From positions 42,364 through 106,363 of the forward strand of contig CALWDO010000004.1 of the NCBI GenBank assembly GCA_944376715.1: a stretch of DNA of 64,000 bases. The letters are read 5' to 3'. Source of the DNA: an uncultured Lachnoclostridium sp. (lineage in GTDB: Bacteria > Bacillota > Clostridia > Lachnospirales > Lachnospiraceae). Shown piece by piece: positions 1 through 64,000 of the stretch. Every line of letters begins with the position of its first letter. The stretch's first letter is position 1. The position numbers and the translations under genes are program-made. The notes under the pieces are model-generated. The model was not told the DNA's origin. It worked only from the letters and a program-made list of their open reading frames with translations, and did not search any database.

Positions 1-302
1 GTAGAGTATTGAGTATTCACAAAAGTATGGACTCTGTCATGAATTGCGTCTAACTGCTGCTGCGGCGTCATCCCGGCGATATCTTTCTTCGTATATCCTG
101 CATTTACCATATCTTTCAGGGAAGCCACGCGTACCATGAAAAATTCATCCAGATTAGAAGCTGTAATACTTAAAAATTTTAAGCGTTCAAATAAAGGATT
201 GCCTTTATCCCGGGCTTCGCCCAGGATCCGCTCATCAAATCCAAGCCAACTCAATTCTCTGTTTTCAAAATATTCTGGTTTTTTATATTCTTTTCCCGCC
301 AT
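1..302 (-). CDS. ppk1: Polyphosphate kinase 1, N-terminal part (partial, runs off the window)
   Basis: Polyphosphate kinase reversibly transfers the gamma phosphate of ATP to a growing polyphosphate chain. Only about 100 N-terminal residues lie in the window. The visible sequence has the PPK1 opening with [17 protein letters not shown] near residue 12, followed by [20 protein letters not shown], the helical N domain of the family. The start ATG at 302 has GGAGG about 6 bases upstream. It follows ppx by 12 bases, so synthesis and breakdown of polyphosphate are encoded in one transcript. The catalytic histidines lie outside the window and cannot be checked. Confidence 0.93.
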
Positions 303-314
303 ATTGTCCTCCCG

Positions 315-1856
315 CTATACTCTTTTGGCTTTCAGCACCGGTCGAATACTGAAAACGGATTCAAAAAATTCTGCTTTTTCATGGAACAACGCCTGTTCCA
401 GCGTTAAATCTTCCAGCGTATCCACAAGGATCTGCATCGTATGGGAGTCTTTCCAGGATACGCGGACTTCCTTAATCTTCTGTTTGTGGCTGCGGTCCAG
501 CGCATTTGCCACACGCAGAATCGCTGTCAGTTTTATAATCGTCATATAATCCGTCTGTTCCAGCATAGATCCGGATGCCAGTTCTTCAAATTCCAGCACC
601 GCACCACTGTTAAAACGCACCACATTGGCTACGATTTCCCGTTCCCGGTGGGACAGTCCGATGATCTCCGTCGCCATAATGATGTTATAAGAGCACTCAG
701 AAGACAATGCCATATTGATATATTTCCCGCAGTCATGAAGCAGTACGGCGATCTGAAGGAGCAGGCGTTCCCGTTTTCCCAGCCCGTGAACCTGTTTCAT
801 CTTATCATAAATAGCCAGCGAAATCTTCTCCATCACTTGCGTATGGCTGCGGTTGGTATGATAGCGTTTCGCAATATTCCTGGCCGCTTCGATAATATCA
901 TTTTCAAAATTGTGGGAAGATTTTAATATTTTTTTCTGTTCTGCAAAATCATAGGCAAGCCCATCTCCCAGATCCATTCCCACAGTGACCACTTTCTCTG
1001 CCCCGGTTTCCTCCAGAAGTCTCTTGTAAATCACCAGCGTCGGTATCAGTAAAGAGCTGTTCTCCTGAGGAATTCCCAATTCATCCATCATTGCCGCCGG
1101 ATCTTTTTGCATAAATGTATCATAGAATGTGATAAACTCCTCTCTGGATATCTGGTCACCTTTTGTATCCCGATGAATATAACGGTTAATACCGTCGATA
1201 TAATCGCCGACCAGCATCAGATAACGTATATTCCTGTCTTTCAGGTACAGCCTGCGGTATGTCCGCAGTTCATTGTTCATAATCTCTTCAAGAACTCCGG
1301 AATATCGGATCGTCCTCTGCGCCACATCGCTCAGGCGCTCTCTCAGGCGCAAAGTGCCCAGCCGGATATTCTGCGTCGTCACCAGATTATCTTTGTCAAA
1401 TAAAGAAATCTGGATACTGCCGCCGCCCACATCTACAATAGCAGTTCCTTTTTCTATGATCTGTTGAAAGCGCTCGGAATTATATGCAATTGATTTATAT
1501 CCCAGGAAACGCTGCTCCGAATTGCTGAGCACTTCCAGACGAATCCCTGTACGCAGATAGATCCGATCCAGTAAGATCAGCATGTTTTGGGTCTCCCGAA
1601 TGGCACTGGTCGCACATGCCCGGTACTGATCCACTCCAAACTCTTTCATAATACGCTGAAAATCCTGCAGAACCAGACAAAGCTCGTCTACCATCTCCGA
1701 TCCGATCCTGCCCGTAGCATAGGTGTCTTTTCCCAGCTCGATCCGATGCTTTACATGATTGATTTCCCGCATCCCCTTACGGGCAGAAAGCTCGTAAATC
1801 TTCAAATTGATCTCATAGCTTCCCACATCGATCGCTCCGAACATCGTACATGCCAT
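315..1856 (-). CDS. ppx: Ppx/GppA exopolyphosphatase with C-terminal HD domain
   Basis: Cytosolic enzyme of the Ppx/GppA family, which hydrolyses polyphosphate ends or the pppGpp 5' phosphate. The N-terminal 300 residues form the actin-like ATPase fold: GAIDVGSYEINLKIYE (phosphate 1), ACATSAIRE near 85, and IVDVGGGSIQISLF near 145. The C-terminal part (about 310-500) is HD-like with AVLLHDCGKYIN. The frame is open 27 codons further upstream, but ATG at 1856 is chosen because GGAGG sits 7 bases before it and the family fold begins at once; the longer form would overlap the upstream gene. Product 513 residues, the length expected for the long Ppx form. Whether the main substrate is polyphosphate or pppGpp is not decided by sequence; adjacency to ppk favours polyphosphate. 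Confidence 0.93.
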   Translation of the reverse strand: MACTMFGAIDVGSYEINLKIYELSARKGMREINHVKHRIELGKDTYATGRIGSEMVDELCLVLQDFQRIMKEFGVDQYRACATSAIRETQNMLILLDRIYLRTGIRLEVLSNSEQRFLGYKSIAYNSERFQQIIEKGTAIVDVGGGSIQISLFDKDNLVTTQNIRLGTLRLRERLSDVAQRTIRYSGVLEEIMNNELRTYRRLYLKDRNIRYLMLVGDYIDGINRYIHRDTKGDQISREEFITFYDTFMQKDPAAMMDELGIPQENSSLLIPTLVIYKRLLEETGAEKVVTVGMDLGDGLAYDFAEQKKILKSSHNFENDIIEAARNIAKRYHTNRSHTQVMEKISLAIYDKMKQVHGLGKRERLLLQIAVLLHDCGKYINMALSSECSYNIIMATEIIGLSHREREIVANVVRFNSGAVLEFEELASGSMLEQTDYMTIIKLTAILRVANALDRSHKQKIKEVRVSWKDSHTMQILVDTLEDLTLEQALFHEKAEFFESVFSIRPVLKAKRV

Positions 1857-1872
1857 GACTTTTTCCTCCGTT

Positions 1873-2832
1873 TTACTGTTTTCCTGTGCTGCCAAAACCT
1901 CCCCGGTTCGACTGTGACAGCTGGCTTGTCTCTTCAAAGTATATCTGCGGCTGATGTTTTACAATACGGAACTGGCAGATACGGTCATTGGTACGAATCA
2001 ATGTATCTCTCACTGCCAGAGCCGGAAAATACCATTGATCCTGATCTCCGCAATAGCTTTCGTCAATCAGTCCCATACTGTTAACCTGCAAAATGCCGAA
2101 ATTCTTGAACGTGCTGCTTCTTGGTATCACATGAGCTTCATACCCGGCAGGCAGTTCCATCGCCACACCAAGAGGAATCAAACGAAACTCTCCCGCTTTC
2201 AGCTCCACATCTTCCGCCGCCCTCAAATCAATCCAGTCCGACTTTTCTGTGATACGGCACAATTTCTCGATCCGGTCAGTAAAATACTTAATACGAATCG
2301 TCTCTGAGGGTACATTTTCATCCGGTTCCTCCCCGGAATCATTTTCCCATTCCAGAAGTTTTTCTTCCAAAGACCGCAGGGCTTCTAGTGCAGCCTGGCG
2401 CCGTACCTGCCCGCGGTTTCCCTGAAAGCAGAATTTTCTGACTTCTGTCCGCTTTTCGGAACCGCATCCGATATATACAAGCCCTGCAGGTTCGCCATTC
2501 TCTCCTCCATCCGGACCTGCATAACCGGTAACGCTAACCCCAAGATCCGATCCAACGACCCTGGTGCCCCCCTGTACCATCTCACGGGCCGTCTCCTCAC
2601 TGACTGCCGTATATCTCTTCAGCGTATCCTCTTTTACTCCCACAAACTGATGTTTAGTCTCATCAGAATAGGTGACGAAACTCCCCTTGAATACTTCAGA
2701 AGCTCCCGGGATATCTGTCAAGAAAGAACTGACCATTCCTCCGGTACATGACTCTACTGTCGTAACTGTCATGCCTTTTTCCTTCAGCAGCCGGATTACA
2801 CGCCCGGATACTTCCTGCAACTCTTTCTCCAT
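1873..2832 (-). CDS. Fusion of CinA C-terminal (PncC, nicotinamide-nucleotide amidase) and dUTPase
   Basis: One uninterrupted 319-codon frame carries two enzymes. Residues 1-160 are the CinA C-terminal/PncC domain, which deamidates NMN to Na[33 protein letters not shown] and [10 protein letters not shown]. After an acidic linker (about 163-175) comes a trimeric-type dUTPase, which converts dUTP to dUMP and pyrophosphate: [15 protein letters not shown] (motif 1), [11 protein letters not shown] (2), [10 protein letters not shown] (3), RICQFRI (4) and RGGFGSTGK (5). All five dUTPase motifs are present, so both halves look active. No start codon with a ribosome site lies at the junction. It is the third gene of the rimO-pgsA run, 2 bases after the pgsA stop. 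I know both domains as separate proteins; the fusion is unusual. Confidence 0.9.
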
Positions 2833-2833
2833 A

Positions 2834-3376
2834 TCAGATATCCCCTTCCAGTATCACATTCTTGTTTTTTACCAGATAATCTACCAGAGATACTACCGTC
2901 AGGACCAGCGCCGCCCAGGTCAGGATCTGTCCGATCAGATCAAAGACGCCTCCCAAATCCAGGAACAGGACAATAATCATCAACATCTGGAAAGTAGTCT
3001 TAAATTTTCCCCAGTAGCTGGCAGCTATGACGACTCCATTGTCAGAGGCCACAAGCCGAAAACCGCTGATAATAAATTCCCGGCTGATAATAACGATAAC
3101 CATCCATGCCGGAAGTTTCTCCATGGATACCAGACAGATCAAGGCAGAACAGACCAACAGTTTATCTGCCAGCGGATCCATAAATTTTCCAAAATCTGTA
3201 ACCAGATTATACTTTCTGGCAATCTTTCCATCCAGCAGGTCTGTCAGGCTGGCAATAATAAAAATCGCCACCGCAATGTAATGGCTGTAACCCGGCACCA
3301 GATCAACCAGCGCAAACAGCACAAAGAAAGGAATCATCAATACTCGCAACACAGTCAGTTTATTCGGCAAATTCAT
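2834..3376 (-). CDS. pgsA: CDP-diacylglycerol-glycerol-3-phosphate 3-phosphatidyltransferase
   Basis: Integral membrane enzyme making phosphatidylglycerol phosphate from CDP-diacylglycerol and glycerol-3-phosphate, the committed step to phosphatidylglycerol and cardiolipin. The CDP-alcohol phosphotransferase motif D-G-x2-A-R-x8-G-x3-D-x3-D is complete in [20 protein letters not shown] around residues 47-66, and several hydrophobic helices follow. The ATG at 3376 has GGGGAG 7 bases upstream; an in-frame TTG two codons earlier is weaker. The 5' end overlaps rimO by 17 bases, the usual Firmicute neighbour arrangement. Length 180 residues is typical. Confidence 0.95.
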
Positions 3377-4697
3377 CTGCAATCTCCCCTATCAGATCAT
3401 ATTCTTCCGCACCGGTCACATGCACTTTTACAAAATCTCCCGACATCAGTTCTTCCATTGTCTGGATGAATAAATATCCGTCCACACCAGGAGCATCCCG
3501 GTACGTACGCGCCACATAAGCGTACTCATCGGCAATCTTGCCCTCTACCATACACCAGAGTTCTTTGCCTACCATCTCCTCCGCTTTTTCGAACGCAATC
3601 TCCTGCTGGAGCTCCATAATCTCATTCCTGCGTTCCTGCTTGAGATCCTCCGGAATCTGATTCTCCATAGAAGCAGCCGGAGTATCCTCTTCCGCCGAAT
3701 AGGCAAAAACCCCCAGCCTGTCAAATTCCATCTCATCCACAAAATCCATCAGTTCTTCATGATCTTCCTGGGTTTCCCCCGGGAAACCACTGATCAATGT
3801 CGTTCTCAGACAAATATCCGGAATTTCCCGGCGCAGCCATTGAATTATCTCCTTCAGATCCTCTTTGGTCGTTCTGCGCCCCATCCTTTTCAGGATCCGG
3901 TTCGAAGCGTGCTGGATAGGCAGATCCAGATAATGACAAACCTTCGGTTCTTCCTTTATTGTCTCCACCAGCTCCGGATATATTTCTTCCGGATAACAGT
4001 ACTGAATCCGTATCCATCGGATCCCATGAATCTGACATAATTTCTGCAGCAGCTTGTGAAGGCTCTTCTCCCCATACAGATCCACTCCATAAAGTGTCGT
4101 TTCCTGAGCCACCAGAATCAGTTCTTTCACTCCCTGCTCAGCCAGTTCTTCAGCTTCTTTCACCAGCCTCTCCATGGGAACGCTCCGATATGGTCCCCTT
4201 AAATGAGGGATGATGCAATATGTACAGTGTTTATCGCATCCTTCTGCAATTTTCAAGTATGCGTAATGCCCTCCCGTCGTCAGTATCCTCTTTGCCGCCG
4301 GCAGTACCAAACGGCTGGTATCTTCGCACCGGAGCATATGCTGTCCACTCAACGCCTGATCCACAGCTTCCACTATACTGTCATAAGAAGCAGTCCCCAG
4401 CACCGCATCCACTTCCGGAATTTCATCCAGAACTTCCTGTCTGTAGCGTTCCGCCAGACATCCTGTCACAATCAATGCGCGGCATCGTCCGTTTTTCCGG
4501 TATTCTGCCATCTCCAGGAGTGTATTGACACTCTCCTCTTTGGCATCGCCGATAAAGCAGCAGGTGTTGACTACGATAACGTCGGCCTCTTCCTCATTAT
4601 CTGTAAAATCATAGCCTTTCTTCGCCAGAAGTCCCAGCATCATCTCAGAATCCACCAGATTCTTATCGCAGCCAAGGGACACAAACATTATATTCAT
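3360..4697 (-). CDS. rimO: Ribosomal protein S12 methylthiotransferase RimO
   Basis: Radical SAM enzyme that methylthiolates an aspartate of ribosomal protein S12. The N-terminal MTTase domain carries its cysteines in FVSLGCDKNLVDSE, NTCCFIGDAKEES and VTGCLAERY; the CCFIGDAKEES variant separates RimO from MiaB. The radical SAM cluster motif is CDKHCTYC near residue 150, and a TRAM domain closes the protein. The open frame extends 24 codons upstream through the promoter region, but ATG at 4697 follows AAAGGAGA and begins directly at MNIMFVSLGC. Length 445 residues. First gene of the rimO-pgsA-pncC/dut-ppx-ppk transcription unit. Confidence 0.96.
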   Translation of the reverse strand: MNIMFVSLGCDKNLVDSEMMLGLLAKKGYDFTDNEEEADVIVVNTCCFIGDAKEESVNTLLEMAEYRKNGRCRALIVTGCLAERYRQEVLDEIPEVDAVLGTASYDSIVEAVDQALSGQHMLRCEDTSRLVLPAAKRILTTGGHYAYLKIAEGCDKHCTYCIIPHLRGPYRSVPMERLVKEAEELAEQGVKELILVAQETTLYGVDLYGEKSLHKLLQKLCQIHGIRWIRIQYCYPEEIYPELVETIKEEPKVCHYLDLPIQHASNRILKRMGRRTTKEDLKEIIQWLRREIPDICLRTTLISGFPGETQEDHEELMDFVDEMEFDRLGVFAYSAEEDTPAASMENQIPEDLKQERRNEIMELQQEIAFEKAEEMVGKELWCMVEGKIADEYAYVARTYRDAPGVDGYLFIQTMEELMSGDFVKVHVTGAEEYDLIGEIADEFAE

Positions 4698-4739
4698 AAA
4701 ATAAGCGGTCTCCTTTTTCTGTCTTTTTATACTGCACCT

Positions 4740-4769
4740 ATTATAATACGGAAAAAGGGGAAAAAGCAA
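4740..4769 (-). promoter_or_regulatory. Sigma-A-type promoter of the rimO operon
   Basis: On the minus strand TTGCTT (4764-4769) and TATAAT (4740-4745) are separated by 18 bases. It starts within a few bases of the stop codon of the type VII locus (4773), so the two operons are adjacent but rimO has its own promoter. No clear intrinsic terminator separates them. Confidence 0.6.
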
Positions 4770-4772
4770 CGA

Positions 4773-5723
4773 CTAATAGCATACCTGCTGAAACTGCATT
4801 CTTTCATACGCCGGATCATTTGGTACGATATAATATTCCATTCCCCAGGAGGATACTTTATACCTTCCGTCGTCAGTCATTCCGGTTATTGTCATGGCAT
4901 GTCCCCCTTCCGCTTCCACTACTTTCTTTCCGTCTGAATCAAATAAAATACACGGGCTGATGCCCACGATCAGTTCTCCTTCCCAGGATAATTCCTCGTA
5001 ATTTTCCGCTGTCACTTCCACCGTCCGCACATCCACCGGGATGCCTTTCTCTTCCAGATACTCCTCCCAGATTTCTTCCCGTTCTTCTCTGGTAGTCCCT
5101 GTTTTCCAGCGCTTGTCCTTTGAACAGTACAGGTCCGTCACCAGAAGCTCAAAATTCAGTTCTCCGGTGCCTGCATACATGGGAAATCCAAATATTTTCC
5201 GGAACTGGTCTTCTCTTCCTACATACTGTCCAAACAATGTATTTGCAAGCGCCACATATCCGCAGCCTTCCAGTTCCAGATCCGCCAGCAGATCCTCTGT
5301 GCCTTTTTCATCAAGCCCCGGATAATAGGATCTGACAATACTTTGAATCCCCTGCCGGATCTCGCCATCCTCTCCCCGGTAAAAAGCCAGCGGAGTGATC
5401 TGGCTGCCTCCGCAGCTTCCTTCTTCATCAAATGCAGGGTTTTCCTCTGCCGGCTTCGGGATCTTCAGCCTGTTTTCCAAAATAATATACTGCCTTGACG
5501 CTTCTTCCAGTCCTGCCTGCAAACGTTTTGCATCTTCAGCTTCCATCTGAAGCTTATTGCTTAATTTCCTCAATGCAGACCGTATCCCGGACAGCCCCTC
5601 CGATCGGAATTCAGAAGCATACTGATCTAACAGACCTGCGTCTTCTATCAGTTTTCTACTCAGCCGTGCCAGAGAATCCGCCCTCTCTGGCACGCCCTTC
5701 GTATCTATTCTGAATGTACTCAT
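4773..5723 (-). CDS. Helical-hairpin protein with C-terminal papain/C39-like cysteine peptidase domain, candidate type VII substrate
   Basis: Unnamed 316-residue protein. Residues 1-88 are amphipathic helices resembling an ESX/WXG hairpin. From about 110 a peptidase-like domain appears: GCGYVALAN with candidate nucleophile Cys154, GGHAMTITGM with candidate His275, then YKVSSWGMEYYIV. In papain-type enzymes the last motif is NSWG, where Asn orients the His; here Ser291 replaces it, so activity is uncertain. No signal peptide or membrane segment. Its ATG overlaps the stop of the preceding WXG100 gene (ATGA), so the two are translationally coupled, as for an effector and its partner. The secretion role is inference from position; it could instead process the secreted proteins. 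Confidence 0.72.
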   Translation of the reverse strand: MSTFRIDTKGVPERADSLARLSRKLIEDAGLLDQYASEFRSEGLSGIRSALRKLSNKLQMEAEDAKRLQAGLEEASRQYIILENRLKIPKPAEENPAFDEEGSCGGSQITPLAFYRGEDGEIRQGIQSIVRSYYPGLDEKGTEDLLADLELEGCGYVALANTLFGQYVGREDQFRKIFGFPMYAGTGELNFELLVTDLYCSKDKRWKTGTTREEREEIWEEYLEEKGIPVDVRTVEVTAENYEELSWEGELIVGISPCILFDSDGKKVVEAEGGHAMTITGMTDDGRYKVSSWGMEYYIVPNDPAYERMQFQQVCY

Positions 5724-6034
5724 ACGATTACATCACCGGACAGCCCGGCGATCTCTTCTTGATTTACATTTTCCGCTTCCCGGTAAACTCTTGCCATCTC
5801 ATTCAAATCTGCCGCGTGTTCCTGAACCATGCAGACCATCTTCCGGATATCCTCATCCAGACGGCGGAAACGGTTTGCGTAGGCCAGCGCGGCTTCTCCT
5901 TCCCATACACCTCCAAGGCTTTCTACCGTCTGTACCATCTGGGCAGTCAGATTGCCAATCAACGTTCCTTTTGCGGCAAACTCTCCTGAAGCCGCTTCCA
6001 ATTGTTCCGGCGTCACTCTCAAAATACCTTCCAT
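5720..6034 (-). CDS. WXG100-type protein (copy 1, next to the peptidase-like protein)
   Basis: A 104-residue all-helical protein with the central turn W-E-G in LGGVWEGEAA near residue 45, flanked by two long helices, as in ESAT-6/EsxA secreted proteins. It opens with ILRVTPEQLEAASGEFA, typical of the family. GGAGGAG lies 6 bases before the ATG. The C-terminus is rich in acidic residues. Its stop overlaps the start of the peptidase-like gene, making it the best candidate partner for export of that protein. Confidence 0.85.
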   Translation of the reverse strand: MEGILRVTPEQLEAASGEFAAKGTLIGNLTAQMVQTVESLGGVWEGEAALAYANRFRRLDEDIRKMVCMVQEHAADLNEMARVYREAENVNQEEIAGLSGDVIV

Positions 6035-6049
6035 CTTTATCTCCTCCTC

Positions 6050-6352
6050 TTACTGATAATTTCTTGCCGAAGCCGTCTGTGTATTGGCATTCTCGGCACG
6101 CTCGTATTTTGCCGCGATAGCCAGCAAAGTGCTGATATATTTCTCTATCAAAGATGAAAAATTCGCCATCTGAATCCGGTCTCTCGCAAATGCCTGATGA
6201 AAGGCATCTTTTGCCTGTCCATCCCACATACCGGCCAGTTTCTGTTCACAAACCTCCAGTTCTCCCGCCTGATTGTCAAACTGCCGGTTCAATCCGGATA
6301 ATTCCTCTGCTTTCGCCCGTAATTGTGATGCTGTCACTCTGATTAACGCCAT
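6050..6352 (-). CDS. WXG100-type protein (copy 2)
   Basis: A 100-residue helical hairpin protein with a W-D-G turn (LAGMWDGQAKDAFHQAF, near residue 43). The start MALIRVTASQLRAKAEEL is the classical WXG100 opening. AGGAGG lies 8 bases before the ATG. This copy and copy 1 are the two most canonical members in the locus and could form a heterodimer; the pairing is inference. Confidence 0.88.
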   Translation of the reverse strand: MALIRVTASQLRAKAEELSGLNRQFDNQAGELEVCEQKLAGMWDGQAKDAFHQAFARDRIQMANFSSLIEKYISTLLAIAAKYERAENANTQTASARNYQ

Positions 6353-6367
6353 TTCTTTTTCCTCCTG

Positions 6368-6667
6368 CTACTCATAATATTTTCGTTCTTTTGCCAGATT
6401 GTACGCCCGCATTTCCGCATCATAGATGCGTTTTGCGGCCCGCCGGAGCGATTCTGCCGCATATTCCAGTTCCTCCGCGCTGGTTTCTATCCCTTTTCCC
6501 AGAGACGCAGCTTTCCCGAACCAGACTGATGCGGCTTCCCCCTCCCAAAAAGACGCCGTTTCATAATATCCGGACTCTTTTCTTAAGCTTTCTGCAAGTC
6601 TTTCAATCTTATCCGCATAACGTGCCGCCCTTTTAAAATCTAACCGGATCTCTGAAGCTGATTTCAT
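6368..6667 (-). CDS. WXG100-like protein (copy 3)
   Basis: A 99-residue helical protein with a W-E-G turn (TASFWEGEAASVWFGKA, near residue 41), preceded by a basic first helix with DFKRAARYADKIERLAESL. It lacks the usual hydrophobic opening IRVTP and is more basic than its neighbours. GGGGGAG precedes the ATG by 7 bases. It sits in a run of five such genes, all on the minus strand with gaps under 25 bases. Probably a secreted or chaperone-like ESX protein; specific role unknown. Confidence 0.8.
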   Translation of the reverse strand: MKSASEIRLDFKRAARYADKIERLAESLRKESGYYETASFWEGEAASVWFGKAASLGKGIETSAEELEYAAESLRRAAKRIYDAEMRAYNLAKERKYYE

Positions 6668-6682
6668 ATATATCTCCCCCTT

Positions 6683-7015
6683 CTATTGAATCACATCTCC
6701 CGGCAAAGCCTCCGCCCATCCTTCCGCCGTCTGTTCTGTCTGCATGTATACAGCCGTTATCCGTTCCAGGTCAGTGACAGAATTTCCCAAATCAGAAAGA
6801 ACTTTCTCCCCAACTTGTCTCAGCCTGGAAAAATAAGCACGGTGCTCATCGCCGGCCTCTCCCTTCCAATATCTTTCTGATCTTTCTGCAGCCTGCTCCA
6901 TCCCGCTTAACAGGCTCTGCATATTCCTTATGATTTGTCTTGCTTCAGAGACGCCTTGAAGAAGTTTTTCCGGATGCACATTCAGTGGAGCATAGATTTC
7001 CTTCTGATATCCCAT
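6683..7015 (-). CDS. WXG100-like protein (copy 4)
   Basis: A 110-residue helical protein with a W-K-G turn (RSERYWKGEAGDEHRAYF, near residue 50). The frame stays open 33 codons upstream into the preceding WXG gene; ATG at 7015 is preferred because it avoids that overlap and has a purine-rich AAGGCGG 3 to 9 bases before it. The C-terminus LPGDVIQ resembles the end of copy 1 (LSGDVIV), suggesting the two are closer relatives. Likely exported by the adjacent ATPase; inference. Confidence 0.78.
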   Translation of the reverse strand: MGYQKEIYAPLNVHPEKLLQGVSEARQIIRNMQSLLSGMEQAAERSERYWKGEAGDEHRAYFSRLRQVGEKVLSDLGNSVTDLERITAVYMQTEQTAEGWAEALPGDVIQ

Positions 7016-7034
7016 ATTCCGCCTTTCCAATATT

Positions 7035-7334
7035 TTAAATTCCTTCCAGACTTTCCTTATTATCCTGCTCGCACCGGATGTATTCATCCTTTGCGTACTC
7101 CATACAGGCAGCAAACCGGCGCATCTCCTTCAGACACTTTTCCATATCCGATTTTTGGTTTCGTATTCTGGCCTGAAATGTCTGACCTGCCTTTCCCTTC
7201 CACATGTTATCTATTCCGTCCAAAAGCTCCGACAAAGCCGTCAGGCAGTTCCAGACATGCTCCGTATACTCTCTGAAGTCCCTGATCACGTCTTCCAATC
7301 CCGTCACATCAACTTCTATCCAAATTTTCTCCAA
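7035..7334 (-). CDS. WXG100-like protein (copy 5, TTG start)
   Basis: A 99-residue helical protein with a W-K-G turn (IDNMWKGKAGQTFQARI, near residue 44). Its start is TTG at 7334; no in-frame ATG exists near the N-terminus, and the weak ribosome site (GCGGG) suggests low expression compared with the other copies. It contains three cysteines (positions about 30, 67 and 76), unusual for the family. It is the first WXG gene after the YukD-like gene. Confidence 0.72.
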   Translation of the reverse strand: MEKIWIEVDVTGLEDVIRDFREYTEHVWNCLTALSELLDGIDNMWKGKAGQTFQARIRNQKSDMEKCLKEMRRFAACMEYAKDEYIRCEQDNKESLEGI

Positions 7335-7357
7335 TACTTATCCCGCTCTCTTTCATT

Positions 7358-7588
7358 TTATACCAGCAACAGCCTGGCTCCGTCTTCAATCCCCGTCTGC
7401 CAAAGCGTTCTCCCAAAAGGAAGAACCCTTTCAAAGTCATAGCTGCACAGCCATAGATCCTGCTTTTCTTTTCCTGGGATCAGCAAAGCGCCTAATTCTT
7501 CAAGGATCTGAGCAACCGGCGCATTCTCATCCAGCCGCGCGTCATACCTGCTCCCCGTAGCCGGCACTTCTATTTCTGTCAGTATCAT
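7358..7588 (-). CDS. YukD/EsaB-type ubiquitin-like protein
   Basis: Small protein (76 residues) with the beta-grasp pattern of YukD/EsaB: ILTEIEVPATGSRYDARLDENAPVAQILEEL, then YDFERVLPFGRTLWQTGIEDGARLLLV, ending in a hydrophobic strand. These proteins are cytosolic accessory factors of Firmicute type VII secretion. The frame is open ten codons further upstream, but ATG at 7588 has AAGGAGAG 5 to 12 bases before it. The position directly after the FtsK-type ATPase gene is as in other type VII loci. Confidence 0.85.
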   Translation of the reverse strand: MILTEIEVPATGSRYDARLDENAPVAQILEELGALLIPGKEKQDLWLCSYDFERVLPFGRTLWQTGIEDGARLLLV

Positions 7589-7614
7589 ATCCGCTCTCCT
7601 TTCTGTGCAATATA

Positions 7615-10600
7615 TCATTCCTTCATCCGCGGAATAATAATTTTCTTTGTTTCTCCATCTGCGGAGGGGAGCAGCCCCACCCCTGGATTTTGAAATTTGC
7701 CCTGCTCCTGATATGGGATGTCAGGGAATGAAAACAATCTTTGTCCACCCACATTTCCGCCCATATGTATGCCTGTGCCATATGAACACATATTCTGGAA
7801 AATTCTATTGCCGGCAAGCCGGGAATACTCTTCCGGTTTGAAAGCCGCGAAGAAATAAATTCCAAGACATTTTCCCTTCCCCGTTATATTTTCCAGATAT
7901 GCCTGAATGCTCCCCTTTCCTTCCAGCAGGCGGCCGGCGGCCTCTATAAACGAGACCAGATCCGGCAGGAAGAAAAAAATCTGAGACTCACGGTTCATCT
8001 CCCCTGCGATTTCCTCCGATCCGGCTCCATCAGCGATCAGTGCCTGCTTCTTTCGGCCTCTTTCCCGAATCTCTTCTACGGTATCTTTAAAGAAAAGATA
8101 CAAATGTTTCTCATCCTCCAGGCATTCTGCGCCCAATCCTTTTGCTTCGCCGGAAAGCCCGCTGTTTTTCAAATCGATCATACAAAGCCTGGCGTCTTTT
8201 TTCTCCGCCGCCTGATGCATCAGTAATTTTAGGATATTCCTCTTTCCGCTCCCCTCTCTTCCCTGAATTATCCAGCAATAAATATTCCAAAGATCCAGAG
8301 AAAAAACCGAAGCATCTTTTGCCAGATACCCTAACGGCAGAAATCTTCTGTCCGCTTTTTGTACCTGATATTCTTCCGTGCCCTTCAAATCGGCAAGCAC
8401 CGGATTATCCGGAATGGAAGGAATCTGTCTGGCCCGTTCTTCCTTCCATTCCGCGTCTACTTTGGCGCAATGTTCTTCTATCTTTTCCCTGTTCCCGTCA
8501 TCGTCTGTCATTGCAGTCTGGAATTCCAGGATTCTGCCATCCACACATGTGATTCCCCTCCCTCTTATTCCCGGTTCCGGCAGCACCGGAACCCTGGATA
8601 CATGCAGCATTTCTGCATATTTAAACTTGTCATTCATTTCCAGGCATATAGCCGTATGTATATTTTCTCCAATCAGAAAAGGAATTCCTCCGTTTCCGGT
8701 TCCCGAAGCAGAAAGTATCAAGAAAACACTGTACGCGGCGCCTTCCCGTGACAGACGCACGAGTTTATCTTCATATTTTCCTTCTGTTTTCTCCTGAAAT
8801 CCCAAATAATTATCCAGAATCACCAGAATGACGGTCATATCTCTTTTGCGGCCTCCCCTTTCCTTTTTCCTCATCTGTCTTCTTTCCTCTATAATCTGCT
8901 CCAGCATATGAAAAAACCTGTCTGCTTTTTCTATATCTGCCTCATTTACAACGCCTCCGCAGTGCGGCGCGCCACTAAATGCCTCCAGCTTACCGTCACT
9001 GTAGTCCAGCACATAGAACTGCAGCTGCCGGGGACTGCAGTTCTGAACCAGGGAACAGAGCATTGTCTGCAAAAAAGTGCTTTTCCCGGTTCCGGCCATG
9101 CCGTATACAGCTGTATGTCCTGCATCCGGAAATACAAGCTTTAAAATTCCCTGCTCCTGTCTGGCCGGGTCATCATACAATCCCATTATTGCCGTTCTTA
9201 TATGAAATTTTATATCCGTCTCCGTTTGTCCGCTCTCCAGATCTGCCAGAATCAGATGCGCCGGCAGTACCGGCTGCCAGAGAATCCGGGATTTAGGGAT
9301 ATGTTCTTTCTTTGCCTGTCCGGCAATTTCTCTTATCAATGCCTGAAGCTGCGTTTCCGTTTCCGACTTCTGTTTCCTTTGTCCTGATTCTCCCGATATC
9401 TGTATCTCTCTTCCATCTTTTCCTATCAGGAACACGCTGCGGCTTTCTCTATCCTTTCCAGGTATATATTCTGCTCCGCTGTATCCTGACTGAAACTCCT
9501 CAAACACCTCGTCATTTCCAACCTGCAGATAAGCCCTTCCTGCCCGTGTAATATAAGATGCGTCCGGCTTATGCAGCATATCCCTGCTGTCCTGTTTGTC
9601 CTGGACTCTGAGACAGATCCGGAACCTGGAATTACTCCAGATGCGTTCATCCACTGTACCGGACGGTTTCTGAGTCGCCAGAATCAGATGTACTCCCAGA
9701 CTTCTGCCCACCTGCGCCACACTGACCAGTTCTGCCATGAATTCCGGCTCTTCCTTTTTCAACTCCGCAAACTCATCGACTATTATAAAAAGGTGCGGAA
9801 GCGGCGTTTCAACCTGGCGCATTTTATACATTCTCATATACTGATCAATATGATTTACCCTGTTTTCTGCCAGGATACGCTGTCTTCGCAAATTCTCGCT
9901 TTTCACGGACATCAAGGCTCTCTGGATCTGATTGCCGGACAGATTGGTAATCTCCCCTGCCATATGCGGAAGCTCACGGAACAGATTTGCCATCCCTCCT
10001 CCCTTAAAGTCAATAATCAGAAAAGTTACGTCTTCGGGACTGAAATTCATCGCCATGGACAAAATCAAAGTCTGAAGCAGTTCGCTTTTTCCGGATCCGG
10101 TCATGCCTGCCACCAGGCCGTGAGGGCCATGGTATTTTTCATGAGGATCCAGGAAACATAATCTGCCTCCTTTTCCGATTCCAACAGGTATTCGCAGGCT
10201 TTCCGCGCTCCGGCTCGTTTTCCACCGCCGGGTAATCTGAAGCTGTTTTAAATTGCAGGCGCCGTACATTTCCAGGAAGCCTGCCGCATCCGGAATTTTA
10301 TTTCCAACCGCACCGTCATCCACCCGGATCCCGCTGAGACGTCTGGCCAGCCGGTCCAGTTCCTCTACTTTTACTGTCTCAAAAACCAGGCTGTTATTCT
10401 TTTCTTCTCCGCAGACAGCGAAAATCTCCGCTGTCCTGCCGTCATTCTGTATCACATATTCGCAGCCATTCGGCAGATCCTCATACCGTTCTGCCAACAA
10501 GACAGATGTAATCCCATATTCCGGTTTCGGGTGCATCACGAAATGTTCCAGAAGTTCGCCTTCCAGCAGTTCCGGACGGTCTATGAACAGGATATAATGG

Positions 10601-12264
10601 GGCAAAGGATATTTTTCATTTTTCCCTCCTGTTTCTGCGCGAATACGGAAAATGCGAGACAGTTCACAGCTGATTTCTCCCATCTGGCTTTTATTCTCCG
10701 CTTTCAGACGAATCTGGCCGGACTCATCCCACACATGCGGAAGCCATCTGACAGACGACCAGCGTCTGCAGTCCTCCGGTCCGTCTCCATGAATAAACAC
10801 CATTTTCACATCGGTATAGCAGCTGCTTACCGCAATCTGAGCTATCATATTGCGGACAATTCCGTAACAGCCCCTTTTCTCCTCTCCCCCTATAATCCCC
10901 ATCATGCCTTTTTCATAAATGCTTATATTAACGGGAACACGATGCAGCATTTTATATTTCTCCCGAAGCAGAAACGGCTTTTCTGTCATTTCGTCCTTCT
11001 CCCAGGCAGATACCGCTCCGGAAACACGGATCTCAGCCTGAAAAGGAATCGTTCCTGTGCCTACCCGGACCTTCAGGAAATCCATGCTTTCTGCGCTGCG
11101 GTTCCAAAGTCTCCGGTCATGTCCGTCCATCCGGCAGCATTCGTTTCCAGACGGGTAGTTTTGAAAGAGAGCTTCTCTGTTGTAGTCCTGCTTCTGCCTG
11201 AGGAAATTTTCCGTCTCCCTCAAATATGACTCATATTTTCGCTCTAGTATCCTCCTTTCCTCCCTTTCCTGCTTCCCGGCATACTTCACCCCGACGGCCG
11301 CCCATAAAGCGCCGGTCAGCGCCGAAGCAGCCGCAGTCAGGATGCCGGCAGCCTGATAAAACCGATAACCGGATCCGGCGGCGGTCAGGAAATATCCTAA
11401 CAGCAGCGGAAGGATCATGGTCAGACTTGGCCCCACCGTCAAATATGCCGGCCTTTTTGGGATTTGAACCGCAGGCTGCATCACCTCTATCTCTATCTGA
11501 TCGGTATAAAGCGCAGCCGCCCTTCTTGGCGCACGTTTTAAATACATTTTTTCCGGCCCGTTTTCCAGGCTTGCCTCTCCATGCTGTTTTTCCGCAGTAC
11601 GTTCACAAAGAAGCGGCCGCAGCACTTTTTCCTCCGTCCTGCACTCTCCAAACCGGACACCAAGGGCAAAACATTTTCCCAGCCAGATAATCTGAAGTCC
11701 AAATATGGTAATCTGATCTCCAAACTTTAAAGACTTCTCTTCCATTATTTTTGTTCCGTTCAGCCAGCTGCCGTTTCTGCTGCTGTCGCAGATCTTCCAC
11801 TGATCCTGCCTTCTGTATATCTGCGCATGTTTTCCTGAGATATAATCTTCAAAATGGTAGTTTATCACGCATCCTTCATCCGCGCCGATCTGTATTCTGT
11901 TTATGTCTGAAAGCGAATATTTCTTTAATGCAGGGTATATCTCTTTACAGACAACAGACAAAAGAAATGCCTGTCCCCCTTCCGTGCTTTTCAGCCGCAG
12001 CAATAACCTGTCTTCCAGCAATACTTCTGCTTCTTCACCTCCTTCCTGACGGATGAATGCATACTCCCGCCCTTTCGCCAAAGACCATCGGAAACCATCT
12101 GATTTTAACAAGACAGTTAAACTCCGGTCAGTCCCCAGCACCTCCCTCTTTAATTGAACCTTATGGTCCATCATCTCCGGACCCGGCAGCATAAATTCCT
12201 GACATTCTTTTGATCCGTATACGATAAGCATATTTCCAGGCACACTGCTTCCCCCAACTCTCAT
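7615..12264 (-). CDS. essC: EssC-type FHA-FtsK/SpoIIIE ATPase, type VII secretion motor
   Basis: A 1549-residue membrane ATPase expected to drive export of WXG100 proteins. An FHA fold lies at about 125-195 (SGKHAQIYRR, SSRNGSWLNGTKI). Two membrane helices follow at about 281-300 and 307-328. Then come three FtsK-like domains: P-loop 1 AGMTGSGKSE near 721-730 with LIIDFKGGG and FIIVDEFAEL; P-loop 2 YGMAGTGKST near 1056-1065; P-loop 3 QGREGSGKRN near 1336-1345, where the Ser/Thr after Lys is Arg, so this domain is probably inactive. The ATG overlaps the FHA gene stop (ATGA). Domain order matches EssC of Firmicutes; the N-terminal FHA may read phosphothreonines made by the kinase in this operon, which is inference. 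Confidence 0.93.
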   Translation of the reverse strand: MRVGGSSVPGNMLIVYGSKECQEFMLPGPEMMDHKVQLKREVLGTDRSLTVLLKSDGFRWSLAKGREYAFIRQEGGEEAEVLLEDRLLLRLKSTEGGQAFLLSVVCKEIYPALKKYSLSDINRIQIGADEGCVINYHFEDYISGKHAQIYRRQDQWKICDSSRNGSWLNGTKIMEEKSLKFGDQITIFGLQIIWLGKCFALGVRFGECRTEEKVLRPLLCERTAEKQHGEASLENGPEKMYLKRAPRRAAALYTDQIEIEVMQPAVQIPKRPAYLTVGPSLTMILPLLLGYFLTAAGSGYRFYQAAGILTAAASALTGALWAAVGVKYAGKQEREERRILERKYESYLRETENFLRQKQDYNREALFQNYPSGNECCRMDGHDRRLWNRSAESMDFLKVRVGTGTIPFQAEIRVSGAVSAWEKDEMTEKPFLLREKYKMLHRVPVNISIYEKGMMGIIGGEEKRGCYGIVRNMIAQIAVSSCYTDVKMVFIHGDGPEDCRRWSSVRWLPHVWDESGQIRLKAENKSQMGEISCELSRIFRIRAETGGKNEKYPLPHYILFIDRPELLEGELLEHFVMHPKPEYGITSVLLAERYEDLPNGCEYVIQNDGRTAEIFAVCGEEKNNSLVFETVKVEELDRLARRLSGIRVDDGAVGNKIPDAAGFLEMYGACNLKQLQITRRWKTSRSAESLRIPVGIGKGGRLCFLDPHEKYHGPHGLVAGMTGSGKSELLQTLILSMAMNFSPEDVTFLIIDFKGGGMANLFRELPHMAGEITNLSGNQIQRALMSVKSENLRRQRILAENRVNHIDQYMRMYKMRQVETPLPHLFIIVDEFAELKKEEPEFMAELVSVAQVGRSLGVHLILATQKPSGTVDERIWSNSRFRICLRVQDKQDSRDMLHKPDASYITRAGRAYLQVGNDEVFEEFQSGYSGAEYIPGKDRESRSVFLIGKDGREIQISGESGQRKQKSETETQLQALIREIAGQAKKEHIPKSRILWQPVLPAHLILADLESGQTETDIKFHIRTAIMGLYDDPARQEQGILKLVFPDAGHTAVYGMAGTGKSTFLQTMLCSLVQNCSPRQLQFYVLDYSDGKLEAFSGAPHCGGVVNEADIEKADRFFHMLEQIIEERRQMRKKERGGRKRDMTVILVILDNYLGFQEKTEGKYEDKLVRLSREGAAYSVFLILSASGTGNGGIPFLIGENIHTAICLEMNDKFKYAEMLHVSRVPVLPEPGIRGRGITCVDGRILEFQTAMTDDDGNREKIEEHCAKVDAEWKEERARQIPSIPDNPVLADLKGTEEYQVQKADRRFLPLGYLAKDASVFSLDLWNIYCWIIQGREGSGKRNILKLLMHQAAEKKDARLCMIDLKNSGLSGEAKGLGAECLEDEKHLYLFFKDTVEEIRERGRKKQALIADGAGSEEIAGEMNRESQIFFFLPDLVSFIEAAGRLLEGKGSIQAYLENITGKGKCLGIYFFAAFKPEEYSRLAGNRIFQNMCSYGTGIHMGGNVGGQRLFSFPDIPYQEQGKFQNPGVGLLPSADGETKKIIIPRMKE

Positions 12265-12809
12265 AACCAAAAATCCAGTTCTTCATCCGCCACTTTTATC
12301 CGGTCTCCCGGTTTTAACAATACTTCCTGCCCGGATTCTATCCTTCTCTCATTCAGATAAGTCCCGTTTGTAGAATTCCGGTCTATCAGATAATATTCTT
12401 CTCCTCTGCAGACTATCCCCGCATGAATTCTGCTCACCGCTTCATTATCCGTAATCTGAAAATCTGCCCGCAGCTTCTCCTTACCGATCAGGAACAACGG
12501 CCGTTTCACCTCTGTCCGTTCTCCTGTCTTTCTTCGGATCAGCATAGCGCAGGGGCGGGCGAAGCCTTTATCCAGATAGCCGGTTTCCTCATGATTTTCA
12601 TCCAGCACGCTGGTACGCCCATTCTGTACTGTTTCCGGAGGTTTGGCATACACAGGCCCCATTTGACCTCCGGCATGAAACCCTGTGGGAGCATAAAATT
12701 TTTTCTTCTTCCGGGTGATCAAACTTGTCGCAATCACCGCGCCCAGAATCCCAGCCGCCACTACGGCGGCTAAAGCCAGTATGATCCAGCTGTAAAATTC
12801 TACTCTCAC
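12261..12809 (-). CDS. Membrane-anchored FHA-domain protein
   Basis: A 182-residue protein with one N-terminal membrane helix (about 6-31, WIILALAAVVAAGILGAV) followed by a basic stop-transfer RKKKKF, so the rest is cytosolic. Residues 95-180 form an FHA domain, which binds phosphothreonine: FLIGKEK, AVSRIHAGIV and RNSTNGTYLNERRI carry the conserved Gly-Lys, Ser-Arg-x-His and Asn-x-Thr-x-x-Asn positions. The start is GTG at 12809, which overlaps the stop of the Ig-like gene (GTGA) and has GGGGGA 6 bases upstream; the longer ATG form would overlap by 40 bases. A candidate reader of the kinase signal at the secretion complex. Confidence 0.87.
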   Translation of the reverse strand: MRVEFYSWIILALAAVVAAGILGAVIATSLITRKKKKFYAPTGFHAGGQMGPVYAKPPETVQNGRTSVLDENHEETGYLDKGFARPCAMLIRRKTGERTEVKRPLFLIGKEKLRADFQITDNEAVSRIHAGIVCRGEEYYLIDRNSTNGTYLNERRIESGQEVLLKPGDRIKVADEELDFWL

Positions 12810-15800
12810 ATACTTCCCCCATTTCTTTTTATCAGGACAAGCCATATACAGGCAGTCAATACCAGGATTCCTCCTGCCGTCCCGAAAAACAGCGGTTTAT
12901 TCATAAAAAACTGTATCAGAATATCAGGCGTAACCAGAAACCGGACTTCTTCCGATATATACTCATTCCCCGCCTCATCACACGCCGTCACCTGTAAAGT
13001 CTGCCAGCCGTTTTGAGCCGGCGCCGTAATGGTAATAATCCCATTTTGGCGGTCCGCCTCCGCCGCCGAAAATACCCTTTTCTCCCCGTCCAGAATTACG
13101 ACAGCCTCCGCCAGGCAAATATTGTCCTGTATATCTATTGTGATTTCACGGCTGCTCTCCCGATACTTTCCGCGGTCTTTCACGCCCGATATCAGGACAC
13201 TGGGGCTTGTCCGGTCTACCGCAAAAGCCAATGTCATACCTTTGGATTGATTATCGGAAACATTTTTTGCCCGGTCTTCAGAATAGACCGTTACCGCATA
13301 AATCCCCTCCTGTTTAAAATTGTCGCGGCTTATAACATATTCATATTGTTTCCAGGTATCCTCCGAGCCGTTCTCCCGGACTGTATAATCTTTTCCTTCT
13401 TCCAGCGTTTCCAGATTTCCATTCCAGTTGCAGGTGATTTTTCTGAATTCCAGCGTATCCACATTTGTTTCTGTAATCCGGATATCCTTTGCCTCACTGA
13501 TATAGTAGGTGTCCGTCCATTCATCAAGCGTATAGACAGACCCGAAGCGGTTCACAGAAAAAGTGACGCTTGTCTCGCTCTGGTTCCCGGCCAGATCGGA
13601 AGCCGTGGCCCGCAGCGTATACAGATCATCTGTTTCGGGCGTATACGAGAAATCTTCCATCTGTATCCACATTCCATCCGCGTTTTTTCCGCTGTCTCCT
13701 TTGATTTCCTGAGCCAGACTCCTGTATCCTTCCAGAGAAACGTCAAAATGTTCAAAATCAAGATGCTGGTCCTTTACCTGAATAAACGGCATAACTTCTC
13801 CCCGATTGGCTGAATGATGGGATACCCGGCTGATTTCCAGGGCAGGCAGCGTCCGGTCTATGATAAAACGGTCAGCCCCATAAGCTTCCACAGGATTTCC
13901 CGCCTGATCTGTCCCGGAAATTTCCAACGTGTATTCCGCATCATTCTCAAATACCACTGTTGCCGTATGACGGTCGCCCTCGCTGTTCCAGGCAGATATT
14001 CCCGATACGGGAGTCCCATCAGCTGTAACATTCACTTGAAACTGTTCCGGGACAAAATTATGTTCCTGAACCTCCAGCATCGCTCTCCGGCTTTCCGAAT
14101 AGTAATATTCGTTGCTGCTTTCATTATTATCATAAGTTACCGTCAAAACTGGCACCGACTGATCGATTGTGAACTCATCCGTTCTGCCGTAATCCGCCTT
14201 GTTTCCCGCCAGATCCTGAAACTCAACTGTAAAAGTATAGTCCCCATCCGCAAAAAAAGTAACTGTACACACATGTAACGTATTGTCCCCGTCCCCGGAT
14301 GAATCCCAGCCGCTGATTTCCGGCATAACTCCATCTGTACTGGTAATGTGGAATTCCACATCTTCCGGCAGAAAATTTCTCTCCTTTACTGTGACTGTCG
14401 CGGTCCGGGTCCGGTTATAAAAACGGCCGTCCGCCGGTTCATTCCGGTCATACTCCACGGTAATCTCCGGCACCGTTACATCGATGTTATAGTATTGAAC
14501 GATCTGCTCCACGTGTCCTGTATTGTCCGTATATTCTGCATATACCTGAATATTATTTTCATTATTATCCGCTGCGGACAGAGTCATTTTCTCCGAATAT
14601 TCCCACACAGCTTCTCTCCGCGGCTCTTCTTTCAGATCATTTCCCGCTTCTTTCGCGTAATTGGCCGTTCCTGACAGAGTATGCCCGCCCAGGTATGCGT
14701 AGCTTCTGATCCCTGACCACTCATCCCGAAGCCGCAGACGCAGATCCACATCCGTATTATAATAGGCGATTCCATCCACTATCCTGCCTGGTTCAGTGAG
14801 TGTCTCCAGTCCTATCTCTCCGCTTTTTCCATGTCTTTCTTCACTCTCCACCACATGCCCATGTTCCCGTAAAACTGTATTTCCGGACCAGTCGTACACC
14901 TCTACCCGGACAGTTCCTCTGAAATCCTGACCGTCTACAGGAACCGCCGCTTCACGTATCTCTTGAAAGGAAGGACTGCTGAGGTATTCTTTTTCCGTCA
15001 CCTTTCCTTTTTCGTCCGTGATAAGAAAACGGATCCTTTCAATCCCCGATATCATATCTTCCGCCGTCACAGTCAGAGTCATCTTTTTGTCCGCAAACAG
15101 ATATCCCAGATCCCGGTAATTTACCGCATCCAGGAATCCGGCCGGCTCCGTACTCCAATCCAGACTGATCTTCGGCTCTGTAAAATCCACGGTACCTTTC
15201 ACAGAAATATATTCCGATCGGTTTCCCGCCAGATCCTCGCATCCTACAGGTATCTCATAGTTTGCTTCCGTCAAAAGGGGAAGATACCATATGATCCCGT
15301 CTTCCTCTGTCCTGACAGAATCTGCATTTTCCAAAAAATCACCAAGAGCATGCTCCTGTATCTCCCTGCCCTGGCTGTCCGACGCCTGTGCTTCTTTCAG
15401 AGTATCCAGCAGCTCCTGACCGCGCACATGTTTGTCTTCCACTTGTATTTTCAAATAGACAGGTCTGGAAAAAAATCCTTCTTTTGAAGCCACCTCTTCC
15501 ATGGACAAATCCGCATATGACAGATAAACGCGGGGCGGCGTACGGTCCAGCACCAGAACAGGACTTTCATATGCCGTATGATTGTCCGCAGCATCCCGGT
15601 ATTCCATAAAGATGACATAGCTGCCTTCTTCCGCCAAAGTAAACCTCCCCTCATAACAGTTTCCTTTCCGGTTCCACTTTACATCCGGCCTGCAGACCGC
15701 GCCGCTCTCTTCCAGAACCGACAATTCAAAATCTTCCAGCTCAGTCATTTCGTCTTCATTCGTCACAGGCAGAGCATAGTCTTCTTCCAACGTGAAAGAT

Positions 15801-17533
15801 ACGGTTATATTTCCGTCATAATAAGCCGTATAGCCTTCCTGTGGCTCCTGTTCCTGTATGTCGTATTCCCTCCCTGTATTTCCATCCCGGACCAGACGTT
15901 TCGCCTTGGCGTACATAACCTTCAGCAGGGGCTCTTTTTCGTCCAGAATAAAATCCTTGCTGATATAGGTTCCGGATTCATTGAGATCTCCCGTCTTTCT
16001 CAACTCTTCCAGATTCTCTTCCGATAAGCTCATAGCCGCCCCCGCAGGATCCAAATAAGACAACTCAACATTGTATCTGGAAGGTTCCCATTCCTCTTTC
16101 CCTTCAAACACATATTCTGCCTGATGAATCTGGCCTTCTGTGCTCCACTCCAGCATATCTCCGCTCACAGACACTGCCGGAATCCCCGAGGCATGATGAT
16201 TGACTCTCAGCACGACTCTGTCCGGGCTCCAGTCTGCTTCCCTTTCATTCAGCGAAAACAGGATTTTTACATTTCCATGTTGATATACCAAAGCTCCATC
16301 CTCCATCCGCCGGTCAGACTCTCCCGTGATGGAAAAAGCCGTCAGTCTCGGAGCTCTGTCATCCAGCGTAAGTTCCCCTTCCCATTCCAGCCTGTTCCCG
16401 GAACAGTCCTCACAAACCGCCTCAATCTGATAATCTGCCTCCTGTCCTTCCAGATACGGCAAAGTAATCGTCGCCTTAATCTCCTCCTCTGATAATTCTT
16501 CCCATCTCACAAGATTTTCCGGACTCATCAGTTCCCCATTCTGATACACCGAGATCTTCGGATAGACAAGCATGTCTTCCTGCACCGGAAAATACGTCTC
16601 TGTAAATGTCAGCCTGACAGTTTCAAATGCTTCTCCATCTTTCGGTCTGCAATAACCTTTTCCGTTATTATTTCCATCCCACTGGGGATATTCCGCCTGC
16701 ACCGCAGGAGTTGTCCGGTCTATCACCAGCATGACCGTTCCTTCTGCCACAGCCGCGCCGTCTTCATATTCTGCCTTATTTCCCGCATAATCCGTAACAG
16801 AAAGAATCTTAAGAGTATCTGCGGTTTCCGCCTCGATCGGGAAGGTAACCACAGAGTAGTATTTTTCATCGTATTCTTCTGTAAAACTACATTCCGCCGT
16901 TCCCTCGCTTCCTCCGTACTCGTATCTGACTGTCTTTACTCCGGAAAATTCATCCAGAAGATACAGCGTTACCTGGATCTTTTCCTTTCCAAATATGTAA
17001 TTTGAAAGTCCTGCCGTATCCGTCAGCAGACTTCTCGGGTAGCATACAGGATCCCCCTCATCCTCATAAACGCTGTACTCCGCCAGGATACTGTCCACCT
17101 GCGGAACAATCTTATCTTTCTTTACAGAACAGGCGGCTTCCTCCGACACATTTCCTGACGCGTCTCCTGCCCGGAAATAATACTCTCCTTCATACCCTGT
17201 ATCCTCTTCCATAACAGAAAACATCCAGCAGCCATCGTCCGAGATCTCCGCATCTTCTTTCCGGATCCATTCTGTCTCATCCCCTTTTCTGTACTCCAGA
17301 TATGGCATTTCTTCGCTTTCTATGGCGACTGTAAACTGAATATCCTCCCGGACCCATCCATCTTCATTTGGATTCGGAGAAATCTCTATCTCCTTTACCA
17401 TTGGCATTCTTATTTCCGTATCCGGTACAGTTTCTCTCTCCAGGACATGTCTCTCCTCCGCTGCAGCCGGGAGTTCTTTGCAGTACCATATCCCGGCAAT
17501 CAAAACCGCTGCCATCAACCCTTTCACAAACAT
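12806..17533 (-). CDS. Giant Ig-like-repeat surface protein with C-terminal membrane anchor
   Basis: About 1575 residues. ATG at 17533 (GGGGGA upstream) gives a signal peptide with basic MFVKG, hydrophobic LMAAVLIAGIW and a PAAAEE cleavage-like region. The rest is a chain of bacterial Ig-like units of roughly 100 residues, each with Asp-Arg-Thr starts (DRTTPAVQ, DRTPPRVYL, DRTSPSVLI) and D-x-x-G-N ends (DYAGNKAEY, DLAGNRSEY, DLAGNKADY, DQAGNPVEA, DEAGNEYIS); at least ten are visible. A membrane helix near the C-terminus (FFGTAGGILVLTACIWLVLI) and KRNGGSM end it, so the protein stands outside the cell on the membrane, not sorted by sortase. Its position between kinase and FHA genes suggests a structural part of the secretion machine, perhaps the EsaA role; this is inference. 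Confidence 0.8.
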   Translation of the reverse strand: MFVKGLMAAVLIAGIWYCKELPAAAEERHVLERETVPDTEIRMPMVKEIEISPNPNEDGWVREDIQFTVAIESEEMPYLEYRKGDETEWIRKEDAEISDDGCWMFSVMEEDTGYEGEYYFRAGDASGNVSEEAACSVKKDKIVPQVDSILAEYSVYEDEGDPVCYPRSLLTDTAGLSNYIFGKEKIQVTLYLLDEFSGVKTVRYEYGGSEGTAECSFTEEYDEKYYSVVTFPIEAETADTLKILSVTDYAGNKAEYEDGAAVAEGTVMLVIDRTTPAVQAEYPQWDGNNNGKGYCRPKDGEAFETVRLTFTETYFPVQEDMLVYPKISVYQNGELMSPENLVRWEELSEEEIKATITLPYLEGQEADYQIEAVCEDCSGNRLEWEGELTLDDRAPRLTAFSITGESDRRMEDGALVYQHGNVKILFSLNEREADWSPDRVVLRVNHHASGIPAVSVSGDMLEWSTEGQIHQAEYVFEGKEEWEPSRYNVELSYLDPAGAAMSLSEENLEELRKTGDLNESGTYISKDFILDEKEPLLKVMYAKAKRLVRDGNTGREYDIQEQEPQEGYTAYYDGNITVSFTLEEDYALPVTNEDEMTELEDFELSVLEESGAVCRPDVKWNRKGNCYEGRFTLAEEGSYVIFMEYRDAADNHTAYESPVLVLDRTPPRVYLSYADLSMEEVASKEGFFSRPVYLKIQVEDKHVRGQELLDTLKEAQASDSQGREIQEHALGDFLENADSVRTEEDGIIWYLPLLTEANYEIPVGCEDLAGNRSEYISVKGTVDFTEPKISLDWSTEPAGFLDAVNYRDLGYLFADKKMTLTVTAEDMISGIERIRFLITDEKGKVTEKEYLSSPSFQEIREAAVPVDGQDFRGTVRVEVYDWSGNTVLREHGHVVESEERHGKSGEIGLETLTEPGRIVDGIAYYNTDVDLRLRLRDEWSGIRSYAYLGGHTLSGTANYAKEAGNDLKEEPRREAVWEYSEKMTLSAADNNENNIQVYAEYTDNTGHVEQIVQYYNIDVTVPEITVEYDRNEPADGRFYNRTRTATVTVKERNFLPEDVEFHITSTDGVMPEISGWDSSGDGDNTLHVCTVTFFADGDYTFTVEFQDLAGNKADYGRTDEFTIDQSVPVLTVTYDNNESSNEYYYSESRRAMLEVQEHNFVPEQFQVNVTADGTPVSGISAWNSEGDRHTATVVFENDAEYTLEISGTDQAGNPVEAYGADRFIIDRTLPALEISRVSHHSANRGEVMPFIQVKDQHLDFEHFDVSLEGYRSLAQEIKGDSGKNADGMWIQMEDFSYTPETDDLYTLRATASDLAGNQSETSVTFSVNRFGSVYTLDEWTDTYYISEAKDIRITETNVDTLEFRKITCNWNGNLETLEEGKDYTVRENGSEDTWKQYEYVISRDNFKQEGIYAVTVYSEDRAKNVSDNQSKGMTLAFAVDRTSPSVLISGVKDRGKYRESSREITIDIQDNICLAEAVVILDGEKRVFSAAEADRQNGIITITAPAQNGWQTLQVTACDEAGNEYISEEVRFLVTPDILIQFFMNKPLFFGTAGGILVLTACIWLVLIKRNGGSM

Positions 17534-17546
17534 TCTCTTTTCCCCC

Positions 17547-17762
17547 TTATACGACTTCATCTGTGTGTATGATCAATATTTCTTTGTCCACACAGTAAGA
17601 CGGTTTCTTCTTTCCCAGACTCATATGAAAAAAATTCAACACCTTTCCCATATCCATCCTGATATACAGAAACGCAGCGGCGACTAAACAAAGAACCGAA
17701 TTTATCAGACAGATCTGCGAAATCATATGATAAAGCTCCACGTAATCTGTCATCTCAGTCAT
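17547..17762 (-). CDS. Small membrane protein of the type VII locus
   Basis: A 71-residue protein with one hydrophobic helix (about 14-34, QICLINSVLCLVAAAFLYI) and a basic then mixed C-terminal tail. ATG at 17762 is preceded by AGGAGG with 7 bases spacing and lies inside the last codons of the kinase gene, so it is coupled to it. It has no family I recognise. Small single-span proteins (EssA-like) are part of Firmicute type VII complexes; the comparison is by size and position only. Confidence 0.7.
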   Translation of the reverse strand: MTEMTDYVELYHMISQICLINSVLCLVAAAFLYIRMDMGKVLNFFHMSLGKKKPSYCVDKEILIIHTDEVV

Positions 17763-19434
17763 ACTCTTCCTCCTGTCCATAAGCAGACCGGACCATCCGT
17801 TTCGCTGTTTCTATATCCTCCTGCAGACCTGAAATCTCTTTTTCTCCGCCGCCATTCTCCGAAACTTTAGAAAAGTCTGATTTCAGGTGGCCTTCGATAC
17901 TCTCCAGCTGCTCCAGCATTTCTTTTCTCTCTACTCCGGAATCTATAAATTCCGGCGTTCTGGATATGATCTGGCTGATCAGTTCTTCGTACATCACGAG
18001 CGCAGTTCTCTCATTATCCATCGCTACCAGATTTCCTGCGGAAAGCGACATCAGATCTTCCCAGTATTCCCGATAGGTAATCGATGCGTCCCCCGCTTCG
18101 TCCACAATCCCTATCCGCGCATAATAATCAGAAATCTTATACAGACGCTTTGCTCTTTCCACCTGATTCTGTTCAAGGTTCCGCGACTCCGATGCGGTCT
18201 TAAAATATCCCCGGGCATTCTTTTTATTGCTTTCTTCTTCAAATTTATAGAAATACGCGATTCCCGCTTCATAGGAAAATGTGTCATATCCCTTTCTGTT
18301 TTCACGAAATATCTGTTCATTGGTCTGTTTTCTGTCCCCATATGAGATCAAGATGCCGCGCATAATTTCACTCTCCTCTGCCGTCAGAATGCCGTCATCC
18401 AGGAACCCGTCCTTCAGAAGACTCAGATACGCAGTCTCTTTGACAGGATTCAGATTAATCGCCTTCCGGTAATTTTCCAGCTCTTCTTCCTTGGAGGCGG
18501 AATTCTGCGCTGCCAGCAAAAACGCCTCATAACTGCTGCCTCTGGCATGGCTTTCCAGCACCGTGAATATACCTGCGCCCATCGCAGAAGCGGCCGTCAG
18601 GCATACTGAAAGAAGAAAACAGATCAGTTTCTTTTTCTGGATAACCCAATATCTGGAATCCATTTCCCAGTAATGTTCCAAAGCATAGAGCAGTTCTTCG
18701 CAGGACTGGTAACGCTCCTCTTTCCTGGGCTTTGTACATCGTTGAATTATAGCCTCCAGGCCGGCTGAAAGCTCTGGAACATATTCCCGGATCGGACGCA
18801 GCCGATACGGGCTTTCCCCTGTCAGGAGCTGAAAAAGCATTACTCCCAGTCCGTAAATGTCTGTTCTGGCATCGCTCTGTTCTGTCTCCGTATATTGTTC
18901 CGGCGCTGCGTACCCCCTTGTTCCCAGAGAAACAGTATCCCCGTGACTGCCCGGACAATACTCTCTCGCGGCGCCAAAGTCGATCAACACCACATTCCCA
19001 TCCGGTTTCAGCATTACATTGGCCGGCTTCATATCCCGGTAAATGACCGCCGGTTTTCTGGAATGCAGATACGACAATACCTCGCACAGCTGTTTTGCCC
19101 ATCCGATCACCGTCTCCTGGGGCTGGCGGCCATACTCTGCCAGAATATCTTCCAGAGACCGGCCTTCTATATAATCCATAACGATCAGAAGTGTTCCATC
19201 GCCTTCTATCACATCGGTAATGCTTGGAAGATGAGGATGTCTCAGTTTTTTCATCATCTGAATCTCTTTTTTGTCCACCTGAAAACCGTCATGGCCTTTT
19301 TCCCGCACCTCCTTGACCGCCCAGGGTTTATTGGCTCTTTCATTCAAGGCAAGATAGACAGTGCTCATTCCTCCTTCTCCGATCACATTCAATATTTTAT
19401 ACTTTCCCTCAATGACTGAACCGATCTCCAACAT
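17755..19434 (-). CDS. Membrane Ser/Thr protein kinase with extracytoplasmic helical domain
   Basis: A 559-residue protein. Residues 1-260 are a Hanks-type kinase with all key residues: IGEGGMSTVYLA loop, Lys41 in PWAVKEV, catalytic YRDMKPANV with Asp134, IDFGAARE with Asp152, and GTRGYAAPEQY. A membrane helix at about 270-292 leads to an outer domain of about 265 residues, helical and repeat-like (TPR-like in pattern). GGGAG precedes the ATG. The overlap with the PP2C gene is 26 bases. In Firmicute type VII systems EssB has a dead kinase fold, one membrane helix and an outer helical domain; this protein has the same plan but an intact active site. The target is unknown; FHA proteins and the ATPase are candidates. 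Confidence 0.93.
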   Translation of the reverse strand: MLEIGSVIEGKYKILNVIGEGGMSTVYLALNERANKPWAVKEVREKGHDGFQVDKKEIQMMKKLRHPHLPSITDVIEGDGTLLIVMDYIEGRSLEDILAEYGRQPQETVIGWAKQLCEVLSYLHSRKPAVIYRDMKPANVMLKPDGNVVLIDFGAAREYCPGSHGDTVSLGTRGYAAPEQYTETEQSDARTDIYGLGVMLFQLLTGESPYRLRPIREYVPELSAGLEAIIQRCTKPRKEERYQSCEELLYALEHYWEMDSRYWVIQKKKLICFLLSVCLTAASAMGAGIFTVLESHARGSSYEAFLLAAQNSASKEEELENYRKAINLNPVKETAYLSLLKDGFLDDGILTAEESEIMRGILISYGDRKQTNEQIFRENRKGYDTFSYEAGIAYFYKFEEESNKKNARGYFKTASESRNLEQNQVERAKRLYKISDYYARIGIVDEAGDASITYREYWEDLMSLSAGNLVAMDNERTALVMYEELISQIISRTPEFIDSGVERKEMLEQLESIEGHLKSDFSKVSENGGGEKEISGLQEDIETAKRMVRSAYGQEEEYD

Positions 19435-20206
19435 TCCGTTTCTCCCTTTCCGTCCTTATGGCAATCACGGAGATATTATCCCGTTCACCCCGTTCCAGAT
19501 TCCTGTCTGCCAATATCCTGCACTGTTCCTCCAGCGCTTTCTCATCCGACATCTGCTCCTGACAAAATGTATGATGCATCTCTTCAGCGCTGACCTCATG
19601 ACAGAACCCGTCACTGCAGACCAGATACACCGCTCCTTCTTTCACCGGGCCGCAGATATGCTCCGGAACACAGCCGTCCCCTCCTCCCACGCACTGCAGC
19701 AATATACTCCGTCTTGGATCCTTACTTGCCTGCTCTTCCGTCAAAAGCCCCTTTTTTACTTCTTCCGCTACCAGCGTCTGATCGGAAGTGATCTGCAAAG
19801 CTTCCCTCCCCAGCTCATAGACCCGGCTGTCACCCACATGCGCAATATAGTACCTTCCCCGAAACAGCAATAAAACTGTAGCCGTCGTACCCATTCGGAT
19901 GCCGTATCTGCGGCTGTATGCGCGCAGTCTGCAGTCTGCTTCGTTCAGGATCAGGTCCATGGAATGAAAAATCCTGCCTTTTCTCCTCCAACGGAAACGC
20001 CGCAGTTCTTTCTCCAGCCATCCGGAAAAAGCCGTCACTACAGATGCGCTCGCCGTCTCTCCCCTGTCCAGGCCGCCCATTCCGTCGCACAGTACTGCCA
20101 GAACTGCCTGTTCCCTGCCGTTCCCCGCTCTTTGTACCAGTATCGAATCCTGGTTTCCTTTCTTTCTCCTGCCTTCATCGGTGTAACAGGAAATAAAATA
20201 TCTCAT
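19409..20206 (-). CDS. PP2C-family Ser/Thr protein phosphatase
   Basis: A 265-residue cytosolic metal-dependent phosphatase. PP2C metal and catalytic motifs are in order: KKGNQDSILV near 15-24, VLCDGMGGLDRGE near 38-50, MGTTATVLLL near 104, AHVGDSRVYEL near 122, VCSDGF near 195 and ERDNISVIAI near 241. It is expected to reverse phosphorylation by the kinase encoded next. AGGAGGG precedes the ATG by 5 bases. It overlaps the prepilin peptidase gene by 32 bases and the kinase gene by 26, so all three are coupled. Confidence 0.94.
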   Translation of the reverse strand: MRYFISCYTDEGRRKKGNQDSILVQRAGNGREQAVLAVLCDGMGGLDRGETASASVVTAFSGWLEKELRRFRWRRKGRIFHSMDLILNEADCRLRAYSRRYGIRMGTTATVLLLFRGRYYIAHVGDSRVYELGREALQITSDQTLVAEEVKKGLLTEEQASKDPRRSILLQCVGGGDGCVPEHICGPVKEGAVYLVCSDGFCHEVSAEEMHHTFCQEQMSDEKALEEQCRILADRNLERGERDNISVIAIRTEREKRNVGDRFSH

Positions 20207-20681
20207 CTTTCCCTCCTGTTTCCAGCAACATCGCTAAGGTCGTGCCGGCCAGCGCGAACGGCGCCAGAGGAATCCCCTTTTCCCATTTTCCTTTTCCATG
20301 CAAAAGCAGATACAGACTCCACACGGATGCCAGAGAAAGACTGAATAAAATCGAATCCCAGACTCGGCCGCCCAGATAATATCCGATTGTCGCGAACAAT
20401 TTTACATCTCCGACTCCTACTCCTCCCTTTGAAATCATACAGCAGATCAGAAAAAATCCCCCTCCGGAAAGTGCGCCCCACACGGACGAAAGCAATATAT
20501 GGGTCCACGTATCCGATGACGAAACGCACTCCTGCAGCAGCAATATGCTTCTCAGCGTCAACATCGCCACAAGCATCCGGTTTGGAATGATCCGCTCTTT
20601 CAAATCAGTCTTTGCGATCATTACAAGTCCGCACATAAGGATCAGACAGCGCAAAAACCTCCATACAGAATATATGTCCAT
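20175..20681 (-). CDS. A24-family prepilin peptidase (TadV/CpaA-like)
   Basis: A 168-residue polytopic membrane protein with the two catalytic aspartates of GxGD peptidases: KTDLKERIIPN (first Asp near residue 19) and GVGVGDVKLFATIG (second near residue 90), separated by hydrophobic helices. It is the short form, without the N-methyltransferase zinc domain, as in TadV. ATG at 20681 is chosen by homology pattern; a GTG at 20726 in frame is possible and sits after a GGGCG/CGCCC hairpin. It is the first gene of the 16-kb locus, yet no prepilin-like gene is visible in the window, so its substrate is unknown. Confidence 0.85.
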   Translation of the reverse strand: MDIYSVWRFLRCLILMCGLVMIAKTDLKERIIPNRMLVAMLTLRSILLLQECVSSSDTWTHILLSSVWGALSGGGFFLICCMISKGGVGVGDVKLFATIGYYLGGRVWDSILFSLSLASVWSLYLLLHGKGKWEKGIPLAPFALAGTTLAMLLETGGKDEIFYFLLHR

Positions 20682-20748
20682 ACTAACCGGCCCTATCGTT
20701 ATACTATTAATAAATTGGAATCTCACGGGCGAACGCCCCTGAATTTTT

Positions 20749-20765
20749 GAACTTCATGAATGTTC
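20749..20765. promoter_or_regulatory. Near-palindrome at the start of the type VII operon transcript
   Basis: The sequence GAACTTCATGAATGTTC has GAAC/GTTC arms around a TTCATGAA palindrome, with one extra base on one side. It lies 8 to 24 bases downstream of the -10 element at 20773-20778, near the predicted transcription start. This is a plausible repressor site; no regulator gene is next to it. Confidence 0.4.
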
Positions 20766-20772
20766 TGTGTTT

Positions 20773-20800
20773 ACTATACCGTATTCGGCGAAAAAATCAA
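20773..20800 (-). promoter_or_regulatory. Promoter of the type VII locus operon
   Basis: On the minus strand TTGATT (20795-20800) and TATAGT (20773-20778) are 16 bases apart. It is the only clear promoter seen ahead of the run of twelve genes down to 4773, nearly all of which overlap or lie within about 26 bases. Confidence 0.55.
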
Positions 20801-20830
20801 CCCCCTTTTTCAAAAAAATGGAAAAGGGGG
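20801..20830 (-). terminator. Intrinsic terminator of the trpXYZ-type operon
   Basis: An 11-bp stem CCCCCTTTTTC/GGAAAAGGGGG with an A-rich loop, followed on the minus strand by TTGATTTTTT. It ends the tryptophan transporter transcript; the promoter of the type VII operon begins in its tail. Confidence 0.85.
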
Positions 20831-20838
20831 CTGTATGG

Positions 20839-21651
20839 TCACATCTCTTTTTCAGCAGACAGAAGGATCCGGTCGTTGTCCAGATCTTTTCCCGCGCCTG
20901 CCCGGAATTTTTCCAGAAGTCCTGCCACAGTCATATTTTTACGTTCTTCGCCTTGAATATCCAGGACAATACGTCCATCGTCCATCATCAACGTACGGTT
21001 TCCCATGGTTAAAGCCTGATGCATATTATGAGTTACCATCAGACAAGTAGTATGATTCCGTTCCACAATATCCTGTGTTAATTCCAGCACTTTTTCTGCC
21101 GTACCCGGATCCAGCGCCGCCGTATGTTCATCCAGCATCAGAAGCTGCGGCGGTACCATCGTAGCCATCAAAAGCGTCAAAGCCTGGCGCTGACCTCCGG
21201 ATAAAAGCCCTACCGGCTGCTTCATACGGTCTTCCAGTCCCATTCCCAGCAGAGAAAGCTGTTCCCGAAAAAACTCTTTGTCTTTTCTGGAGATCCGGCT
21301 GAACGGAGCCTTCCCTTCAGAAGAGCGCAGATATGCCAGTGCAAGATTCTCTTCAATTGTCATATGGGGCGCCGTACCCTTCAAAGGATCCTGAAATAAA
21401 CGGCCAATCACCTTACTCCGGCGATGCTCCGGCATAAATGTGATATCTTTTCCATCCAGTATAATGGATCCCTCATCTACATAAAAACTCCCCGCCACTG
21501 CTCCAAGCAATGTCGATTTTCCTGCCCCGTTGGAACCCACGATCGTGGCAAAATCCCCCGGTTTCAGGTGAAGTGAGAGTCCGTTGACCGCGCATTTTTC
21601 ATTGACAGTTCCCGGATTAAACGTTTTCTTGATATTTTCCAGTCTGAGCAT
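20839..21651 (-). CDS. trpZ: ABC transporter ATP-binding protein, tryptophan uptake (TrpZ-like)
   Basis: ATPase subunit of an importer. Walker A VGSNGAGKST near 39, signature LSGGQRQALT near 146, Walker B LLMLDEHTAALD near 167, and H-loop VTHNMHQ near 203 are intact. Length 270. It follows the permease by one base and shares its Trp T-box leader, which is the basis for the tryptophan assignment. The three genes match the TrpX-TrpY-TrpZ arrangement of streptococci. Confidence 0.85.
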   Translation of the reverse strand: MLRLENIKKTFNPGTVNEKCAVNGLSLHLKPGDFATIVGSNGAGKSTLLGAVAGSFYVDEGSIILDGKDITFMPEHRRSKVIGRLFQDPLKGTAPHMTIEENLALAYLRSSEGKAPFSRISRKDKEFFREQLSLLGMGLEDRMKQPVGLLSGGQRQALTLLMATMVPPQLLMLDEHTAALDPGTAEKVLELTQDIVERNHTTCLMVTHNMHQALTMGNRTLMMDDGRIVLDIQGEERKNMTVAGLLEKFRAGAGKDLDNDRILLSAEKEM

Positions 21652-21652
21652 A

Positions 21653-22561
21653 TCAGCGGCCTCCTTTCCGGGAAGCAGCCATCTTCCGTCTCTGGAATGC
21701 CGCGCCCTCTTTCAGAGTAGGCATGGCGATCGCAAGACCCACGATGACAGCAACCACCAGTTTCAGGCAGTCAATAGGAACAATCTTGGTCGTCAGGATG
21801 ATCGCATAGATAAACCGATAAATAATACTTCCGATCACTGCGGCAACTACTCCGCGTGCCACGGATTTCCGCCCTGTCAAAGTCTCTCCGATGATCAGGC
21901 ATGCCAGCCCGATGACCACGATACCGGTTCCGCTGTTAATATCCGCGGATTTCTGATACTGCGCCACCACCGCGCCGGACAGAGCCGTCATCGCATTAGC
22001 CATGCAGAGTCCAATCGTGATCATCAGAGCAGGATTTACAGAAGAGGCTCTCACCATCTCTTTGTTGTCACCGGTGGCACGGATACTCAGACCAATTCTG
22101 GTTTTGAGAAAAGCCACCAGGAGCACACAAATCAGAAGCGTAATGCCTCCTGCCAGCAGAATCTCATACCAATCGCCGCCAATACCTGTATCTTTCAGCA
22201 GGGAAAACAGTGTGTCCTGTCTTAGAAGGCTCGCATTGGAGCTCCATCCCATCGCCATCAGGTTAACCGTGTATAGTCCTGTATTGGTAACAATTCCTGC
22301 CAAAATCGACGGAACCCCCAGCCTCGTCTGCAAAAACGCAGTCACAAATCCGGCACACGCACCCGCTGCCAATGCGGCAAATATTGCAAGGACCGGATGC
22401 CCGGCTGTCGTAACCGTCACAGAAACAGCCGCGCCAAGTACAAACGTTCCGTCTGTGGTCAAATCCGCAATATCCAGAATGCGGTAACTTAAAAACAGTG
22501 CCAAAGCCACCAGCGCATACATGAATCCCAGCTCCAGGGCTGTCTGAACTACATAAAGCAT
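21653..22561 (-). CDS. trpY: ABC transporter permease, tryptophan uptake (TrpY-like)
   Basis: A 302-residue integral membrane protein of the LivH/branched-chain permease superfamily with about nine hydrophobic helices, for example LGFMYALVALALFLSYRIL at the N-terminus and DLTTDGTFVLGAAVSV, a conserved loop of this subgroup. It ends in a basic tail. Lies between the binding protein (32 bases upstream) and the ATPase. Substrate assignment rests on the T-box. Confidence 0.85.
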   Translation of the reverse strand: MLYVVQTALELGFMYALVALALFLSYRILDIADLTTDGTFVLGAAVSVTVTTAGHPVLAIFAALAAGACAGFVTAFLQTRLGVPSILAGIVTNTGLYTVNLMAMGWSSNASLLRQDTLFSLLKDTGIGGDWYEILLAGGITLLICVLLVAFLKTRIGLSIRATGDNKEMVRASSVNPALMITIGLCMANAMTALSGAVVAQYQKSADINSGTGIVVIGLACLIIGETLTGRKSVARGVVAAVIGSIIYRFIYAIILTTKIVPIDCLKLVVAVIVGLAIAMPTLKEGAAFQRRKMAASRKGGR

Positions 22562-22593
22562 ACTATCCTCTCATCCTTTCTGACTCCGGGAAA

Positions 22594-23652
22594 CTATTCT
22601 TCGGTCGTCGTGACTTCTACGACCTCTCCCATATCATAAAATACGGAATAGTCCGCTCCCAGAGTTTCGGCGGTCTCCGTATTCACAGTAATGATTCCGC
22701 CGTCCATCAAATAATAATCTTCCATACCGTCCATACCGGAAGTCATGGCTTCATATGCCAGATCTGCTGTCTCATGTCCCAGATCCGTATAATTTACGCC
22801 GCAGGTGGCAAACGCTCCGTTGCGGACAAAAGAATCTGCTCCAGTATAATGCGGAATACCTGCTTCTGCCAGATCTTCATAGATCGCCAGCTCCGCTGCC
22901 ATAATCACATTATCGGTTGGCGTAAAGACCGCGTCCACTCCATCCGCGATCAGCGCGCTGGCTGCCGCAATAACTTCATCGTTGGTATTGCCGGTCATTT
23001 CTTCATACGCAATTCCTTTTTCATCCAGATATGCCTTCGCCTCCGCGATGGGTTTCTCAGAATTTGCCTCTGACAGAGAATACAACAGTCCCACATTCTG
23101 TACATCCGGATTCTGAGCCAGCATCATATCCAGGATAAATTCCGTATTCAGCGCATCAGATGTGCCTGTCACATAATCAATCCCTGTCATCTTTGCACTC
23201 TCGGGATCAGAGATCGCCGCGTATACCACCGGCGTCTGAGTGTCTTCCGCACATACAGCCATTACCTGCGCAGCAAGGGTTGCTATCGGGATCACCACAT
23301 CCACGCCATCCGCGATCACCTGGGTTCCGATCTGATTCAGTACGGACTGATCTCCCTGACCTGAATATACCTCATATTCAATCGTCACTCCGTTCTCCTG
23401 CGCCAGCTGGTCCAGTTCTTCACACACAGCGTTCGCAATTTCATCCAGGGAAGCATGGTCCATCTGTTTTACCACTGCTACCTTATAGGCGCCTCCTTCC
23501 GATTCATCCGATGCTGTATCTCCTGTGGAAGTTTCTTCCGCATTTTCCGTACTCTGCGCGGAATCTGCGCTTGCTCCCGTACTTCCGCAGCCGGAAAGTG
23601 CCGCTGCCGTCATTGCCATGGTTAATAAGATGCTCACTGCTTTCTTTTTCAT
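22594..23652 (-). CDS. trpX: ABC transporter substrate-binding lipoprotein, tryptophan uptake (TrpX-like)
   Basis: A 352-residue lipoprotein of the PF04392-type (ABC substrate-binding) family. The signal peptide runs to a lipobox LSGCGS with Cys near 22, followed by a Ser/Thr/Glu-rich linker to about 52. The periplasmic-binding fold begins YKVAVVKQMDHASLDEI; inner motifs include IPIATLAAQ and VVYAAISDPE, typical of the family. GGAGG lies 8 bases before the ATG. First gene after the T-box leader. Confidence 0.88.
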   Translation of the reverse strand: MKKKAVSILLTMAMTAAALSGCGSTGASADSAQSTENAEETSTGDTASDESEGGAYKVAVVKQMDHASLDEIANAVCEELDQLAQENGVTIEYEVYSGQGDQSVLNQIGTQVIADGVDVVIPIATLAAQVMAVCAEDTQTPVVYAAISDPESAKMTGIDYVTGTSDALNTEFILDMMLAQNPDVQNVGLLYSLSEANSEKPIAEAKAYLDEKGIAYEEMTGNTNDEVIAAASALIADGVDAVFTPTDNVIMAAELAIYEDLAEAGIPHYTGADSFVRNGAFATCGVNYTDLGHETADLAYEAMTSGMDGMEDYYLMDGGIITVNTETAETLGADYSVFYDMGEVVEVTTTEE

Positions 23653-23726
23653 TTTTCATTCCTCCAATGATATTATAATTTTCGAAATGAAGAAACCTGG
23701 TTATAGAGCGCTATGCGATCTTTATA

Positions 23727-24002
23727 CAAAAAAACCGTCTCAAGCTGATGCTTGAGACGGTTATAATATCTACTATAATCGCGGTACCACTCAAATTGAC
23801 GTTCGTCCTCTCTACGCGTACTATCATACGCTCCTCATTGATAACGGGTTTGGTTCCCGGCAGTTCCTACTCTTTTCATTTCGGGCTGCCCTCGAAAGTC
23901 CATTCAGCAATCCATTCCATACCGCAATCCCACCACCTGCGGCTCTCTGTGATTTCATCGGAAAGCTTACTCTTCTTTCTCAACGGTTTCTCTTCTTTCT
24001 GT
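23727..24002 (-). ncRNA. T-box riboswitch, tryptophan type
   Basis: The leader of trpXYZ, about 275 nt. On the minus strand it shows the AGTA loop-E element opposite the specifier loop, the conserved antiterminator T-box sequence with TGGTACCGCG (23780-23789), and a terminator hairpin CCGTCTCAAGC/GCTTGAGACGG (23735-23760) followed by seven or more T. The specifier reads GAATGGAC, giving codon TGG at 23900-23902 (Trp), set by pairing of GAAAG with CTTTC at the base of stem I. Uncharged tRNA-Trp should bind and allow readthrough into the transporter genes. Confidence 0.93.
23735..23760 (-). terminator. T-box-controlled terminator hairpin
   Basis: An 11-bp perfect stem with a 4-base loop and a run of U on the minus strand (bases 23727-23734). 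It competes with the antiterminator formed by the T-box sequence. Confidence 0.9.
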
Positions 24003-24007
24003 TCTAT

Positions 24008-24036
24008 ATTCTATGCCGGATCGGTCAATTTGTCAA
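24008..24036 (-). promoter_or_regulatory. Sigma-A promoter of the T-box/trpXYZ transcript
   Basis: Consensus -35 TTGACA (24031-24036), 17-base spacer and -10 TAGAAT (24008-24013) on the minus strand, immediately ahead of the T-box leader. Confidence 0.85.
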
Positions 24037-24063
24037 CTGCTTTTTCACAGAAATTACCGGCTC

Positions 24064-24501
24064 CTACTTTGTCAGCTCCGCGACCACCTGATTGATCACC
24101 TTGCCGTCGGCCTTACCTTTCAGCTCTGCCATCACCGTCTTCATAATCATGCCTTTATTCTTCGTGGCGAGCACATCTGCAAATTTTGAAGTCAGGATCT
24201 CCTTTACTTCTTCCGCGCTTAAAAGTTTGGGCGCAAACTCGTTCATGACCGCATATCTCGCCTGATATTCTTCCAACAGATCTGTTCTGGAAGCCGGGCA
24301 GGTATCGATCTGTTCTTTTACCGTCTTTATTTCCTTTAAAACAGCCTGGTTTACCATCTCTTCCGGGATATCGTCCCTGCATCCCGCGTCAATGCCTGCT
24401 TTTTTTACCGCGGAAACTAGTACGGAGATGGACTCCTTTCTTGCTTTGTCCTTTGCCTTCATGGCCTCAATCATTGCTTTCTGCAATTCTTCCAGTTTCA
24501 T
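24064..24501 (-). CDS. yqeY: GatB/YqeY-domain protein
   Basis: A 145-residue helical protein of the YqeY family, related to the C-terminal tRNA-binding part of GatB. Recognised by MKLEELQKAMIEAMKAKD at the start, KARKESISVLVSAVK, and KNKGMIMKTVMAELKGKADG near the end. ATG at 24501 is chosen over an upstream open frame because GGAGG lies 9 bases before it. The 5' end overlaps the CBS gene by 35 bases. Function is not established; a tRNA-related role is assumed from the fold. Confidence 0.93.
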   Translation of the reverse strand: MKLEELQKAMIEAMKAKDKARKESISVLVSAVKKAGIDAGCRDDIPEEMVNQAVLKEIKTVKEQIDTCPASRTDLLEEYQARYAVMNEFAPKLLSAEEVKEILTSKFADVLATKNKGMIMKTVMAELKGKADGKVINQVVAELTK

Positions 24502-24925
24502 AACACAATTCCTCCTTCTGATTTTTGACATATGCATCATAACAGAACCTGATAATATCTTTTCTGGTGACGATTCCAATAAAGATTTTCTTGTCGTCGG
24601 TCACCGGAACAAAATTCTGATTCATAGCTGTCTGCACCAGATCTTCCATGGTCGCGTCGATAGATACCGGACGTACGTCCATTCTCCGGTCTACAGCCAA
24701 AATCGATACATTTTCAGCGTCTTTCAGGTTCATATTATATCTTTTTTTCAGTGTCCAGAGAATGTCTCCCTCTGTCACAGTACCTATGTAACGCCCTTGC
24801 CGGTCAATCAGCGGAATCGCCGAATACCCGCTGCGTTCCAGTTTTTCAATAGCCTGGCGAAGCGTCCATTCTTCATGCAAATGAGCGACTTCACTTTTCG
24901 GCGTCAAAAAAAACAACACATTCAT
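24467..24925 (-). CDS. Two-CBS-domain protein
   Basis: A 152-residue cytosolic protein composed of a tandem CBS pair, a module that binds adenine nucleotides. CBS 1 ends with IPLIDRQGRYIGTVTEGDIL near 38-57, CBS 2 with FVPVTDDKKIFIGIVTRKDI near 105-124. There is no attached enzyme or transporter domain, so it may regulate a partner in trans. AAGGGG precedes the ATG. Its 3' end overlaps yqeY. Confidence 0.9.
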   Translation of the reverse strand: MNVLFFLTPKSEVAHLHEEWTLRQAIEKLERSGYSAIPLIDRQGRYIGTVTEGDILWTLKKRYNMNLKDAENVSILAVDRRMDVRPVSIDATMEDLVQTAMNQNFVPVTDDKKIFIGIVTRKDIIRFCYDAYVKNQKEELCYETGRIAESND

Positions 24926-24967
24926 AGTTATCCCCTTTTTCCCGGCAGCCTGTGTACAGGCCGCCCT

Positions 24968-26500
24968 TTACATCAACGGCGCCAACACCCTCAGCACCGA
25001 AGTAAACATATTTCCCAGAAGTCCCTGGCGGCAGTCCCCTAACGTCACCTGATGACATTTAGGGAAACATTCTTCCATATCTTTTTTCACATCCATCACG
25101 GCCTTGCATCCATAAAGGAAGGTACCGCACTCAAAGTGCAGATACAGGCTTCGGAAATCCATATTGATTGTCCCTACGGTAGCGATCCTGTCATCGCACA
25201 CGTAAGACTTCGCATGGACAAACCCTGGCGTATATTCATAGATCTGCACGCCCGCATTTAAAAGCGGAGGATAATAAGACTTTGACATAAAAAATACCAT
25301 GGGTTTATCCGGAATACCCGGCATCAGAATGCGCACGTCAACACCTCTCTTGGCCGCCAGACAAAGAGCGTTCTCCATTTCATCACTGATCAGCAGATAT
25401 GGAGTGGCGATATAGACATAGTCTTTCGCCTGATTCAGAATGTTGATATACACATTCTCTCCCAATTCTTCATTATCCAGCGGCGTATCCGCATAGGGCA
25501 CCACATATCCATCGCTTTCAAAAGGTTTCTCATGCCATTTATGCGGCTGGAAAATACTGTAGTCCAGATCCGGCGTCCGGAATGCATTCCAGACTTCAAG
25601 GAACATCAGCGTAAAGCTGTAGACAGCATCTCCAAAAATACGTATTCCTGTATCTTTCCAATGTCCGAATCTGACCTTTTCATTGATATACTCGTCAGCC
25701 AGGTTAATGCCTCCGTTATATGCTGTATGTCCGTCAATCACCAGAATCTTGCGGTGATCCCGATTATTCATTACCAGCGACAGGAACGGAACAAACCGGT
25801 TAAATGCCATGCACTTAATCCCTCTTACCTCCATCTGCCGGGCATAATGGTACGGCAGTTTGGATACACAGCCCACATCGTCATAGATCAGACGGACATC
25901 CACGCCTTCCTTTACCTTCCGCTCAAGGATTTCCAGAATCGAGTTCCACATGCGGCCTTCTTCTATGATAAAGTATTCCAGAAAAATATAGTGTTCCGCT
26001 TTTTCCAGGTCCTCCAGCATGTCCGCAAACATAGCTTCACCCACCGGGTAATATTTCACCTGTGTATTTTTCCAAACCGGATATGGTCCGTATTCTCCTA
26101 CATAACGGATATTTCCCGCCACATCAGGAGCATTCTCTTCTATCTCTCTCAAAATTTCCTTGTTCTGGGAAAGTTCTTCTCCCATCTCGCCCTTCACTTC
26201 CGCCATACGGACAGCCAGATTTTTACTGGGCTTTTTATTTCCGATCAGCAGATACAGAATGCCCCCGAACAAAGGCAGACCCATTACCAGGATAATCCAC
26301 GCAATCTTATAGGCCGAACTTTCATCCTTACGGATCAGATAAAGTAAAATCAATATACTTACAATACGGAAAAACGCATTGACATATATGGAATAGCTGA
26401 TCAGCCGTTCCATAAAGAAAAAGATCCAGACCATCTGCAGGATCAAAGCGATCCCTACCAGGACCAGACGGCTTTTCAGCAGTTTACCGATTCTTCTCAT
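24968..26500 (-). CDS. cls: Cardiolipin synthase
   Basis: Membrane enzyme of the phospholipase D family joining two phosphatidylglycerols into cardiolipin. Two N-terminal membrane helices (about 12-60) precede two HKD motifs: DHRKILVIDGHTAYNGG near 236 and HAKSYVCDDRIATVGTINMD near 416. Length 510. ATG at 26500 is taken; another ATG two codons upstream is equally open but too close to the purine-rich site. Overlaps the end of larB by 17 bases. Confidence 0.95.
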   Translation of the reverse strand: MRRIGKLLKSRLVLVGIALILQMVWIFFFMERLISYSIYVNAFFRIVSILILLYLIRKDESSAYKIAWIILVMGLPLFGGILYLLIGNKKPSKNLAVRMAEVKGEMGEELSQNKEILREIEENAPDVAGNIRYVGEYGPYPVWKNTQVKYYPVGEAMFADMLEDLEKAEHYIFLEYFIIEEGRMWNSILEILERKVKEGVDVRLIYDDVGCVSKLPYHYARQMEVRGIKCMAFNRFVPFLSLVMNNRDHRKILVIDGHTAYNGGINLADEYINEKVRFGHWKDTGIRIFGDAVYSFTLMFLEVWNAFRTPDLDYSIFQPHKWHEKPFESDGYVVPYADTPLDNEELGENVYINILNQAKDYVYIATPYLLISDEMENALCLAAKRGVDVRILMPGIPDKPMVFFMSKSYYPPLLNAGVQIYEYTPGFVHAKSYVCDDRIATVGTINMDFRSLYLHFECGTFLYGCKAVMDVKKDMEECFPKCHQVTLGDCRQGLLGNMFTSVLRVLAPLM

Positions 26501-27245
26501 GTCCATTCACCGCCAGTCGGTTGATTTGTGTCGCCACATAGCCGGCGCCATAGCCGTTATCTATATTAACCACGGTAATTCCATTCGAGCAGGAGTTGAT
26601 CATCGTCAGCAGCGCGGACAGGCCGTTAAAATTCGCCCCGTACCCTACGCTGGTGGGCACAGCGATCACCGGCACATCCACCAGCCCGGCCACCACGCCC
26701 GGAAGAGCGCCTTCCATGCCGGCAACCGCGATAACACAGTTGGCATGTTCAAATACATCCATATTATTCAGCAGACGATGAATACCTGCCACGCCCACAT
26801 CAAAAAGGCGCGTTACCTTAGTCCCGAAAAACTCTGCCACACTGGCTGCCTCTTCCGCCACCGGAATATCTGCAGTTCCCCCCGTACAGACCACAACTTT
26901 GCCGATCTGCGGCACCTCATGATAGATGGCTTTCAGGATCCGGGACGCAGGATCATACTGAAAGTCCGGCAATTCTTTCAGAACCGCTTCTGCCTGCTCT
27001 GCAGACGCTCTGGTTCCCAGCACATTAATCTTTTCGTCCGCCATCCGGCGGCAGATACCGATCAGATGTCCCAGTTCTTTGCCCTGACAGTAAATAACTT
27101 CTTCGAATCCCTGGCGCAGTTTTCGATGCTGATCGATCTTGGCATATCCCAGATCTTCGTATGGAAGTTTTTTCAAAAGTTCTTCCGCTTCCTCTATCTC
27201 CATCTGTCCGGATCTTACATTCTCCAGGATCTCACTTACATCCAT
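26484..27245 (-). CDS. larB: Nickel pincer cofactor biosynthesis protein LarB
   Basis: LarB carboxylates and hydrolyses nicotinic acid adenine dinucleotide, the first step toward the nickel-pincer nucleotide of lactate racemase-type enzymes. The PurE-like C-terminal half is clear: VVVCTGGTADIPVAEEA, VAGMEGALPGVVAGLV and IAVPTSVGYGANFNGL. Length 253, as expected. ATG at 27245 is preferred, with AGGGG 8 bases upstream, over a GTG three codons earlier. No larA, larC or larE lies in the window, so this is an isolated member of the pathway. Confidence 0.94.
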   Translation of the reverse strand: MDVSEILENVRSGQMEIEEAEELLKKLPYEDLGYAKIDQHRKLRQGFEEVIYCQGKELGHLIGICRRMADEKINVLGTRASAEQAEAVLKELPDFQYDPASRILKAIYHEVPQIGKVVVCTGGTADIPVAEEAASVAEFFGTKVTRLFDVGVAGIHRLLNNMDVFEHANCVIAVAGMEGALPGVVAGLVDVPVIAVPTSVGYGANFNGLSALLTMINSCSNGITVVNIDNGYGAGYVATQINRLAVNGHEKNR

Positions 27246-27336
27246 TCCTCTCACCCCTGCATACGCTTTCTAGTATACCTTTTTCTGTGTAGATTTTCCA
27301 TAAACTTTTCATGAACAATTGTTTAAGATTACAGTA

Positions 27337-28149
27337 TTAATCCTTCTGAATATGGACTGACATCTGCGGGAAAGGAATCTCAATGCCAGCTTCTGTCAGA
27401 CGGTTGTTCAAAAGCTCCATAGTTCTCCATTTTACATCCCAATAATCTTCTGCTTTCACCCAGGGACGTACCAGGATAGTAATCGCACTGTCGTCCAGAC
27501 TGTCTACAGCCACTATGTAAGACGGATCCTTCAGGACTTTCTCATCGGCATCCAGGATGCCTTCTATAATCGCCCTGGCCTTTTTCAAATCCGTACCATA
27601 CGCCACTCCCACGCTCATATCCACCCGTCGTGTATCATTAGCAGAAAAATTCACGATATTGCTGTTGGCAAGCGCTCCGTTTGGGAGAACCACATTCCGG
27701 TTGTCAGCCGTATGAAGGATCGTTGCAAAAAGGCTGATCACCACTACAGTTCCTTCATATCCGTTAGCTTCAATATAATTTCCCACCGAAAAAGGCTTTG
27801 TAAGCAGAATCACAATTCCACCGGCAATATTGGACAAGCTCTCTTTCAAAGACAGACCGACCGCCACTCCTGCTGTACCCAGAAGTGTAATAAAGGAAGC
27901 TGTCTGAATACCAAAATGTGACATCAGGATCAGCGCCAGCACCACATAAGACACAATTTTTACCAAAGCATCCAAAAATTGGACCACTCCGGTATCTACG
28001 CTGGATCTGTCCAGCGCTCTGCGGAGTACTCTGCGCAGCAGCCCCAGAAGCTTTAGTCCGATAAAGAGTACCGCCAGCGCCCAGATCAGGGAACCGCCGA
28101 CTTCCAGAATTTTCGGAAGAAGCTGTTCCAGTTTTGTCAGTTCATCCAT
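27337..28149 (-). CDS. mscS: Small-conductance mechanosensitive channel (MscS family)
   Basis: A 270-residue channel that releases solutes on hypo-osmotic shock. Three N-terminal membrane helices; the pore-lining TM3 is LLGTAGVAVGLSLKESLSNIAGGIVILLTKPF near 88-120 with its Gly/Ala pattern; then the beta domain IEANGYEGTVVVISLFATIL and NGALANSNIVNFS. AGGAGG lies 8 bases before the ATG. Standard MscS length. Confidence 0.95.
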   Translation of the reverse strand: MDELTKLEQLLPKILEVGGSLIWALAVLFIGLKLLGLLRRVLRRALDRSSVDTGVVQFLDALVKIVSYVVLALILMSHFGIQTASFITLLGTAGVAVGLSLKESLSNIAGGIVILLTKPFSVGNYIEANGYEGTVVVISLFATILHTADNRNVVLPNGALANSNIVNFSANDTRRVDMSVGVAYGTDLKKARAIIEGILDADEKVLKDPSYIVAVDSLDDSAITILVRPWVKAEDYWDVKWRTMELLNNRLTEAGIEIPFPQMSVHIQKD

Positions 28150-28167
28150 AGTCTGTCCTCCTGTATA

Positions 28168-30123
28168 TTATTTCAAAAACCGATCCATAAAATCCTGCTC
28201 TGACAAGATCTCAACACCCAATTCTTTTGCTTTTTTATTCTTCGAAGAATTGGATGCCAGATCATTGTTGACCAGGCAATTCGTCTTGGAAGTAACGCTT
28301 CCGGTCACTTTTCCTCCTCTGGCTTCGATTGCCGCTTTTAAAGCGTTCCTGTTTTCAAAATGCTCCAGAGACCCGGTAATGACGACCGTCATTCCTTCCA
28401 GAGTCTGAGGTTGTCCCCCCTCTTCTTCTTTCTGGATATCCAGTTCTTTCAAAAGATCATCCAGCCAGCGGTTGTGTTCCTTATCTGCAAAATACGCCTC
28501 TACTCCGGCGCCGATCACTTCTCCGATCCCGGGGATACTGCTCAGTTCTTCCGCTCCCGCGCTCCGCAGACGGTCAAGGTCATATCCGTATTCCCGGCAA
28601 AGCACTTTCGCGTTAGCCAGACCAATATTAGGGATCCCCAGACTGTACACCACCCGCGGCAAAGTGGTGTGCCGGGATCTTTCCAGGCTGTTCATCAGAT
28701 TCTGAAAAGATTTTTCTCCAAATCCTTCCATCTGAACGATTTCGTCCCGATACCGGTCCAGATGATATAAATCCGCATATTCCTTGACAAAGCCGTTTCC
28801 TATAAATTTTTCCAGTGTCATCTCTGAGAGGCCGTCAATATTCATGGCGTCCCGGCTGACGAACAGCGTAAATGCCTTAATCTTTTTTGCCTGGCATTCG
28901 GGATTGGTACAGTACAGGGACTCCACATCATTGGCTTTCTGAATACGGGTTGTCCCTCCACAAACCGGACAGACTGACGGAATCTCGACATTTCCGCTTC
29001 CCGTTAAATCTTCCGCGATCTGCGGAATAATCATATTCGCTTTATATACTGTGATCCGGTCACCGATCCCCAGTTTCAGCGCTTTCATAATACTCAGATT
29101 GTGAACGGAAGCGCGGCTGACAGTCGTGCCTTCCAATTCTACCGGTTCAAAAACAGCAATAGGATTGATCAGACCGGTTCTGGACGTACTCCACTCCATT
29201 CTGGTAAGCGTCGTCTCCCGGATTTCATCTCTCCATTTGAACGCGATAGAATCTCTTGGAAATTTTGCCGTCCTGCCCAATGACTGCCCGTAGGCAATGT
29301 CTTCATAAATACAGACCAGCCCGTCCGACGGCAGATCATTCTGCGGAATCGCGTCCGCGAATTCCTGCACCGCCTGAGGAACGCCTGCTCCCGTCACTTT
29401 TTTATACTCTACCACGTCAAATCCCTGGGATTTCATCCACTGAAACTGGCGTTCTCTGGAATTTTCAAAATCCACGCCGTCGGCGCGCACCAAAGAAAAA
29501 GCATAAAAATATACATTTCTCCGCGCCGTGATCTCATTGTTCAGCTGGCGCACTGATCCGCTGCACAGATTTCTGGGATTTTTATATCTGGCCTCTTCCT
29601 CCGGAATTTCCGCATTCATCTTCTCAAAATCAGAGTACCGGATCACCGCTTCGCCTCTCAGCACCACTTCCGAAGTACAGGGAATAGCAAGCGGCACATT
29701 GCGAAATACTTTGGCATTATTGGTGATTACCTCGCCAATTTCTCCATTTCCCCGGGTAACGGCTTTCTGTAGTTCTCCCCGGTTATAGGTCAGCACCACG
29801 GTCAGGCCGTCCAGTTTCCACGACATCAGCACTTCATGGTCACCGGCAAAATCCGCCAACGCAGCCACATCCTTGGTCTTATCCAGGGAAAGCATCGGGC
29901 TCTCATGGCGCTCCTTCGGAAGCTCGTCCACCGCCTCATATCCCACTTCCATTGTAGGACTCCCGGCCAGCACCACTCCTGTCTTCTTTTCCAAGGCCGC
30001 CAGTTCATCATAAAGGCGATCATAGTCATAGTTGCTCATGATCTCCCTGTCTTCCTGGTAATATGCCTTGGACGCTTTTCCCAGCAGGGCAGTCAGCTCC
30101 CTTATGCGTGCCAGTTTATCCAT
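28168..30123 (-). CDS. ligA: NAD-dependent DNA ligase
   Basis: Seals nicks in replication and repair using NAD+. In order: domain Ia with YYQEDREIMSNYDYDRLY; adenylation motif SWKLDGLTV with the active Lys near 113; OB fold; zinc finger CPVCGG...CTNPEC near 395-415; helix-hairpin-helix repeats; BRCT domain from about 575 (GMTVVITGSL). Length 651. GGAGG precedes the ATG. The start overlaps the pseudouridine synthase gene by 8 bases. Confidence 0.96.
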   Translation of the reverse strand: MDKLARIRELTALLGKASKAYYQEDREIMSNYDYDRLYDELAALEKKTGVVLAGSPTMEVGYEAVDELPKERHESPMLSLDKTKDVAALADFAGDHEVLMSWKLDGLTVVLTYNRGELQKAVTRGNGEIGEVITNNAKVFRNVPLAIPCTSEVVLRGEAVIRYSDFEKMNAEIPEEEARYKNPRNLCSGSVRQLNNEITARRNVYFYAFSLVRADGVDFENSRERQFQWMKSQGFDVVEYKKVTGAGVPQAVQEFADAIPQNDLPSDGLVCIYEDIAYGQSLGRTAKFPRDSIAFKWRDEIRETTLTRMEWSTSRTGLINPIAVFEPVELEGTTVSRASVHNLSIMKALKLGIGDRITVYKANMIIPQIAEDLTGSGNVEIPSVCPVCGGTTRIQKANDVESLYCTNPECQAKKIKAFTLFVSRDAMNIDGLSEMTLEKFIGNGFVKEYADLYHLDRYRDEIVQMEGFGEKSFQNLMNSLERSRHTTLPRVVYSLGIPNIGLANAKVLCREYGYDLDRLRSAGAEELSSIPGIGEVIGAGVEAYFADKEHNRWLDDLLKELDIQKEEEGGQPQTLEGMTVVITGSLEHFENRNALKAAIEARGGKVTGSVTSKTNCLVNNDLASNSSKNKKAKELGVEILSEQDFMDRFLK

Positions 30124-30859
30124 TCTGCCTGTCCTCCATCTCTGTATTATCTGCCTGCAGCAGTTCCAGCAGCTCTTTCACTTCCTGCTCCGTTACATTT
30201 CTCCATCCACCGGTCTGTAAATGGCCCAGACAGATGTTCATGATCCGGACTCTCTTCAGTTCCTGTACATGGTATCCCAGTTCTTTGCACATCCGGCGAA
30301 TCTGCCGGTTCAACCCTTGAGTCAAAATGATCCGGAATTTACGTTTTCCAATCCTCTCCGCTCTGCACGGGCGGGTAGTTACATCTAATTCCCTCAAATA
30401 TACCCCCGCTTCCAGATCGCGCAGAAAACGGTCATTAAAAGGACGGTCTACCGTCACTTCATACTCTTTTTCATGAAGATTCGCGCCCCGCATCATCTGG
30501 TTGATCAGATCTCCATTGTCTGTCATCAGAAGCAGTCCTTCCGAATCCTTGTCCAATCTTCCCGCATATGTAATTCTTTTGGGATAACCTAGAAATTCTA
30601 TGATGTTCTGATCTCCGCCCTGACTGACCTCTGAACATACAATTCCCCGCGGCTTATTTACCGCAATTAACGTGAACCGCTCTTTCTCTTCCCTCACAAC
30701 CGGTCTGCCGTCCAGCTCCACCTTCTGACCTTCCCGGATCTGCATACCGGTCTGGGCCGGCTTTCCGTCCACAAGAACGCGTCCCTGCATAATCAGCCTG
30801 TCCGCTTCCCTCCGGGAACAGACGCCTGCCTCACTCATATATTTATTTAAACGAATCAT
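30116..30859 (-). CDS. RsuA/RluF-family pseudouridine synthase
   Basis: A 247-residue enzyme with an N-terminal S4 RNA-binding domain (IRLNKYMSEAGVCSRREADR) and a catalytic domain with AGRLDKDSEGLLLMTDNGDL, where Asp of RLD is the nucleophile. QGLNRQIRRMCKELGY is the family C-terminal motif. The pattern fits the RluB/RluF branch acting on 23S rRNA; the exact target uridine cannot be read from sequence. ATG at 30859 follows GGGAGG; a longer frame upstream lacks a site. Confidence 0.93.
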   Translation of the reverse strand: MIRLNKYMSEAGVCSRREADRLIMQGRVLVDGKPAQTGMQIREGQKVELDGRPVVREEKERFTLIAVNKPRGIVCSEVSQGGDQNIIEFLGYPKRITYAGRLDKDSEGLLLMTDNGDLINQMMRGANLHEKEYEVTVDRPFNDRFLRDLEAGVYLRELDVTTRPCRAERIGKRKFRIILTQGLNRQIRRMCKELGYHVQELKRVRIMNICLGHLQTGGWRNVTEQEVKELLELLQADNTEMEDRQNG

Positions 30860-30967
30860 CCTTTTTTCCTCCCTCATCATCTTACCAAATTTGCCGGGAG
30901 AAGTAAACAATCCATTGCCGTGCCGGCCGGACAGTTCCCGACAGGCACAATCAATGGAAAATGCGCC

Positions 30968-31405
30968 TTATTTTAAATAAGCTTTCAATTTTTCAATATT
31001 TTTTTCTTCAAAATCCATTAATTCCTGCGCAAGCTCGTAATATTCTTTCTGAACGCCTTTGTTTGCCTTTACTACTTTCATCAGTTCCGTGATTCCTCTG
31101 GTATTTCCCTGGATCATGAGATCTGCCAGATGCTCCGTACTGGCGTTCAGCAGCGTATTCATCTGGATACCTCCCCAAAGCATAGTACGTTCCATCAGTT
31201 TCTCCTCCGGGGGTGTCTCTTTCGCTTTTTGATATTCTTTCTGTAATTTTTCCTCTAACTGTACGAACTTGCAAGCCTGGCGATTCAGGTCCAGCGCCAG
31301 ATCATCATCTTCCACCTTCCCAATCACCACATTAATCGCTTCCCGGCCCATCTGCGCATTCCGAAAACTCTCATCCAAAACCGCTCTGTCTGCTTCTGAA
31401 AACAT
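30968..31405 (-). CDS. Hypothetical helical protein
   Basis: A 145-residue protein, almost wholly alpha-helical, with no signal peptide or membrane helix and no family I recognise. Conserved-looking parts are RNAQMGREAINVVIGKVEDD and MNTLLNASTEHLADLMIQGN. The composition suggests a four-helix bundle. Its ribosome site AAAGGAG lies inside the 3' arm of the terminator hairpin of the upstream SH3 gene (31407-31453), so translation from a read-through transcript might be hidden. No promoter of its own was found. Confidence 0.75.
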   Translation of the reverse strand: MFSEADRAVLDESFRNAQMGREAINVVIGKVEDDDLALDLNRQACKFVQLEEKLQKEYQKAKETPPEEKLMERTMLWGGIQMNTLLNASTEHLADLMIQGNTRGITELMKVVKANKGVQKEYYELAQELMDFEEKNIEKLKAYLK

Positions 31406-31406
31406 A

Positions 31407-31453
31407 AAAAAGCTCCTTTCCCTGGTAGATGCTACTAGGGTATGGAGCTTTTT
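31407..31453 (-). terminator. Terminator hairpin after the SH3 gene
   Basis: A long interrupted stem: AAAAAGCTCC pairs with GGAGCTTTTT, inside which CCCT/AGGG and GTAG/CTAC also pair. On the minus strand it is followed by TTTTTT, two bases before the next start codon. It lies between two genes in the same direction. Confidence 0.75.
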
Positions 31454-31459
31454 ATTTTT

Positions 31460-32746
31460 CTATTCCAGATATTCAGTCAAAATATATCCGGTTGTTCCGT
31501 TATACTCGATCTGACTCCAGCCATTGTCATAAGCCTGAATCTGGGTTACCGTCTCTCCCTGGTAAATCAGCGCCAGACGCTCAGAATCTGTCGAGGCCTC
31601 CGCGCGCATATTAACGCTCTCCGTCACCCGCGTCTGACGGTTTCCGGTAGAAGCGCCTGTACTCTCGGAGCTTTCACTGGAAGTATCTGCCGGGGCAGAT
31701 CCGCCTTCCAGATACTCAGTCATAACGTATCCGGTCACACCGTTATATTCAATCTGGCTCCAGCCATTGTCATAAGCCTGGATCTGGGTTACCGTCTCTC
31801 CCTGGTAAATCAGCGCCAGACGCTCAGAATCTGTCGAAGCCTCCGCGCGCATATTGACGCTTTCCGCGGCACGTGTTTGACGGTTCAGGACCGTTCCTTC
31901 GCCGGTTTCCCCGGTCGTTTCTGCAGGCTCCGCTGTTTCCTCGGTCTCACCGGTTTCCGCAGTCTCGTCAGCCGGCTCCTCAGTCTCTGCTGTCTCCTGA
32001 CTCTCTTCTGCAGGTTCTGCTGCCACTTCACCGCTGATTCTCTGGATAAATTCTGCCAGCGTAGGATCCTGCTCCTGAGCCTGCTGATATCTGGTGCGGA
32101 CGTCATCATACAGCGCCTGCACATCCGGATCCTGCTCCAGTTCTGCCACATACGCCTGCATGCTTTCATCAATATCTCCATAATGGATCAGGCGGTTCCC
32201 GTTCTCATCTTTCGGTCCTACATACAGACAGATAATGTCCGGAGCGCTGGTCTCAATATTGATCAGTTTCATATCATAGCAGACAAATACGATATAGGAA
32301 TCGTCTACCGGACCGTTTTTCGTATAACAGGTTACATTCTCATAAGCTTCTATAAACGCTGAACGGCTCTGGATACTCGCCTTGTCCTCGTCTGTCAGCA
32401 CGTCTACGATTGTTTCCAGAGCGTCTACATCTCCATTGGCCATACATTCACAATATTTCTCAATCAGGCGCTGAATGGAAGAATGCGTGTTTTCCTCCAG
32501 TTCATTCGGCTCTTCTTCCACAGTTTCAGCCGTATCGTCCGCCGTCTCTGCGGTGCCGTCCTGCGTTTCTTCCTCCGCCGTCTCTGCGGTGCCGTCCTGC
32601 GTTTCTTCCTCCGCCGTACTTTCCTGGTTTGCGGCGCTTCCGCCTCCTGCCAGCGCCGCCACAGCCACTACAAGGATTACCGCTACGACAACTCCGATTT
32701 GGACTTTATATTTCATAAGTAACTCTTTCCACTTTATCTGTTCCAT
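31460..32746 (-). CDS. Membrane-anchored protein with two C-terminal bacterial SH3 repeats
   Basis: A 428-residue single-span protein. ATG at 32746 has GGAGG 5 bases upstream. A short cytosolic start and helix VGVVVAVILVVAVAALAGGG (about 17-36) anchor it; a Glu/Thr-rich linker with a duplicated 12-residue unit follows; a globular domain (about 70-235) is NTF2-like in pattern; another Glu/Thr/Ala linker leads to two SH3b domains (about 300-360 and 375-428), each with SVNMRAEASTDSERLALIY. The SH3b domains probably bind cell-wall peptides. The two copies are nearly identical in DNA as well, a sign of recent duplication. Confidence 0.88.
   Translation of the reverse strand: MEQIKWKELLMKYKVQIGVVVAVILVVAVAALAGGGSAANQESTAEEETQDGTAETAEEETQDGTAETADDTAETVEEEPNELEENTHSSIQRLIEKYCECMANGDVDALETIVDVLTDEDKASIQSRSAFIEAYENVTCYTKNGPVDDSYIVFVCYDMKLINIETSAPDIICLYVGPKDENGNRLIHYGDIDESMQAYVAELEQDPDVQALYDDVRTRYQQAQEQDPTLAEFIQRISGEVAAEPAEESQETAETEEPADETAETGETEETAEPAETTGETGEGTVLNRQTRAAESVNMRAEASTDSERLALIYQGETVTQIQAYDNGWSQIEYNGVTGYVMTEYLEGGSAPADTSSESSESTGASTGNRQTRVTESVNMRAEASTDSERLALIYQGETVTQIQAYDNGWSQIEYNGTTGYILTEYLE
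31463..31642 (-). repeat. SH3b-coding direct repeat, copy B
   Basis: The 180-base block matches 31706-31885 at a fixed offset of 243 bases (81 codons) with only scattered substitutions, including a long central run with almost no differences. It encodes the last SH3b domain. Confidence 0.85.
31706..31885 (-). repeat. SH3b-coding direct repeat, copy A
   Basis: First of the two SH3b-coding blocks in the gene; see the match at 31463-31642. The fixed in-frame offset and high DNA identity point to a duplication or gene conversion within the gene. Confidence 0.85.
32541..32612 (-). repeat. 36-base tandem repeat in the linker of the SH3 protein
   Basis: Two perfect copies of a 36-base unit beginning GCCGTCTCTGCGGTGCCGTC (32541 and 32577), encoding 12 residues each of a Glu/Thr-rich spacer (EEETQDGTAETA). 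Such units vary in number by slippage. Confidence 0.85.
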
Positions 32747-32819
32747 ATCAAACCTCCTGTCAAAATAATCATTGTATGCTTCTATCCGACTGCAGCCGGC
32801 TATTTTTGCATATGAAAAA

Positions 32820-32893
32820 TGCACCTGACAAGATTCGAACTTGCGACACCGGGCGTCGGAGGCCCGTGCTCTATCCAGCTGAGCTACAGGTGC
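32820..32893 (-). tRNA. tRNA-Arg, anticodon CCG
   Basis: On the minus strand the cloverleaf is complete: acceptor GCACCTG/CAGGTGC with discriminator A, D arm with AGCTCAGCTGGATAGAGCA, anticodon stem CGGGC/GCCCG with loop CTCCGAC (anticodon CCG, reading CGG), and T arm with GTTCGAATC. The 3' CCA is not encoded. Confidence 0.97.
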
Positions 32894-32896
32894 ATG

Positions 32897-32941
32897 GCTT
32901 ATTACCTCAACTATAATACACTAAGTTGAGGAAATAAGCAA
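32897..32941 (-). promoter_or_regulatory. tRNA-Arg promoter embedded in a 16-bp inverted repeat
   Basis: On the minus strand TTGCTT (32936-32941), 17 bases, TATTAT (32913-32918). The region is also an inverted repeat: 32897-32912 and 32924-32939 are reverse complements apart from one base (GCTTATTACCTCAACT against AGTTGAGGAAATAAGC), with the -10 element in the 11-base gap. Confidence 0.7.
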
Positions 32942-32979
32942 ATGTTTTTTGTAATAAATCCGTAATATTTATAAATTTT

Positions 32980-33843
32980 TTATATTTTCAGTTCCCCTGT
33001 ATCCGAAAAATAGCGATATACATGCCCGCTCAGATAATCCTCCGGAGTCACACAGGTCTCATTTACTTCTTTCACCAGACGTTCTAATTCCGACGGATCG
33101 TCTGAGCAGCTGACTGGAAGAAGGATCACTTCATGGATACTGCTGGGAAGCACATAAAACTCTTCTCCGATTCTTCTGAAACATTTTTTCAGCACTTTAG
33201 GATCCAATATTACAGCAGCGCCATACTCTCTTCCCCGAATTCCCAACACATACATGCCGCTGCTCCTGCCTTTCAGGCCATAGCCTTCCAGGAGCTGCTC
33301 CATGGGCTCCAGCATCACAGGTATCTCCGCCATGTTCTCCGCCGCCGCATGATACAATTCCTTCAGATCAATCCCCCACTGTTTCATATGGCTGTTATGA
33401 ATCAATGCAGTCGCATTGCTGATAATCTCTTCGGGAATCTTCAAGTAAAATACGATCGCCAGATCCAGCCAAAACAAATGCGGCACATCCCTGAGCAGCT
33501 CTTCATTTTTTTCCCGGGAAATCAGGCGGTAATAAATCCGTCCTTTCATTCTCCCGTACTCCAACACCTGCAGAAGGTCATTTCCTTTCTCCAGCAGACT
33601 TTCTCTCTGCACTTTCAGAATCTGCTGTGCCAGTTTCCGGATCTCATTTTCGCAGATACCTGCATAATAGTAATGATTTACATAAACCGTCGGCTGTTCT
33701 TTTCTGCCTCTGATACAGCAGGAAAAGCCATCCAGTTTCACACTATTGTTCTTCAGTACCCGTACTCTTTGAATATGCTCCTCCTCTTCCGCCAGCAGAC
33801 AAATCTCCTGTTCCAGTATATCCAGGAATTGCGCGTATGTCAT
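32980..33843 (-). CDS. DUF5688 family protein
   Basis: A 287-residue cytosolic protein of a family that I know mainly from Lachnospiraceae and relatives, with no assigned function. Recognisable parts: VYVNHYYYAGICENEIRKLA near 52-71, RIYYRLISREKNEELLRDVP near 101-120, and the end PEDYLSGHVYRYFSDTGELK. No signal peptide or membrane helix. AAGGGG precedes the ATG. Confidence 0.85.
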   Translation of the reverse strand: MTYAQFLDILEQEICLLAEEEEHIQRVRVLKNNSVKLDGFSCCIRGRKEQPTVYVNHYYYAGICENEIRKLAQQILKVQRESLLEKGNDLLQVLEYGRMKGRIYYRLISREKNEELLRDVPHLFWLDLAIVFYLKIPEEIISNATALIHNSHMKQWGIDLKELYHAAAENMAEIPVMLEPMEQLLEGYGLKGRSSGMYVLGIRGREYGAAVILDPKVLKKCFRRIGEEFYVLPSSIHEVILLPVSCSDDPSELERLVKEVNETCVTPEDYLSGHVYRYFSDTGELKI

Positions 33844-33977
33844 AATTACCCCTTTTCTCTTCTCTGCCGCCCCAATATGAAATTATATCTGTGGAATCAG
33901 TATGCGAAAGCACAAGAATGTCTATATCTGGAATATAGTGTAGCGGATTCCCGCACAGATTGCAAGCCTGAATTCGT

Positions 33978-34019
33978 AAAAAAATCAGGCGGCTCAGCCC
34001 CGGAGGACAAACCGCCTGA
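33978..34019 (-). terminator. Terminator after efp
   Basis: Stem TCAGGCGG/CCGCCTGA (33985-33992 and 34012-34019) with a 19-base loop, followed on the minus strand by seven T (33978-33984). It ends the efp transcript. Confidence 0.85.
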
Positions 34020-34031
34020 CATATCACCGTA

Positions 34032-34589
34032 TTAAACGCGGGACAGATACTCTCCGGTCCTCGTGTCAATCTTGATCTTGTCTCCCTGCTCTACGAACAG
34101 CGGAACGCTTACTACTGCACCAGTCTCAACGGTAGCCGGTTTGGTCGCTCCGGTAGCCGTATCTCCTTTGAATCCCGGCTCTGTATCCGTAATCTCCAGC
34201 TCTACAAACAGAGGCGGCTCCACCGCGAATACATTGCCATTGTAAGAGCAGACCTTCACCATCTCGTTCTCTTTAACAAATTTCAGAGCGTCACCGATAT
34301 CGTCTTTATTCAGGGCAATCTGGTCAAATGTTTCTGTATTCATAAAATGGAACAGGTCTCCATCGCTGTACAGATACTGCATCTCAACACGGTCAATACG
34401 CGCTGCCGGAAATTTCTCCGTGGGACGGAAGGTTTTCTCAACCACACCGCCATTGATGATATTTTTCAGTTTCGTTCTGACAAAAGCCGCACCTTTTCCC
34501 GGTTTTACATGCTGAAACTCCAAAATCTGATAAACATTTCCTTCAATCTCCAAGGTAATGCCGTTCCTAAAATCTCCTGCTGAAATCAT
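34032..34589 (-). CDS. efp: Translation elongation factor P
   Basis: Relieves ribosome stalling at polyproline. A 185-residue protein with three beta-barrel domains: N-terminal KOW-like domain with the loop [12 protein letters not shown], whose Lys near 32 is the site modified in other bacteria; OB domains with the family C-terminal motif [25 protein letters not shown] lies 8 bases before the ATG. Confidence 0.97.
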
Positions 34590-34610
34590 TCTGTTTTCCT
34601 CCTTACGTTG

Positions 34611-34634
34611 TGTGAGGAACGCATAATCCTCACA
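34611..34634. promoter_or_regulatory. Hairpin in the efp leader
   Basis: TGTGAGGA and TCCTCACA form an 8-bp stem with an 8-base loop, between the promoter and the efp ribosome site. It may stabilise the leader; no known riboswitch was recognised. Confidence 0.5.
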
Positions 34635-34643
34635 GTTTATACT

Positions 34644-34672
34644 ATTTTATAATAGAATGACTATTATTTCAA
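34644..34672 (-). promoter_or_regulatory. Promoter of efp
   Basis: On the minus strand TTGAAA (34667-34672), 17 bases, TAAAAT (34644-34649). Confidence 0.65.
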
Positions 34673-34680
34673 CTATTTTT

Positions 34681-35202
34681 TCAGATACCCCGAATCCGGC
34701 GCGTCTCCTGCCGGATAATCTGCGCTACCTGATATATATTTCTTCCATCTGTCCGGATGCAGAGATGAGCTGTCCTTCGATAACTGTTCTCCCTTTCTCT
34801 CATCAGCCGTTCCACTCTCTGCTCCAGATCTTCCCCGTTCAGCATGGGACGGCTTCCGTCGCTCTTGACCCTTCCCAGAATCGTCTCTTTCTCCGCCGTC
34901 AGATAAATCACGCAGCCCAGGGCCCGGAGCAATCTTTGATTTTCCTCCCGGACCGGCATGCCTCCTCCCACGGAGATCACGGAATGTCTGGTATCTTCCT
35001 GCATTCTCCTGAGAAGATCTGTCTCCAGATCCCGAAAATAGGGCTCTCCGTATTCGGAAAAAATATCCGGAATACTCTGCTTTTGCTCGGCGGCAATCCG
35101 GTCGTCTGTATCCACAAAATGCAGGCCTTTTTCCTGAGCCAGCAGCTTCCCGACCGTCGTTTTTCCCGCGCCCATAAAACCAATTAAAATCAGATTGTCC
35201 AT
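34681..35202 (-). CDS. aroK: Shikimate kinase
   Basis: Phosphorylates shikimate at the 3-hydroxyl in the aromatic amino acid pathway. A 173-residue P-loop kinase: ILIGFMGAGKTTVGKLLA (Walker A), FVDTDDRI with the shikimate-binding Asp, YGEPYFRDLE with the binding Arg, ISVGGGMPVR, and lid region SDGSRPML. GAGGACAGG precedes the ATG. Follows nrdR by 9 bases. Confidence 0.94.
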   Translation of the reverse strand: MDNLILIGFMGAGKTTVGKLLAQEKGLHFVDTDDRIAAEQKQSIPDIFSEYGEPYFRDLETDLLRRMQEDTRHSVISVGGGMPVREENQRLLRALGCVIYLTAEKETILGRVKSDGSRPMLNGEDLEQRVERLMRERENSYRRTAHLCIRTDGRNIYQVAQIIRQETRRIRGI

Positions 35203-35211
35203 ACCTGTCCT

Positions 35212-35661
35212 CTAACCTAACATCTTTTTCAATTCATCCATAAATGTGTTTACATCTTTAAATTCCCGATAAACAGACGCGAACCGCACATATGCGACCG
35301 AATCCAGATCTTTCAGTTTCTCCATCACCATCTCTCCGATCTCACGGCTGGAGATCTCTCTCGCCTCTTTTTTAAAGATGCTTGCCTCCACTTCATCGAT
35401 CATAGATTTCACTTGATCCGCAGAAATAGGCCTTTTATGGCAGGCGCGGAATACGCCGCCTTCAATCTTGGAGCGGTCATAAGTCTCCCTGTTGTTGTCT
35501 TTTTTAATCACGATCAGGGGAATCATCTCAACCTTTTCATAGGTCGTGAAACGCTGCCTGCACACATCGCACTCTCTCCTGCGCCGGATCGCGTTTCCGT
35601 CCTCCGCCGGCCTGGAGTCAATCACCCTGGTATTATCTTTCCCGCAAAATGGACACCTCAT
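35212..35661 (-). CDS. nrdR: Transcriptional repressor NrdR
   Basis: Zinc-finger and ATP-cone repressor of ribonucleotide reductase genes. The zinc ribbon has MRCPFCGKDN and ECDVCRQRFTTYE; the ATP cone covers about 46-136. Length 149 is standard. AAGGAGG lies 8 bases before the ATG. No ribonucleotide reductase genes are in the window. Confidence 0.97.
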   Translation of the reverse strand: MRCPFCGKDNTRVIDSRPAEDGNAIRRRRECDVCRQRFTTYEKVEMIPLIVIKKDNNRETYDRSKIEGGVFRACHKRPISADQVKSMIDEVEASIFKKEAREISSREIGEMVMEKLKDLDSVAYVRFASVYREFKDVNTFMDELKKMLG

Positions 35662-35777
35662 TAGAATCCTCCTTATTTGTTTCAGTATATAACAGGAACA
35701 TTTTTCCTGTCAATCATGCGTTGTTTTTCACATGAACCCGGGAAGCTCCCGCATACAATTATGAAAAAAGGGAAATC

Positions 35778-36056
35778 ATGAAAAACCAACTCCGTTTCTG
35801 TGAACTGAAACAAAAAGACGTCATCAACCGATGCGACTGCAAAAGGCTGGGGCGGATCTGCGACTTCATTTTTGACGAATGCAGCGGACGTATCTGCGCT
35901 ATCGTCATTCCCGGGCCATTCCGTCTATGGGGTTTTCTGGGACCGGACCGGGAATATGTTATCCCTTGGAACAAGATCTGCCAGATAGGCCCCGACATTA
36001 TCCTGGTGGAAGTCTGTGTGGAAGAAGTTCTCTGTCAAAGAAAAATCTGGAATTGA
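35778..36056 (+). CDS. ymxH: YlmC/YmxH-family PRC-barrel protein
   Basis: A 92-residue sporulation-associated protein of the YlmC/YmxH family. The PRC-barrel pattern is ELKQKDVINRCDCKRLG, IVIPGP, REYVIPWNKICQIGPDIILV. It lies just upstream of sigG in the same direction, as is common in Clostridia. AAAAAAGGG precedes the ATG. Probably expressed in the forespore programme; function unknown. Confidence 0.9.
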   Translation: MKNQLRFCELKQKDVINRCDCKRLGRICDFIFDECSGRICAIVIPGPFRLWGFLGPDREYVIPWNKICQIGPDIILVEVCVEEVLCQRKIWN

Positions 36057-36133
36057 ATATTTGCTTTCCTTTTGCATAACCAATTTTTTTTGGGAAATGC
36101 TTTTATTAAATGTGACGCGGCAGGAGGGAAGCA

Positions 36134-36910
36134 ATGATTTTGAACAAGGTGGAAATCTGCGGAGTCAACACATCGAAACTCCCGCTTCTTACAAATGAGG
36201 AGAAAGAAATGCTATTTGAACGGATACAAAAAGGGGACATGGAAGCCAGAGAACTGTACATCAAAGGAAACCTGCGGCTGGTGCTCAGTGTGATCAAGCG
36301 TTTTTCCTCCAGCAGTGAAAATGCGGATGATCTGTTCCAGATCGGCTGCATCGGGCTCATGAAAGCCATCGACAATTTTGACTGCACCCTGGACGTAAAG
36401 TTCAGTACTTACGCAGTGCCCATGATCGTGGGCGAGATACGCCGTTATCTGCGGGACAACAACAGCATCCGCGTCAGCCGGTCCCTGAGAGATACCGCAT
36501 ATAAAGCCATCTATGCCAAAGAAAAACTTTTAAAGGAAAATTCACGGGAACCCACGATCCAGGAAATTTCCGATGCCGTCGGCATCCCGAAGGAAGAAAT
36601 CGTCTATGCGCTGGACGCGATCCAGAGCCCCGTAAGCCTGTATGATCCTGTCTATACCGAAGGCGGAGATACTCTCTATGTGATGGACCAGATCAGCGAC
36701 CGAAAAAACAAGGAAGAAAACTGGGTAGAAAATCTGTCTCTTTCCGAAGCCATGAAACGTCTGACCCCAAGAGAAAACCATATCATCAATCTTCGATTCT
36801 TTGAAGGAAAAACACAAATGGAAGTGGCCGAAGAGATCCACATATCCCAGGCACAGGTCAGCCGCCTGGAAAAAAATGCGCTGAAAACCATGCGCAGTTA
36901 CCTTAAATAA
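36134..36910 (+). CDS. sigG: Sporulation sigma factor SigG (forespore, late)
   Basis: RNA polymerase sigma factor for late forespore genes. The N-terminal NKVEICGVNTSKLPLL is the SigG hallmark that binds anti-sigma CsfB/SpoIIAB-type partners. Region 2 includes NLRLVLSVIKRF, DDLFQIGCIGLMKAIDNFD and FSTYAVPMIVGEIRRYL; region 3 and region 4 end with EVAEEIHISQAQVSRLEKNA. Length 258. GGAGG precedes the ATG. It converges on the sigE operon across a shared terminator. Confidence 0.97.
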   Translation: MILNKVEICGVNTSKLPLLTNEEKEMLFERIQKGDMEARELYIKGNLRLVLSVIKRFSSSSENADDLFQIGCIGLMKAIDNFDCTLDVKFSTYAVPMIVGEIRRYLRDNNSIRVSRSLRDTAYKAIYAKEKLLKENSREPTIQEISDAVGIPKEEIVYALDAIQSPVSLYDPVYTEGGDTLYVMDQISDRKNKEENWVENLSLSEAMKRLTPRENHIINLRFFEGKTQMEVAEEIHISQAQVSRLEKNALKTMRSYLK

Positions 36911-36913
36911 AAT

Positions 36914-36949
36914 AGGACTGTCCTGAAATATCTCTCTCAGGGCAGTCCT
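36914..36949. terminator. Bidirectional terminator between sigG and sigE
   Basis: A 13-bp stem AGGACTGTCCTGA/TCAGGGCAGTCCT with one G-T pair and a 10-base loop, flanked by A-rich sequence on one side and TATGTTTT on the other. It sits between convergent genes. Confidence 0.8.
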
Positions 36950-36957
36950 TATGTTTT

Positions 36958-37698
36958 CTATTCGTATTTAACGATTTCTTTTTTCAGCCGTCCGATAATT
37001 TTCTTTTCCAGCCTGGAAATATACGACTGGGAAATCCCCAGCAGGTCAGCCACTTCTTTCTGTGTCATCTCTTTGCCCGCCGGGTGGTTTAATCCAAAAC
37101 GCAGCTCTATGATCGTCTTTTCTCTCTTGGAGAGCTTGGACAGAGCTTTTTTCAGAAGTTTCCTTTCCACTTCATTCTCCAGGTCTCTGTATATAATGTC
37201 TTCATCTGTCCCCAGGATGTCCGAAAGGAGCAGTTCGTTGCCGTCCCAGTCCACATTCAGCGGTTCGTCGATGGATACTTCCATCCGCAGCTTGCTGTTT
37301 CTCCGCAAATACATCAATATTTCATTTTCAATACATCGGGATGCGTACGTGGCCAGTTTTATGTTCTTATTTCTTTTAAAAGTGTTAATGGCTTTGATCA
37401 GTCCGATCGTCCCAATGGAAATCAGATCTTCCACACCTACCCCTGTGTTGTCGAATTTTTTGGCTATGTATACAACCAGACGCAGATTGTGCTCGATCAG
37501 CGTCGCTTTCGCCTGCTGTTCCTGTTCCGTCTCCAGTCCCAGAATCGCTTTTGTCTCTTCCTCTGCGTTAAGCGGCGGCGGAAGGATCTCCGCTCCTCCG
37601 ATATAATGTATTTCTCCTTTTCCGGAAAAAAACATGCTCTTGAACCGCGGAGCAACTTTCAGCTGAATCTGATGTGGAATCGTCACCTTGATAATCAT
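36958..37698 (-). CDS. sigE: Sporulation sigma factor SigE (mother cell, early)
   Basis: Mother-cell sigma factor made as an inactive precursor. The N-terminal pro-region (about 1-35, with [19 protein letters not shown]) is followed by [10 protein letters not shown] and region 2 [20 protein letters not shown], then [17 protein letters not shown] and [18 protein letters not shown], all close to B. subtilis SigE. Region 4 ends with [23 protein letters not shown] at 37698 follows GGAGG by 4 bases. Cleavage is expected by the SpoIIGA protease encoded directly upstream. Confidence 0.97.
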
Positions 37699-37708
37699 AA
37701 TGCCTCCT

Positions 37709-38488
37709 CTATGAGGATAGCAGGTCACGGTGAAGTATCATCTGGTGCTGCCCTGTCTCGACCGGCGTACATGCCACCAACGGCTTTTTTAATATTCGGA
37801 TACCGTCCGGACATTCCACCTCCATCTCCTCCAGGGTATACGCCTGCAGAAGGCCCTCCTGAGAAATAGTCCGGTAGGGAATGACTCTTGGCAGATTCTC
37901 AAGGCCGGACTGCTGCAGGATCATCCGCAGCAGATTTTTATCCAAAATGCTCACCGGCCTTCCGGAAACCGGATCTCTCAGGCTGTTCCCGGTATCATAC
38001 AAAGCCTCAAGCTGTACCCGGCTCTGACCATGCTTTATCGTGACCTTGCATGTCAAAACGGCCTTACGGTGCCGGTATTTCCGATACGCTTCTCCCGCTA
38101 ATACCAGCAGCGCCGCCACAGTGCCAAGGCCCAGGAACCAGATACCTGCCAACCCGTGGAATTGTTCCAAATATTGCACCATGCCGCCAAACAGCAGCCC
38201 TTCCAGATACACAGATAATATACGTTCTCCCAGATACCTCCAGCCCGGATACGCAGCCCATGTCATCCCCGCAGCCAATATCAGGGTCCCCAGAAAATAC
38301 CCCGCACCATTCAGCTTCGCCGACACTATGGTTAACACACAGGAACCGGCGCCTCCCAGAACAGCCGCCATCAGGATCCTTCGAAGCCGGATCGGAATCC
38401 GTGCTGCCCAGGCAGTAACCATCAGCAGCAGAAAATCCATCCAGAAGTTTTTTACGAACAGCACATCTGCATATACTTCGTAGTACAC
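37709..38488 (-). CDS. spoIIGA: Sigma-E processing peptidase SpoIIGA
   Basis: Septal membrane aspartic protease that cuts pro-SigE. The N-terminal half has about five membrane helices, opening with [21 protein letters not shown], the family signature. The C-terminal half holds the catalytic motif [17 protein letters not shown] (Asp near 166), as in retropepsin-like enzymes. Length 259. It lies upstream of sigE, ending 10 bases before it. Confidence 0.94.
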
Positions 38489-38517
38489 TTGCCACCCTCT
38501 CTCATATGGTAATCCCC

Positions 38518-38593
38518 ATTATAGGCAGGAGGCCTTAAAATCTCTGTCGGATACTGCGGTTCCCGAGGGCTTTTTTTACTTCAAAATTCGACA
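38518..38593 (-). promoter_or_regulatory. Candidate spoIIG promoter with Spo0A boxes
   Basis: On the minus strand a -10 TATAAT (38518-38523) is preceded at 21 bases by CCGACA (38545-38550), close to the wide-spaced sigma-A spoIIG promoter of Bacillus. An exact 0A box TGTCGAA lies on the minus strand at 38587-38593 and a near match TGTCGGA on the plus strand at 38545-38551. Activation by phosphorylated Spo0A is inferred. Confidence 0.6.
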
Positions 38594-38658
38594 TTTGTTC
38601 TGGTCTTCTCCTCACTGTCCTGATACAATAAAATAGAAAATCCGAGGAGGTTTTAGCT

Positions 38659-39306
38659 ATGGAAAAAAGTATTTCAAAAGACAACTATGAAACACTATGC
38701 GCCGACTGGCAGAAACGATTTCTACAATTAGATATTAATTCTCTGACAAAAAAACTACCCGAGATCCATTCTGACGGCTCCCGGCTTATAATCTCGCATT
38801 TTCACCGCAGATATGCGGTCAGCCTTCAGGATGGAAGCATATGCTGTCTGGACAGCGATAGTCCTGTCTCTCTGTTCACCAGATTGAACATTTATACATT
38901 ATTCTGGTACTGCAAAGACGAAGTCTCGGCTTCAAACGACTGGATTCCTTTCCGTGACCTGAAAGACGCTTCCCCTTTTGGTCCGGCTTTTCAGCGTTCC
39001 GTCATCCATGTATTTTCAGAAACTTTTTCAGGACATATGAAAGAATTAGAACAGGCATGCCGGTTACTGGGAGGGCGGAAATTAAACATCTCCGATATGG
39101 GCTATGAACTGGATGCATTTCAATGCATTCCGGTACAGTTTTTGTTCTGGGACGGAGACGACGAGTTTCCGGCTCAGTCCAATATTCTCTTTCAGCGAAA
39201 CTGTGTGGACTTCATTCATGTGGAGAGTATTGTCTCCATCGCCTCGGAAGGTCTGGCCCGTCTGTCAGAAGCATCCGGGATCCCGCTTCAGTCAGGCGGG
39301 TTCTGA
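38659..39306 (+). CDS. DUF3786-domain protein
   Basis: A 215-residue cytosolic protein of the DUF3786 family, whose function is unknown. Typical parts are HRRYAVSLQDGSICC, LFTRLNIYTLFWYCK, WIPFRDLKDASPFGPAFQ and ELDAFQCIPVQFLFWDGDDEFPAQ (read as two halves). GGAGG lies 8 bases before the ATG. It is a single-gene unit ending at a terminator shared with thiC. Confidence 0.88.
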   Translation: MEKSISKDNYETLCADWQKRFLQLDINSLTKKLPEIHSDGSRLIISHFHRRYAVSLQDGSICCLDSDSPVSLFTRLNIYTLFWYCKDEVSASNDWIPFRDLKDASPFGPAFQRSVIHVFSETFSGHMKELEQACRLLGGRKLNISDMGYELDAFQCIPVQFLFWDGDDEFPAQSNILFQRNCVDFIHVESIVSIASEGLARLSEASGIPLQSGGF

Positions 39307-39318
39307 TTTCAGAAAACA

Positions 39319-39346
39319 GCTCCTGCAACATACATTTTGCAGGAGC
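39319..39346. terminator. Terminator between DUF3786 gene and thiC
   Basis: A 10-bp perfect stem GCTCCTGCAA/TTGCAGGAGC with an 8-base loop between convergent genes. The flanks are A/T-rich but the T run is weak. Confidence 0.65.
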
Positions 39347-39359
39347 CATAACAGCATAT

Positions 39360-40670
39360 TTACAGAATGTCAATATATTCTCCGGCCAGCGCCTTATTCA
39401 TACTGCGTACCGCGCAGAACTTTCCGCACATACTGCATGTATCGCTGTGATCGTCCTCCGGTTTCCGGCTGTCGCGGATCATCTTTGCCGTCTCCGGGTC
39501 CAGCGCGCAGGCAAATTGTTCGTCCCAGTCCAGTTTGCGGCGGGCGTCTGCCATGCGGTCGTCGATGTCTCTGGCTCCCGGAACACCTTTGGCAATATCT
39601 GCCGCATGCGCAGCGATCTTAGAGGCAATGATACCCTGTTTCACATCTTCCACATTCGGCAGCGCAAGATGCTCTGCCGGCGTCACATAACACAGGAACG
39701 CCGCGCCGTTCATAGCAGCCACCGCTCCTCCGATGGCTCCGGTAATATGGTCGTACCCGGGCGCGATATCCGTCACCAGCGGCCCCAATACATAAAATGG
39801 CGCTCCCATGCAGATACTCTTCTGTACTTCCATATTGGCAGCCACCTGATTCAGCGGCACGTGGCCCGGTCCTTCCACCATCACCTGAACATTGTGGTCC
39901 CATGCACGTTTGGTCAGCTCACCAAGACGCACCAGTTCTTCAATCTGGCACACGTCCGTGGCATCGGCAAGGCATCCGGGACGGCATGCGTCTCCCAAAG
40001 AAATCGTCACATCATACTGCTCACAGATATCCAGGATTTCATCAAAATATTCATAAAATGGATTTTCCTGCCCCGTCATGCTCATCCAGGCAAATACCAG
40101 ACTGCCTCCACGGCTGACAATATTCATTTTTCTCTTATGTTTCCGGATCTGCTCGATCGTTTTTCTGGTGATCCCGCAGTGAAGCGTAACGAAATCTACT
40201 CCGTCTTCCGCATGAAGACGGACTACATCTATAAAATCTTTTGCTGTCAATGTGGCGAGATCGCGCTGATAATGAATCACACTGTCATACACCGGTACCG
40301 TACCGATCATAACCGGACATTCATGGGTCAGTTTCTGGCGGAACGGCTGCGTATTGCCATGACTGGACAGATCCATGATCGCTTCTGCTCCCAGTTTTAC
40401 CGCACTCATTACTTTTTCCATTTCAATATTATAATCTTTACAGTCCCGGGATACGCCCAGATTTACGTTGATTTTAGTACGGAGCATACTGCCGACTCCT
40501 TCCGGGTCCAGACAAGTATGACGTTTGTTGGCGCAGATTACCACTTTCCCCTCTGCCACCAGCTTCATCAGCTGCTCCAACGGCATCTTTTCTTTTTCCG
40601 CCACAATCTTCATTTCTTTTGTGGCGATCCCTTTCCTTGCCGCATCCATCTGTGTTGTATACTGTTCCAT
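39360..40670 (-). CDS. thiC: Phosphomethylpyrimidine synthase ThiC
   Basis: Radical SAM enzyme that rearranges aminoimidazole ribotide to HMP phosphate for thiamine. Short Firmicute form of 436 residues. Marks: [68 protein letters not shown], and the C-terminal cluster [14 protein letters not shown] at 40670 is favoured over an ATG two codons earlier that touches GGAGA. Last gene of the TPP-regulated operon. Confidence 0.97.
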
Positions 40671-40700
40671 TTCCATTCTCCTTTTCGGTAAAAATTATAT

Positions 40701-41498
40701 TTACATAGCCGATTCCCATCTCAGACCATATATATGGTTGACCGGACCGGATCCTTTTCCCAGATTCAATCCCGCTTCCAAAGCCCCGGTGAGATACGTC
40801 TTCGCCTTCCTTACGGCTTCTTCCAGGCTGTAACCAAGCGCCAGGTTACTGGCAATGGCGCTGGACAGAGTACATCCTGTTCCATGGGTGTTAGGGTTGT
40901 CCACCCTTTTCCCGGGAAGCCAATGCATCCCTCCATTCATGCAAAGCAAGTCGTTGGCGTCGTTTACCCGATGACCGCCTTTGCAAAGAACCGCACAGCC
41001 GCAGGCATTCTGAAGCTTCGCTGCCGCTTTTTCCATATCTTCCGCGTTCCGGATTTCCATCCCGGTGAGCACTTCCGTCTCGGGAATATTGGGCGTAATG
41101 ATCTCCGCCAGAGGAAACAGCTGTTCTCTCATGACCTGGACCGCTTCTTCCTGCATCAGGCGGGAACCGCTGGTGGATACCATGACCGGATCCAGAACCA
41201 CGTGCTCCGCCTCATACTGGCGAAGCTTCTCCGCCACCACCTTCATAATCTCCCCGGAAGACAACATCCCGATTTTTACCGCATCCGGGCGAATATCTGT
41301 AAAAACACAATCCAGCTGATTCGCCAGAAACTCTGGATCCGCCTCCATGATTCCATATACGCCGGTCGTATTCTGGGCAGTCAGGGCGGTCACCGCACTC
41401 ATGGCGTATACACCGTGAACGGTCATCGTCTTGATATCTGCCTGAATTCCGGCGCCTCCGCTGGAATCACTTCCGGCGATTGTCAATGCTGTTTTCAT
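40701..41498 (-). CDS. thiD: Hydroxymethylpyrimidine/phosphomethylpyrimidine kinase
   Basis: Phosphorylates HMP and HMP-P to HMP-PP. Ribokinase-like fold: ALTIAGSDSSGGAGIQADIK at the start, VLDPVMVSTSGSRL, TPNIPETEVLTG, LCKGGH and NTHGTGCTLSSAIASNLA with the catalytic base. Length 265. Its ATG overlaps the thiE stop (ATGA). Confidence 0.97.
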   Translation of the reverse strand: MKTALTIAGSDSSGGAGIQADIKTMTVHGVYAMSAVTALTAQNTTGVYGIMEADPEFLANQLDCVFTDIRPDAVKIGMLSSGEIMKVVAEKLRQYEAEHVVLDPVMVSTSGSRLMQEEAVQVMREQLFPLAEIITPNIPETEVLTGMEIRNAEDMEKAAAKLQNACGCAVLCKGGHRVNDANDLLCMNGGMHWLPGKRVDNPNTHGTGCTLSSAIASNLALGYSLEEAVRKAKTYLTGALEAGLNLGKGSGPVNHIYGLRWESAM

Positions 41499-42127
41499 AT
41501 AAATCCTCCTTTTAAAAAGTCCCGAACTGCCTGCTTTTTATCTTCTGCTGCAAATAGTCCGCTGATCACAGCCACGCCGGCAATTCCGCTTCCCTTCAGT
41601 CTCTGTACATTGTCCAGCCGGATGCCTCCGATTGCCACAGCAGGAATCTTTACAGCGCTGCAGATAGCCTGCAGCTCCTCTAAAGAAAGATTTGTCGCGT
41701 CTGTTTTCGTACTGCTGCCAAATACGGCTCCGCAGCCAATATAATCCGCGCCCGCCGCCTGAGCAGCCAGCGCTTCCTGTACATTGTGAGCGCTTCCTCC
41801 AATGATGAATCCATCTCCCAGATACGCTCTCGCTTTCTCGATCCCCATGTCCGACAAGCCCACATGGACGCCGTCGGCTCCTGACTCCTTCGCAATATCC
41901 GGACGATCATTGACAATAAACGGCACGCCGTATCTTCTGCACAGCGCCCCAATTATTTTTGCTTCTTCTAAAAAAGTTGTGTCGTCCAATTTTTTCTCCC
42001 GAAGCTGCACACAGGTTACTCCTGCATCCAGCATCTCCTCCAGGATTCCTGCAAGGGTCTCTCCTTCTTTCAGCCAGCTTCGGTCTGTCACCGCGTACAG
42101 CCGAAGTTTCTCTGCTTCTATCTTCAT
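41495..42127 (-). CDS. thiE: Thiamine-phosphate synthase
   Basis: Joins HMP-PP and thiazole phosphate to thiamine phosphate. TIM barrel: LYAVTDRSWL, VTCVQLREKKLD, FIVNDRPDIA, GADGVHVGLSDM, IGGSAHNVQEALAA, YIGCGAVFGSSTK, VAIGGI. Length 210. ATG overlaps the thiM stop (ATGA). Confidence 0.97.
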   Translation of the reverse strand: MKIEAEKLRLYAVTDRSWLKEGETLAGILEEMLDAGVTCVQLREKKLDDTTFLEEAKIIGALCRRYGVPFIVNDRPDIAKESGADGVHVGLSDMGIEKARAYLGDGFIIGGSAHNVQEALAAQAAGADYIGCGAVFGSSTKTDATNLSLEELQAICSAVKIPAVAIGGIRLDNVQRLKGSGIAGVAVISGLFAAEDKKQAVRDFLKGGFI

Positions 42128-42921
42128 TTTGTCGATATCTCCTCTCCCCGGCAGATCCGGTCCGCTTCATCAAACAGGTACCGGTGAAAACTTCCCATCC
42201 CTTCTTTTGCCGCGTCCGTATCTTTTCCCGCTTCCTCGGAGCTTTCCTTCCAGATCCGGCCCGCTTCCAGCGCCGCTTCATATGCAGGTATATCCGCAGA
42301 AATAAACATGGCGCAGAGCGCAGACAGCATACATCCGCCTCCTGTAATCCTGGCAATCCTCCCGTCGCCGCCGCTTAAGCTCTCTGTCTTTACACCATCC
42401 GACACCGCATCCTGATTTCCGCTGACCAGCACTGTGCAGTTGTATGCCCGGGCCAGTTCTTCGGCAACCTTTTTCTGGCCGTCCAGATCCAGGGTTATCC
42501 CGCTTTCTACTCCGTCCGCCACCCCGCGCTGAAGATGCAGAAGCGTACACGCTTCTCCCTGGTTGCAGCGGATCAGGGACGGCTTTACCTGTTTCAGCAG
42601 CTCCATCATTCCATCCCGGCGGAAACGGCTTGCGCCAACCCCCACCGGATCCAGAACCACCGGATGCCCCAGTTCATTGGCCTTTCGTCCTGCTCTCGCA
42701 CATGCCAGGAACTTTTCTCTGTTCGGAACTCCCGTATTAAGCAGTGTTCCATGGCACTCTGCCGTGATCTCTTCGGCTTCCTCCGGATCCTGTGCCATGA
42801 TCGCGCTTCCTCCGCACGCCAGCAGGATGTTCGCCACATCCTGCATGGTGACTGGATTCGTCAGGCAATGAATCCGCGGTTTCACAAGATGAAGTTTCAC
42901 AAGTATCTCTTTTCTCTCCAT
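42124..42921 (-). CDS. thiM: Hydroxyethylthiazole kinase
   Basis: Salvage kinase that phosphorylates hydroxyethylthiazole (THZ). Marks: HCLTNPVTMQDVANILLACG, MAQDPEEAEEI, GVGASRFR, VSGNQDAVSDG and ARITGGGCMLSAL. Length 265. It follows thiW by one base. With no thiG, thiS or thiH in the operon, the thiazole half is probably salvaged. Confidence 0.96.
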   Translation of the reverse strand: MERKEILVKLHLVKPRIHCLTNPVTMQDVANILLACGGSAIMAQDPEEAEEITAECHGTLLNTGVPNREKFLACARAGRKANELGHPVVLDPVGVGASRFRRDGMMELLKQVKPSLIRCNQGEACTLLHLQRGVADGVESGITLDLDGQKKVAEELARAYNCTVLVSGNQDAVSDGVKTESLSGGDGRIARITGGGCMLSALCAMFISADIPAYEAALEAGRIWKESSEEAGKDTDAAKEGMGSFHRYLFDEADRICRGEEISTK

Positions 42922-42922
42922 C

Positions 42923-43435
42923 TTATCTCTGTGTTCCCATCATCTGCCGGAACGCTCCGCCTTTCTCCAGAACCGTAATCAACGCAAAGGCAAGAATACT
43001 TCCCGCCACTGTAGATACCAGAAACGGCACTACATATACAAATAATCCCACCGGTTCTGTTCCCATTAAAAATTTTGCCACCGGATAAGCCGCAATTCCT
43101 CCCAGGATTCCCGTACCCAGCGCTTCCGCCACACAGGTAGGAGCAAGTTTCTTCGTACCCATATACATCAGTCCGCAGCAAAGCGCCCCTACCATGCTGC
43201 CGGGAAATGCCATCAGACTTCCCAGACCCAGGATATTGCGCAGGAGACTTGCCACAAAAGCAATACCTACGCCCCACCAGGGTCCCAGTGTTACTGCCGC
43301 CAGGATATTGACCATATGCTGAACCGGCGCACATTTACTGCCTGCCACCGGGAAGCTGAGCATGCTCCCCACCACCGCAATCGCGGTCAGTACTCCCGCC
43401 AGGGCAATCCTTTTCGTTGCATCGTTTGTTCTCAT
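42923..43435 (-). CDS. thiW: ThiW, substrate-binding component of a thiazole/thiamine-precursor ECF transporter
   Basis: A 170-residue protein with five or six hydrophobic helices, the S component of an ECF transporter. The start IALAGVLTAIAVVGSMLSFP and SKCAPVQHMVNILAAVTLG are typical of ThiW. It should bring in THZ for ThiM, using energy units encoded elsewhere. First gene after the TPP riboswitch; GGAGGAGAAAGGAG precedes the ATG. Confidence 0.92.
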   Translation of the reverse strand: MRTNDATKRIALAGVLTAIAVVGSMLSFPVAGSKCAPVQHMVNILAAVTLGPWWGVGIAFVASLLRNILGLGSLMAFPGSMVGALCCGLMYMGTKKLAPTCVAEALGTGILGGIAAYPVAKFLMGTEPVGLFVYVVPFLVSTVAGSILAFALITVLEKGGAFRQMMGTQR

Positions 43436-43483
43436 ATTCCATTCTCCTTTCTCCTCCTGTTGGACAAACGCCCATAAAAAACA

Positions 43484-43502
43484 GGGACGCCAACGGCGTC
43501 CC
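43484..43502 (-). terminator. TPP riboswitch expression-platform terminator
   Basis: An 8-bp stem GGGACGCC/GGCGTCCC with a 3-base loop, followed on the minus strand by GTTTTTT. It lies just after the aptamer and before the thiW ribosome site, so TPP binding should end transcription here. Confidence 0.9.
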
Positions 43503-43520
43503 CAGTCATTTTCCGGTATC

Positions 43521-43606
43521 TCTCCCTACGTTGGCATTATCCAAATCAGGTTCCGGGTCGAGACCAGCCAGTCTCCTCTCAGCCGGCTTCAGCCAGCTCC
43601 CCGTCG
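43521..43606 (-). ncRNA. TPP riboswitch (THI element)
   Basis: On the minus strand the aptamer has all conserved blocks: GGGGAGCTGG, GGCTGAGAGGAG, GACCCGGAACCTGATTTGGA, TAATGCCAACGTAGGGA. It binds thiamine pyrophosphate and controls thiW-thiM-thiE-thiD-thiC. Confidence 0.96.
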
Positions 43607-43627
43607 CAATATTGAACTACTGTAATT

Positions 43628-43656
43628 AGTATAATGCAGCGCAGAAGATTTTGCAA
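43628..43656 (-). promoter_or_regulatory. Promoter of the TPP-regulated thi operon
   Basis: On the minus strand TTGCAA (43651-43656), 17 bases, TATACT (43628-43633), just upstream of the TPP aptamer. Confidence 0.75.
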
Positions 43657-43670
43657 CGATTTTTTGCCTC

Positions 43671-44525
43671 TTACTCCGTCCACACACTGATCCTGCTCCC
43701 GTCGCATCCCGTCACTACCGTCTGGACAGCTGTGTCCCAGACAGATACGCCTTCTTCTGCCAACAGGTCCAGTGTCTTATCCTCCGCAGGTTCGTCCTCT
43801 GAGCAGCAGATCACCGCCCAGGAAGGCTGTACAGCTTCGATCAGATCCTTCAATGCCTTCTGATATCTTCCATGGTGAGGCATCTTGATCCAGTCATGTG
43901 TCCAGTCCACCTCTGTATCCAGCATCTGACCGATCCGGGTCTTCTCGATATCCCCAGTAAAAAGGAAGCTGCACTCGCCATATGTCACACTTGCCACCAG
44001 GGACATGTCATTATCATATTCATCATCTTTGTCCTGAATTTCTATCGGATCCTCCGCCGGATATACAGTGAAAAACAATTCCCCAAACTGTTCCCGTATC
44101 GGTTCTGTCAGCCGAAGCACATCCGGATGACCTTCCAGGCACGCCAGAAATTTTGTATATTCTTCCCGGTCTCCCTCATAGTCCGGCATCCATACAGCCT
44201 CCACTTCCATCTGCTCCATAATATGGGATGCGCTTCCCACATGATCTTTATCAAAATGCGTGATCATCAGAAGATCCAGACTGTCAATTCCCCTCTTTAG
44301 CAGCTCGCTTACCAGATATGCGCCATTATCCTCATAGCCTGTATCAATCAGAACCGCTGTGTCTCCTTCCTGCAGAATAAGGGCGTCCGCCTTTCCCACC
44401 GGCAGCGCTGTGATTTTAAAACCATTGTCTATGCGTCCCACGCTTCCCACCCACTGTATCAGAAACCATGCAGCAATGAGAACCGCCGCAAGCGCTGCCG
44501 CTCCAAAATGTTGTTTTTTATGCAT
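43671..44525 (-). CDS. ComEC/Rec2-like metallo-beta-lactamase-fold hydrolase with N-terminal anchor
   Basis: A 284-residue protein with one N-terminal hydrophobic helix (AALAAVLIAAWFLIQWVG), so the enzyme domain faces outward. The MBL fold resembles the C-terminal domain of ComEC: ALPVGKADALIL, VLIDTGYEDNG, metal motif THFDKDHVGSA, LFTGDIEKTR and MPHHGRYQ. Substrate is unknown; nuclease activity is possible by relation to ComEC. GGAGG precedes the ATG. It is not linked to competence genes here. Confidence 0.85.
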   Translation of the reverse strand: MHKKQHFGAAALAAVLIAAWFLIQWVGSVGRIDNGFKITALPVGKADALILQEGDTAVLIDTGYEDNGAYLVSELLKRGIDSLDLLMITHFDKDHVGSASHIMEQMEVEAVWMPDYEGDREEYTKFLACLEGHPDVLRLTEPIREQFGELFFTVYPAEDPIEIQDKDDEYDNDMSLVASVTYGECSFLFTGDIEKTRIGQMLDTEVDWTHDWIKMPHHGRYQKALKDLIEAVQPSWAVICCSEDEPAEDKTLDLLAEEGVSVWDTAVQTVVTGCDGSRISVWTE

Positions 44526-44549
44526 TCTATCCTCCGCCGCTTACTTATA

Positions 44550-45104
44550 TTATCCTTTCAAATCCACGAAAATCGGCTCGTGTCCTACTGCCGGCAAAAA
44601 TTTGTCCCAGATTTCCTGCGATTTTATTTTCAAACTGCTGGTATTGATGCAGGGATGACACCCGAAATATGGTTCCTCATAGACCTCTCTGTCAATCGCC
44701 AGCTGCACCTGTTTTTCTCTGTCATTCATCAGTCCTAAGATACTTACCGATCCCGGCGTCAGATCCAGAATCTGTTCCAACAGTTCCGGACTCCCGAAAG
44801 AAAGCCTCGGAGAATGGATCTGCGCGCAGAACTCCCGGGTAACAAAGCGTTTCTTTCCCGGCATCAGCAGCAGATAAAATTTTGTCTTCTGACTGTTAGT
44901 CAGAAACAGGTTCTTACAGATGTCGATCCCAAGCAGTTCGTCTACGCCCCTGCAGTCATCCACCGTCATGGCTGCCTCGTGGTCCACCCTCTGGTAACGG
45001 ATCCCCAGTTCATCCAGCAGGTCATAGGTACGGATTTCTTTTTCCAGCCGCCCGCTGGTATCCGCTGGCCTTCCCTCATATATATGTCTGTCCAAATTAA
45101 TCAT
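44550..45104 (-). CDS. proX: YbaK/ProX-family aminoacyl-tRNA deacylase (prolyl-tRNA editing type)
   Basis: A 184-residue free-standing editing-domain protein that likely hydrolyses mischarged alanyl-tRNA-Pro. Marks: YDLLDELGIRYQRVDHEAAM, KNLFLTNSQKTKFYLLLMPG with a lysine of the active site, SPRLSFGSPELLEQ, and GSVSILGLMNDREKQVQLAID. The length and ending fit the ProX (prolyl-tRNA synthetase-associated domain) branch. The substrate is inferred. Confidence 0.88.
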   Translation of the reverse strand: MINLDRHIYEGRPADTSGRLEKEIRTYDLLDELGIRYQRVDHEAAMTVDDCRGVDELLGIDICKNLFLTNSQKTKFYLLLMPGKKRFVTREFCAQIHSPRLSFGSPELLEQILDLTPGSVSILGLMNDREKQVQLAIDREVYEEPYFGCHPCINTSSLKIKSQEIWDKFLPAVGHEPIFVDLKG

Positions 45105-45214
45105 CCGTGTTCTGTCCTTTCCTGTCGTACCATGTTTTAGATATCATCTTAACATATGCCGCATCTGCGGGCAAGAAAATGTGCCTCCTGAACAATTATG
45201 ATTTCAAAATGGTA

Positions 45215-45265
45215 TTGACAATATCGATATTCGATATTATACTGTCATTATCGAATATCGATATT
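45215..45265 (+). promoter_or_regulatory. padR promoter overlapped by a 17-bp perfect inverted repeat
   Basis: Plus-strand TTGACA (45215-45220), 17 bases, TATACT (45238-45243). AATATCGATATTCGATA (45220-45236) is the exact reverse complement of TATCGAATATCGATATT (45249-45265), separated by 12 bases. The repeat fills the spacer and flanks the -10, so the bound PadR dimers would block polymerase. It is very probably the PadR operator, giving autoregulation. Confidence 0.85.
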
Positions 45266-45284
45266 ATTAAAGAAGGAGATTCGC

Positions 45285-45617
45285 ATGGCAAGAGAACAAT
45301 TCCAGAGTCTCAGCGAACAGATGTATTATATTCTGCTTTCCCTCTGGGAAGAACAGTGCGGAGCAGACATTTCCAGGCAGGTCATCGAACTGTCCGGAGG
45401 ACGCATACGGATCGGTCCGGGTACCCTTTATACACTTCTCGCCCGGTTTGAAGAGCAGCAGATGATCCGCCAAACTGCCTGTGAAGGCCGGAAACGTTAC
45501 TACATCATCACAGAAAAAGGCAGGCAGATGCTTAAGACAGAATATCAGCGCCTGCAGACGCTGATCCGGGACGGCGCGCCTTATCTGGCAGAAAAGGAGG
45601 GAGTATCAAATGAGTAA
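45285..45617 (+). CDS. PadR-family transcriptional regulator
   Basis: A 110-residue winged-helix repressor of the short PadR type. It shows LSEQMYYILLSLWEEQCGADISRQV, RIRIGPGTLYTLLARFEEQQMI (recognition helix), and GRKRYYIITEKGRQML (wing). GAAGGAGA lies before the ATG. The gene overlaps the DUF2812 gene by 8 bases. Likely controls that pair through the inverted repeat at 45220-45265; PadR members often sense drugs or envelope stress. Confidence 0.94.
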   Translation: MAREQFQSLSEQMYYILLSLWEEQCGADISRQVIELSGGRIRIGPGTLYTLLARFEEQQMIRQTACEGRKRYYIITEKGRQMLKTEYQRLQTLIRDGAPYLAEKEGVSNE

Positions 45618-46491
45618 GAAATATGTAATGATCAATTTCCTGGCACATGAATCAGACGCTTTGAAAAACTATCTGGAAGACATGGCCCTGCAGGGCTGGA
45701 AGCTGGAAAAAATGGGAAATGTATTCCTGCATTTCACATCCTGTCCTCCGCATCCCGTCCGTTACTGTGTGGAGATCATGGAGCGCCCCAGCGTCTACGC
45801 ATCCAATCAGACTCCCGGGCAGAAAGGATACCGGGAATTCTGTGAAGAGGCCGGTTGGGATTATGTTGGTTACAGCGGATATTTTCACATTTTCCGCACG
45901 GAAGATCCTGATGTGCCCGATGTGGAAACAGATCCCGAGGTGCGTTTCCAGCATATTATCCAGGCCGAAAACAGCAACAGCAAAATGATAGCTCTCCTCT
46001 TTGGCCTGATCGCTCTCCTGAACCTGTTCGCCTGTTACCAGAATAGATCTGTTTTTAATGTCAATGGGCTCTGCTTATTGCTGCTGCTTGGAGCATCCGG
46101 CTACACCATCGGAAGTTTCCTGATCTGGAAGCGCCGGGCGGACATCTCTCTGTCTGCAGCCGGAACGCTGCCCTCTGCCAACTGGAGAATGATCCGCCTG
46201 AAAAATACCTGCTGGACCGCGGGGATTTTGGCAATCGCTTGCATCTATATTGCCTGGACATTAGGATCGATCTCTTCTTCGGAGTATTTTTCTTACGCAG
46301 TCATTGGATTTGTGATCTGGCTTCTTTTCTTCTTTCTGCTGCTGCTTTTCTTTTCCAGATTGCTGCGCTGGCTCAGGGAGAAAAAAGCATTTTCCAACCG
46401 TATGAATATTCTGATTTACTGGGGAAGCGGTCTGATACTTCTGCTGGTTCTTCTCGGAATCATTATAACAGTCATCTTAAGATTATCTTAA
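45610..46491 (+). CDS. DUF2812 membrane protein
   Basis: A 293-residue protein: an N-terminal cytosolic DUF2812 domain (about 1-115) with AHESDALKNYLEDMALQGWK, EEAGWDYVGYSGYFHIFR, and four membrane helices after 125 (IALLFGLIALLNLFACY, GLCLLLLLGASGYTIGSFLI, TCWTAGILAIACIYIAWTL, VIGFVIWLLFFFLLLLFF, plus a last one). DUF2812 genes are usually next to PadR genes; the role is unknown. GGAGG precedes the ATG. Confidence 0.88.
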   Translation: MSKKYVMINFLAHESDALKNYLEDMALQGWKLEKMGNVFLHFTSCPPHPVRYCVEIMERPSVYASNQTPGQKGYREFCEEAGWDYVGYSGYFHIFRTEDPDVPDVETDPEVRFQHIIQAENSNSKMIALLFGLIALLNLFACYQNRSVFNVNGLCLLLLLGASGYTIGSFLIWKRRADISLSAAGTLPSANWRMIRLKNTCWTAGILAIACIYIAWTLGSISSSEYFSYAVIGFVIWLLFFFLLLLFFSRLLRWLREKKAFSNRMNILIYWGSGLILLLVLLGIIITVILRLS

Positions 46492-46556
46492 TGCAACTAT
46501 CTGTTTTTTCACTGGCTTTTTCTCCTCGTATCTGGTAGAATGAAAGCGGTGATGTT

Positions 46557-47477
46557 ATGGAACGAAAGACGAACAAAAAAACAAATCATAAAAAGGCAGT
46601 CCAGCAGCCACGCGCCGGGCGCGTCTCTTCGTCGAGGACGGGACGCAGGCCCACAGCGGCGCAAAAGCAGCGCAGACGGGAGGTCGCCCGCAGGCAGCGG
46701 ATCCGTTATCTGCTCCTGGGATTGGGGCTGGGGCTGGCAGCCTGCCTGTTAATCTTCAGCGTCTGGAAACTGGTAAGTATCTTTACCGGATACAGCGCGG
46801 CAGATAAAGAATACGAGGACCTTCGCCAATATGTTCTGGAAGAACCGGTATCTCCCGATGAGGCAGAAACCGAAAGTGTAGAGACAGAAGACGGAGAGAC
46901 CACGGAACAGATTACAGTTCCCATGGAACGCATCGATCTGGCCTCTTTACAGCAGATCAACTCCGACGCGGTAGGATGGATTGAGATTCCGGGCACTGTG
47001 ATCAGCTATCCTCTGGTACATACCACGGACAATGTATATTATCTGACTCATACCTTCCGGAAGGAAGAAAGCCGGAGCGGCAGTATCTTCATAGAACATG
47101 CCAACAGTCCGGATTTCTCGGATCTGCATACGATCATCTATGGACACAACATGAAAAACGGTTCCATGTTCGCGGGATTGAAAAACTACAGGAATGAAAG
47201 CTATTTTGAAAACCATCCTTATATCTATGTGGATTTAGAAGACGGCTCTCACTGCTACCAGATTTTTTCCTGCCATGAAGCCCCGGTCACCGATATTTCC
47301 TATACGATCGGGTACGCGGCAGATGACGTTTATGCATCTTTCTTAAATGAGATCAAGGCATCCTCTTTGTATGACACCGGAGTAGATGTTGGAACTGGCG
47401 ATTCCGTTATTACGCTGTCCACCTGCACTTCCAACGATGCAAACCGCTTTGTCGTACATGCAAAAAAAATATATTGA
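46557..47477 (+). CDS. srtB: Class B sortase
   Basis: A membrane transpeptidase that attaches proteins to the cell wall. A very basic N-terminus (about 1-48) precedes one membrane helix (YLLLGLGLGLAACLLIFSVW), then an acidic linker. The catalytic domain has VGWIEIPGTVISYPLVH, IIYGHNMKNGSMF with catalytic His near 200, and ITLSTCTSNDANRFVVHAK with Cys near 290 and Arg. The fold and spacing match SrtB. No substrate with an obvious sorting signal is seen in the window. Confidence 0.94.
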   Translation: MERKTNKKTNHKKAVQQPRAGRVSSSRTGRRPTAAQKQRRREVARRQRIRYLLLGLGLGLAACLLIFSVWKLVSIFTGYSAADKEYEDLRQYVLEEPVSPDEAETESVETEDGETTEQITVPMERIDLASLQQINSDAVGWIEIPGTVISYPLVHTTDNVYYLTHTFRKEESRSGSIFIEHANSPDFSDLHTIIYGHNMKNGSMFAGLKNYRNESYFENHPYIYVDLEDGSHCYQIFSCHEAPVTDISYTIGYAADDVYASFLNEIKASSLYDTGVDVGTGDSVITLSTCTSNDANRFVVHAKKIY

Positions 47478-47523
47478 TTGATCCCGCCGCCAGGCGGTAT
47501 ATATGGAACTCTATACAAAAGAA

Positions 47524-47559
47524 GCCCTTCGGCCGCAGGCATTTATCCGGTCGGAGGGC
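47524..47559 (+). terminator. Terminator after srtB
   Basis: Stem GCCCTTCGGCCG/CGGTCGGAGGGC with two mismatched or G-T positions and a 12-base loop, followed by TCTTAACGCTCTTTT. Confidence 0.6.
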
Positions 47560-47611
47560 GTCTTAACGCTCTTTTAAAATGTCATATTATAACACAGGAG
47601 TAATAATCAAT

Positions 47612-48562
47612 ATGGAATCTTTTTTATTTAGTTTGAACGCCACCATGCCCGTCTTTCTGGTTATGATCCTGGGATGGATCCTCATGCGGATTCATTTCTT
47701 CAGCGAAGATTTTGTTAAAGTCGCGGATAAATATGTCTTTAAAGTAGCCTTGCCGGTACTGCTCTTTGAAGATATCGCCACCGCAGATATCACAGAGGTC
47801 TTTGACCTTACTTTCATTCTTTTCTGTATGCTCTCCACCATTGCCATGTTCCTGGCCATCTGGGCCTTAAGCGCTCTGCTGATCCGGGACAAATCCATGG
47901 TAGGCGCCTTCGCACAGGGCGCTGCCCGAGGAAGCGCCGCCATTCTGGGAATCGCATTCGTACAAAATATCTACGGCGAACCCGGTATGGCTCCGCTTAT
48001 GATCGTATCCGCAGTCCCTTTTTACAACATCCTGTCAGTAGTGATCCTGACTTTCGGCTCCAGGGACCAGATCGGAATGGACAAAAAATCCCAGATCCGC
48101 GCCGCCTGTATCGGGGTTGCCAAAAATCCCATCATATGGGGCATCCTTGCCGGACTTCCATTTGCTCTTTTGCATATCCGGATACCTGCCATCCCCTCCA
48201 CAGCCATCTCTTATGTGGCGAACACCGCGACTCCTGTCGCCCTTCTGACCATCGGAGCCGGTTTCCAGGGACGCAAAGCCCTTTCCAAACTGAAGCCCGC
48301 ACTGGCGGCCAGTTTCATTAAACTGATCGGAATTCCGGCAGTCTTTTTCCCCATAGCCCTTCATTTTGGATTCCGGGGAAGCGAACTGGTAGCGATTCTG
48401 ATCATGCTGGGTTCCCCAACTACCGTCTCCTGCTATATTATGGCAAAAAATATGGGGAACGATGAAGTGCTGACTTCCAGCATCATTGTCCTTGCCACTC
48501 TGTTTTCTTCTATAACTTTAACCGGCTGGATCTGGTTTTTGCGTACGCAGGGCCTGATCTGA
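47612..48562 (+). CDS. AEC-family transporter
   Basis: A 316-residue, ten-helix membrane protein of the auxin efflux carrier family, whose bacterial members move malate, citrate or other organic acids. Marks: MPVFLVMILGWILMRI, FKVALPVLLFEDIA, AQGAARGSAAILGIAF, PVALLTIGAGF, MLGSPTTVSCYIMAKNM. ATG at 47612 has CAGGAG upstream, whereas the first ATG at 47579 has none and lies in the terminator tail. The substrate cannot be told. Confidence 0.9.
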   Translation: MESFLFSLNATMPVFLVMILGWILMRIHFFSEDFVKVADKYVFKVALPVLLFEDIATADITEVFDLTFILFCMLSTIAMFLAIWALSALLIRDKSMVGAFAQGAARGSAAILGIAFVQNIYGEPGMAPLMIVSAVPFYNILSVVILTFGSRDQIGMDKKSQIRAACIGVAKNPIIWGILAGLPFALLHIRIPAIPSTAISYVANTATPVALLTIGAGFQGRKALSKLKPALAASFIKLIGIPAVFFPIALHFGFRGSELVAILIMLGSPTTVSCYIMAKNMGNDEVLTSSIIVLATLFSSITLTGWIWFLRTQGLI

Positions 48563-48611
48563 AGCCTTCCCTCATACTTTCCGCCGCCTTCCTATTTTGA
48601 ACGGCCTGTGA

Positions 48612-48651
48612 TATAATGTAACGTAACAGTTCAGGACGCGTGAACTATTAC
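48612..48651 (+). promoter_or_regulatory. -10 element and 11-bp inverted repeat upstream of the murL-like gene
   Basis: TATAAT at 48612-48617 is followed by GTAACAGTTCA (48623-48633) and TGAACTATTAC (48641-48651), reverse complements except for one base, with a 7-base gap. The -35 region (TTCCTA) is poor, which would suit an activated or repressed promoter. Confidence 0.5.
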
Positions 48652-48677
48652 AATGTTCAGAAAAAAGGAGCCTTTCT

Positions 48678-50063
48678 ATGAAAACCTACGAATCCTGCCG
48701 GCATGAATTTCCGGTCTTTTTGTATAAAAATTTTACGGTGGAGGATGAAAACTCCGAACTGCGGGTAACCTACCATTTTGAAATCCCCGGATTGTCCTCC
48801 TTTGACCCTGTATGGCGTTTCCCGAAAAAGGATACTGTGTCCCTTCAGATCGAAGAAAACCTTACCCTTCAGAAAATGCTGTTTTCTCTTGGTATGGTAG
48901 AACTGATCAGTTACTGGAAGATCGCCTGCCCGCCGGAAGTCAGAGTCCTGTGCGGTCCCCTGACCCCGGAACAGATCCGCTGGTGGAAAGATCTGTACTT
49001 TCTTGGACTGGGTGAATTTTTCTATACCAATGGAATTCACGCCGATCCGGATACTTTTATGGATCTGCACGCGGAAACCGGGCATCTTCCCGGAGTTCCC
49101 CGCCCTGCTTCAGAGGCAGACGGATGTCTGATCCCTATCGGCGGCGGCAAAGATTCCGCCTGCACGATCGAGCTGCTGAAAAAAAGCGGTTTGAAATTAA
49201 AAACCTATATTATTAATCCCAGGGGAGCCACATTGGAAACAGTCCGCGTCTCCGGCCTGCCCATGGATGACAGCATCCATGCCGGTCGCACCCTGGACAA
49301 ACGGATGCTGGAACTGAATCAGCAAGGCTATTTGAACGGACATACGCCCTTCTCCGCACTTGTGGCTTTTTCTTCTCTGATTACGGCATATCTGCACAAT
49401 TTAAAATATATTGCCCTGTCCAATGAAGCCAGCGCCAACGAGAGCACTGTGGCCGGAAGTACCGTCAATCATCAGTACTCCAAAAGTTTTAAATTCGAGC
49501 AGGATTTTCACAACTACGAGAAAGAGTACATTCAGAGCGGCATCTACTATTTCAGTATGCTTCGTCCTCTGTCGGAATTCCAGATCGCCGAATATTTTTC
49601 CAGGCATCCTGCGTACCATGAGATTTTCCGCAGCTGCAACGTAGGAAGCAAACAGGATATCTGGTGCGGTCACTGCCCCAAATGTCTGTTTGTCTTTCTG
49701 ATTCTTTCTCCATTCCTCAGCCACAGACGGCTGACAGAGATTTTCGGTACAGATATGCTGGAGGATACTTCCATGTTGGAAGATTTCCGGAAATTAACCG
49801 GACTGACAGAAGAAAAACCATTTGAATGCGTGGGAAGCCGGGATGAGGTAAACGCCGCCATCTGCCTGACGCTCGAACAAATGGAGGCTTCCGGCGAGGA
49901 GCTGCCTGCCCTGTTGAAATGGTACCGCGCGCAGCCGCTTTTTGAATCCGCGTTTCCACACCGGCACGACTATGATTCTTTTTACGACAGGAATCATCTG
50001 CTGCCGCCTGCGTTTTTAAAGATATTATCCGATGAATGTTATGGAGGAGCACTGCCTTGCTGA
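48678..50063 (+). CDS. murL: MurL-like UDP-MurNAc-L-Ala-L-Glu epimerase
   Basis: A 461-residue protein with a PP-loop GGGKDS (155-160) that resembles MurL, the enzyme described from Xanthomonas that epimerises the terminal L-Glu of UDP-MurNAc-L-Ala-L-Glu to D-Glu with ATP. Other marks: ALSNEASANESTVAGSTVNH near 247-265, QYSKSFKFEQDF, and CGHCPKCLFVF (330-340), a metal-binding-like cluster. Its stop overlaps a MurD-like ligase gene. The pairing with a MurD2-like enzyme supports the call. GGAGCC precedes the ATG. Assignment rests on remembered family patterns, not a search. Confidence 0.8.
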   Translation: MKTYESCRHEFPVFLYKNFTVEDENSELRVTYHFEIPGLSSFDPVWRFPKKDTVSLQIEENLTLQKMLFSLGMVELISYWKIACPPEVRVLCGPLTPEQIRWWKDLYFLGLGEFFYTNGIHADPDTFMDLHAETGHLPGVPRPASEADGCLIPIGGGKDSACTIELLKKSGLKLKTYIINPRGATLETVRVSGLPMDDSIHAGRTLDKRMLELNQQGYLNGHTPFSALVAFSSLITAYLHNLKYIALSNEASANESTVAGSTVNHQYSKSFKFEQDFHNYEKEYIQSGIYYFSMLRPLSEFQIAEYFSRHPAYHEIFRSCNVGSKQDIWCGHCPKCLFVFLILSPFLSHRRLTEIFGTDMLEDTSMLEDFRKLTGLTEEKPFECVGSRDEVNAAICLTLEQMEASGEELPALLKWYRAQPLFESAFPHRHDYDSFYDRNHLLPPAFLKILSDECYGGALPC

Positions 50064-51388
50064 AACTACTGCACGCTTTGATTGAACAGAAAAATGTCCT
50101 GGTTCTTGGATACGGACGGGAAGGGAAATCCACGCTGCGCCGTCTTCTGCAGGCCGGAGGCGCCGCTTCCGTCACTGTGGCAGATCAAAATGAAGTTCAT
50201 CCGGAGGATGGATCCGTCTCCGTTATATCCGGCCCGGATTATCTGAATATTCTGGACCGCTATGATCTTGTATTCAAGAGTCCGGGGATTGTGCTTCCAA
50301 AACCGCCAGAGTCATATACATGCCGCATTACTTCTCAGATGGAGGTCTTTTTTCAGGCTTACCGGGACCGTATCATAGGCATCACCGGGACCAAGGGAAA
50401 GAGTACTACCACTACTCTGCTCTATCATATTCTGAAAGAAAGCGGACGGGACGCCGTACTTGCCGGAAATATCGGCATTCCGGCCTTTGACATTCTGGAA
50501 GAGATCGGACCGGATACTTCTATTATCTGCGAACTGTCCTGCCACCAGCTGGAATATATCCATGTATCACCCCACATGGCCGTCCTTCTGAATATCCATG
50601 AAGAACATCTGGACCATTATGGCACCATGGAAAAATATGTACATTCCAAACAGCAGATTTATCTCCACCAAAAGCCGGATGATCTGCTGCTCTGCGGGAT
50701 AGACGTGCTTCCGGCAAAAGGTACCTGCCAGTCACAGATCTATACCGTTTCCGACGCAGATGCCAAGGCAGACATATGTCTTACAGGGACATGTATTTAT
50801 TTTGGACAGAGCAGCTATCAGATACCCGTAAATGATATCCACCTTTTAGGACATCACAATCATATGGACATTGCCTTTGTCTATGCTGTCTGCCAGATGC
50901 TGAATCTTCCTGACAAAGAGTTTGACCAGGGGCTGAAGAGCTATGAACCGCTCCCCCACCGTCTGCATTTTGCCGGTATCCGGGACGGAGTGCGTTACTA
51001 TGACGATTCTATCTCCACCATCTGCGACACCACAATCCAGGCGCTTAAAAGCGTCCCATCTGTGGGAAGCGTCCTGATCGGCGGTATGGACCGGGGAATT
51101 GACTATGGAGATCTGATCCGTTTCCTGTCGGAAGACCCGGTGCCGCATATCATTCTGATGGAAGCCACCGGAAAACGTATTCTGGATGAAATCCAGCATG
51201 ATTATCCGGATTTCCGGCATCCGGAACGGCTGCATCCTGTGCAGGATTTAAAAGAGGCGGTCGCCTGCGCCAGAGAAGTGACGCCGAAAGGCTCCGCCTG
51301 CATCCTGTCTCCTGCCGCCGCCAGCTACGGTATCTTCAAAAACTTTGAAGAACGGGGAGACCGGTTTATTCAATATGTATTTTCCTGA
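50057..51388 (+). CDS. murD2: MurD2-like UDP-MurNAc-L-Ala glutamate ligase
   Basis: ATP-dependent Mur ligase of 443 residues. Start is TTG at 50057, with GGAGGA 8 bases upstream, overlapping the murL stop. Marks: VLVLGYGREGKSTLRRL, GITGTKGKSTTTTLLYHIL (P-loop), CELSCHQLEYI, NIHEEHLDHYG, EPLPHRLHF, YYDDSISTICDTTI and LSPAAASYGIFKNFEERG. Ordinary MurD has DSKATN where this has DSISTI; the lost Lys fits MurD2 enzymes, which add L-Glu rather than D-Glu. Coupling to the MurL-like gene supports that. It may be in addition to a normal MurD elsewhere. Confidence 0.85.
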   Translation: MLKLLHALIEQKNVLVLGYGREGKSTLRRLLQAGGAASVTVADQNEVHPEDGSVSVISGPDYLNILDRYDLVFKSPGIVLPKPPESYTCRITSQMEVFFQAYRDRIIGITGTKGKSTTTTLLYHILKESGRDAVLAGNIGIPAFDILEEIGPDTSIICELSCHQLEYIHVSPHMAVLLNIHEEHLDHYGTMEKYVHSKQQIYLHQKPDDLLLCGIDVLPAKGTCQSQIYTVSDADAKADICLTGTCIYFGQSSYQIPVNDIHLLGHHNHMDIAFVYAVCQMLNLPDKEFDQGLKSYEPLPHRLHFAGIRDGVRYYDDSISTICDTTIQALKSVPSVGSVLIGGMDRGIDYGDLIRFLSEDPVPHIILMEATGKRILDEIQHDYPDFRHPERLHPVQDLKEAVACAREVTPKGSACILSPAAASYGIFKNFEERGDRFIQYVFS

Positions 51389-51395
51389 ACAATAC

Positions 51396-51424
51396 GCCGC
51401 TGCCGGAAAACTTCCGACAGCGGC
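51396..51424. terminator. Hairpin between convergent murD2 and glpK
   Basis: Stem GCCGCTG/CAGCGGC with an inner part CCGGA.. TCCG, between convergent genes. The following T run is weak on the plus strand. Confidence 0.6.
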
Positions 51425-51453
51425 ACTGTTATATCTGCTATGCTATATCCAGT

Positions 51454-52983
<1,530 letters not shown>

Positions 52984-53571
52984 CTATTTGGACAGTTCGA
53001 CAATGATGTCCACGCAGCCTTCAATACCGAATTCACTGCTGTCCAGGCACAGATGGTAATTCTGAGAGAGTCCCCATTCCCTGTCTGTATAATAACGGTA
53101 ATTGACGCTTCTCTTTTTATCTTTATCCATCAGACGCTTTTCCGGTTTTTCAGAAGTTTCACCGTACAGCCGTACGATCCGCTCCGCCCGGTCTTTCAGC
53201 GGCGCATGGACAAATACATGGAGACAGTCTCCCCGGTCTTTGAGAATATAGTCCGCGCATCTTCCCACGATCACGCAGTTTCCTTTCTCCGCCAGATCCA
53301 GGATGATCTTTCTCTGTTCCATCCAGATATAGTCCTGCATGGCCATACCGTTTACCGTTCGTCCCAGAAACGCATAAGAGAAAAGGCTGTTTCCGGGCGC
53401 CTGCTCTCCGTACCTCTCGATAAACCCCTTGGAAAAGCCGGTCCCCTCCGCGATCTTTTCAATCAGGTCCTTGTCATAATACTCATACCCCAGTTTGTCG
53501 GCCACCAATTTGGCGATCGTCCTTCCGCCGCTCCCAAATTCCCGGCTGATAGTGATAATACGTCTGCTCAT
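52984..53571 (-). CDS. Cytidylate-kinase-like family protein
   Basis: A 195-residue P-loop-related protein: RIITISREFGSGGRTIAKLV at the start (a variant loop GSGGRT instead of GxxGxGK), YYDKDLIEKIAE, CVIVGRCADYILKD, HVFVHAPLKDRAERIV. This family is widespread in Clostridia and is separate from the essential Cmk; a nucleotide kinase role is inferred. ATG at 53571 has AAGGGGG 7 bases before it. Confidence 0.88.
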   Translation of the reverse strand: MSRRIITISREFGSGGRTIAKLVADKLGYEYYDKDLIEKIAEGTGFSKGFIERYGEQAPGNSLFSYAFLGRTVNGMAMQDYIWMEQRKIILDLAEKGNCVIVGRCADYILKDRGDCLHVFVHAPLKDRAERIVRLYGETSEKPEKRLMDKDKKRSVNYRYYTDREWGLSQNYHLCLDSSEFGIEGCVDIIVELSK

Positions 53572-53692
53572 ATACATCCCCCTTTTCCCTGAATGATACT
53601 TTTGCTGACTTTATTGTACCACAACGGTCCAAGGATTGCAAAAAACAACGAATCTCTGTTACAATATAAAAAAACAACATGGAGCAAGACTT

Positions 53693-54826
53693 ATGAAGAA
53701 AACAAAAACCTCAATCATTTCCATTCTGCTGATCCTGATGCTGGCGGTTTCCGCTCTTCCGGGCTGTTCAGCAGACAACTTTTCAGATACTGCCGCTCCT
53801 CCAAGTATGGATGTTCCGGCAGCGTCCACGGATACAGCTTCCGGCGGTACAGATCCTCTCCGCGTCTATTTCCTGGATGTAGGGCAGGGGGACTGCACCA
53901 TACTGACCCAGGGAGACTCCGCTATGCTGATCGATGCGGGCGAGAATGATAAAGGGACCACAGTCCAGTCTTATCTGGAATACCTGGGAATCGACAGCCT
54001 GGATTATGCAGTGCTGACCCACCCGGACTCAGACCATATCGGCGGCGCGGATGTGGTCCTCTACAAGTTCGACTGCGATACCATTCTGATGCCGGATGTC
54101 AGGACCGATACACGGACTTACGATGATGTCATACAGGCAATGAACGCCAAAGGGGAAACTGCCGTCCATCCTTCTCCCGGAGATATTTATGAATTTGGAG
54201 ACGCCGCTTTCACCGTGCTGGCGCCTGTGCAGTCCTATGACGATAACAATAACAATTCCATCGTTCTCCGTCTGGATTACGGAGATAATTCCTTTCTGTT
54301 TACCGGCGACGCGGAAAGCCAGGCTGAAGCAGATATTCTTGCTTCCGGCGCGGATGTGGAGGCAGACGTACTCAAAGTAGGCCATCACGGCAGCAGCACT
54401 TCCACCAGCGATGAATTTCTGGCTGCAGTGTCCCCGGAATATGCGGTAATCAGCTGCGGTGAAGGCAACTCCTACGGACATCCCCACGCAGAGACGCTGA
54501 ACAAACTCCGCCAGAACGGGATCACTGTATACCGGACCGACGAACAGGGAACCATCGTCGCGGAATCCGACGGCCGGGAAATCACCTGGAGCAGTTCACC
54601 GTCCGACACCTGGCAGTCCGGAGAACCTTCCGGATCGGATACCGCCGCTCCTCCCTCCCAGAATCAGGGGGTGACATATGTATTAAATACCAACACCATG
54701 AAATTTCACCTTCCTGACTGCAGCAGCGCCGACGATATCGCAGCCGAGAACCGCAAAACCACAGATCAGACACGGGAGGAATTGATTGCGGAAGGCTATG
54801 AGCCCTGCGGAAGATGCAATCCATAA
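53693..54826 (+). CDS. ComEC-like MBL-fold lipoprotein with C-terminal Cys-rich tail
   Basis: A 377-residue lipoprotein. Signal peptide and lipobox ALPGCSAD (Cys near 25) with ATG at 53693; a Ser/Thr linker to 55; MBL domain LRVYFLDVGQGDCTILTQGD, LTHPDSDHIGGAD, NSIVLRLDYGDNSFLFTGDA and VGHHGSSTSTSDEFL; then a linker and a domain VTYVLNTNTMKFHLPDCSSA with EPCGRCNP at the end, an Ada-like metal-binding motif. Such tails occur in nuclease-like proteins. A secreted DNA-acting enzyme is possible; substrate unknown. Confidence 0.88.
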   Translation: MKKTKTSIISILLILMLAVSALPGCSADNFSDTAAPPSMDVPAASTDTASGGTDPLRVYFLDVGQGDCTILTQGDSAMLIDAGENDKGTTVQSYLEYLGIDSLDYAVLTHPDSDHIGGADVVLYKFDCDTILMPDVRTDTRTYDDVIQAMNAKGETAVHPSPGDIYEFGDAAFTVLAPVQSYDDNNNNSIVLRLDYGDNSFLFTGDAESQAEADILASGADVEADVLKVGHHGSSTSTSDEFLAAVSPEYAVISCGEGNSYGHPHAETLNKLRQNGITVYRTDEQGTIVAESDGREITWSSSPSDTWQSGEPSGSDTAAPPSQNQGVTYVLNTNTMKFHLPDCSSADDIAAENRKTTDQTREELIAEGYEPCGRCNP

Positions 54827-54899
54827 AAAATAATTTGCCTTTCTTGAAATTTATCCCTATAATAAGGGCATAGTAATTTATTCAAAGGAGATATATACC

Positions 54900-55610
54900 A
54901 TGGACGAAAAACTGACTATGGACGATCTTTCAGAGGAACTGGAAGCGTCCTACAAAGCTGCGGAAGAAGCAGGCACCGACGGCGCAGAAGATCTGGATCC
55001 CACCTGGGCAACCCTGAAGCAATATCTGGATGAAAAAACGGAACTGACCGTCAAGATCGGCGGAGTCGTAAATTCCGGTGTTGTAGCATATGTAGAAGGC
55101 GTACGCGGATTTATCCCCGCGTCCCGTCTCTCTCTGGAACATGTGGAGGATCTGAACGAATGGCTTGGAAAGAAGATTAAAGTACGTGTCATCACCGCTG
55201 ACCCTGAGAAAAAGAAACTGGTGCTTTCTGCAAGAGAGATTCTGAGAGAAGAACGCGATGCAAAACGCAAAGAAGAATTTGACAAGATCCAGGTAGGCGA
55301 TGTTCTGGAGGGAACCGTCGAGACCCTGAAAGACTACGGCGCATTTATCCGTCTTTCCAACGGATTGTCCGGTCTGGTACACGTATCCCAGATCTCGGAC
55401 AAGAGAATCCCAACCCCCGCAAAAGTATTGAATGTTGGAGATCCTGTAACGGTAAAAGTCATCGCCATCAAAGACGGCAAACTGTCCCTGAGCATGAAGG
55501 CGCTTCTTCACAAAGAAGAGGAAGCGGAAGAGAAAACAGATTACAAAATGCCCAAGAGTGAAAAAATCTCCACAAACCTGGGCTCTCTGCTCTCCAAACT
55601 GAATCTGTAA
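54900..55610 (+). CDS. S1 RNA-binding domain protein (two S1 domains)
   Basis: A 236-residue cytosolic protein with an acidic N-terminus (1-45) and two S1 domains: about 48-113 (GVVNSGVVAYVEGVRGFIPA, KKKLVLSAREI) and about 138-206 (VGDVLEGTVETLKDYGAFI, GLVHVSQISDKRI, LSLSMKALL). It resembles a short relative of ribosomal protein S1 and may bind mRNA during translation. AAAGGAG precedes the ATG. Monocistronic, with a strong terminator. Confidence 0.92.
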   Translation: MDEKLTMDDLSEELEASYKAAEEAGTDGAEDLDPTWATLKQYLDEKTELTVKIGGVVNSGVVAYVEGVRGFIPASRLSLEHVEDLNEWLGKKIKVRVITADPEKKKLVLSAREILREERDAKRKEEFDKIQVGDVLEGTVETLKDYGAFIRLSNGLSGLVHVSQISDKRIPTPAKVLNVGDPVTVKVIAIKDGKLSLSMKALLHKEEEAEEKTDYKMPKSEKISTNLGSLLSKLNL

Positions 55611-55628
55611 AAACGTCAAGATATAAGT

Positions 55629-55668
55629 ACGCCGTCATACAGCCATGTAATACACTGTATGGCGGCGT
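55629..55668. terminator. Terminator after the S1-domain gene
   Basis: A 14-bp stem ACGCCGTCATACAG/CTGTATGGCGGCGT with G-T pairing and a 12-base loop, followed by CATTTTA. It also lies at the end of the convergent MATE gene. Confidence 0.8.
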
Positions 55669-55672
55669 CATT

Positions 55673-57040
55673 TTATGCCTGTTTTTTTAGTGCCGCAAGG
55701 GCTTTTCCAAACTGATGTCTGAACAGGCAGGCAGTAAAAGTAACAGCCAGGAAATCCGCGATCGGTTCTGCCAGATACACACCCGTCACCGGATCAGACA
55801 CCACATGCGGCACCAGGAAAATCAACGGCAGCAGCAGAATAAATTTTCTCATGACCGCCACCAAAATAGAGGCTTTCGCATTGCCAATGGAGATAAAAGT
55901 CATCTGGCACGCCATCTGGATACCAAAGATGCACATGGCAGCCATGTAAATCCTGATTGCCCATGCCGTATAGGATACCAGTTCCGCGTCTGAAGAAAAG
56001 ATTCTTGCAAATCCCTGCGGGAAAAGCATCACAAGCCCCCACAGCAGAAACGAATAGATCAGACTTGCCTTCAGCAGAAGGAAAAAAGTCTTTTTTACCC
56101 GGTCCACATTTTTCGCGCCAAAATTATAGCTGGAGATAGGCTGCGCTCCCTGTCCCAGACCTTGAAGAGGGAGCATGGAGAACTGCATGGCACTGGACAG
56201 GATCGTCATAGCGCCTACCGCAATATCTCCTCCGTATTTCAGCAACGACGCATTGAAGCAAACCATAATCACGCTCTCACTGGACTGCATGATAAAAGGA
56301 GACAGCCCCAGCGCCAGACACGGAAATATGATCTTCGGTTTTAAACGCATGTATTTCCGGCGGATTTTCAGGATCGTTCGTTTTCCGTTCAGGAAGGCCA
56401 GCACCCATACCGTAGACACTGCCTGGGACAAGATCGTAGCCAGAGCCGCTCCCTGTACTCCCATACCAAATCCATAGATGAACACCGGATCCAGGATAAT
56501 ATTGCAGACGGCGCCAATCAGCACGCTCAGCATTCCCGTCTTGGCAAACCCCTGAGCACTGATAAATGCATTCATTCCCAGCGTCAGCTGCACAAATATC
56601 GTCCCTACCGCATAGATATTCATATAAGCGGTAGCATATCCGATCGTATTTTCACTGGCGCCGAAGAGCATAAGGAAATCTCTGTTAAAAAGCAGAAGAA
56701 TTACCGTAAGAATCAATGAAATCACGATCTGCACGACAAAGCTGTTGCCCAGAATCTCTTCCGCCGCATCATTATCGCCTTTCCCCATAGCCATAGAAGC
56801 CCTGGGCGCGCTTCCGTTGCTGACCAGCGCCGCAAAAGCAGACACTATTACAATCACCGGCATACATACGCCTACGCCGGTCAATGCCAAAGCGCCGTCG
56901 CCGGCCATATGTCCGATATAAATTCTGTCTACCAGATTATACAGAAGATTAATTACCTGCGCCACGATCGCCGGCAGCGCCAGTTTCCATAAGAGCTTTC
57001 CTATAGGTTCTGTTCCTAAAAAATCATTATTCTGTTCCAT
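55673..57040 (-). CDS. MATE-family efflux transporter (MarR-linked)
   Basis: A 455-residue, twelve-helix Na+ or H+ antiporter of the MATE family, exporting drugs or metabolites. Opening PIGKLLWKLALPAIVAQVIN and LLYNLVDRIYIGHMAGDGAL, and mid-protein GLGQGAQPISSYNFGAKN, are typical of the DinF/NorM-like group. ATG at 57040 follows GGGAGAG. It overlaps the marR gene by 14 bases, so the pump is coupled to its likely repressor. The substrate is not predictable. Confidence 0.93.
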   Translation of the reverse strand: MEQNNDFLGTEPIGKLLWKLALPAIVAQVINLLYNLVDRIYIGHMAGDGALALTGVGVCMPVIVIVSAFAALVSNGSAPRASMAMGKGDNDAAEEILGNSFVVQIVISLILTVILLLFNRDFLMLFGASENTIGYATAYMNIYAVGTIFVQLTLGMNAFISAQGFAKTGMLSVLIGAVCNIILDPVFIYGFGMGVQGAALATILSQAVSTVWVLAFLNGKRTILKIRRKYMRLKPKIIFPCLALGLSPFIMQSSESVIMVCFNASLLKYGGDIAVGAMTILSSAMQFSMLPLQGLGQGAQPISSYNFGAKNVDRVKKTFFLLLKASLIYSFLLWGLVMLFPQGFARIFSSDAELVSYTAWAIRIYMAAMCIFGIQMACQMTFISIGNAKASILVAVMRKFILLLPLIFLVPHVVSDPVTGVYLAEPIADFLAVTFTACLFRHQFGKALAALKKQA

Positions 57041-57482
57041 GTGTTTCACTCTCCCACTTTCGCCTGATATTTTCCGCAATCTGAAGCGTCAGCCTCAGAT
57101 ATTGCTGTCTCTCTTCCTCTGTCATGCCTTCAAACAACAGATCAAAAAAGCGTGTCTGCGCATCCAGGATCTGAGCCATAGCTTTCTCCGCATCCGGAAG
57201 CAGTTCCAGATGAATCTTTCTTCTGTCCTGTTCATCTGTCTTTCTTCCGACAAAGCCCTTCTGTATCAACAATTCTACCGCCTGAGACACGTTCGCTTTC
57301 GGAAGCATCCGGTAATTCACAATATCACTGGCTGTATCCATTCCGGGATTATTCTTCAAAAACGCCAGAATGTCCACCTCCAATTGTGTCATTCCATACT
57401 GTATCCGAATTTTTTCAAACATTTTTTCATAAAGTTTTCCGGCTGCCCTGGATTTTAATAAAATATCCAAAATAAACTGCAT
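57027..57482 (-). CDS. MarR-family transcriptional regulator
   Basis: A 151-residue winged-helix regulator. It shows YGMTQLEVDILAFLKNNPGM (helix 2-3), LPKANVSQAVELLIQKGFV (recognition helix) and RKTDEQDRRKIHLELLPDAE (wing), with dimer helices at the ends. It likely controls itself, the MATE pump and perhaps the divergent alanine symporter. The leader has the perfect palindrome GTTTATAAAC. Confidence 0.93.
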   Translation of the reverse strand: MQFILDILLKSRAAGKLYEKMFEKIRIQYGMTQLEVDILAFLKNNPGMDTASDIVNYRMLPKANVSQAVELLIQKGFVGRKTDEQDRRKIHLELLPDAEKAMAQILDAQTRFFDLLFEGMTEEERQQYLRLTLQIAENIRRKWESETHGTE

Positions 57483-57498
57483 CCCTCACCATCCGTTC

Positions 57499-57508
57499 GT
57501 TTATAAAC
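57499..57508. promoter_or_regulatory. Palindrome in the marR leader
   Basis: GTTTATAAAC is a 10-base perfect palindrome 17 bases downstream of the marR -10 element, a possible MarR operator. Confidence 0.45.
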
Positions 57509-57524
57509 TGTTTATTTCTGAACT

Positions 57525-57553
57525 ATTATAATTCTCCAAAAAGTATTTGTCAA
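57525..57553 (-). promoter_or_regulatory. marR-MATE promoter
   Basis: On the minus strand consensus TTGACA (57548-57553), 17 bases, TATAAT (57525-57530). Its -35 element shares five of six bases with the -35 of the divergent promoter. Confidence 0.85.
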
Positions 57554-57575
57554 CTAAGGCATAGTATGTTATAGT
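57547..57575 (+). promoter_or_regulatory. Alanine symporter promoter
   Basis: On the plus strand TTGTCA (57547-57552), 17 bases, TATAGT (57570-57575). It faces away from the marR promoter and overlaps it at the -35 element. Confidence 0.75.
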
Positions 57576-57628
57576 AGTACAGCTGTCCGGCTCAAACGGA
57601 CACTTATGATACATAGGAGGAATGAAAC

Positions 57629-58996
57629 ATGGATACACTTTTGACAATGGTGGATTCTGCCAACGATGTACTCTGGAACGTAGTGCTGATCGTCCTTTTA
57701 TGCGGCACCGGTATCTATTACACGATCCGGTTGAGATTCATCCAGGTCAGGAAATTTGGCGAAGGTTTTCGACAGGTATTCGGAAATCTCAGCTTAAAAG
57801 GAGAGAAAAAAGGAAAAGGAGAGATGACCTCTTTCCAGTCTGTGGCGACCGCCATCGCCGCGCAGGTCGGCACGGGCAATCTGGCTGGAGCCGCCACGGC
57901 GCTGGTAGGCGGAGGCCCGGGCGCCATCTTCTGGATGTGGCTCAGCGCGTTCTTCGGTATGGCAACCATTTATGCCGAAGCCACGCTGGCCCAGAACTTC
58001 CGCACCGTAGAGCACGGAGAAGTCACCGGAGGCCCTGTCTACTATATTCAGGCTGCTTTCAAAGGACGGTTCGGAAAAATACTCGCGGCGGTCTTTGCTG
58101 TTTTCATTATACTGGCGCTGGGATTCATGGGAAATATGGTGCAATCCAATTCCATCGGAACTGCTTTCTCTGAAGTATTTACTGCCAGAAATATCAATAT
58201 TCCACCGGTGGCTGTAGGCATTGTCCTCGCCGTCATCGCGGCGTTTATCTTTCTTGGCGGCACAAACCGTCTGGCGGCTGTTGTGGAAAAACTGGTTCCG
58301 CTTATGGCAGGCGTCTATATTGTCGGCAGTCTGATCGTTATCATCAGTAATATCACAGTGCTTCCGGAAGCTTTCCGTATGATCTTTGTGGGCGCTTTTC
58401 AGCCGTCCGCCATCGTAGGAGGCGCTGCCGGCATCACTGTCCGTCACGCGATCCGTTACGGAGTGGCACGCGGACTTTTCTCCAATGAAGCCGGTATGGG
58501 ATCCACACCCCACGCCCATGCCCGCGCTACTGTAGAAAATCCCCACAAACAGGGATTGGCTGCCATGATCAGCGTCTTCATCGATACCTTTATTGTGCTG
58601 AATCTGACCGTCTTCTCCATCCTGACCACCGGAGTACTCTCCAGCGGAAAGGACGGCACTGCCCTGACCCAGTACGCGTTCACCACTGTCCTGGGCAGTT
58701 TCGGAGATATTTTCATCGCCGTCTGCCTGCTGTTCTTCGCATTTTCCACCATCCTGGGATGGCATTTCTTCGCGGAGATCAATGTAAAGTACCTGTTCGG
58801 ACCGAAGGCGACCAAATTCTATTCCCTGCTGGTGGTACTGTTCATCATTGTAGGTTCCACGCTGAAAGTAGATCTCGTATGGTCTCTGGCCGATTTCTTC
58901 AACGGACTCATGGTCATTCCAAACGCCCTTGCGCTGCTTGCGTTATCAGGACTGGTTGTCAAAATCCAGAAAAAATACAGCGGCAAAAAGAAATAA
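57629..58996 (+). CDS. Sodium:alanine (AGCS-family) symporter
   Basis: A 455-residue, eleven-helix amino acid:cation symporter. Marks: QSVATAIAAQVGTGNLAGAA (sodium site region), GGPGAIFWMWLSAFFGMAT, TGGPVYYIQAAF, RGLFSNEAGMGSTPHAHA and FAFSTILGWHFFAEINVKYLFG. The family imports alanine or glycine with Na+ or H+. AGGAGG lies 8 bases before the ATG. Confidence 0.95.
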   Translation: MDTLLTMVDSANDVLWNVVLIVLLCGTGIYYTIRLRFIQVRKFGEGFRQVFGNLSLKGEKKGKGEMTSFQSVATAIAAQVGTGNLAGAATALVGGGPGAIFWMWLSAFFGMATIYAEATLAQNFRTVEHGEVTGGPVYYIQAAFKGRFGKILAAVFAVFIILALGFMGNMVQSNSIGTAFSEVFTARNINIPPVAVGIVLAVIAAFIFLGGTNRLAAVVEKLVPLMAGVYIVGSLIVIISNITVLPEAFRMIFVGAFQPSAIVGGAAGITVRHAIRYGVARGLFSNEAGMGSTPHAHARATVENPHKQGLAAMISVFIDTFIVLNLTVFSILTTGVLSSGKDGTALTQYAFTTVLGSFGDIFIAVCLLFFAFSTILGWHFFAEINVKYLFGPKATKFYSLLVVLFIIVGSTLKVDLVWSLADFFNGLMVIPNALALLALSGLVVKIQKKYSGKKK

Positions 58997-59010
58997 TTTA
59001 TCACAAAAAA

Positions 59011-59046
59011 AACCGGAGAGACGGACTTCATGCCGTTTCTCCGGTT
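59011..59046. terminator. Bidirectional terminator between symporter and metQ
   Basis: A 14-bp stem AACCGGAGAGACGG/CCGTTTCTCCGGTT with one mismatch and an 8-base loop, flanked by A8 on one side and T6 on the other, between convergent genes. Confidence 0.92.
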
Positions 59047-59057
59047 TTTTATGCAAT

Positions 59058-59945
59058 TTAGTCTACCGGGATTACCGCTCCCTGATAAGTATCGTTGATA
59101 AAAGTTTTGATCTCATCAGATTTCAGTACATCTACCAGAGCCTTGATCGGATCGGAATTTTCATTTCCTGCCTTCACCGCGATTACATTCACATAAGTCT
59201 GGGACGCCTCGGAATCTGCGGATTCATAAGCCAGAGAGTCCGTTGCCACAGAATATCCTGCCTGAAGCGCATAGTTGCCGTTCATAACCACAAAGGAAGT
59301 CTCCCCGATGACTCTCGGCACCTGAGCAGCTTCCAATTCCACGATCTCCACATTCATGGGGTTGTCTACAATATCCGTCACCGTAGCTTCCAGGCCCACG
59401 CCATCTTTCAGTGTGATGATGCCGTTATCCTGAAGAAGCAGAAGAGCTCTTGCTTCATTGGTCGTATCGTTGGGAACCGCGATTGTATCCCCTTCAGAAA
59501 GATCATCCAGGCTCGCTTTTGTACCCGGATAAATGCCAAACGGCTCATAGTGGATACCGCCTGCATTTACCAGATCCGTGCCCCTCTCTTCGTTGAATGC
59601 CTCCAGATACTGCAGATGCTGGAAATAGTTCGCGTCGAAATCGCCGCTGTCTACCACCAGGTTCGGCTGTACATAGTCGTCAAATACAGTAACCTGCAGA
59701 TCGTATCCCTGTTCTGCCAGAAGGGGTTTTGCCTGCTCCAGAATCTCTGCATGGGGTGTTGCGCTGGCAGCGACCGTGATCACCTGAAGATCTCCCGTTT
59801 CTTCTGCCGCATCTGACGCGGTCCCCTCGGCCGCCTCCTCCGTGGCGCTGTCCTGCGCCGGAGTCTCTGTACTGCTGCTTCCGCAGCCGGTCAGAGCGCC
59901 GAATGCCAGCGTACCTGTCAGCAATACTGCAACTAACTTTTTCAT
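59058..59945 (-). CDS. metQ: Methionine ABC transporter binding lipoprotein MetQ
   Basis: A 295-residue NlpA-family lipoprotein. Lipobox ALTGCGSS (Cys near 21), acidic linker, then VITVAASATPHAEILEQAKP, VFDDYVQPNLVVDSGDFDAN and YFQHLQYLEAFNEERG with the conserved features of D-/L-methionine-binding proteins. AGGAGG precedes the ATG. Last gene of metN-metI-metQ. Confidence 0.95.
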   Translation of the reverse strand: MKKLVAVLLTGTLAFGALTGCGSSSTETPAQDSATEEAAEGTASDAAEETGDLQVITVAASATPHAEILEQAKPLLAEQGYDLQVTVFDDYVQPNLVVDSGDFDANYFQHLQYLEAFNEERGTDLVNAGGIHYEPFGIYPGTKASLDDLSEGDTIAVPNDTTNEARALLLLQDNGIITLKDGVGLEATVTDIVDNPMNVEIVELEAAQVPRVIGETSFVVMNGNYALQAGYSVATDSLAYESADSEASQTYVNVIAVKAGNENSDPIKALVDVLKSDEIKTFINDTYQGAVIPVD

Positions 59946-59959
59946 AATCGTTTCCTCCT

Positions 59960-60619
59960 CTATTTTCTTTTATCTAAACGCGAGGCAATATACATGCCTA
60001 TCGTTTGGAACAACTGAACCAGTATGATCAGCAGAATCACCGTCACAAACATGATGTCCGTCTGATACCGATGGTATCCGTAGCGGACCGCGATATCGCC
60101 CAGACCGCCTCCTCCTACGGCTCCCGACATGGCGGAATAGCCAAGGATTGTGCCGATAGCGATGGTCGCTCCTGTGATCAGGGATGTCCTGGCTTCCACC
60201 AGCATCACTTTAACGATAATCCTTATATTGCTGGCTCCCATAGAACGGGCCGCCTCGATAACTCCGGCGTCTACTTCTTTCACGGACGATTCTACCATAC
60301 GGGCGATAAACGGGATTGCCGCAATAACCAGAGGTACAATCGTGGCCGTAGATCCGTAACTTTTACCTACCACTGCGCGGGTGAATGGAATCAATAAAAT
60401 CAAAAGGATCAGGAACGGAATACTTCGGACAATATTTGCGACCACATCCAGCACCTTATAAACCAGCGCATTGGGCGACAGGCCGTCCTTATCCGTAACT
60501 GCCAGAAGCACACCCATAGGCAGGCCAAATATATATCCCAAAACAGTAGATGCTATGGTCATGTAAAGAGTTTCCCCGATTCCTTTAATCAGCATATCTA
60601 TAATTTCCTGCGACCACAT
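59960..60619 (-). CDS. metI: Methionine ABC transporter permease MetI
   Basis: A 219-residue permease with five helices. The opening GIGETLYMTIASTVLGYIFG, NIVRSIPFLILLI and the EAA loop GVIEAARSMGASNIRIIVKV are family hallmarks, and GYSAMSGAVGGGGLGDIAVRYG is typical of MetI. GGGAGGTGGAG precedes the ATG; starts 3 bases after metN. Confidence 0.96.
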   Translation of the reverse strand: MWSQEIIDMLIKGIGETLYMTIASTVLGYIFGLPMGVLLAVTDKDGLSPNALVYKVLDVVANIVRSIPFLILLILLIPFTRAVVGKSYGSTATIVPLVIAAIPFIARMVESSVKEVDAGVIEAARSMGASNIRIIVKVMLVEARTSLITGATIAIGTILGYSAMSGAVGGGGLGDIAVRYGYHRYQTDIMFVTVILLIILVQLFQTIGMYIASRLDKRK

Positions 60620-60622
60620 TTG

Positions 60623-61645
60623 CTACTCCACCTCCCCGATCTCCAGTCCGCGTTCTTTCAGATGCGCTTTCATGGCGTCCACCTGCGTACTGTCTTTCAT
60701 AAATTGCAGGATCATCTCTCCTTTGGCGACGCCTCCCACATTCTTCGTATCTGCTTTTAAGATATTTACCGGCTCATGGAAAGTCAGGATCAGATTTGCG
60801 ATCACCGGCTCAAAGGCTGAATTGGCAGTAAACACAATACGGATTTTCTCCCCGCTCTTGATTACCGGCTGTACCGCTCTCTGCCCGTCTTCCACATCCG
60901 CTCCGGTATCTTTACGGATCAGTTCCTTCGCCACCTCTGACTTTGGATGGCTGAAAATATCGGATACCAGCCCTTCCTCCACCACTTCTCCTTCATTCAT
61001 GATCGCCACTCTGCGGCAGATCTCACGTACTACAGACATCTGATGAGTGATAATCACAATCGTAATGCCAAAACGGGTGTTGATATCTTTTAAAAGTTCC
61101 AGGATCGAATAGGTGGTCTGCGGATCCAGCGCGCTGGTCGCCTCGTCACAGAGCAGGATCTTGGGATCGGATGCCAGGGCCCGGGCGATAGCCACACGCT
61201 GTTTCTGCCCTCCGGACAGCTGCGCCGGATAGGCCGCCGCTTTATCCGTCAGCCCGACAATCTCCAGCAGCTCCATAGCCCGCGCATGCGCTTCCTTTTT
61301 CTTCTTTCCCTGAATATAAAGCGGGAAACACACATTCTCCAGCACCGATTTCTGCATCAGCAGATTGAAGTGCTGGAAAATCATGCCGATCTCTTCTCTC
61401 TGCTTTCTCAGTTCTTTCTCTGTATAATCACTCAGAGATTTTCCTTTAATCAGGACGCGTCCCTGGGTCGGAACCTCCAGGAAATTCATACAGCGTACCA
61501 GCGTGCTTTTTCCTGCGCCGGACATACCGATGATCCCGAAAATATCTCCTGCCTCAATGGACAGGTTCACATTCTTCAGCGCCTCCACCTTGCCGTCCTT
61601 GGACAGGTAGGATTTGCACAGATTTTCTACAACTATTTCAGACAT
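60623..61645 (-). CDS. metN: Methionine ABC transporter ATP-binding protein MetN
   Basis: A 340-residue ATPase. Walker A GMSGAGKSTLVR near 40, signature LSGGQKQRVAIARAL near 141, Walker B LLCDEATSALDP near 164; a C-terminal NIL domain (about 265-340) senses methionine. ATG at 61645 fits the family start, but the frame is open 39 codons further upstream (to 61762), which would add an odd N-terminal extension. No SAM riboswitch is seen in front of the operon. Confidence 0.93.
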   Translation of the reverse strand: MSEIVVENLCKSYLSKDGKVEALKNVNLSIEAGDIFGIIGMSGAGKSTLVRCMNFLEVPTQGRVLIKGKSLSDYTEKELRKQREEIGMIFQHFNLLMQKSVLENVCFPLYIQGKKKKEAHARAMELLEIVGLTDKAAAYPAQLSGGQKQRVAIARALASDPKILLCDEATSALDPQTTYSILELLKDINTRFGITIVIITHQMSVVREICRRVAIMNEGEVVEEGLVSDIFSHPKSEVAKELIRKDTGADVEDGQRAVQPVIKSGEKIRIVFTANSAFEPVIANLILTFHEPVNILKADTKNVGGVAKGEMILQFMKDSTQVDAMKAHLKERGLEIGEVE

Positions 61646-61712
61646 ATCCTCAGCCTTTCTGCTTCTTCGTTCAAACTCATGCACATACTGTACCACAGAT
61701 GCAGATTGCCAG

Positions 61713-61775
61713 TCAAGTTTCTCGCTCATCCAGCATCTTCTCAAATATCTCCAGCCGTTCATTTTCCGGGTTCAT
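61713..61775 (-). CDS. Possible 20-residue leader peptide between MATE and metN
   Basis: An ATG at 61775 overlaps the MATE stop (ATGA) and follows AAGGAG with good spacing. It encodes MNPENERLEIFEKMLDERET then stops. A one-base shift near its end would join it to the open frame running into metN. It may be a coupling peptide or the trace of a longer small gene broken by a frameshift. Confidence 0.35.
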   Translation of the reverse strand: MNPENERLEIFEKMLDERET

Positions 61776-63160
61776 ACTGTACTCCTTCCTTTTCCGATCC
61801 CTGACAAATGCCCTTCCTTACTCAAATACTTTCGATATATGCAAAAAAACAACGCGCTCGTTACCAGAGAAGACAAAATATCTGCTGTCGGTTCCGCGTA
61901 AAATGCGGCGCGGGCTGCAAAAAAGAACGGTAAGATGCAGGTTGCTCCCAGATATAAAGATTTACGCAGCAGGGAAAGTCCCAATGATATTCTGGTCATG
62001 CCGAGCGCCGTAAGAGCGTCCACAAATACATACTGGAAGCTCAGCGGAATAATCATCAGCGTAAATACTCCGATTCCCCACACGGCAAGTTCCTGATATT
62101 CCTGTACCCCGGTGAAAATTCTCACAAAATACTGAGGCAAAATCCTGGACACCAAAAACATCGCGGTGGTAAATCCGATACAGAGCAGAAGAACGCAGAA
62201 AACCGTCCGGCGGATCCTCTCCGGCTTACCTGCCCCATAATTAAAACTGATTAAGGGCTGGGAGCCGCTGGTCACGCCCAACATAGGAGATGTGATCAAC
62301 AGCATATAGCTCTGTACAATCGTCGCCGCCGTGATCAGCGTATCTCCATAACCCGCTCCGCCATAATACTGCAAAACCGCGTTAAGCGCTATGATGATCA
62401 GGCTATCCGTCGCCAGAATCAAAAACGGAGAAAATCCGATCGACAGAATCTGCTTTCCAACAGCGCGTTCCGGCTTTGCCAGACGCACCGGGATCTGCAT
62501 CCTTTTACTTTTCAGTGTCCACACGACAAATGCGCAGGACGCCATCTGCGCTATCACCGTGGCAATTGCAGCTCCTGCAATATCCATATGGAATAAAAAA
62601 ATGAACACCGGATCCAATACGATATTGATCACTGCTCCGATCAGCGTCGTTGCCATTCCCAGAAAAGGATATCCCTGCGCAGTAATAAAGTAATTCATTC
62701 CCATAGAGAGGAGCGCAAAAAAAGTGCCCATGGTATAAATAGTCAAATAAGTATCTGCATACCCGAAAGTGATATCACTGGCGCCGAACCACCACAGAAG
62801 ACGTTCTTTACATAATAAAAAGATCACCGTCAAAGCCAGAGACAATCCGATCAGCATGGAAAAACTGGATGCCAAAATCTTTTCTGCCCCTTTGCGGTCT
62901 TCCGCGCCCAGACGAATCGAAAAAAGCACCGAACCTCCTATCCCTATCCAGGTCCCAAAGGAAGATAAGAGCGTAATGATCGGAGCGCAGACCCCGGCTC
63001 CTGCCAGAGAATCGCCGCCGATCACCGGGATGTTTCCTATATAAATACGGTCCACGATACTGTAGAGCACGTTTACAAACTGAGCAAACATAAAAGGAAC
63101 CGATACTTTCAGGACCAGTACCGGTATAGGATCTTTTCCAAAATCATTCGTTTTTTTCAC
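61772..63160 (-). CDS. MATE-family efflux transporter (met-linked)
   Basis: A 462-residue, twelve-helix transporter of the MATE family. Marks: VSVPFMFAQFVNVLYSIVDR, IYIGNIPVIGGDSLAGAGV, GMNYFITAQGYPFLGMATTL, VTSGSQPLISFNYGAGKPER. GTG at 63160 has AGAAGG 7 bases upstream and is preferred to a GTG eleven codons earlier. It is only distantly like the MATE at 55673. It lies upstream of metNIQ in the same direction, but the gap of about 125 bases holds only the small frame above. Confidence 0.9.
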   Translation of the reverse strand: MKKTNDFGKDPIPVLVLKVSVPFMFAQFVNVLYSIVDRIYIGNIPVIGGDSLAGAGVCAPIITLLSSFGTWIGIGGSVLFSIRLGAEDRKGAEKILASSFSMLIGLSLALTVIFLLCKERLLWWFGASDITFGYADTYLTIYTMGTFFALLSMGMNYFITAQGYPFLGMATTLIGAVINIVLDPVFIFLFHMDIAGAAIATVIAQMASCAFVVWTLKSKRMQIPVRLAKPERAVGKQILSIGFSPFLILATDSLIIIALNAVLQYYGGAGYGDTLITAATIVQSYMLLITSPMLGVTSGSQPLISFNYGAGKPERIRRTVFCVLLLCIGFTTAMFLVSRILPQYFVRIFTGVQEYQELAVWGIGVFTLMIIPLSFQYVFVDALTALGMTRISLGLSLLRKSLYLGATCILPFFFAARAAFYAEPTADILSSLVTSALFFCIYRKYLSKEGHLSGIGKGRSTV

Positions 63161-63249
63161 AGTGTAGCCTTCTTTCCGAAAATCCTCATACACTATACTA
63201 CAACTGCTTCAAAAAAACCACCTGTTTTTTCAAAATGTAGCGGCAAAAA

Positions 63250-63288
63250 ACGGCGTTCTCTTTCTCCGCAAAAGAAAGAGAACGCCGT
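63250..63288 (-). terminator. Terminator after the cupin gene
   Basis: A 16-bp stem ACGGCGTTCTCTTTCT/AGAAAGAGAACGCCGT with a 7-base loop, followed on the minus strand by TTTTTT. Confidence 0.92.
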
Positions 63289-63301
63289 AAATCTGTTTTT
63301 A

Positions 63302-63709
63302 CTATTTTAATTTATCATAAGTCTCCTGATCCACCGGCTCCAGCCATTCATTGGATGCCCCTTCCGCGGGAACTTCCACCGCCAGATGCTGAAACCAGCT
63401 GTCCTTTGCAGCCCCATGCCAGTGTTTTACTTCCGGCGGGATATTTACCACATCGCCGGCATGCAGCTCCTGAGCTTCTTTGCCCCATTCCTGATAGTAT
63501 CCGCGGCCTCCGGTCACCAGCAGGATCTGACCTCCTTTGTGATGGATATGCCAGTTGTTGCGGCATCCCGGCTCGAAAGTAACATTGCCGATCCCGACTC
63601 TCTCTGTCGTGAGCATCCTCAGATAACTCTGTCCGATAAAATACTGTGCGAACGCTGTATTCGGCTCGCCAATCTCAAATACGTTTCCGCCGCCTAAGTC
63701 CTGTTTCAT
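63302..63709 (-). CDS. Cupin-domain protein
   Basis: A 135-residue single-cupin protein. The metal ligands are in WHIHHKGGQILLVTGGRGYY (motif 1, near 53-72) and VNIPPEVKHWHGAAKDSWF (motif 2). The family is often found beside carboxymuconolactone decarboxylase-like genes; here it stands alone. ATG at 63709 is taken; GGAGG lies 21 bases before it, in front of a five-codon frame (MDTEK) whose TGA overlaps this ATG, so a coupled start is possible. A TTG 13 codons upstream is also open. Confidence 0.88.
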   Translation of the reverse strand: MKQDLGGGNVFEIGEPNTAFAQYFIGQSYLRMLTTERVGIGNVTFEPGCRNNWHIHHKGGQILLVTGGRGYYQEWGKEAQELHAGDVVNIPPEVKHWHGAAKDSWFQHLAVEVPAEGASNEWLEPVDQETYDKLK

Positions 63710-63740
63710 TTTTCTGTATCCATTGTAACGCCTCCAGTTT

Positions 63741-63774
63741 TTATACAATTTTTTTATTTGTATATATTGTATAA
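63741..63774. promoter_or_regulatory. 9-bp inverted repeat upstream of the cupin gene
   Basis: TTATACAAT (63741-63749) and ATTGTATAA (63766-63774) are exact reverse complements separated by 16 bases of A/T-rich sequence. It is a candidate operator over the promoter region. Confidence 0.5.
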
Positions 63775-63870
63775 CCGGTTGAGACTATAGACAAATACTT
63801 AGTTTACATGGCGAAGCATGCCCGGGAAGTATGATTGTGAAACGTCATTTACCTCATTTACTCATTTACT

Positions 63871-64000
63871 CTATTCCCACTTATTTTGCAACACGTAATA
63901 AGTTCCCTTTAATTTTCCTTCTTTCTTGAGCACTTCTAAATTAGTTAATTCTCTTAATATCTTTAGTGCCCTTGACTCTTTTATATCCAGAAGTTTCTGC
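63871..64000 (-). CDS. C-terminal end of a winged-helix protein (partial)
   Basis: The last 43 residues of a gene that begins outside the window. QKLLDIKESRALKILRELTN then LKKEGKLKGTYYVLQNKWE and TAG reads as a winged helix of the type ending AlbA_2/RecG-like or Fic-type proteins. Base use is A/T-richer than the neighbours. The 63775-63870 gap holds only short ATTTACTC direct repeats. Confidence 0.6.
   Translation of the reverse strand, partial: QKLLDIKESRALKILRELTNLEVLKKEGKLKGTYYVLQNKWE

Follow-up and report, generated by a model that had tools for sequence, protein, structure and literature searches.

A phospho-equipped variant of type VII secretion with nearly the gene content analysed here has already been published as T7SSe, whose components include D, F, H and I (PMC11217815; Garrett, Higginson and Palmer, 2024). 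The window, a 64,000-nucleotide stretch of DNA from an uncultured Lachnoclostridium sp., carries a minus-strand run (4773-20726) of 14 tightly packed genes in the open reading frame list; all 14 proteins were searched against Pfam and ten of them against NCBIfam. In order, the run encodes an A24 peptidase, a PP2C phosphatase, a Hanks kinase, a 77-aa one-helix protein, a giant Ig-like protein, a TM-FHA protein, an FHA-EssC, a YukD-like protein, five WXG100-type proteins and a WXG-like/cysteine-peptidase-like protein. The junctions are overlaps or gaps of a few tens of bases, as read from the list with some starts uncertain. The original prediction had placed the named families on the minus strand in near-contiguous packing, and the open reading frames, Pfam and NCBIfam confirmed all of this; its count of twelve genes had to be raised to 14, with 17547-17780 and 4773-5723 having gone undescribed. 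Its idea of a phospho-equipped type VII-like locus also holds, since kinase, phosphatase and FHA modules are present and EssB is absent, and had already been published as T7SSc-j (PMC11217815). The features are:

20773..20831, minus strand: hairpin with a T-run, then promoter-like TTGATT-16-TATAGT (hairpin by eye, promoter by consensus match only)
20175..20726, minus strand: A24 prepilin-peptidase-like gene, GxGD intact (PF01478 6.5e-14; alternative ATG at 20681)
19409..20206, minus strand: PP2C-type phosphatase, TseF-like (PP2C_2 5.3e-7; NF033484 1.3e-45, below the model cut-off)
17755..19434, minus strand: Hanks kinase, TseD-like, with one TM (271-289) and a helical extracellular C-terminus (PF00069 2.6e-47)
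17547..17780, minus strand: 77-aa single-helix TM protein with tail IHTDEVV, TseH-like (its counterpart in L049 is recovered by a profile built on this protein plus two relatives)
12806..17560, minus strand: giant Ig-like protein, TseI-like (PF19077 3.5e-19; C-terminal TM 1559-1577)
12261..12845, minus strand: protein with a TM (21-39) and a C-terminal FHA (PF00498 3.6e-17)
7615..12270, minus strand: EssC-type ATPase with an N-terminal FHA, residues 128-189 (TIGR03928 998.5 bits, cut-off 778)
7358..7618, minus strand: YukD/EsaB-like protein (PF08817 39.8 bits, cut-off 27)
7035..7334, minus strand: WXG100 W5, WKG (PF06013 over cut-off)
6683..7114, minus strand: WXG100 W4, WKG (PF06013 over cut-off; start uncertain, 6985 also possible)
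6368..6667, minus strand: WXG100-like W3, WEG (PF06013 19.2 and TIGR03930 6e-7, both below cut-off)
6050..6352, minus strand: WXG100 W2, WDG (PF06013 over cut-off)
5720..6034, minus strand: WXG100 W1, WEG (PF06013 over cut-off)
4773..5723, minus strand: candidate exported protein, a WXG-like helical hairpin with a C39/papain-like cysteine-peptidase-like domain (NF045837 4.5e-4, below cut-off)

Upstream of the run lie ABC transporter genes and downstream a MiaB-type gene. The hairpin with its T-run (about 20831-20793) follows the ABC transporter gene, was recognised by eye and is absent from the scan output, and the promoter-like site (20800-20773), between the ABC transporter genes and the run, belongs to a class with 29 sites versus 22.4 expected by chance. 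Between 4773-5723, the final gene, and the MiaB-type gene, no clear terminator was seen.

We read the run as a composite of two modules, a portable phospho-control/envelope cassette and a T7SSe-like export core, with a probability of roughly 60%. The first module (12806-20726) would comprise the A24 peptidase, PP2C, the transmembrane kinase, the TseH-like tail protein and the giant Ig protein, a set that appears also alone or as the 3' part of Tad loci. The second (4773-12845) would comprise the TM-FHA protein, FHA-EssC, YukD, five WXG100 proteins and the WXG-like cysteine-peptidase gene, and would form the T7SSe-like export core. In the window, the two halves overlap within the single run.

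In the cassette half, the PP2C motifs (DGMGG, GTT, GDSR, SDG and DNIS) and the catalytic motifs of the kinase (AVK, YRDMKPAN and DFG) are intact. The AF2 model of the kinase had a mean pLDDT of 79.9, and its top fold match was S. aureus Stk1. The kinase was also considered as a relative of EssB, which has a similar topology, and this was rejected, as there was no PF10140 match for the kinase at E<=0.1 and a comparison of its outer domain with PDB sequences up to E 10 returned only TPR-type, designed or unrelated chains. The 50 fold matches listed were all kinases and so do not bear on the outer domain. The TseH-like protein of the window is without the TSLL/TTVL-type linker motifs present in longer relatives, and a kinase-TseH fusion occurs in L064. 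The N-terminus of the giant Ig protein looks signal-peptide-like by eye; the profiles that picked up giant Ig proteins were rich in repeats, and not every match need be a homologue.

In the export half, the TM-FHA protein has the motifs GK, SRIH and NSTNG and gave no DUF6382 or protease match in Pfam. Judged by its homologues, EssC likely starts at 12231. In the window EssC and in seven of the eight aligned EssCs, the FHA 'GR' motif is without its canonical Arg, so that docking of phosphothreonine on EssC would be weakened. All five WXG proteins have the W-x-G motif, and four of them pass the PF06013 cut-off (27.3). The product of 4773-5723 carries the C-terminal motifs CGY and GGHAMTITG and had no Pfam match of note; its homologues are found in L035, L036, L063, L088 and L111, one with a sub-cut-off Peptidase_C39_2 match (1.2e-3), and its AF2 model scored about 80-90 in the hairpin and 54 as a whole. 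PF10140 (EssB) gave no match at all in the window genome and passed its cut-off in none of the 61 genomes that include it, with three sub-cut-off matches in relatives, which bears out the claimed absence of EssB. Neither EssA nor EsaA was among the names of the Pfam/NCBIfam matches of the run proteins.

To compare the same site within the genus, we took the ABC transporter gene with at least 80% identity as its marker, which located it in 13 of 17 genomes, the window included, and all 13 were examined. Both halves were present in two (window and G014), while five (G005, G009, G012, G015 and G002) had a cassette and no T7 genes. These T7-free cassettes consist of A24, PP2C, kinase, TseH and Ig in G005 and G009, of PP2C, kinase, TseH and Ig in G015, where TseH is separate (L174), and of kinase, TseH and Ig in G002; in G012, A24 and the kinase are accompanied by a TseH-like start in frame with the Ig gene (L168), and no PP2C was found. 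A24 follows the same ABC gene in G005, G009 and G012. One genome, G006, has A24, FHA, EssC, YukD, five WXG genes and the peptidase gene at this site, and PP2C, kinase, TseH-like and Ig genes are absent from that locus. The site was empty in two genomes (G001 and G013) and held other genes in three (G004, G010 and G011). This comparison shows the two halves parting as blocks at one and the same position. Across these loci, A24 and PP2C are the variable members of the cassette.

Across the genus, the C-terminal domain of the kinase was found in all 17 genomes and WXG100 in nine. The eight genomes without WXG gave no EssC match above FtsK level, and all eight had TseH-like sequence (fused to the Ig gene in G012) and seven an Ig-like giant, with some T7-free genomes being drafts (G007 88%, G008 77% and G012 80%; G002, G004, G005, G010 and G015 92-98%). 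Taken together, the original prediction that all genes make up one machine is not supported, as G006 keeps the T7 part without most of the cassette and, more often, genus mates (five) do the reverse. G006 is a relative of the kind said to count against a single machine, with EssC and WXG genes minus the kinase and others. The loss is mostly block-wise. At E<=1e-20, the kinase was found in 43 of 299 family genomes, 24 with EssC and 19 without.

Among the 19 EssC-less genomes with the kinase, six have the cassette as the 3' portion of a Tad-pilus-type locus, as do all three matches from other families, which came from a class-wide search with a strict cut-off. Most of these Tad-type loci are headed by their own A24. 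Other T7 loci that carry FHA proteins contain similar cassettes too. For locus rows labelled 'other', a contig end or the limit of the 16-kb stretch examined may hide a link to a T7 or Tad locus; for instance, the kinase of G001 lies in an FHA-rich stretch on a short contig. T7-locus gene content from 10-kb flanks was not counted as a statistic, since a cassette may be situated farther upstream than that, as in L224. As the halves are separable among relatives and the cassette is also found beside pilus genes, the run looks like two joined modules and not one dedicated machine.

In the kinase tree (60 rows), the window and G014 fall in a 12-row clade with an SH-aLRT of 100, and the remaining ten rows are not T7-linked, eight coming from EssC-less genomes and two (G003 and G009) from genomes with T7 genes elsewhere. 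The T7 label requires seven changes on this tree, at least five of them forced, where the tree is a quick search with no bootstrap and four long rows, and the labels rest on the stretch fetched. L150, a partial copy of L177, was dropped, and L186 and L225 were set to T7 by hand from their EssC positions. The EssC tree was made with FastTree, leaving out L005-L021 as short copies of longer loci, and the A24 tree covers 18 of the 22 intended loci (L205, L206, L237 and L245 were lost to the motif filter), with weak support and weak deep branches.

The kinase, PP2C and TseH- and TseI-like proteins could also be core T7SSe-type parts of one dedicated machine, as published for T7SSd/e, with the T7-free cassettes as leftovers after loss of the export half. 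The listing of D, F, H and I among the T7SSe components would fit this, as would L049 and L255, which have a full T7SSe set by content, and the association of kinase and EssC above chance across the family (odds ratio 5.3, p 1.5e-6). However, the genes of the T7-free cassettes are long and open, and their dN/dS is well below 1 (for G015 vs G008, both without WXG, 0.107 for the kinase and 0.162 for Ig, with dS saturated or high), only 4 of 17 genus genomes (G000, G013, G014 and G016) have T7 genes at the cassette on the contig that carries the kinase, and the other-family matches are Tad-type in three of three. We regard a dedicated machine as rather unlikely. That the halves are mere neighbours, with the cassette acting in pili or in envelope sensing and the T7 half, lodged between the Ig gene and MiaB, co-transcribed with it but mechanistically separate, seems improbable. 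While the block boundaries at the same site and the A24 that G006 keeps without the remaining cassette are consistent with it, the similar cassettes of other FHA-bearing T7 loci argue against it, as does the retention of both halves in the window and G014, where dN/dS was 0.03-0.27 over the 11 run genes compared (dS saturated or high). Finally, it is very hard to believe that export involves the processing of a T7 component by A24. This peptidase does stand first in the run of the window and of G014 and is retained beside the T7 half in G006, but it is also present with the T7-free cassettes of G005, G009 and G012 and in Tad loci, and visual inspection of the proteins examined picked up no class III signal.

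Most likely, A24 arrived together with the cassette out of a Tad setting, and a role in export is not required of it. TadZ, TadA, TadB and TadC are found neither in the run nor in the 20 kb of its own contig downstream (L238); the Tad locus of the window genome is on another contig (L243) with a DUF6382-FHA protein, and the T2SSE/T2SSF matches of the genome are on C5, C10 and C24. A Tad locus elsewhere in the window genome also holds an A24-like gene of 131 aa, which passes the PF01478 cut-off. We dropped the idea that A24 is the only prepilin peptidase of G006 and hence serves its Tad pilus, as a Tad locus elsewhere in that genome likewise holds an A24-like gene of 131 aa; that gene is not among the PF01478 matches.

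Against the two-module reading, the kinase and EssC are associated above chance and the halves overlap in one run, so that functional coupling of the halves is quite possible. We infer phospho-gating of export as the function of the kinase set. The kinase would sense the envelope, whether through its helical outer domain, through the Ig protein or through both, and might phosphorylate threonines in the TseH-like tail or the FHA linker. The phosphothreonines would dock on the FHA of the TM-FHA protein and/or EssC, licensing the ATPase, and PP2C would reset the switch. The exported cargo would be the WXG proteins and the peptidase protein.

More broadly, the kinase/phosphatase/TseH/giant-Ig cassette could act as an envelope phospho-switch of general use, able to serve both Tad pili and type VII secretion, two trans-envelope machines that are unrelated, and could have repeatedly swapped one partner for the other, a proposal on which we are evenly divided. 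Several published 'core' parts of T7SSd/e would then not be type VII-specific, and the window would be a hybrid with a pilus peptidase attached. If the cassette is portable, the type VII core parts listed from gene neighbourhoods will have to be revised, and in gut-associated Lachnospiraceae a single conserved kinase/phosphatase set becomes testable for joint regulation of pili and protein export. Portability would also account for the odd peptidase in the run, and a single site that occurs with the two halves together, with one of them or with neither offers clean natural comparisons.

Compared with T7SSe, the run shares FHA-EssC, a YukD-like TseB, a WXG pair or more, the lack of EssB, a TM kinase with an intact active site (TseD), a PP2C/PPM phosphatase (TseF), a one-TM TseH and a giant Ig TseI. 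In contrast with T7SSe, it is without the DUF6382-FHA TseJ and carries a TM-FHA protein in its stead, no TseK was noted in it (it has no further small TM gene), and it has five WXG proteins where T7SSe has TseA and TseA2, along with the A24 peptidase and the WXG-like cysteine-peptidase gene. The window EssC lies off the branch of the EssC from L049, which is T7SSe by content and falls in another part of the EssC tree. With T7SSb (Ess/Yuk of Staphylococcus and Bacillus), the window shares an EssC-type ATPase, WXG100 and YukD, whereas its genome has no EssB match, no EssA or EsaA name occurs among the matches of the run proteins, and its kinase looks active, in contrast with the pseudokinase of T7SSb. 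The Tad-type loci (L228-L234, L245-L247 and L254), which come from Lachnospiraceae and three further families, have the order of A24 followed by PP2C, kinase, TseH and Ig in common with the window. The WG-repeat and DUF6382-FHA genes that they carry between A24 and PP2C are missing from it.

Fourteen genes lie on the minus strand of the window from 20726 to 4773, with neighbours overlapping or at most a few tens of bases apart in our ORF reading, and the run start is preceded by a hairpin and T-run, read from the sequence, behind the upstream ABC transporter genes. The run, its genes listed in the order of transcription, and the features around it are as follows:

43506-43613, minus strand: TPP riboswitch (RF00059)
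23750-23992, minus strand: T-box leader (Rfam RF00230), 5' of the ABC transporter genes
20839-23652: ABC transporter genes (PF04392 binding protein), a left flank that is conserved within the genus
20726-12806, minus strand: A24 peptidase, PP2C phosphatase, transmembrane Hanks kinase, 77-aa single-helix protein (TseH-like) and 1584-aa Ig-type protein (TseI-like), together the cassette
12845-4773, minus strand: transmembrane FHA protein (TM-FHA), FHA-bearing EssC ATPase, YukD-like protein, five proteins of the WXG100 type and, last, a gene whose product combines a WXG-like hairpin with a C-terminus resembling a cysteine peptidase, together the type VII half

The catalytic sequence motifs of the kinase (AVK, YRDMKPAN and DFG), the phosphatase and the A24 peptidase (GxGD) are all present. 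The original prediction had sighted the locus and its families correctly, and its observation that ordinary EssB is missing agrees with the EssB profile PF10140, which exceeded its cut-off in none of 61 genomes. The source genome is a draft of 2.9 Mb in 79 contigs and is 88% complete.

The same prediction took these genes for one machine, a claim weakened by the same site in genus mates, where the two halves occur apart. The site, defined by the flanking ABC transporter gene at 80% identity or more, is present in 13 of 17 genus genomes including that of the window, and all 13 sites were read. Both halves were found at the site in the window and G014. Five genomes carry cassette genes there without type VII genes: A24, PP2C, kinase, TseH and Ig in G005 and G009; PP2C, kinase, TseH and Ig in G015; kinase, TseH and Ig in G002; and A24, kinase and TseH in frame with Ig in G012, where PP2C was not found and MiaB was not seen. 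Conversely, G006 holds the type VII half with A24 only; its PP2C-kinase-TseH-Ig cassette is on contig C6, and a second type VII locus with its own kinase genes lies about 28 kb off on the same contig as the site. The two type VII loci of G006 are L036 and L037 on contig C18, and kinase genes accompany just one of them. The site is empty in G001 and G013, with MiaB directly after the ABC gene, and is followed by other genes in G004, G010 and G011, of which G004 has A24, PP2C, kinase and TseH at another place adjoining MiaB.

Across the genus, the kinase outer domain was found in 17/17 genomes and WXG100 in 9/17, while the kinase stands beside type VII genes on one contig in four (G000, which is the window's genome, G013, G014 and G016). 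In the eight WXG-free genomes (G002, G004, G005, G007, G008, G010, G012 and G015), no EssC matched above the FtsK level; the kinase and a TseH-like sequence were present in all eight, the latter fused to Ig in G012, and the Ig giant in all except G004. Between G015 and G008, neither with a WXG match, dN/dS was 0.107 for the kinase and 0.162 for Ig, with dS above 1. In the family sample of 299 genomes, the kinase occurred in 43 (E<=1e-20), 24 with and 19 without EssC, and EssC in 73 (E<=1e-40), giving an odds ratio of 5.3 (p 1.5e-6). EssC of the type closest to that of the window (>1600 bits) occurred in 24 genomes, nine of which had the kinase. Considering that 24/43 kinase genomes have EssC and 9/24 closest-type EssC genomes have the kinase, the association is real but loose both ways. 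Among the 24 genomes with both, nine are linked within 25 kb on one contig; in the other 15 the genes are farther apart or lie on different contigs. Some of these 15 cases are close to contig ends, and in one, G187, the kinase is beside WXG genes.

The kinase tree contained 60 rows (12 type VII, 9 Tad, 36 other and 3 with trypsin-FHA). The window and G014 kinases fall in a 12-row clade (SH-aLRT 100) with nine rows lacking a type VII or Tad link in the stretch read and one Tad-labelled row. Outside this pair, the closest kinase is that Tad-labelled one, from G003 (67% identity), with that of G005 at 66.5%, and the type VII-linked kinases of the same genus, G013 and G016, lie outside the clade at 59% each. 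The type VII label requires seven changes on this tree, of which starred branches force five or more. On the EssC tree (97 rows), the window, G014 and G006 stand beside three loci that have kinase and Ig genes in their vicinity, L038, L058 and L072, and L049 branches elsewhere. From these placements, the nearest relatives differ between the two halves.

We read the cassette neighbourhoods of all 19 EssC-free genomes (20 loci), 15 EssC-positive genomes with an unlinked kinase (16 loci) and the nine with linked kinase and EssC, the window among them. The nine Tad-labelled rows are L178, L189, L195, L200, L203, L205, L206, L221 and L222; six stem from the EssC-free genomes, and in the remaining 13 EssC-free genomes the stretch read contained no type VII or Tad genes. 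Tad loci carry, with variations, A24, WG-repeat protein, DUF6382-FHA, PP2C, kinase, TseH and Ig in this sequence, and the cassette in the window has the matching order, although the WG-repeat and DUF6382-FHA genes are absent from the window. By Pfam, TadZ-ARD, T2SSE, two T2SSF and A24 lie upstream in G310, T2SSE and two T2SSF were found in G170, and T2SSE in G113 and G308; TadE and DUF6382-FHA were found in some loci. L178, from G003 of the same genus, owes its label to the presence of WG-repeat and DUF6382-FHA genes; the Tad core of G003 is on other contigs. A class-wide search found the kinase (E<=1e-15) in 9/391 genomes, three from other families; the gene order of these three loci is in each case that of the Tad type, and in one of them TadZ-A-B-C follows in the neighbouring stretch read. 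The window genome has its own Tad locus (L243, contig C10) with TadZ/A/B/C, an A24 and a DUF6382-FHA protein, where no PP2C or kinase of cassette type matched. TadZ-like ORFs also occur near EssC in G145 and G264 (L249 and L250), likewise in the published T7SSf.

In the case of signaling, the domains place the kinase domain in the cytoplasm, followed by one transmembrane segment and a helical outer domain. Two within-cassette fusions, each on one draft contig, support kinase, TseH and Ig acting together: in L064 (2585-3913) a kinase domain without the outer domain is fused to a TseH-like membrane tail, and in G012 (L168) a TseH-like start is in frame with the Ig giant. Many TseH-like tails end in HT[DE]EV[IV] or a near variant. 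Excluding rows without a separate adjacent TseH, HT lies within the last 24 residues in 8/10 type VII-labelled, 3/3 trypsin-FHA, 14/25 other and 1/8 Tad-labelled rows. The kinase could phosphorylate these tails or the TM-FHA linker (GRTSVL in the window), the phosphorylated segment would dock on an FHA domain, and PP2C would reset the switch. The FHA of EssC keeps its Ser, His and Asn positions in 8/8 aligned sequences and lacks the canonical Arg in 7/8, including that of the window, so TM-FHA appears the better candidate for docking. In two type VII loci, a signal-peptide-like start, a trypsin-like domain and a transmembrane segment precede FHA (L039:1471-3207, called by Pfam; L037:16348-18087, by profile and by eye), an arrangement that may wire an outside protease to an inside FHA.

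The last gene shares a conserved CGY or CSY / GHAM / VSSWG pattern with homologues at other type VII loci (L063, L088 and L111). A helical N-terminus precedes the pattern in most, with a WXG-profile match in L088; the L111 ORF is the C-terminal part alone, and one family member matched Peptidase_C39_2 weakly. The product of the last gene is likely a peptidase that is exported. In the window it is followed by a MiaB-like gene, with no evident immunity gene at that place. Between EssC and YukD, L044 encodes a LytTR regulator (4195-4917), with the Pfam assignment covering this locus only, together with another ORF, likewise about 240 aa long; like-sized ORFs occupy this position in many Lachnospiraceae type VII loci, and the window, G014 and G006 lack them.

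Garrett and colleagues described T7SSc-j (PMC11217815). In that paper, T7SSe comprises a WXG pair, YukD-like protein, FHA-EssC, transmembrane kinase, PP2C, one-helix TseH, giant Ig TseI, TseJ (DUF6382-FHA) and TseK, and its phospho-control is already proposed. As such, the idea of a phospho-controlled type VII variant was largely in print. Among open-licence PMC papers, this was the only match for T7SSe with "type VII secretion", for DUF6382, and for the combination of Tad pilus with protein kinase, FHA domain and phosphatase; against the literature searched, the portability of the kinase, PP2C, TseH and TseI set and its sharing with Tad-type loci seem new. Judged by gene content, the T7SSe set is present in an order-level relative (L049/L255). 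The window shares seven listed features of T7SSe, but has TM-FHA at the place of TseJ and no TseK noted in its run, and we therefore call it T7SSe-like rather than T7SSe.
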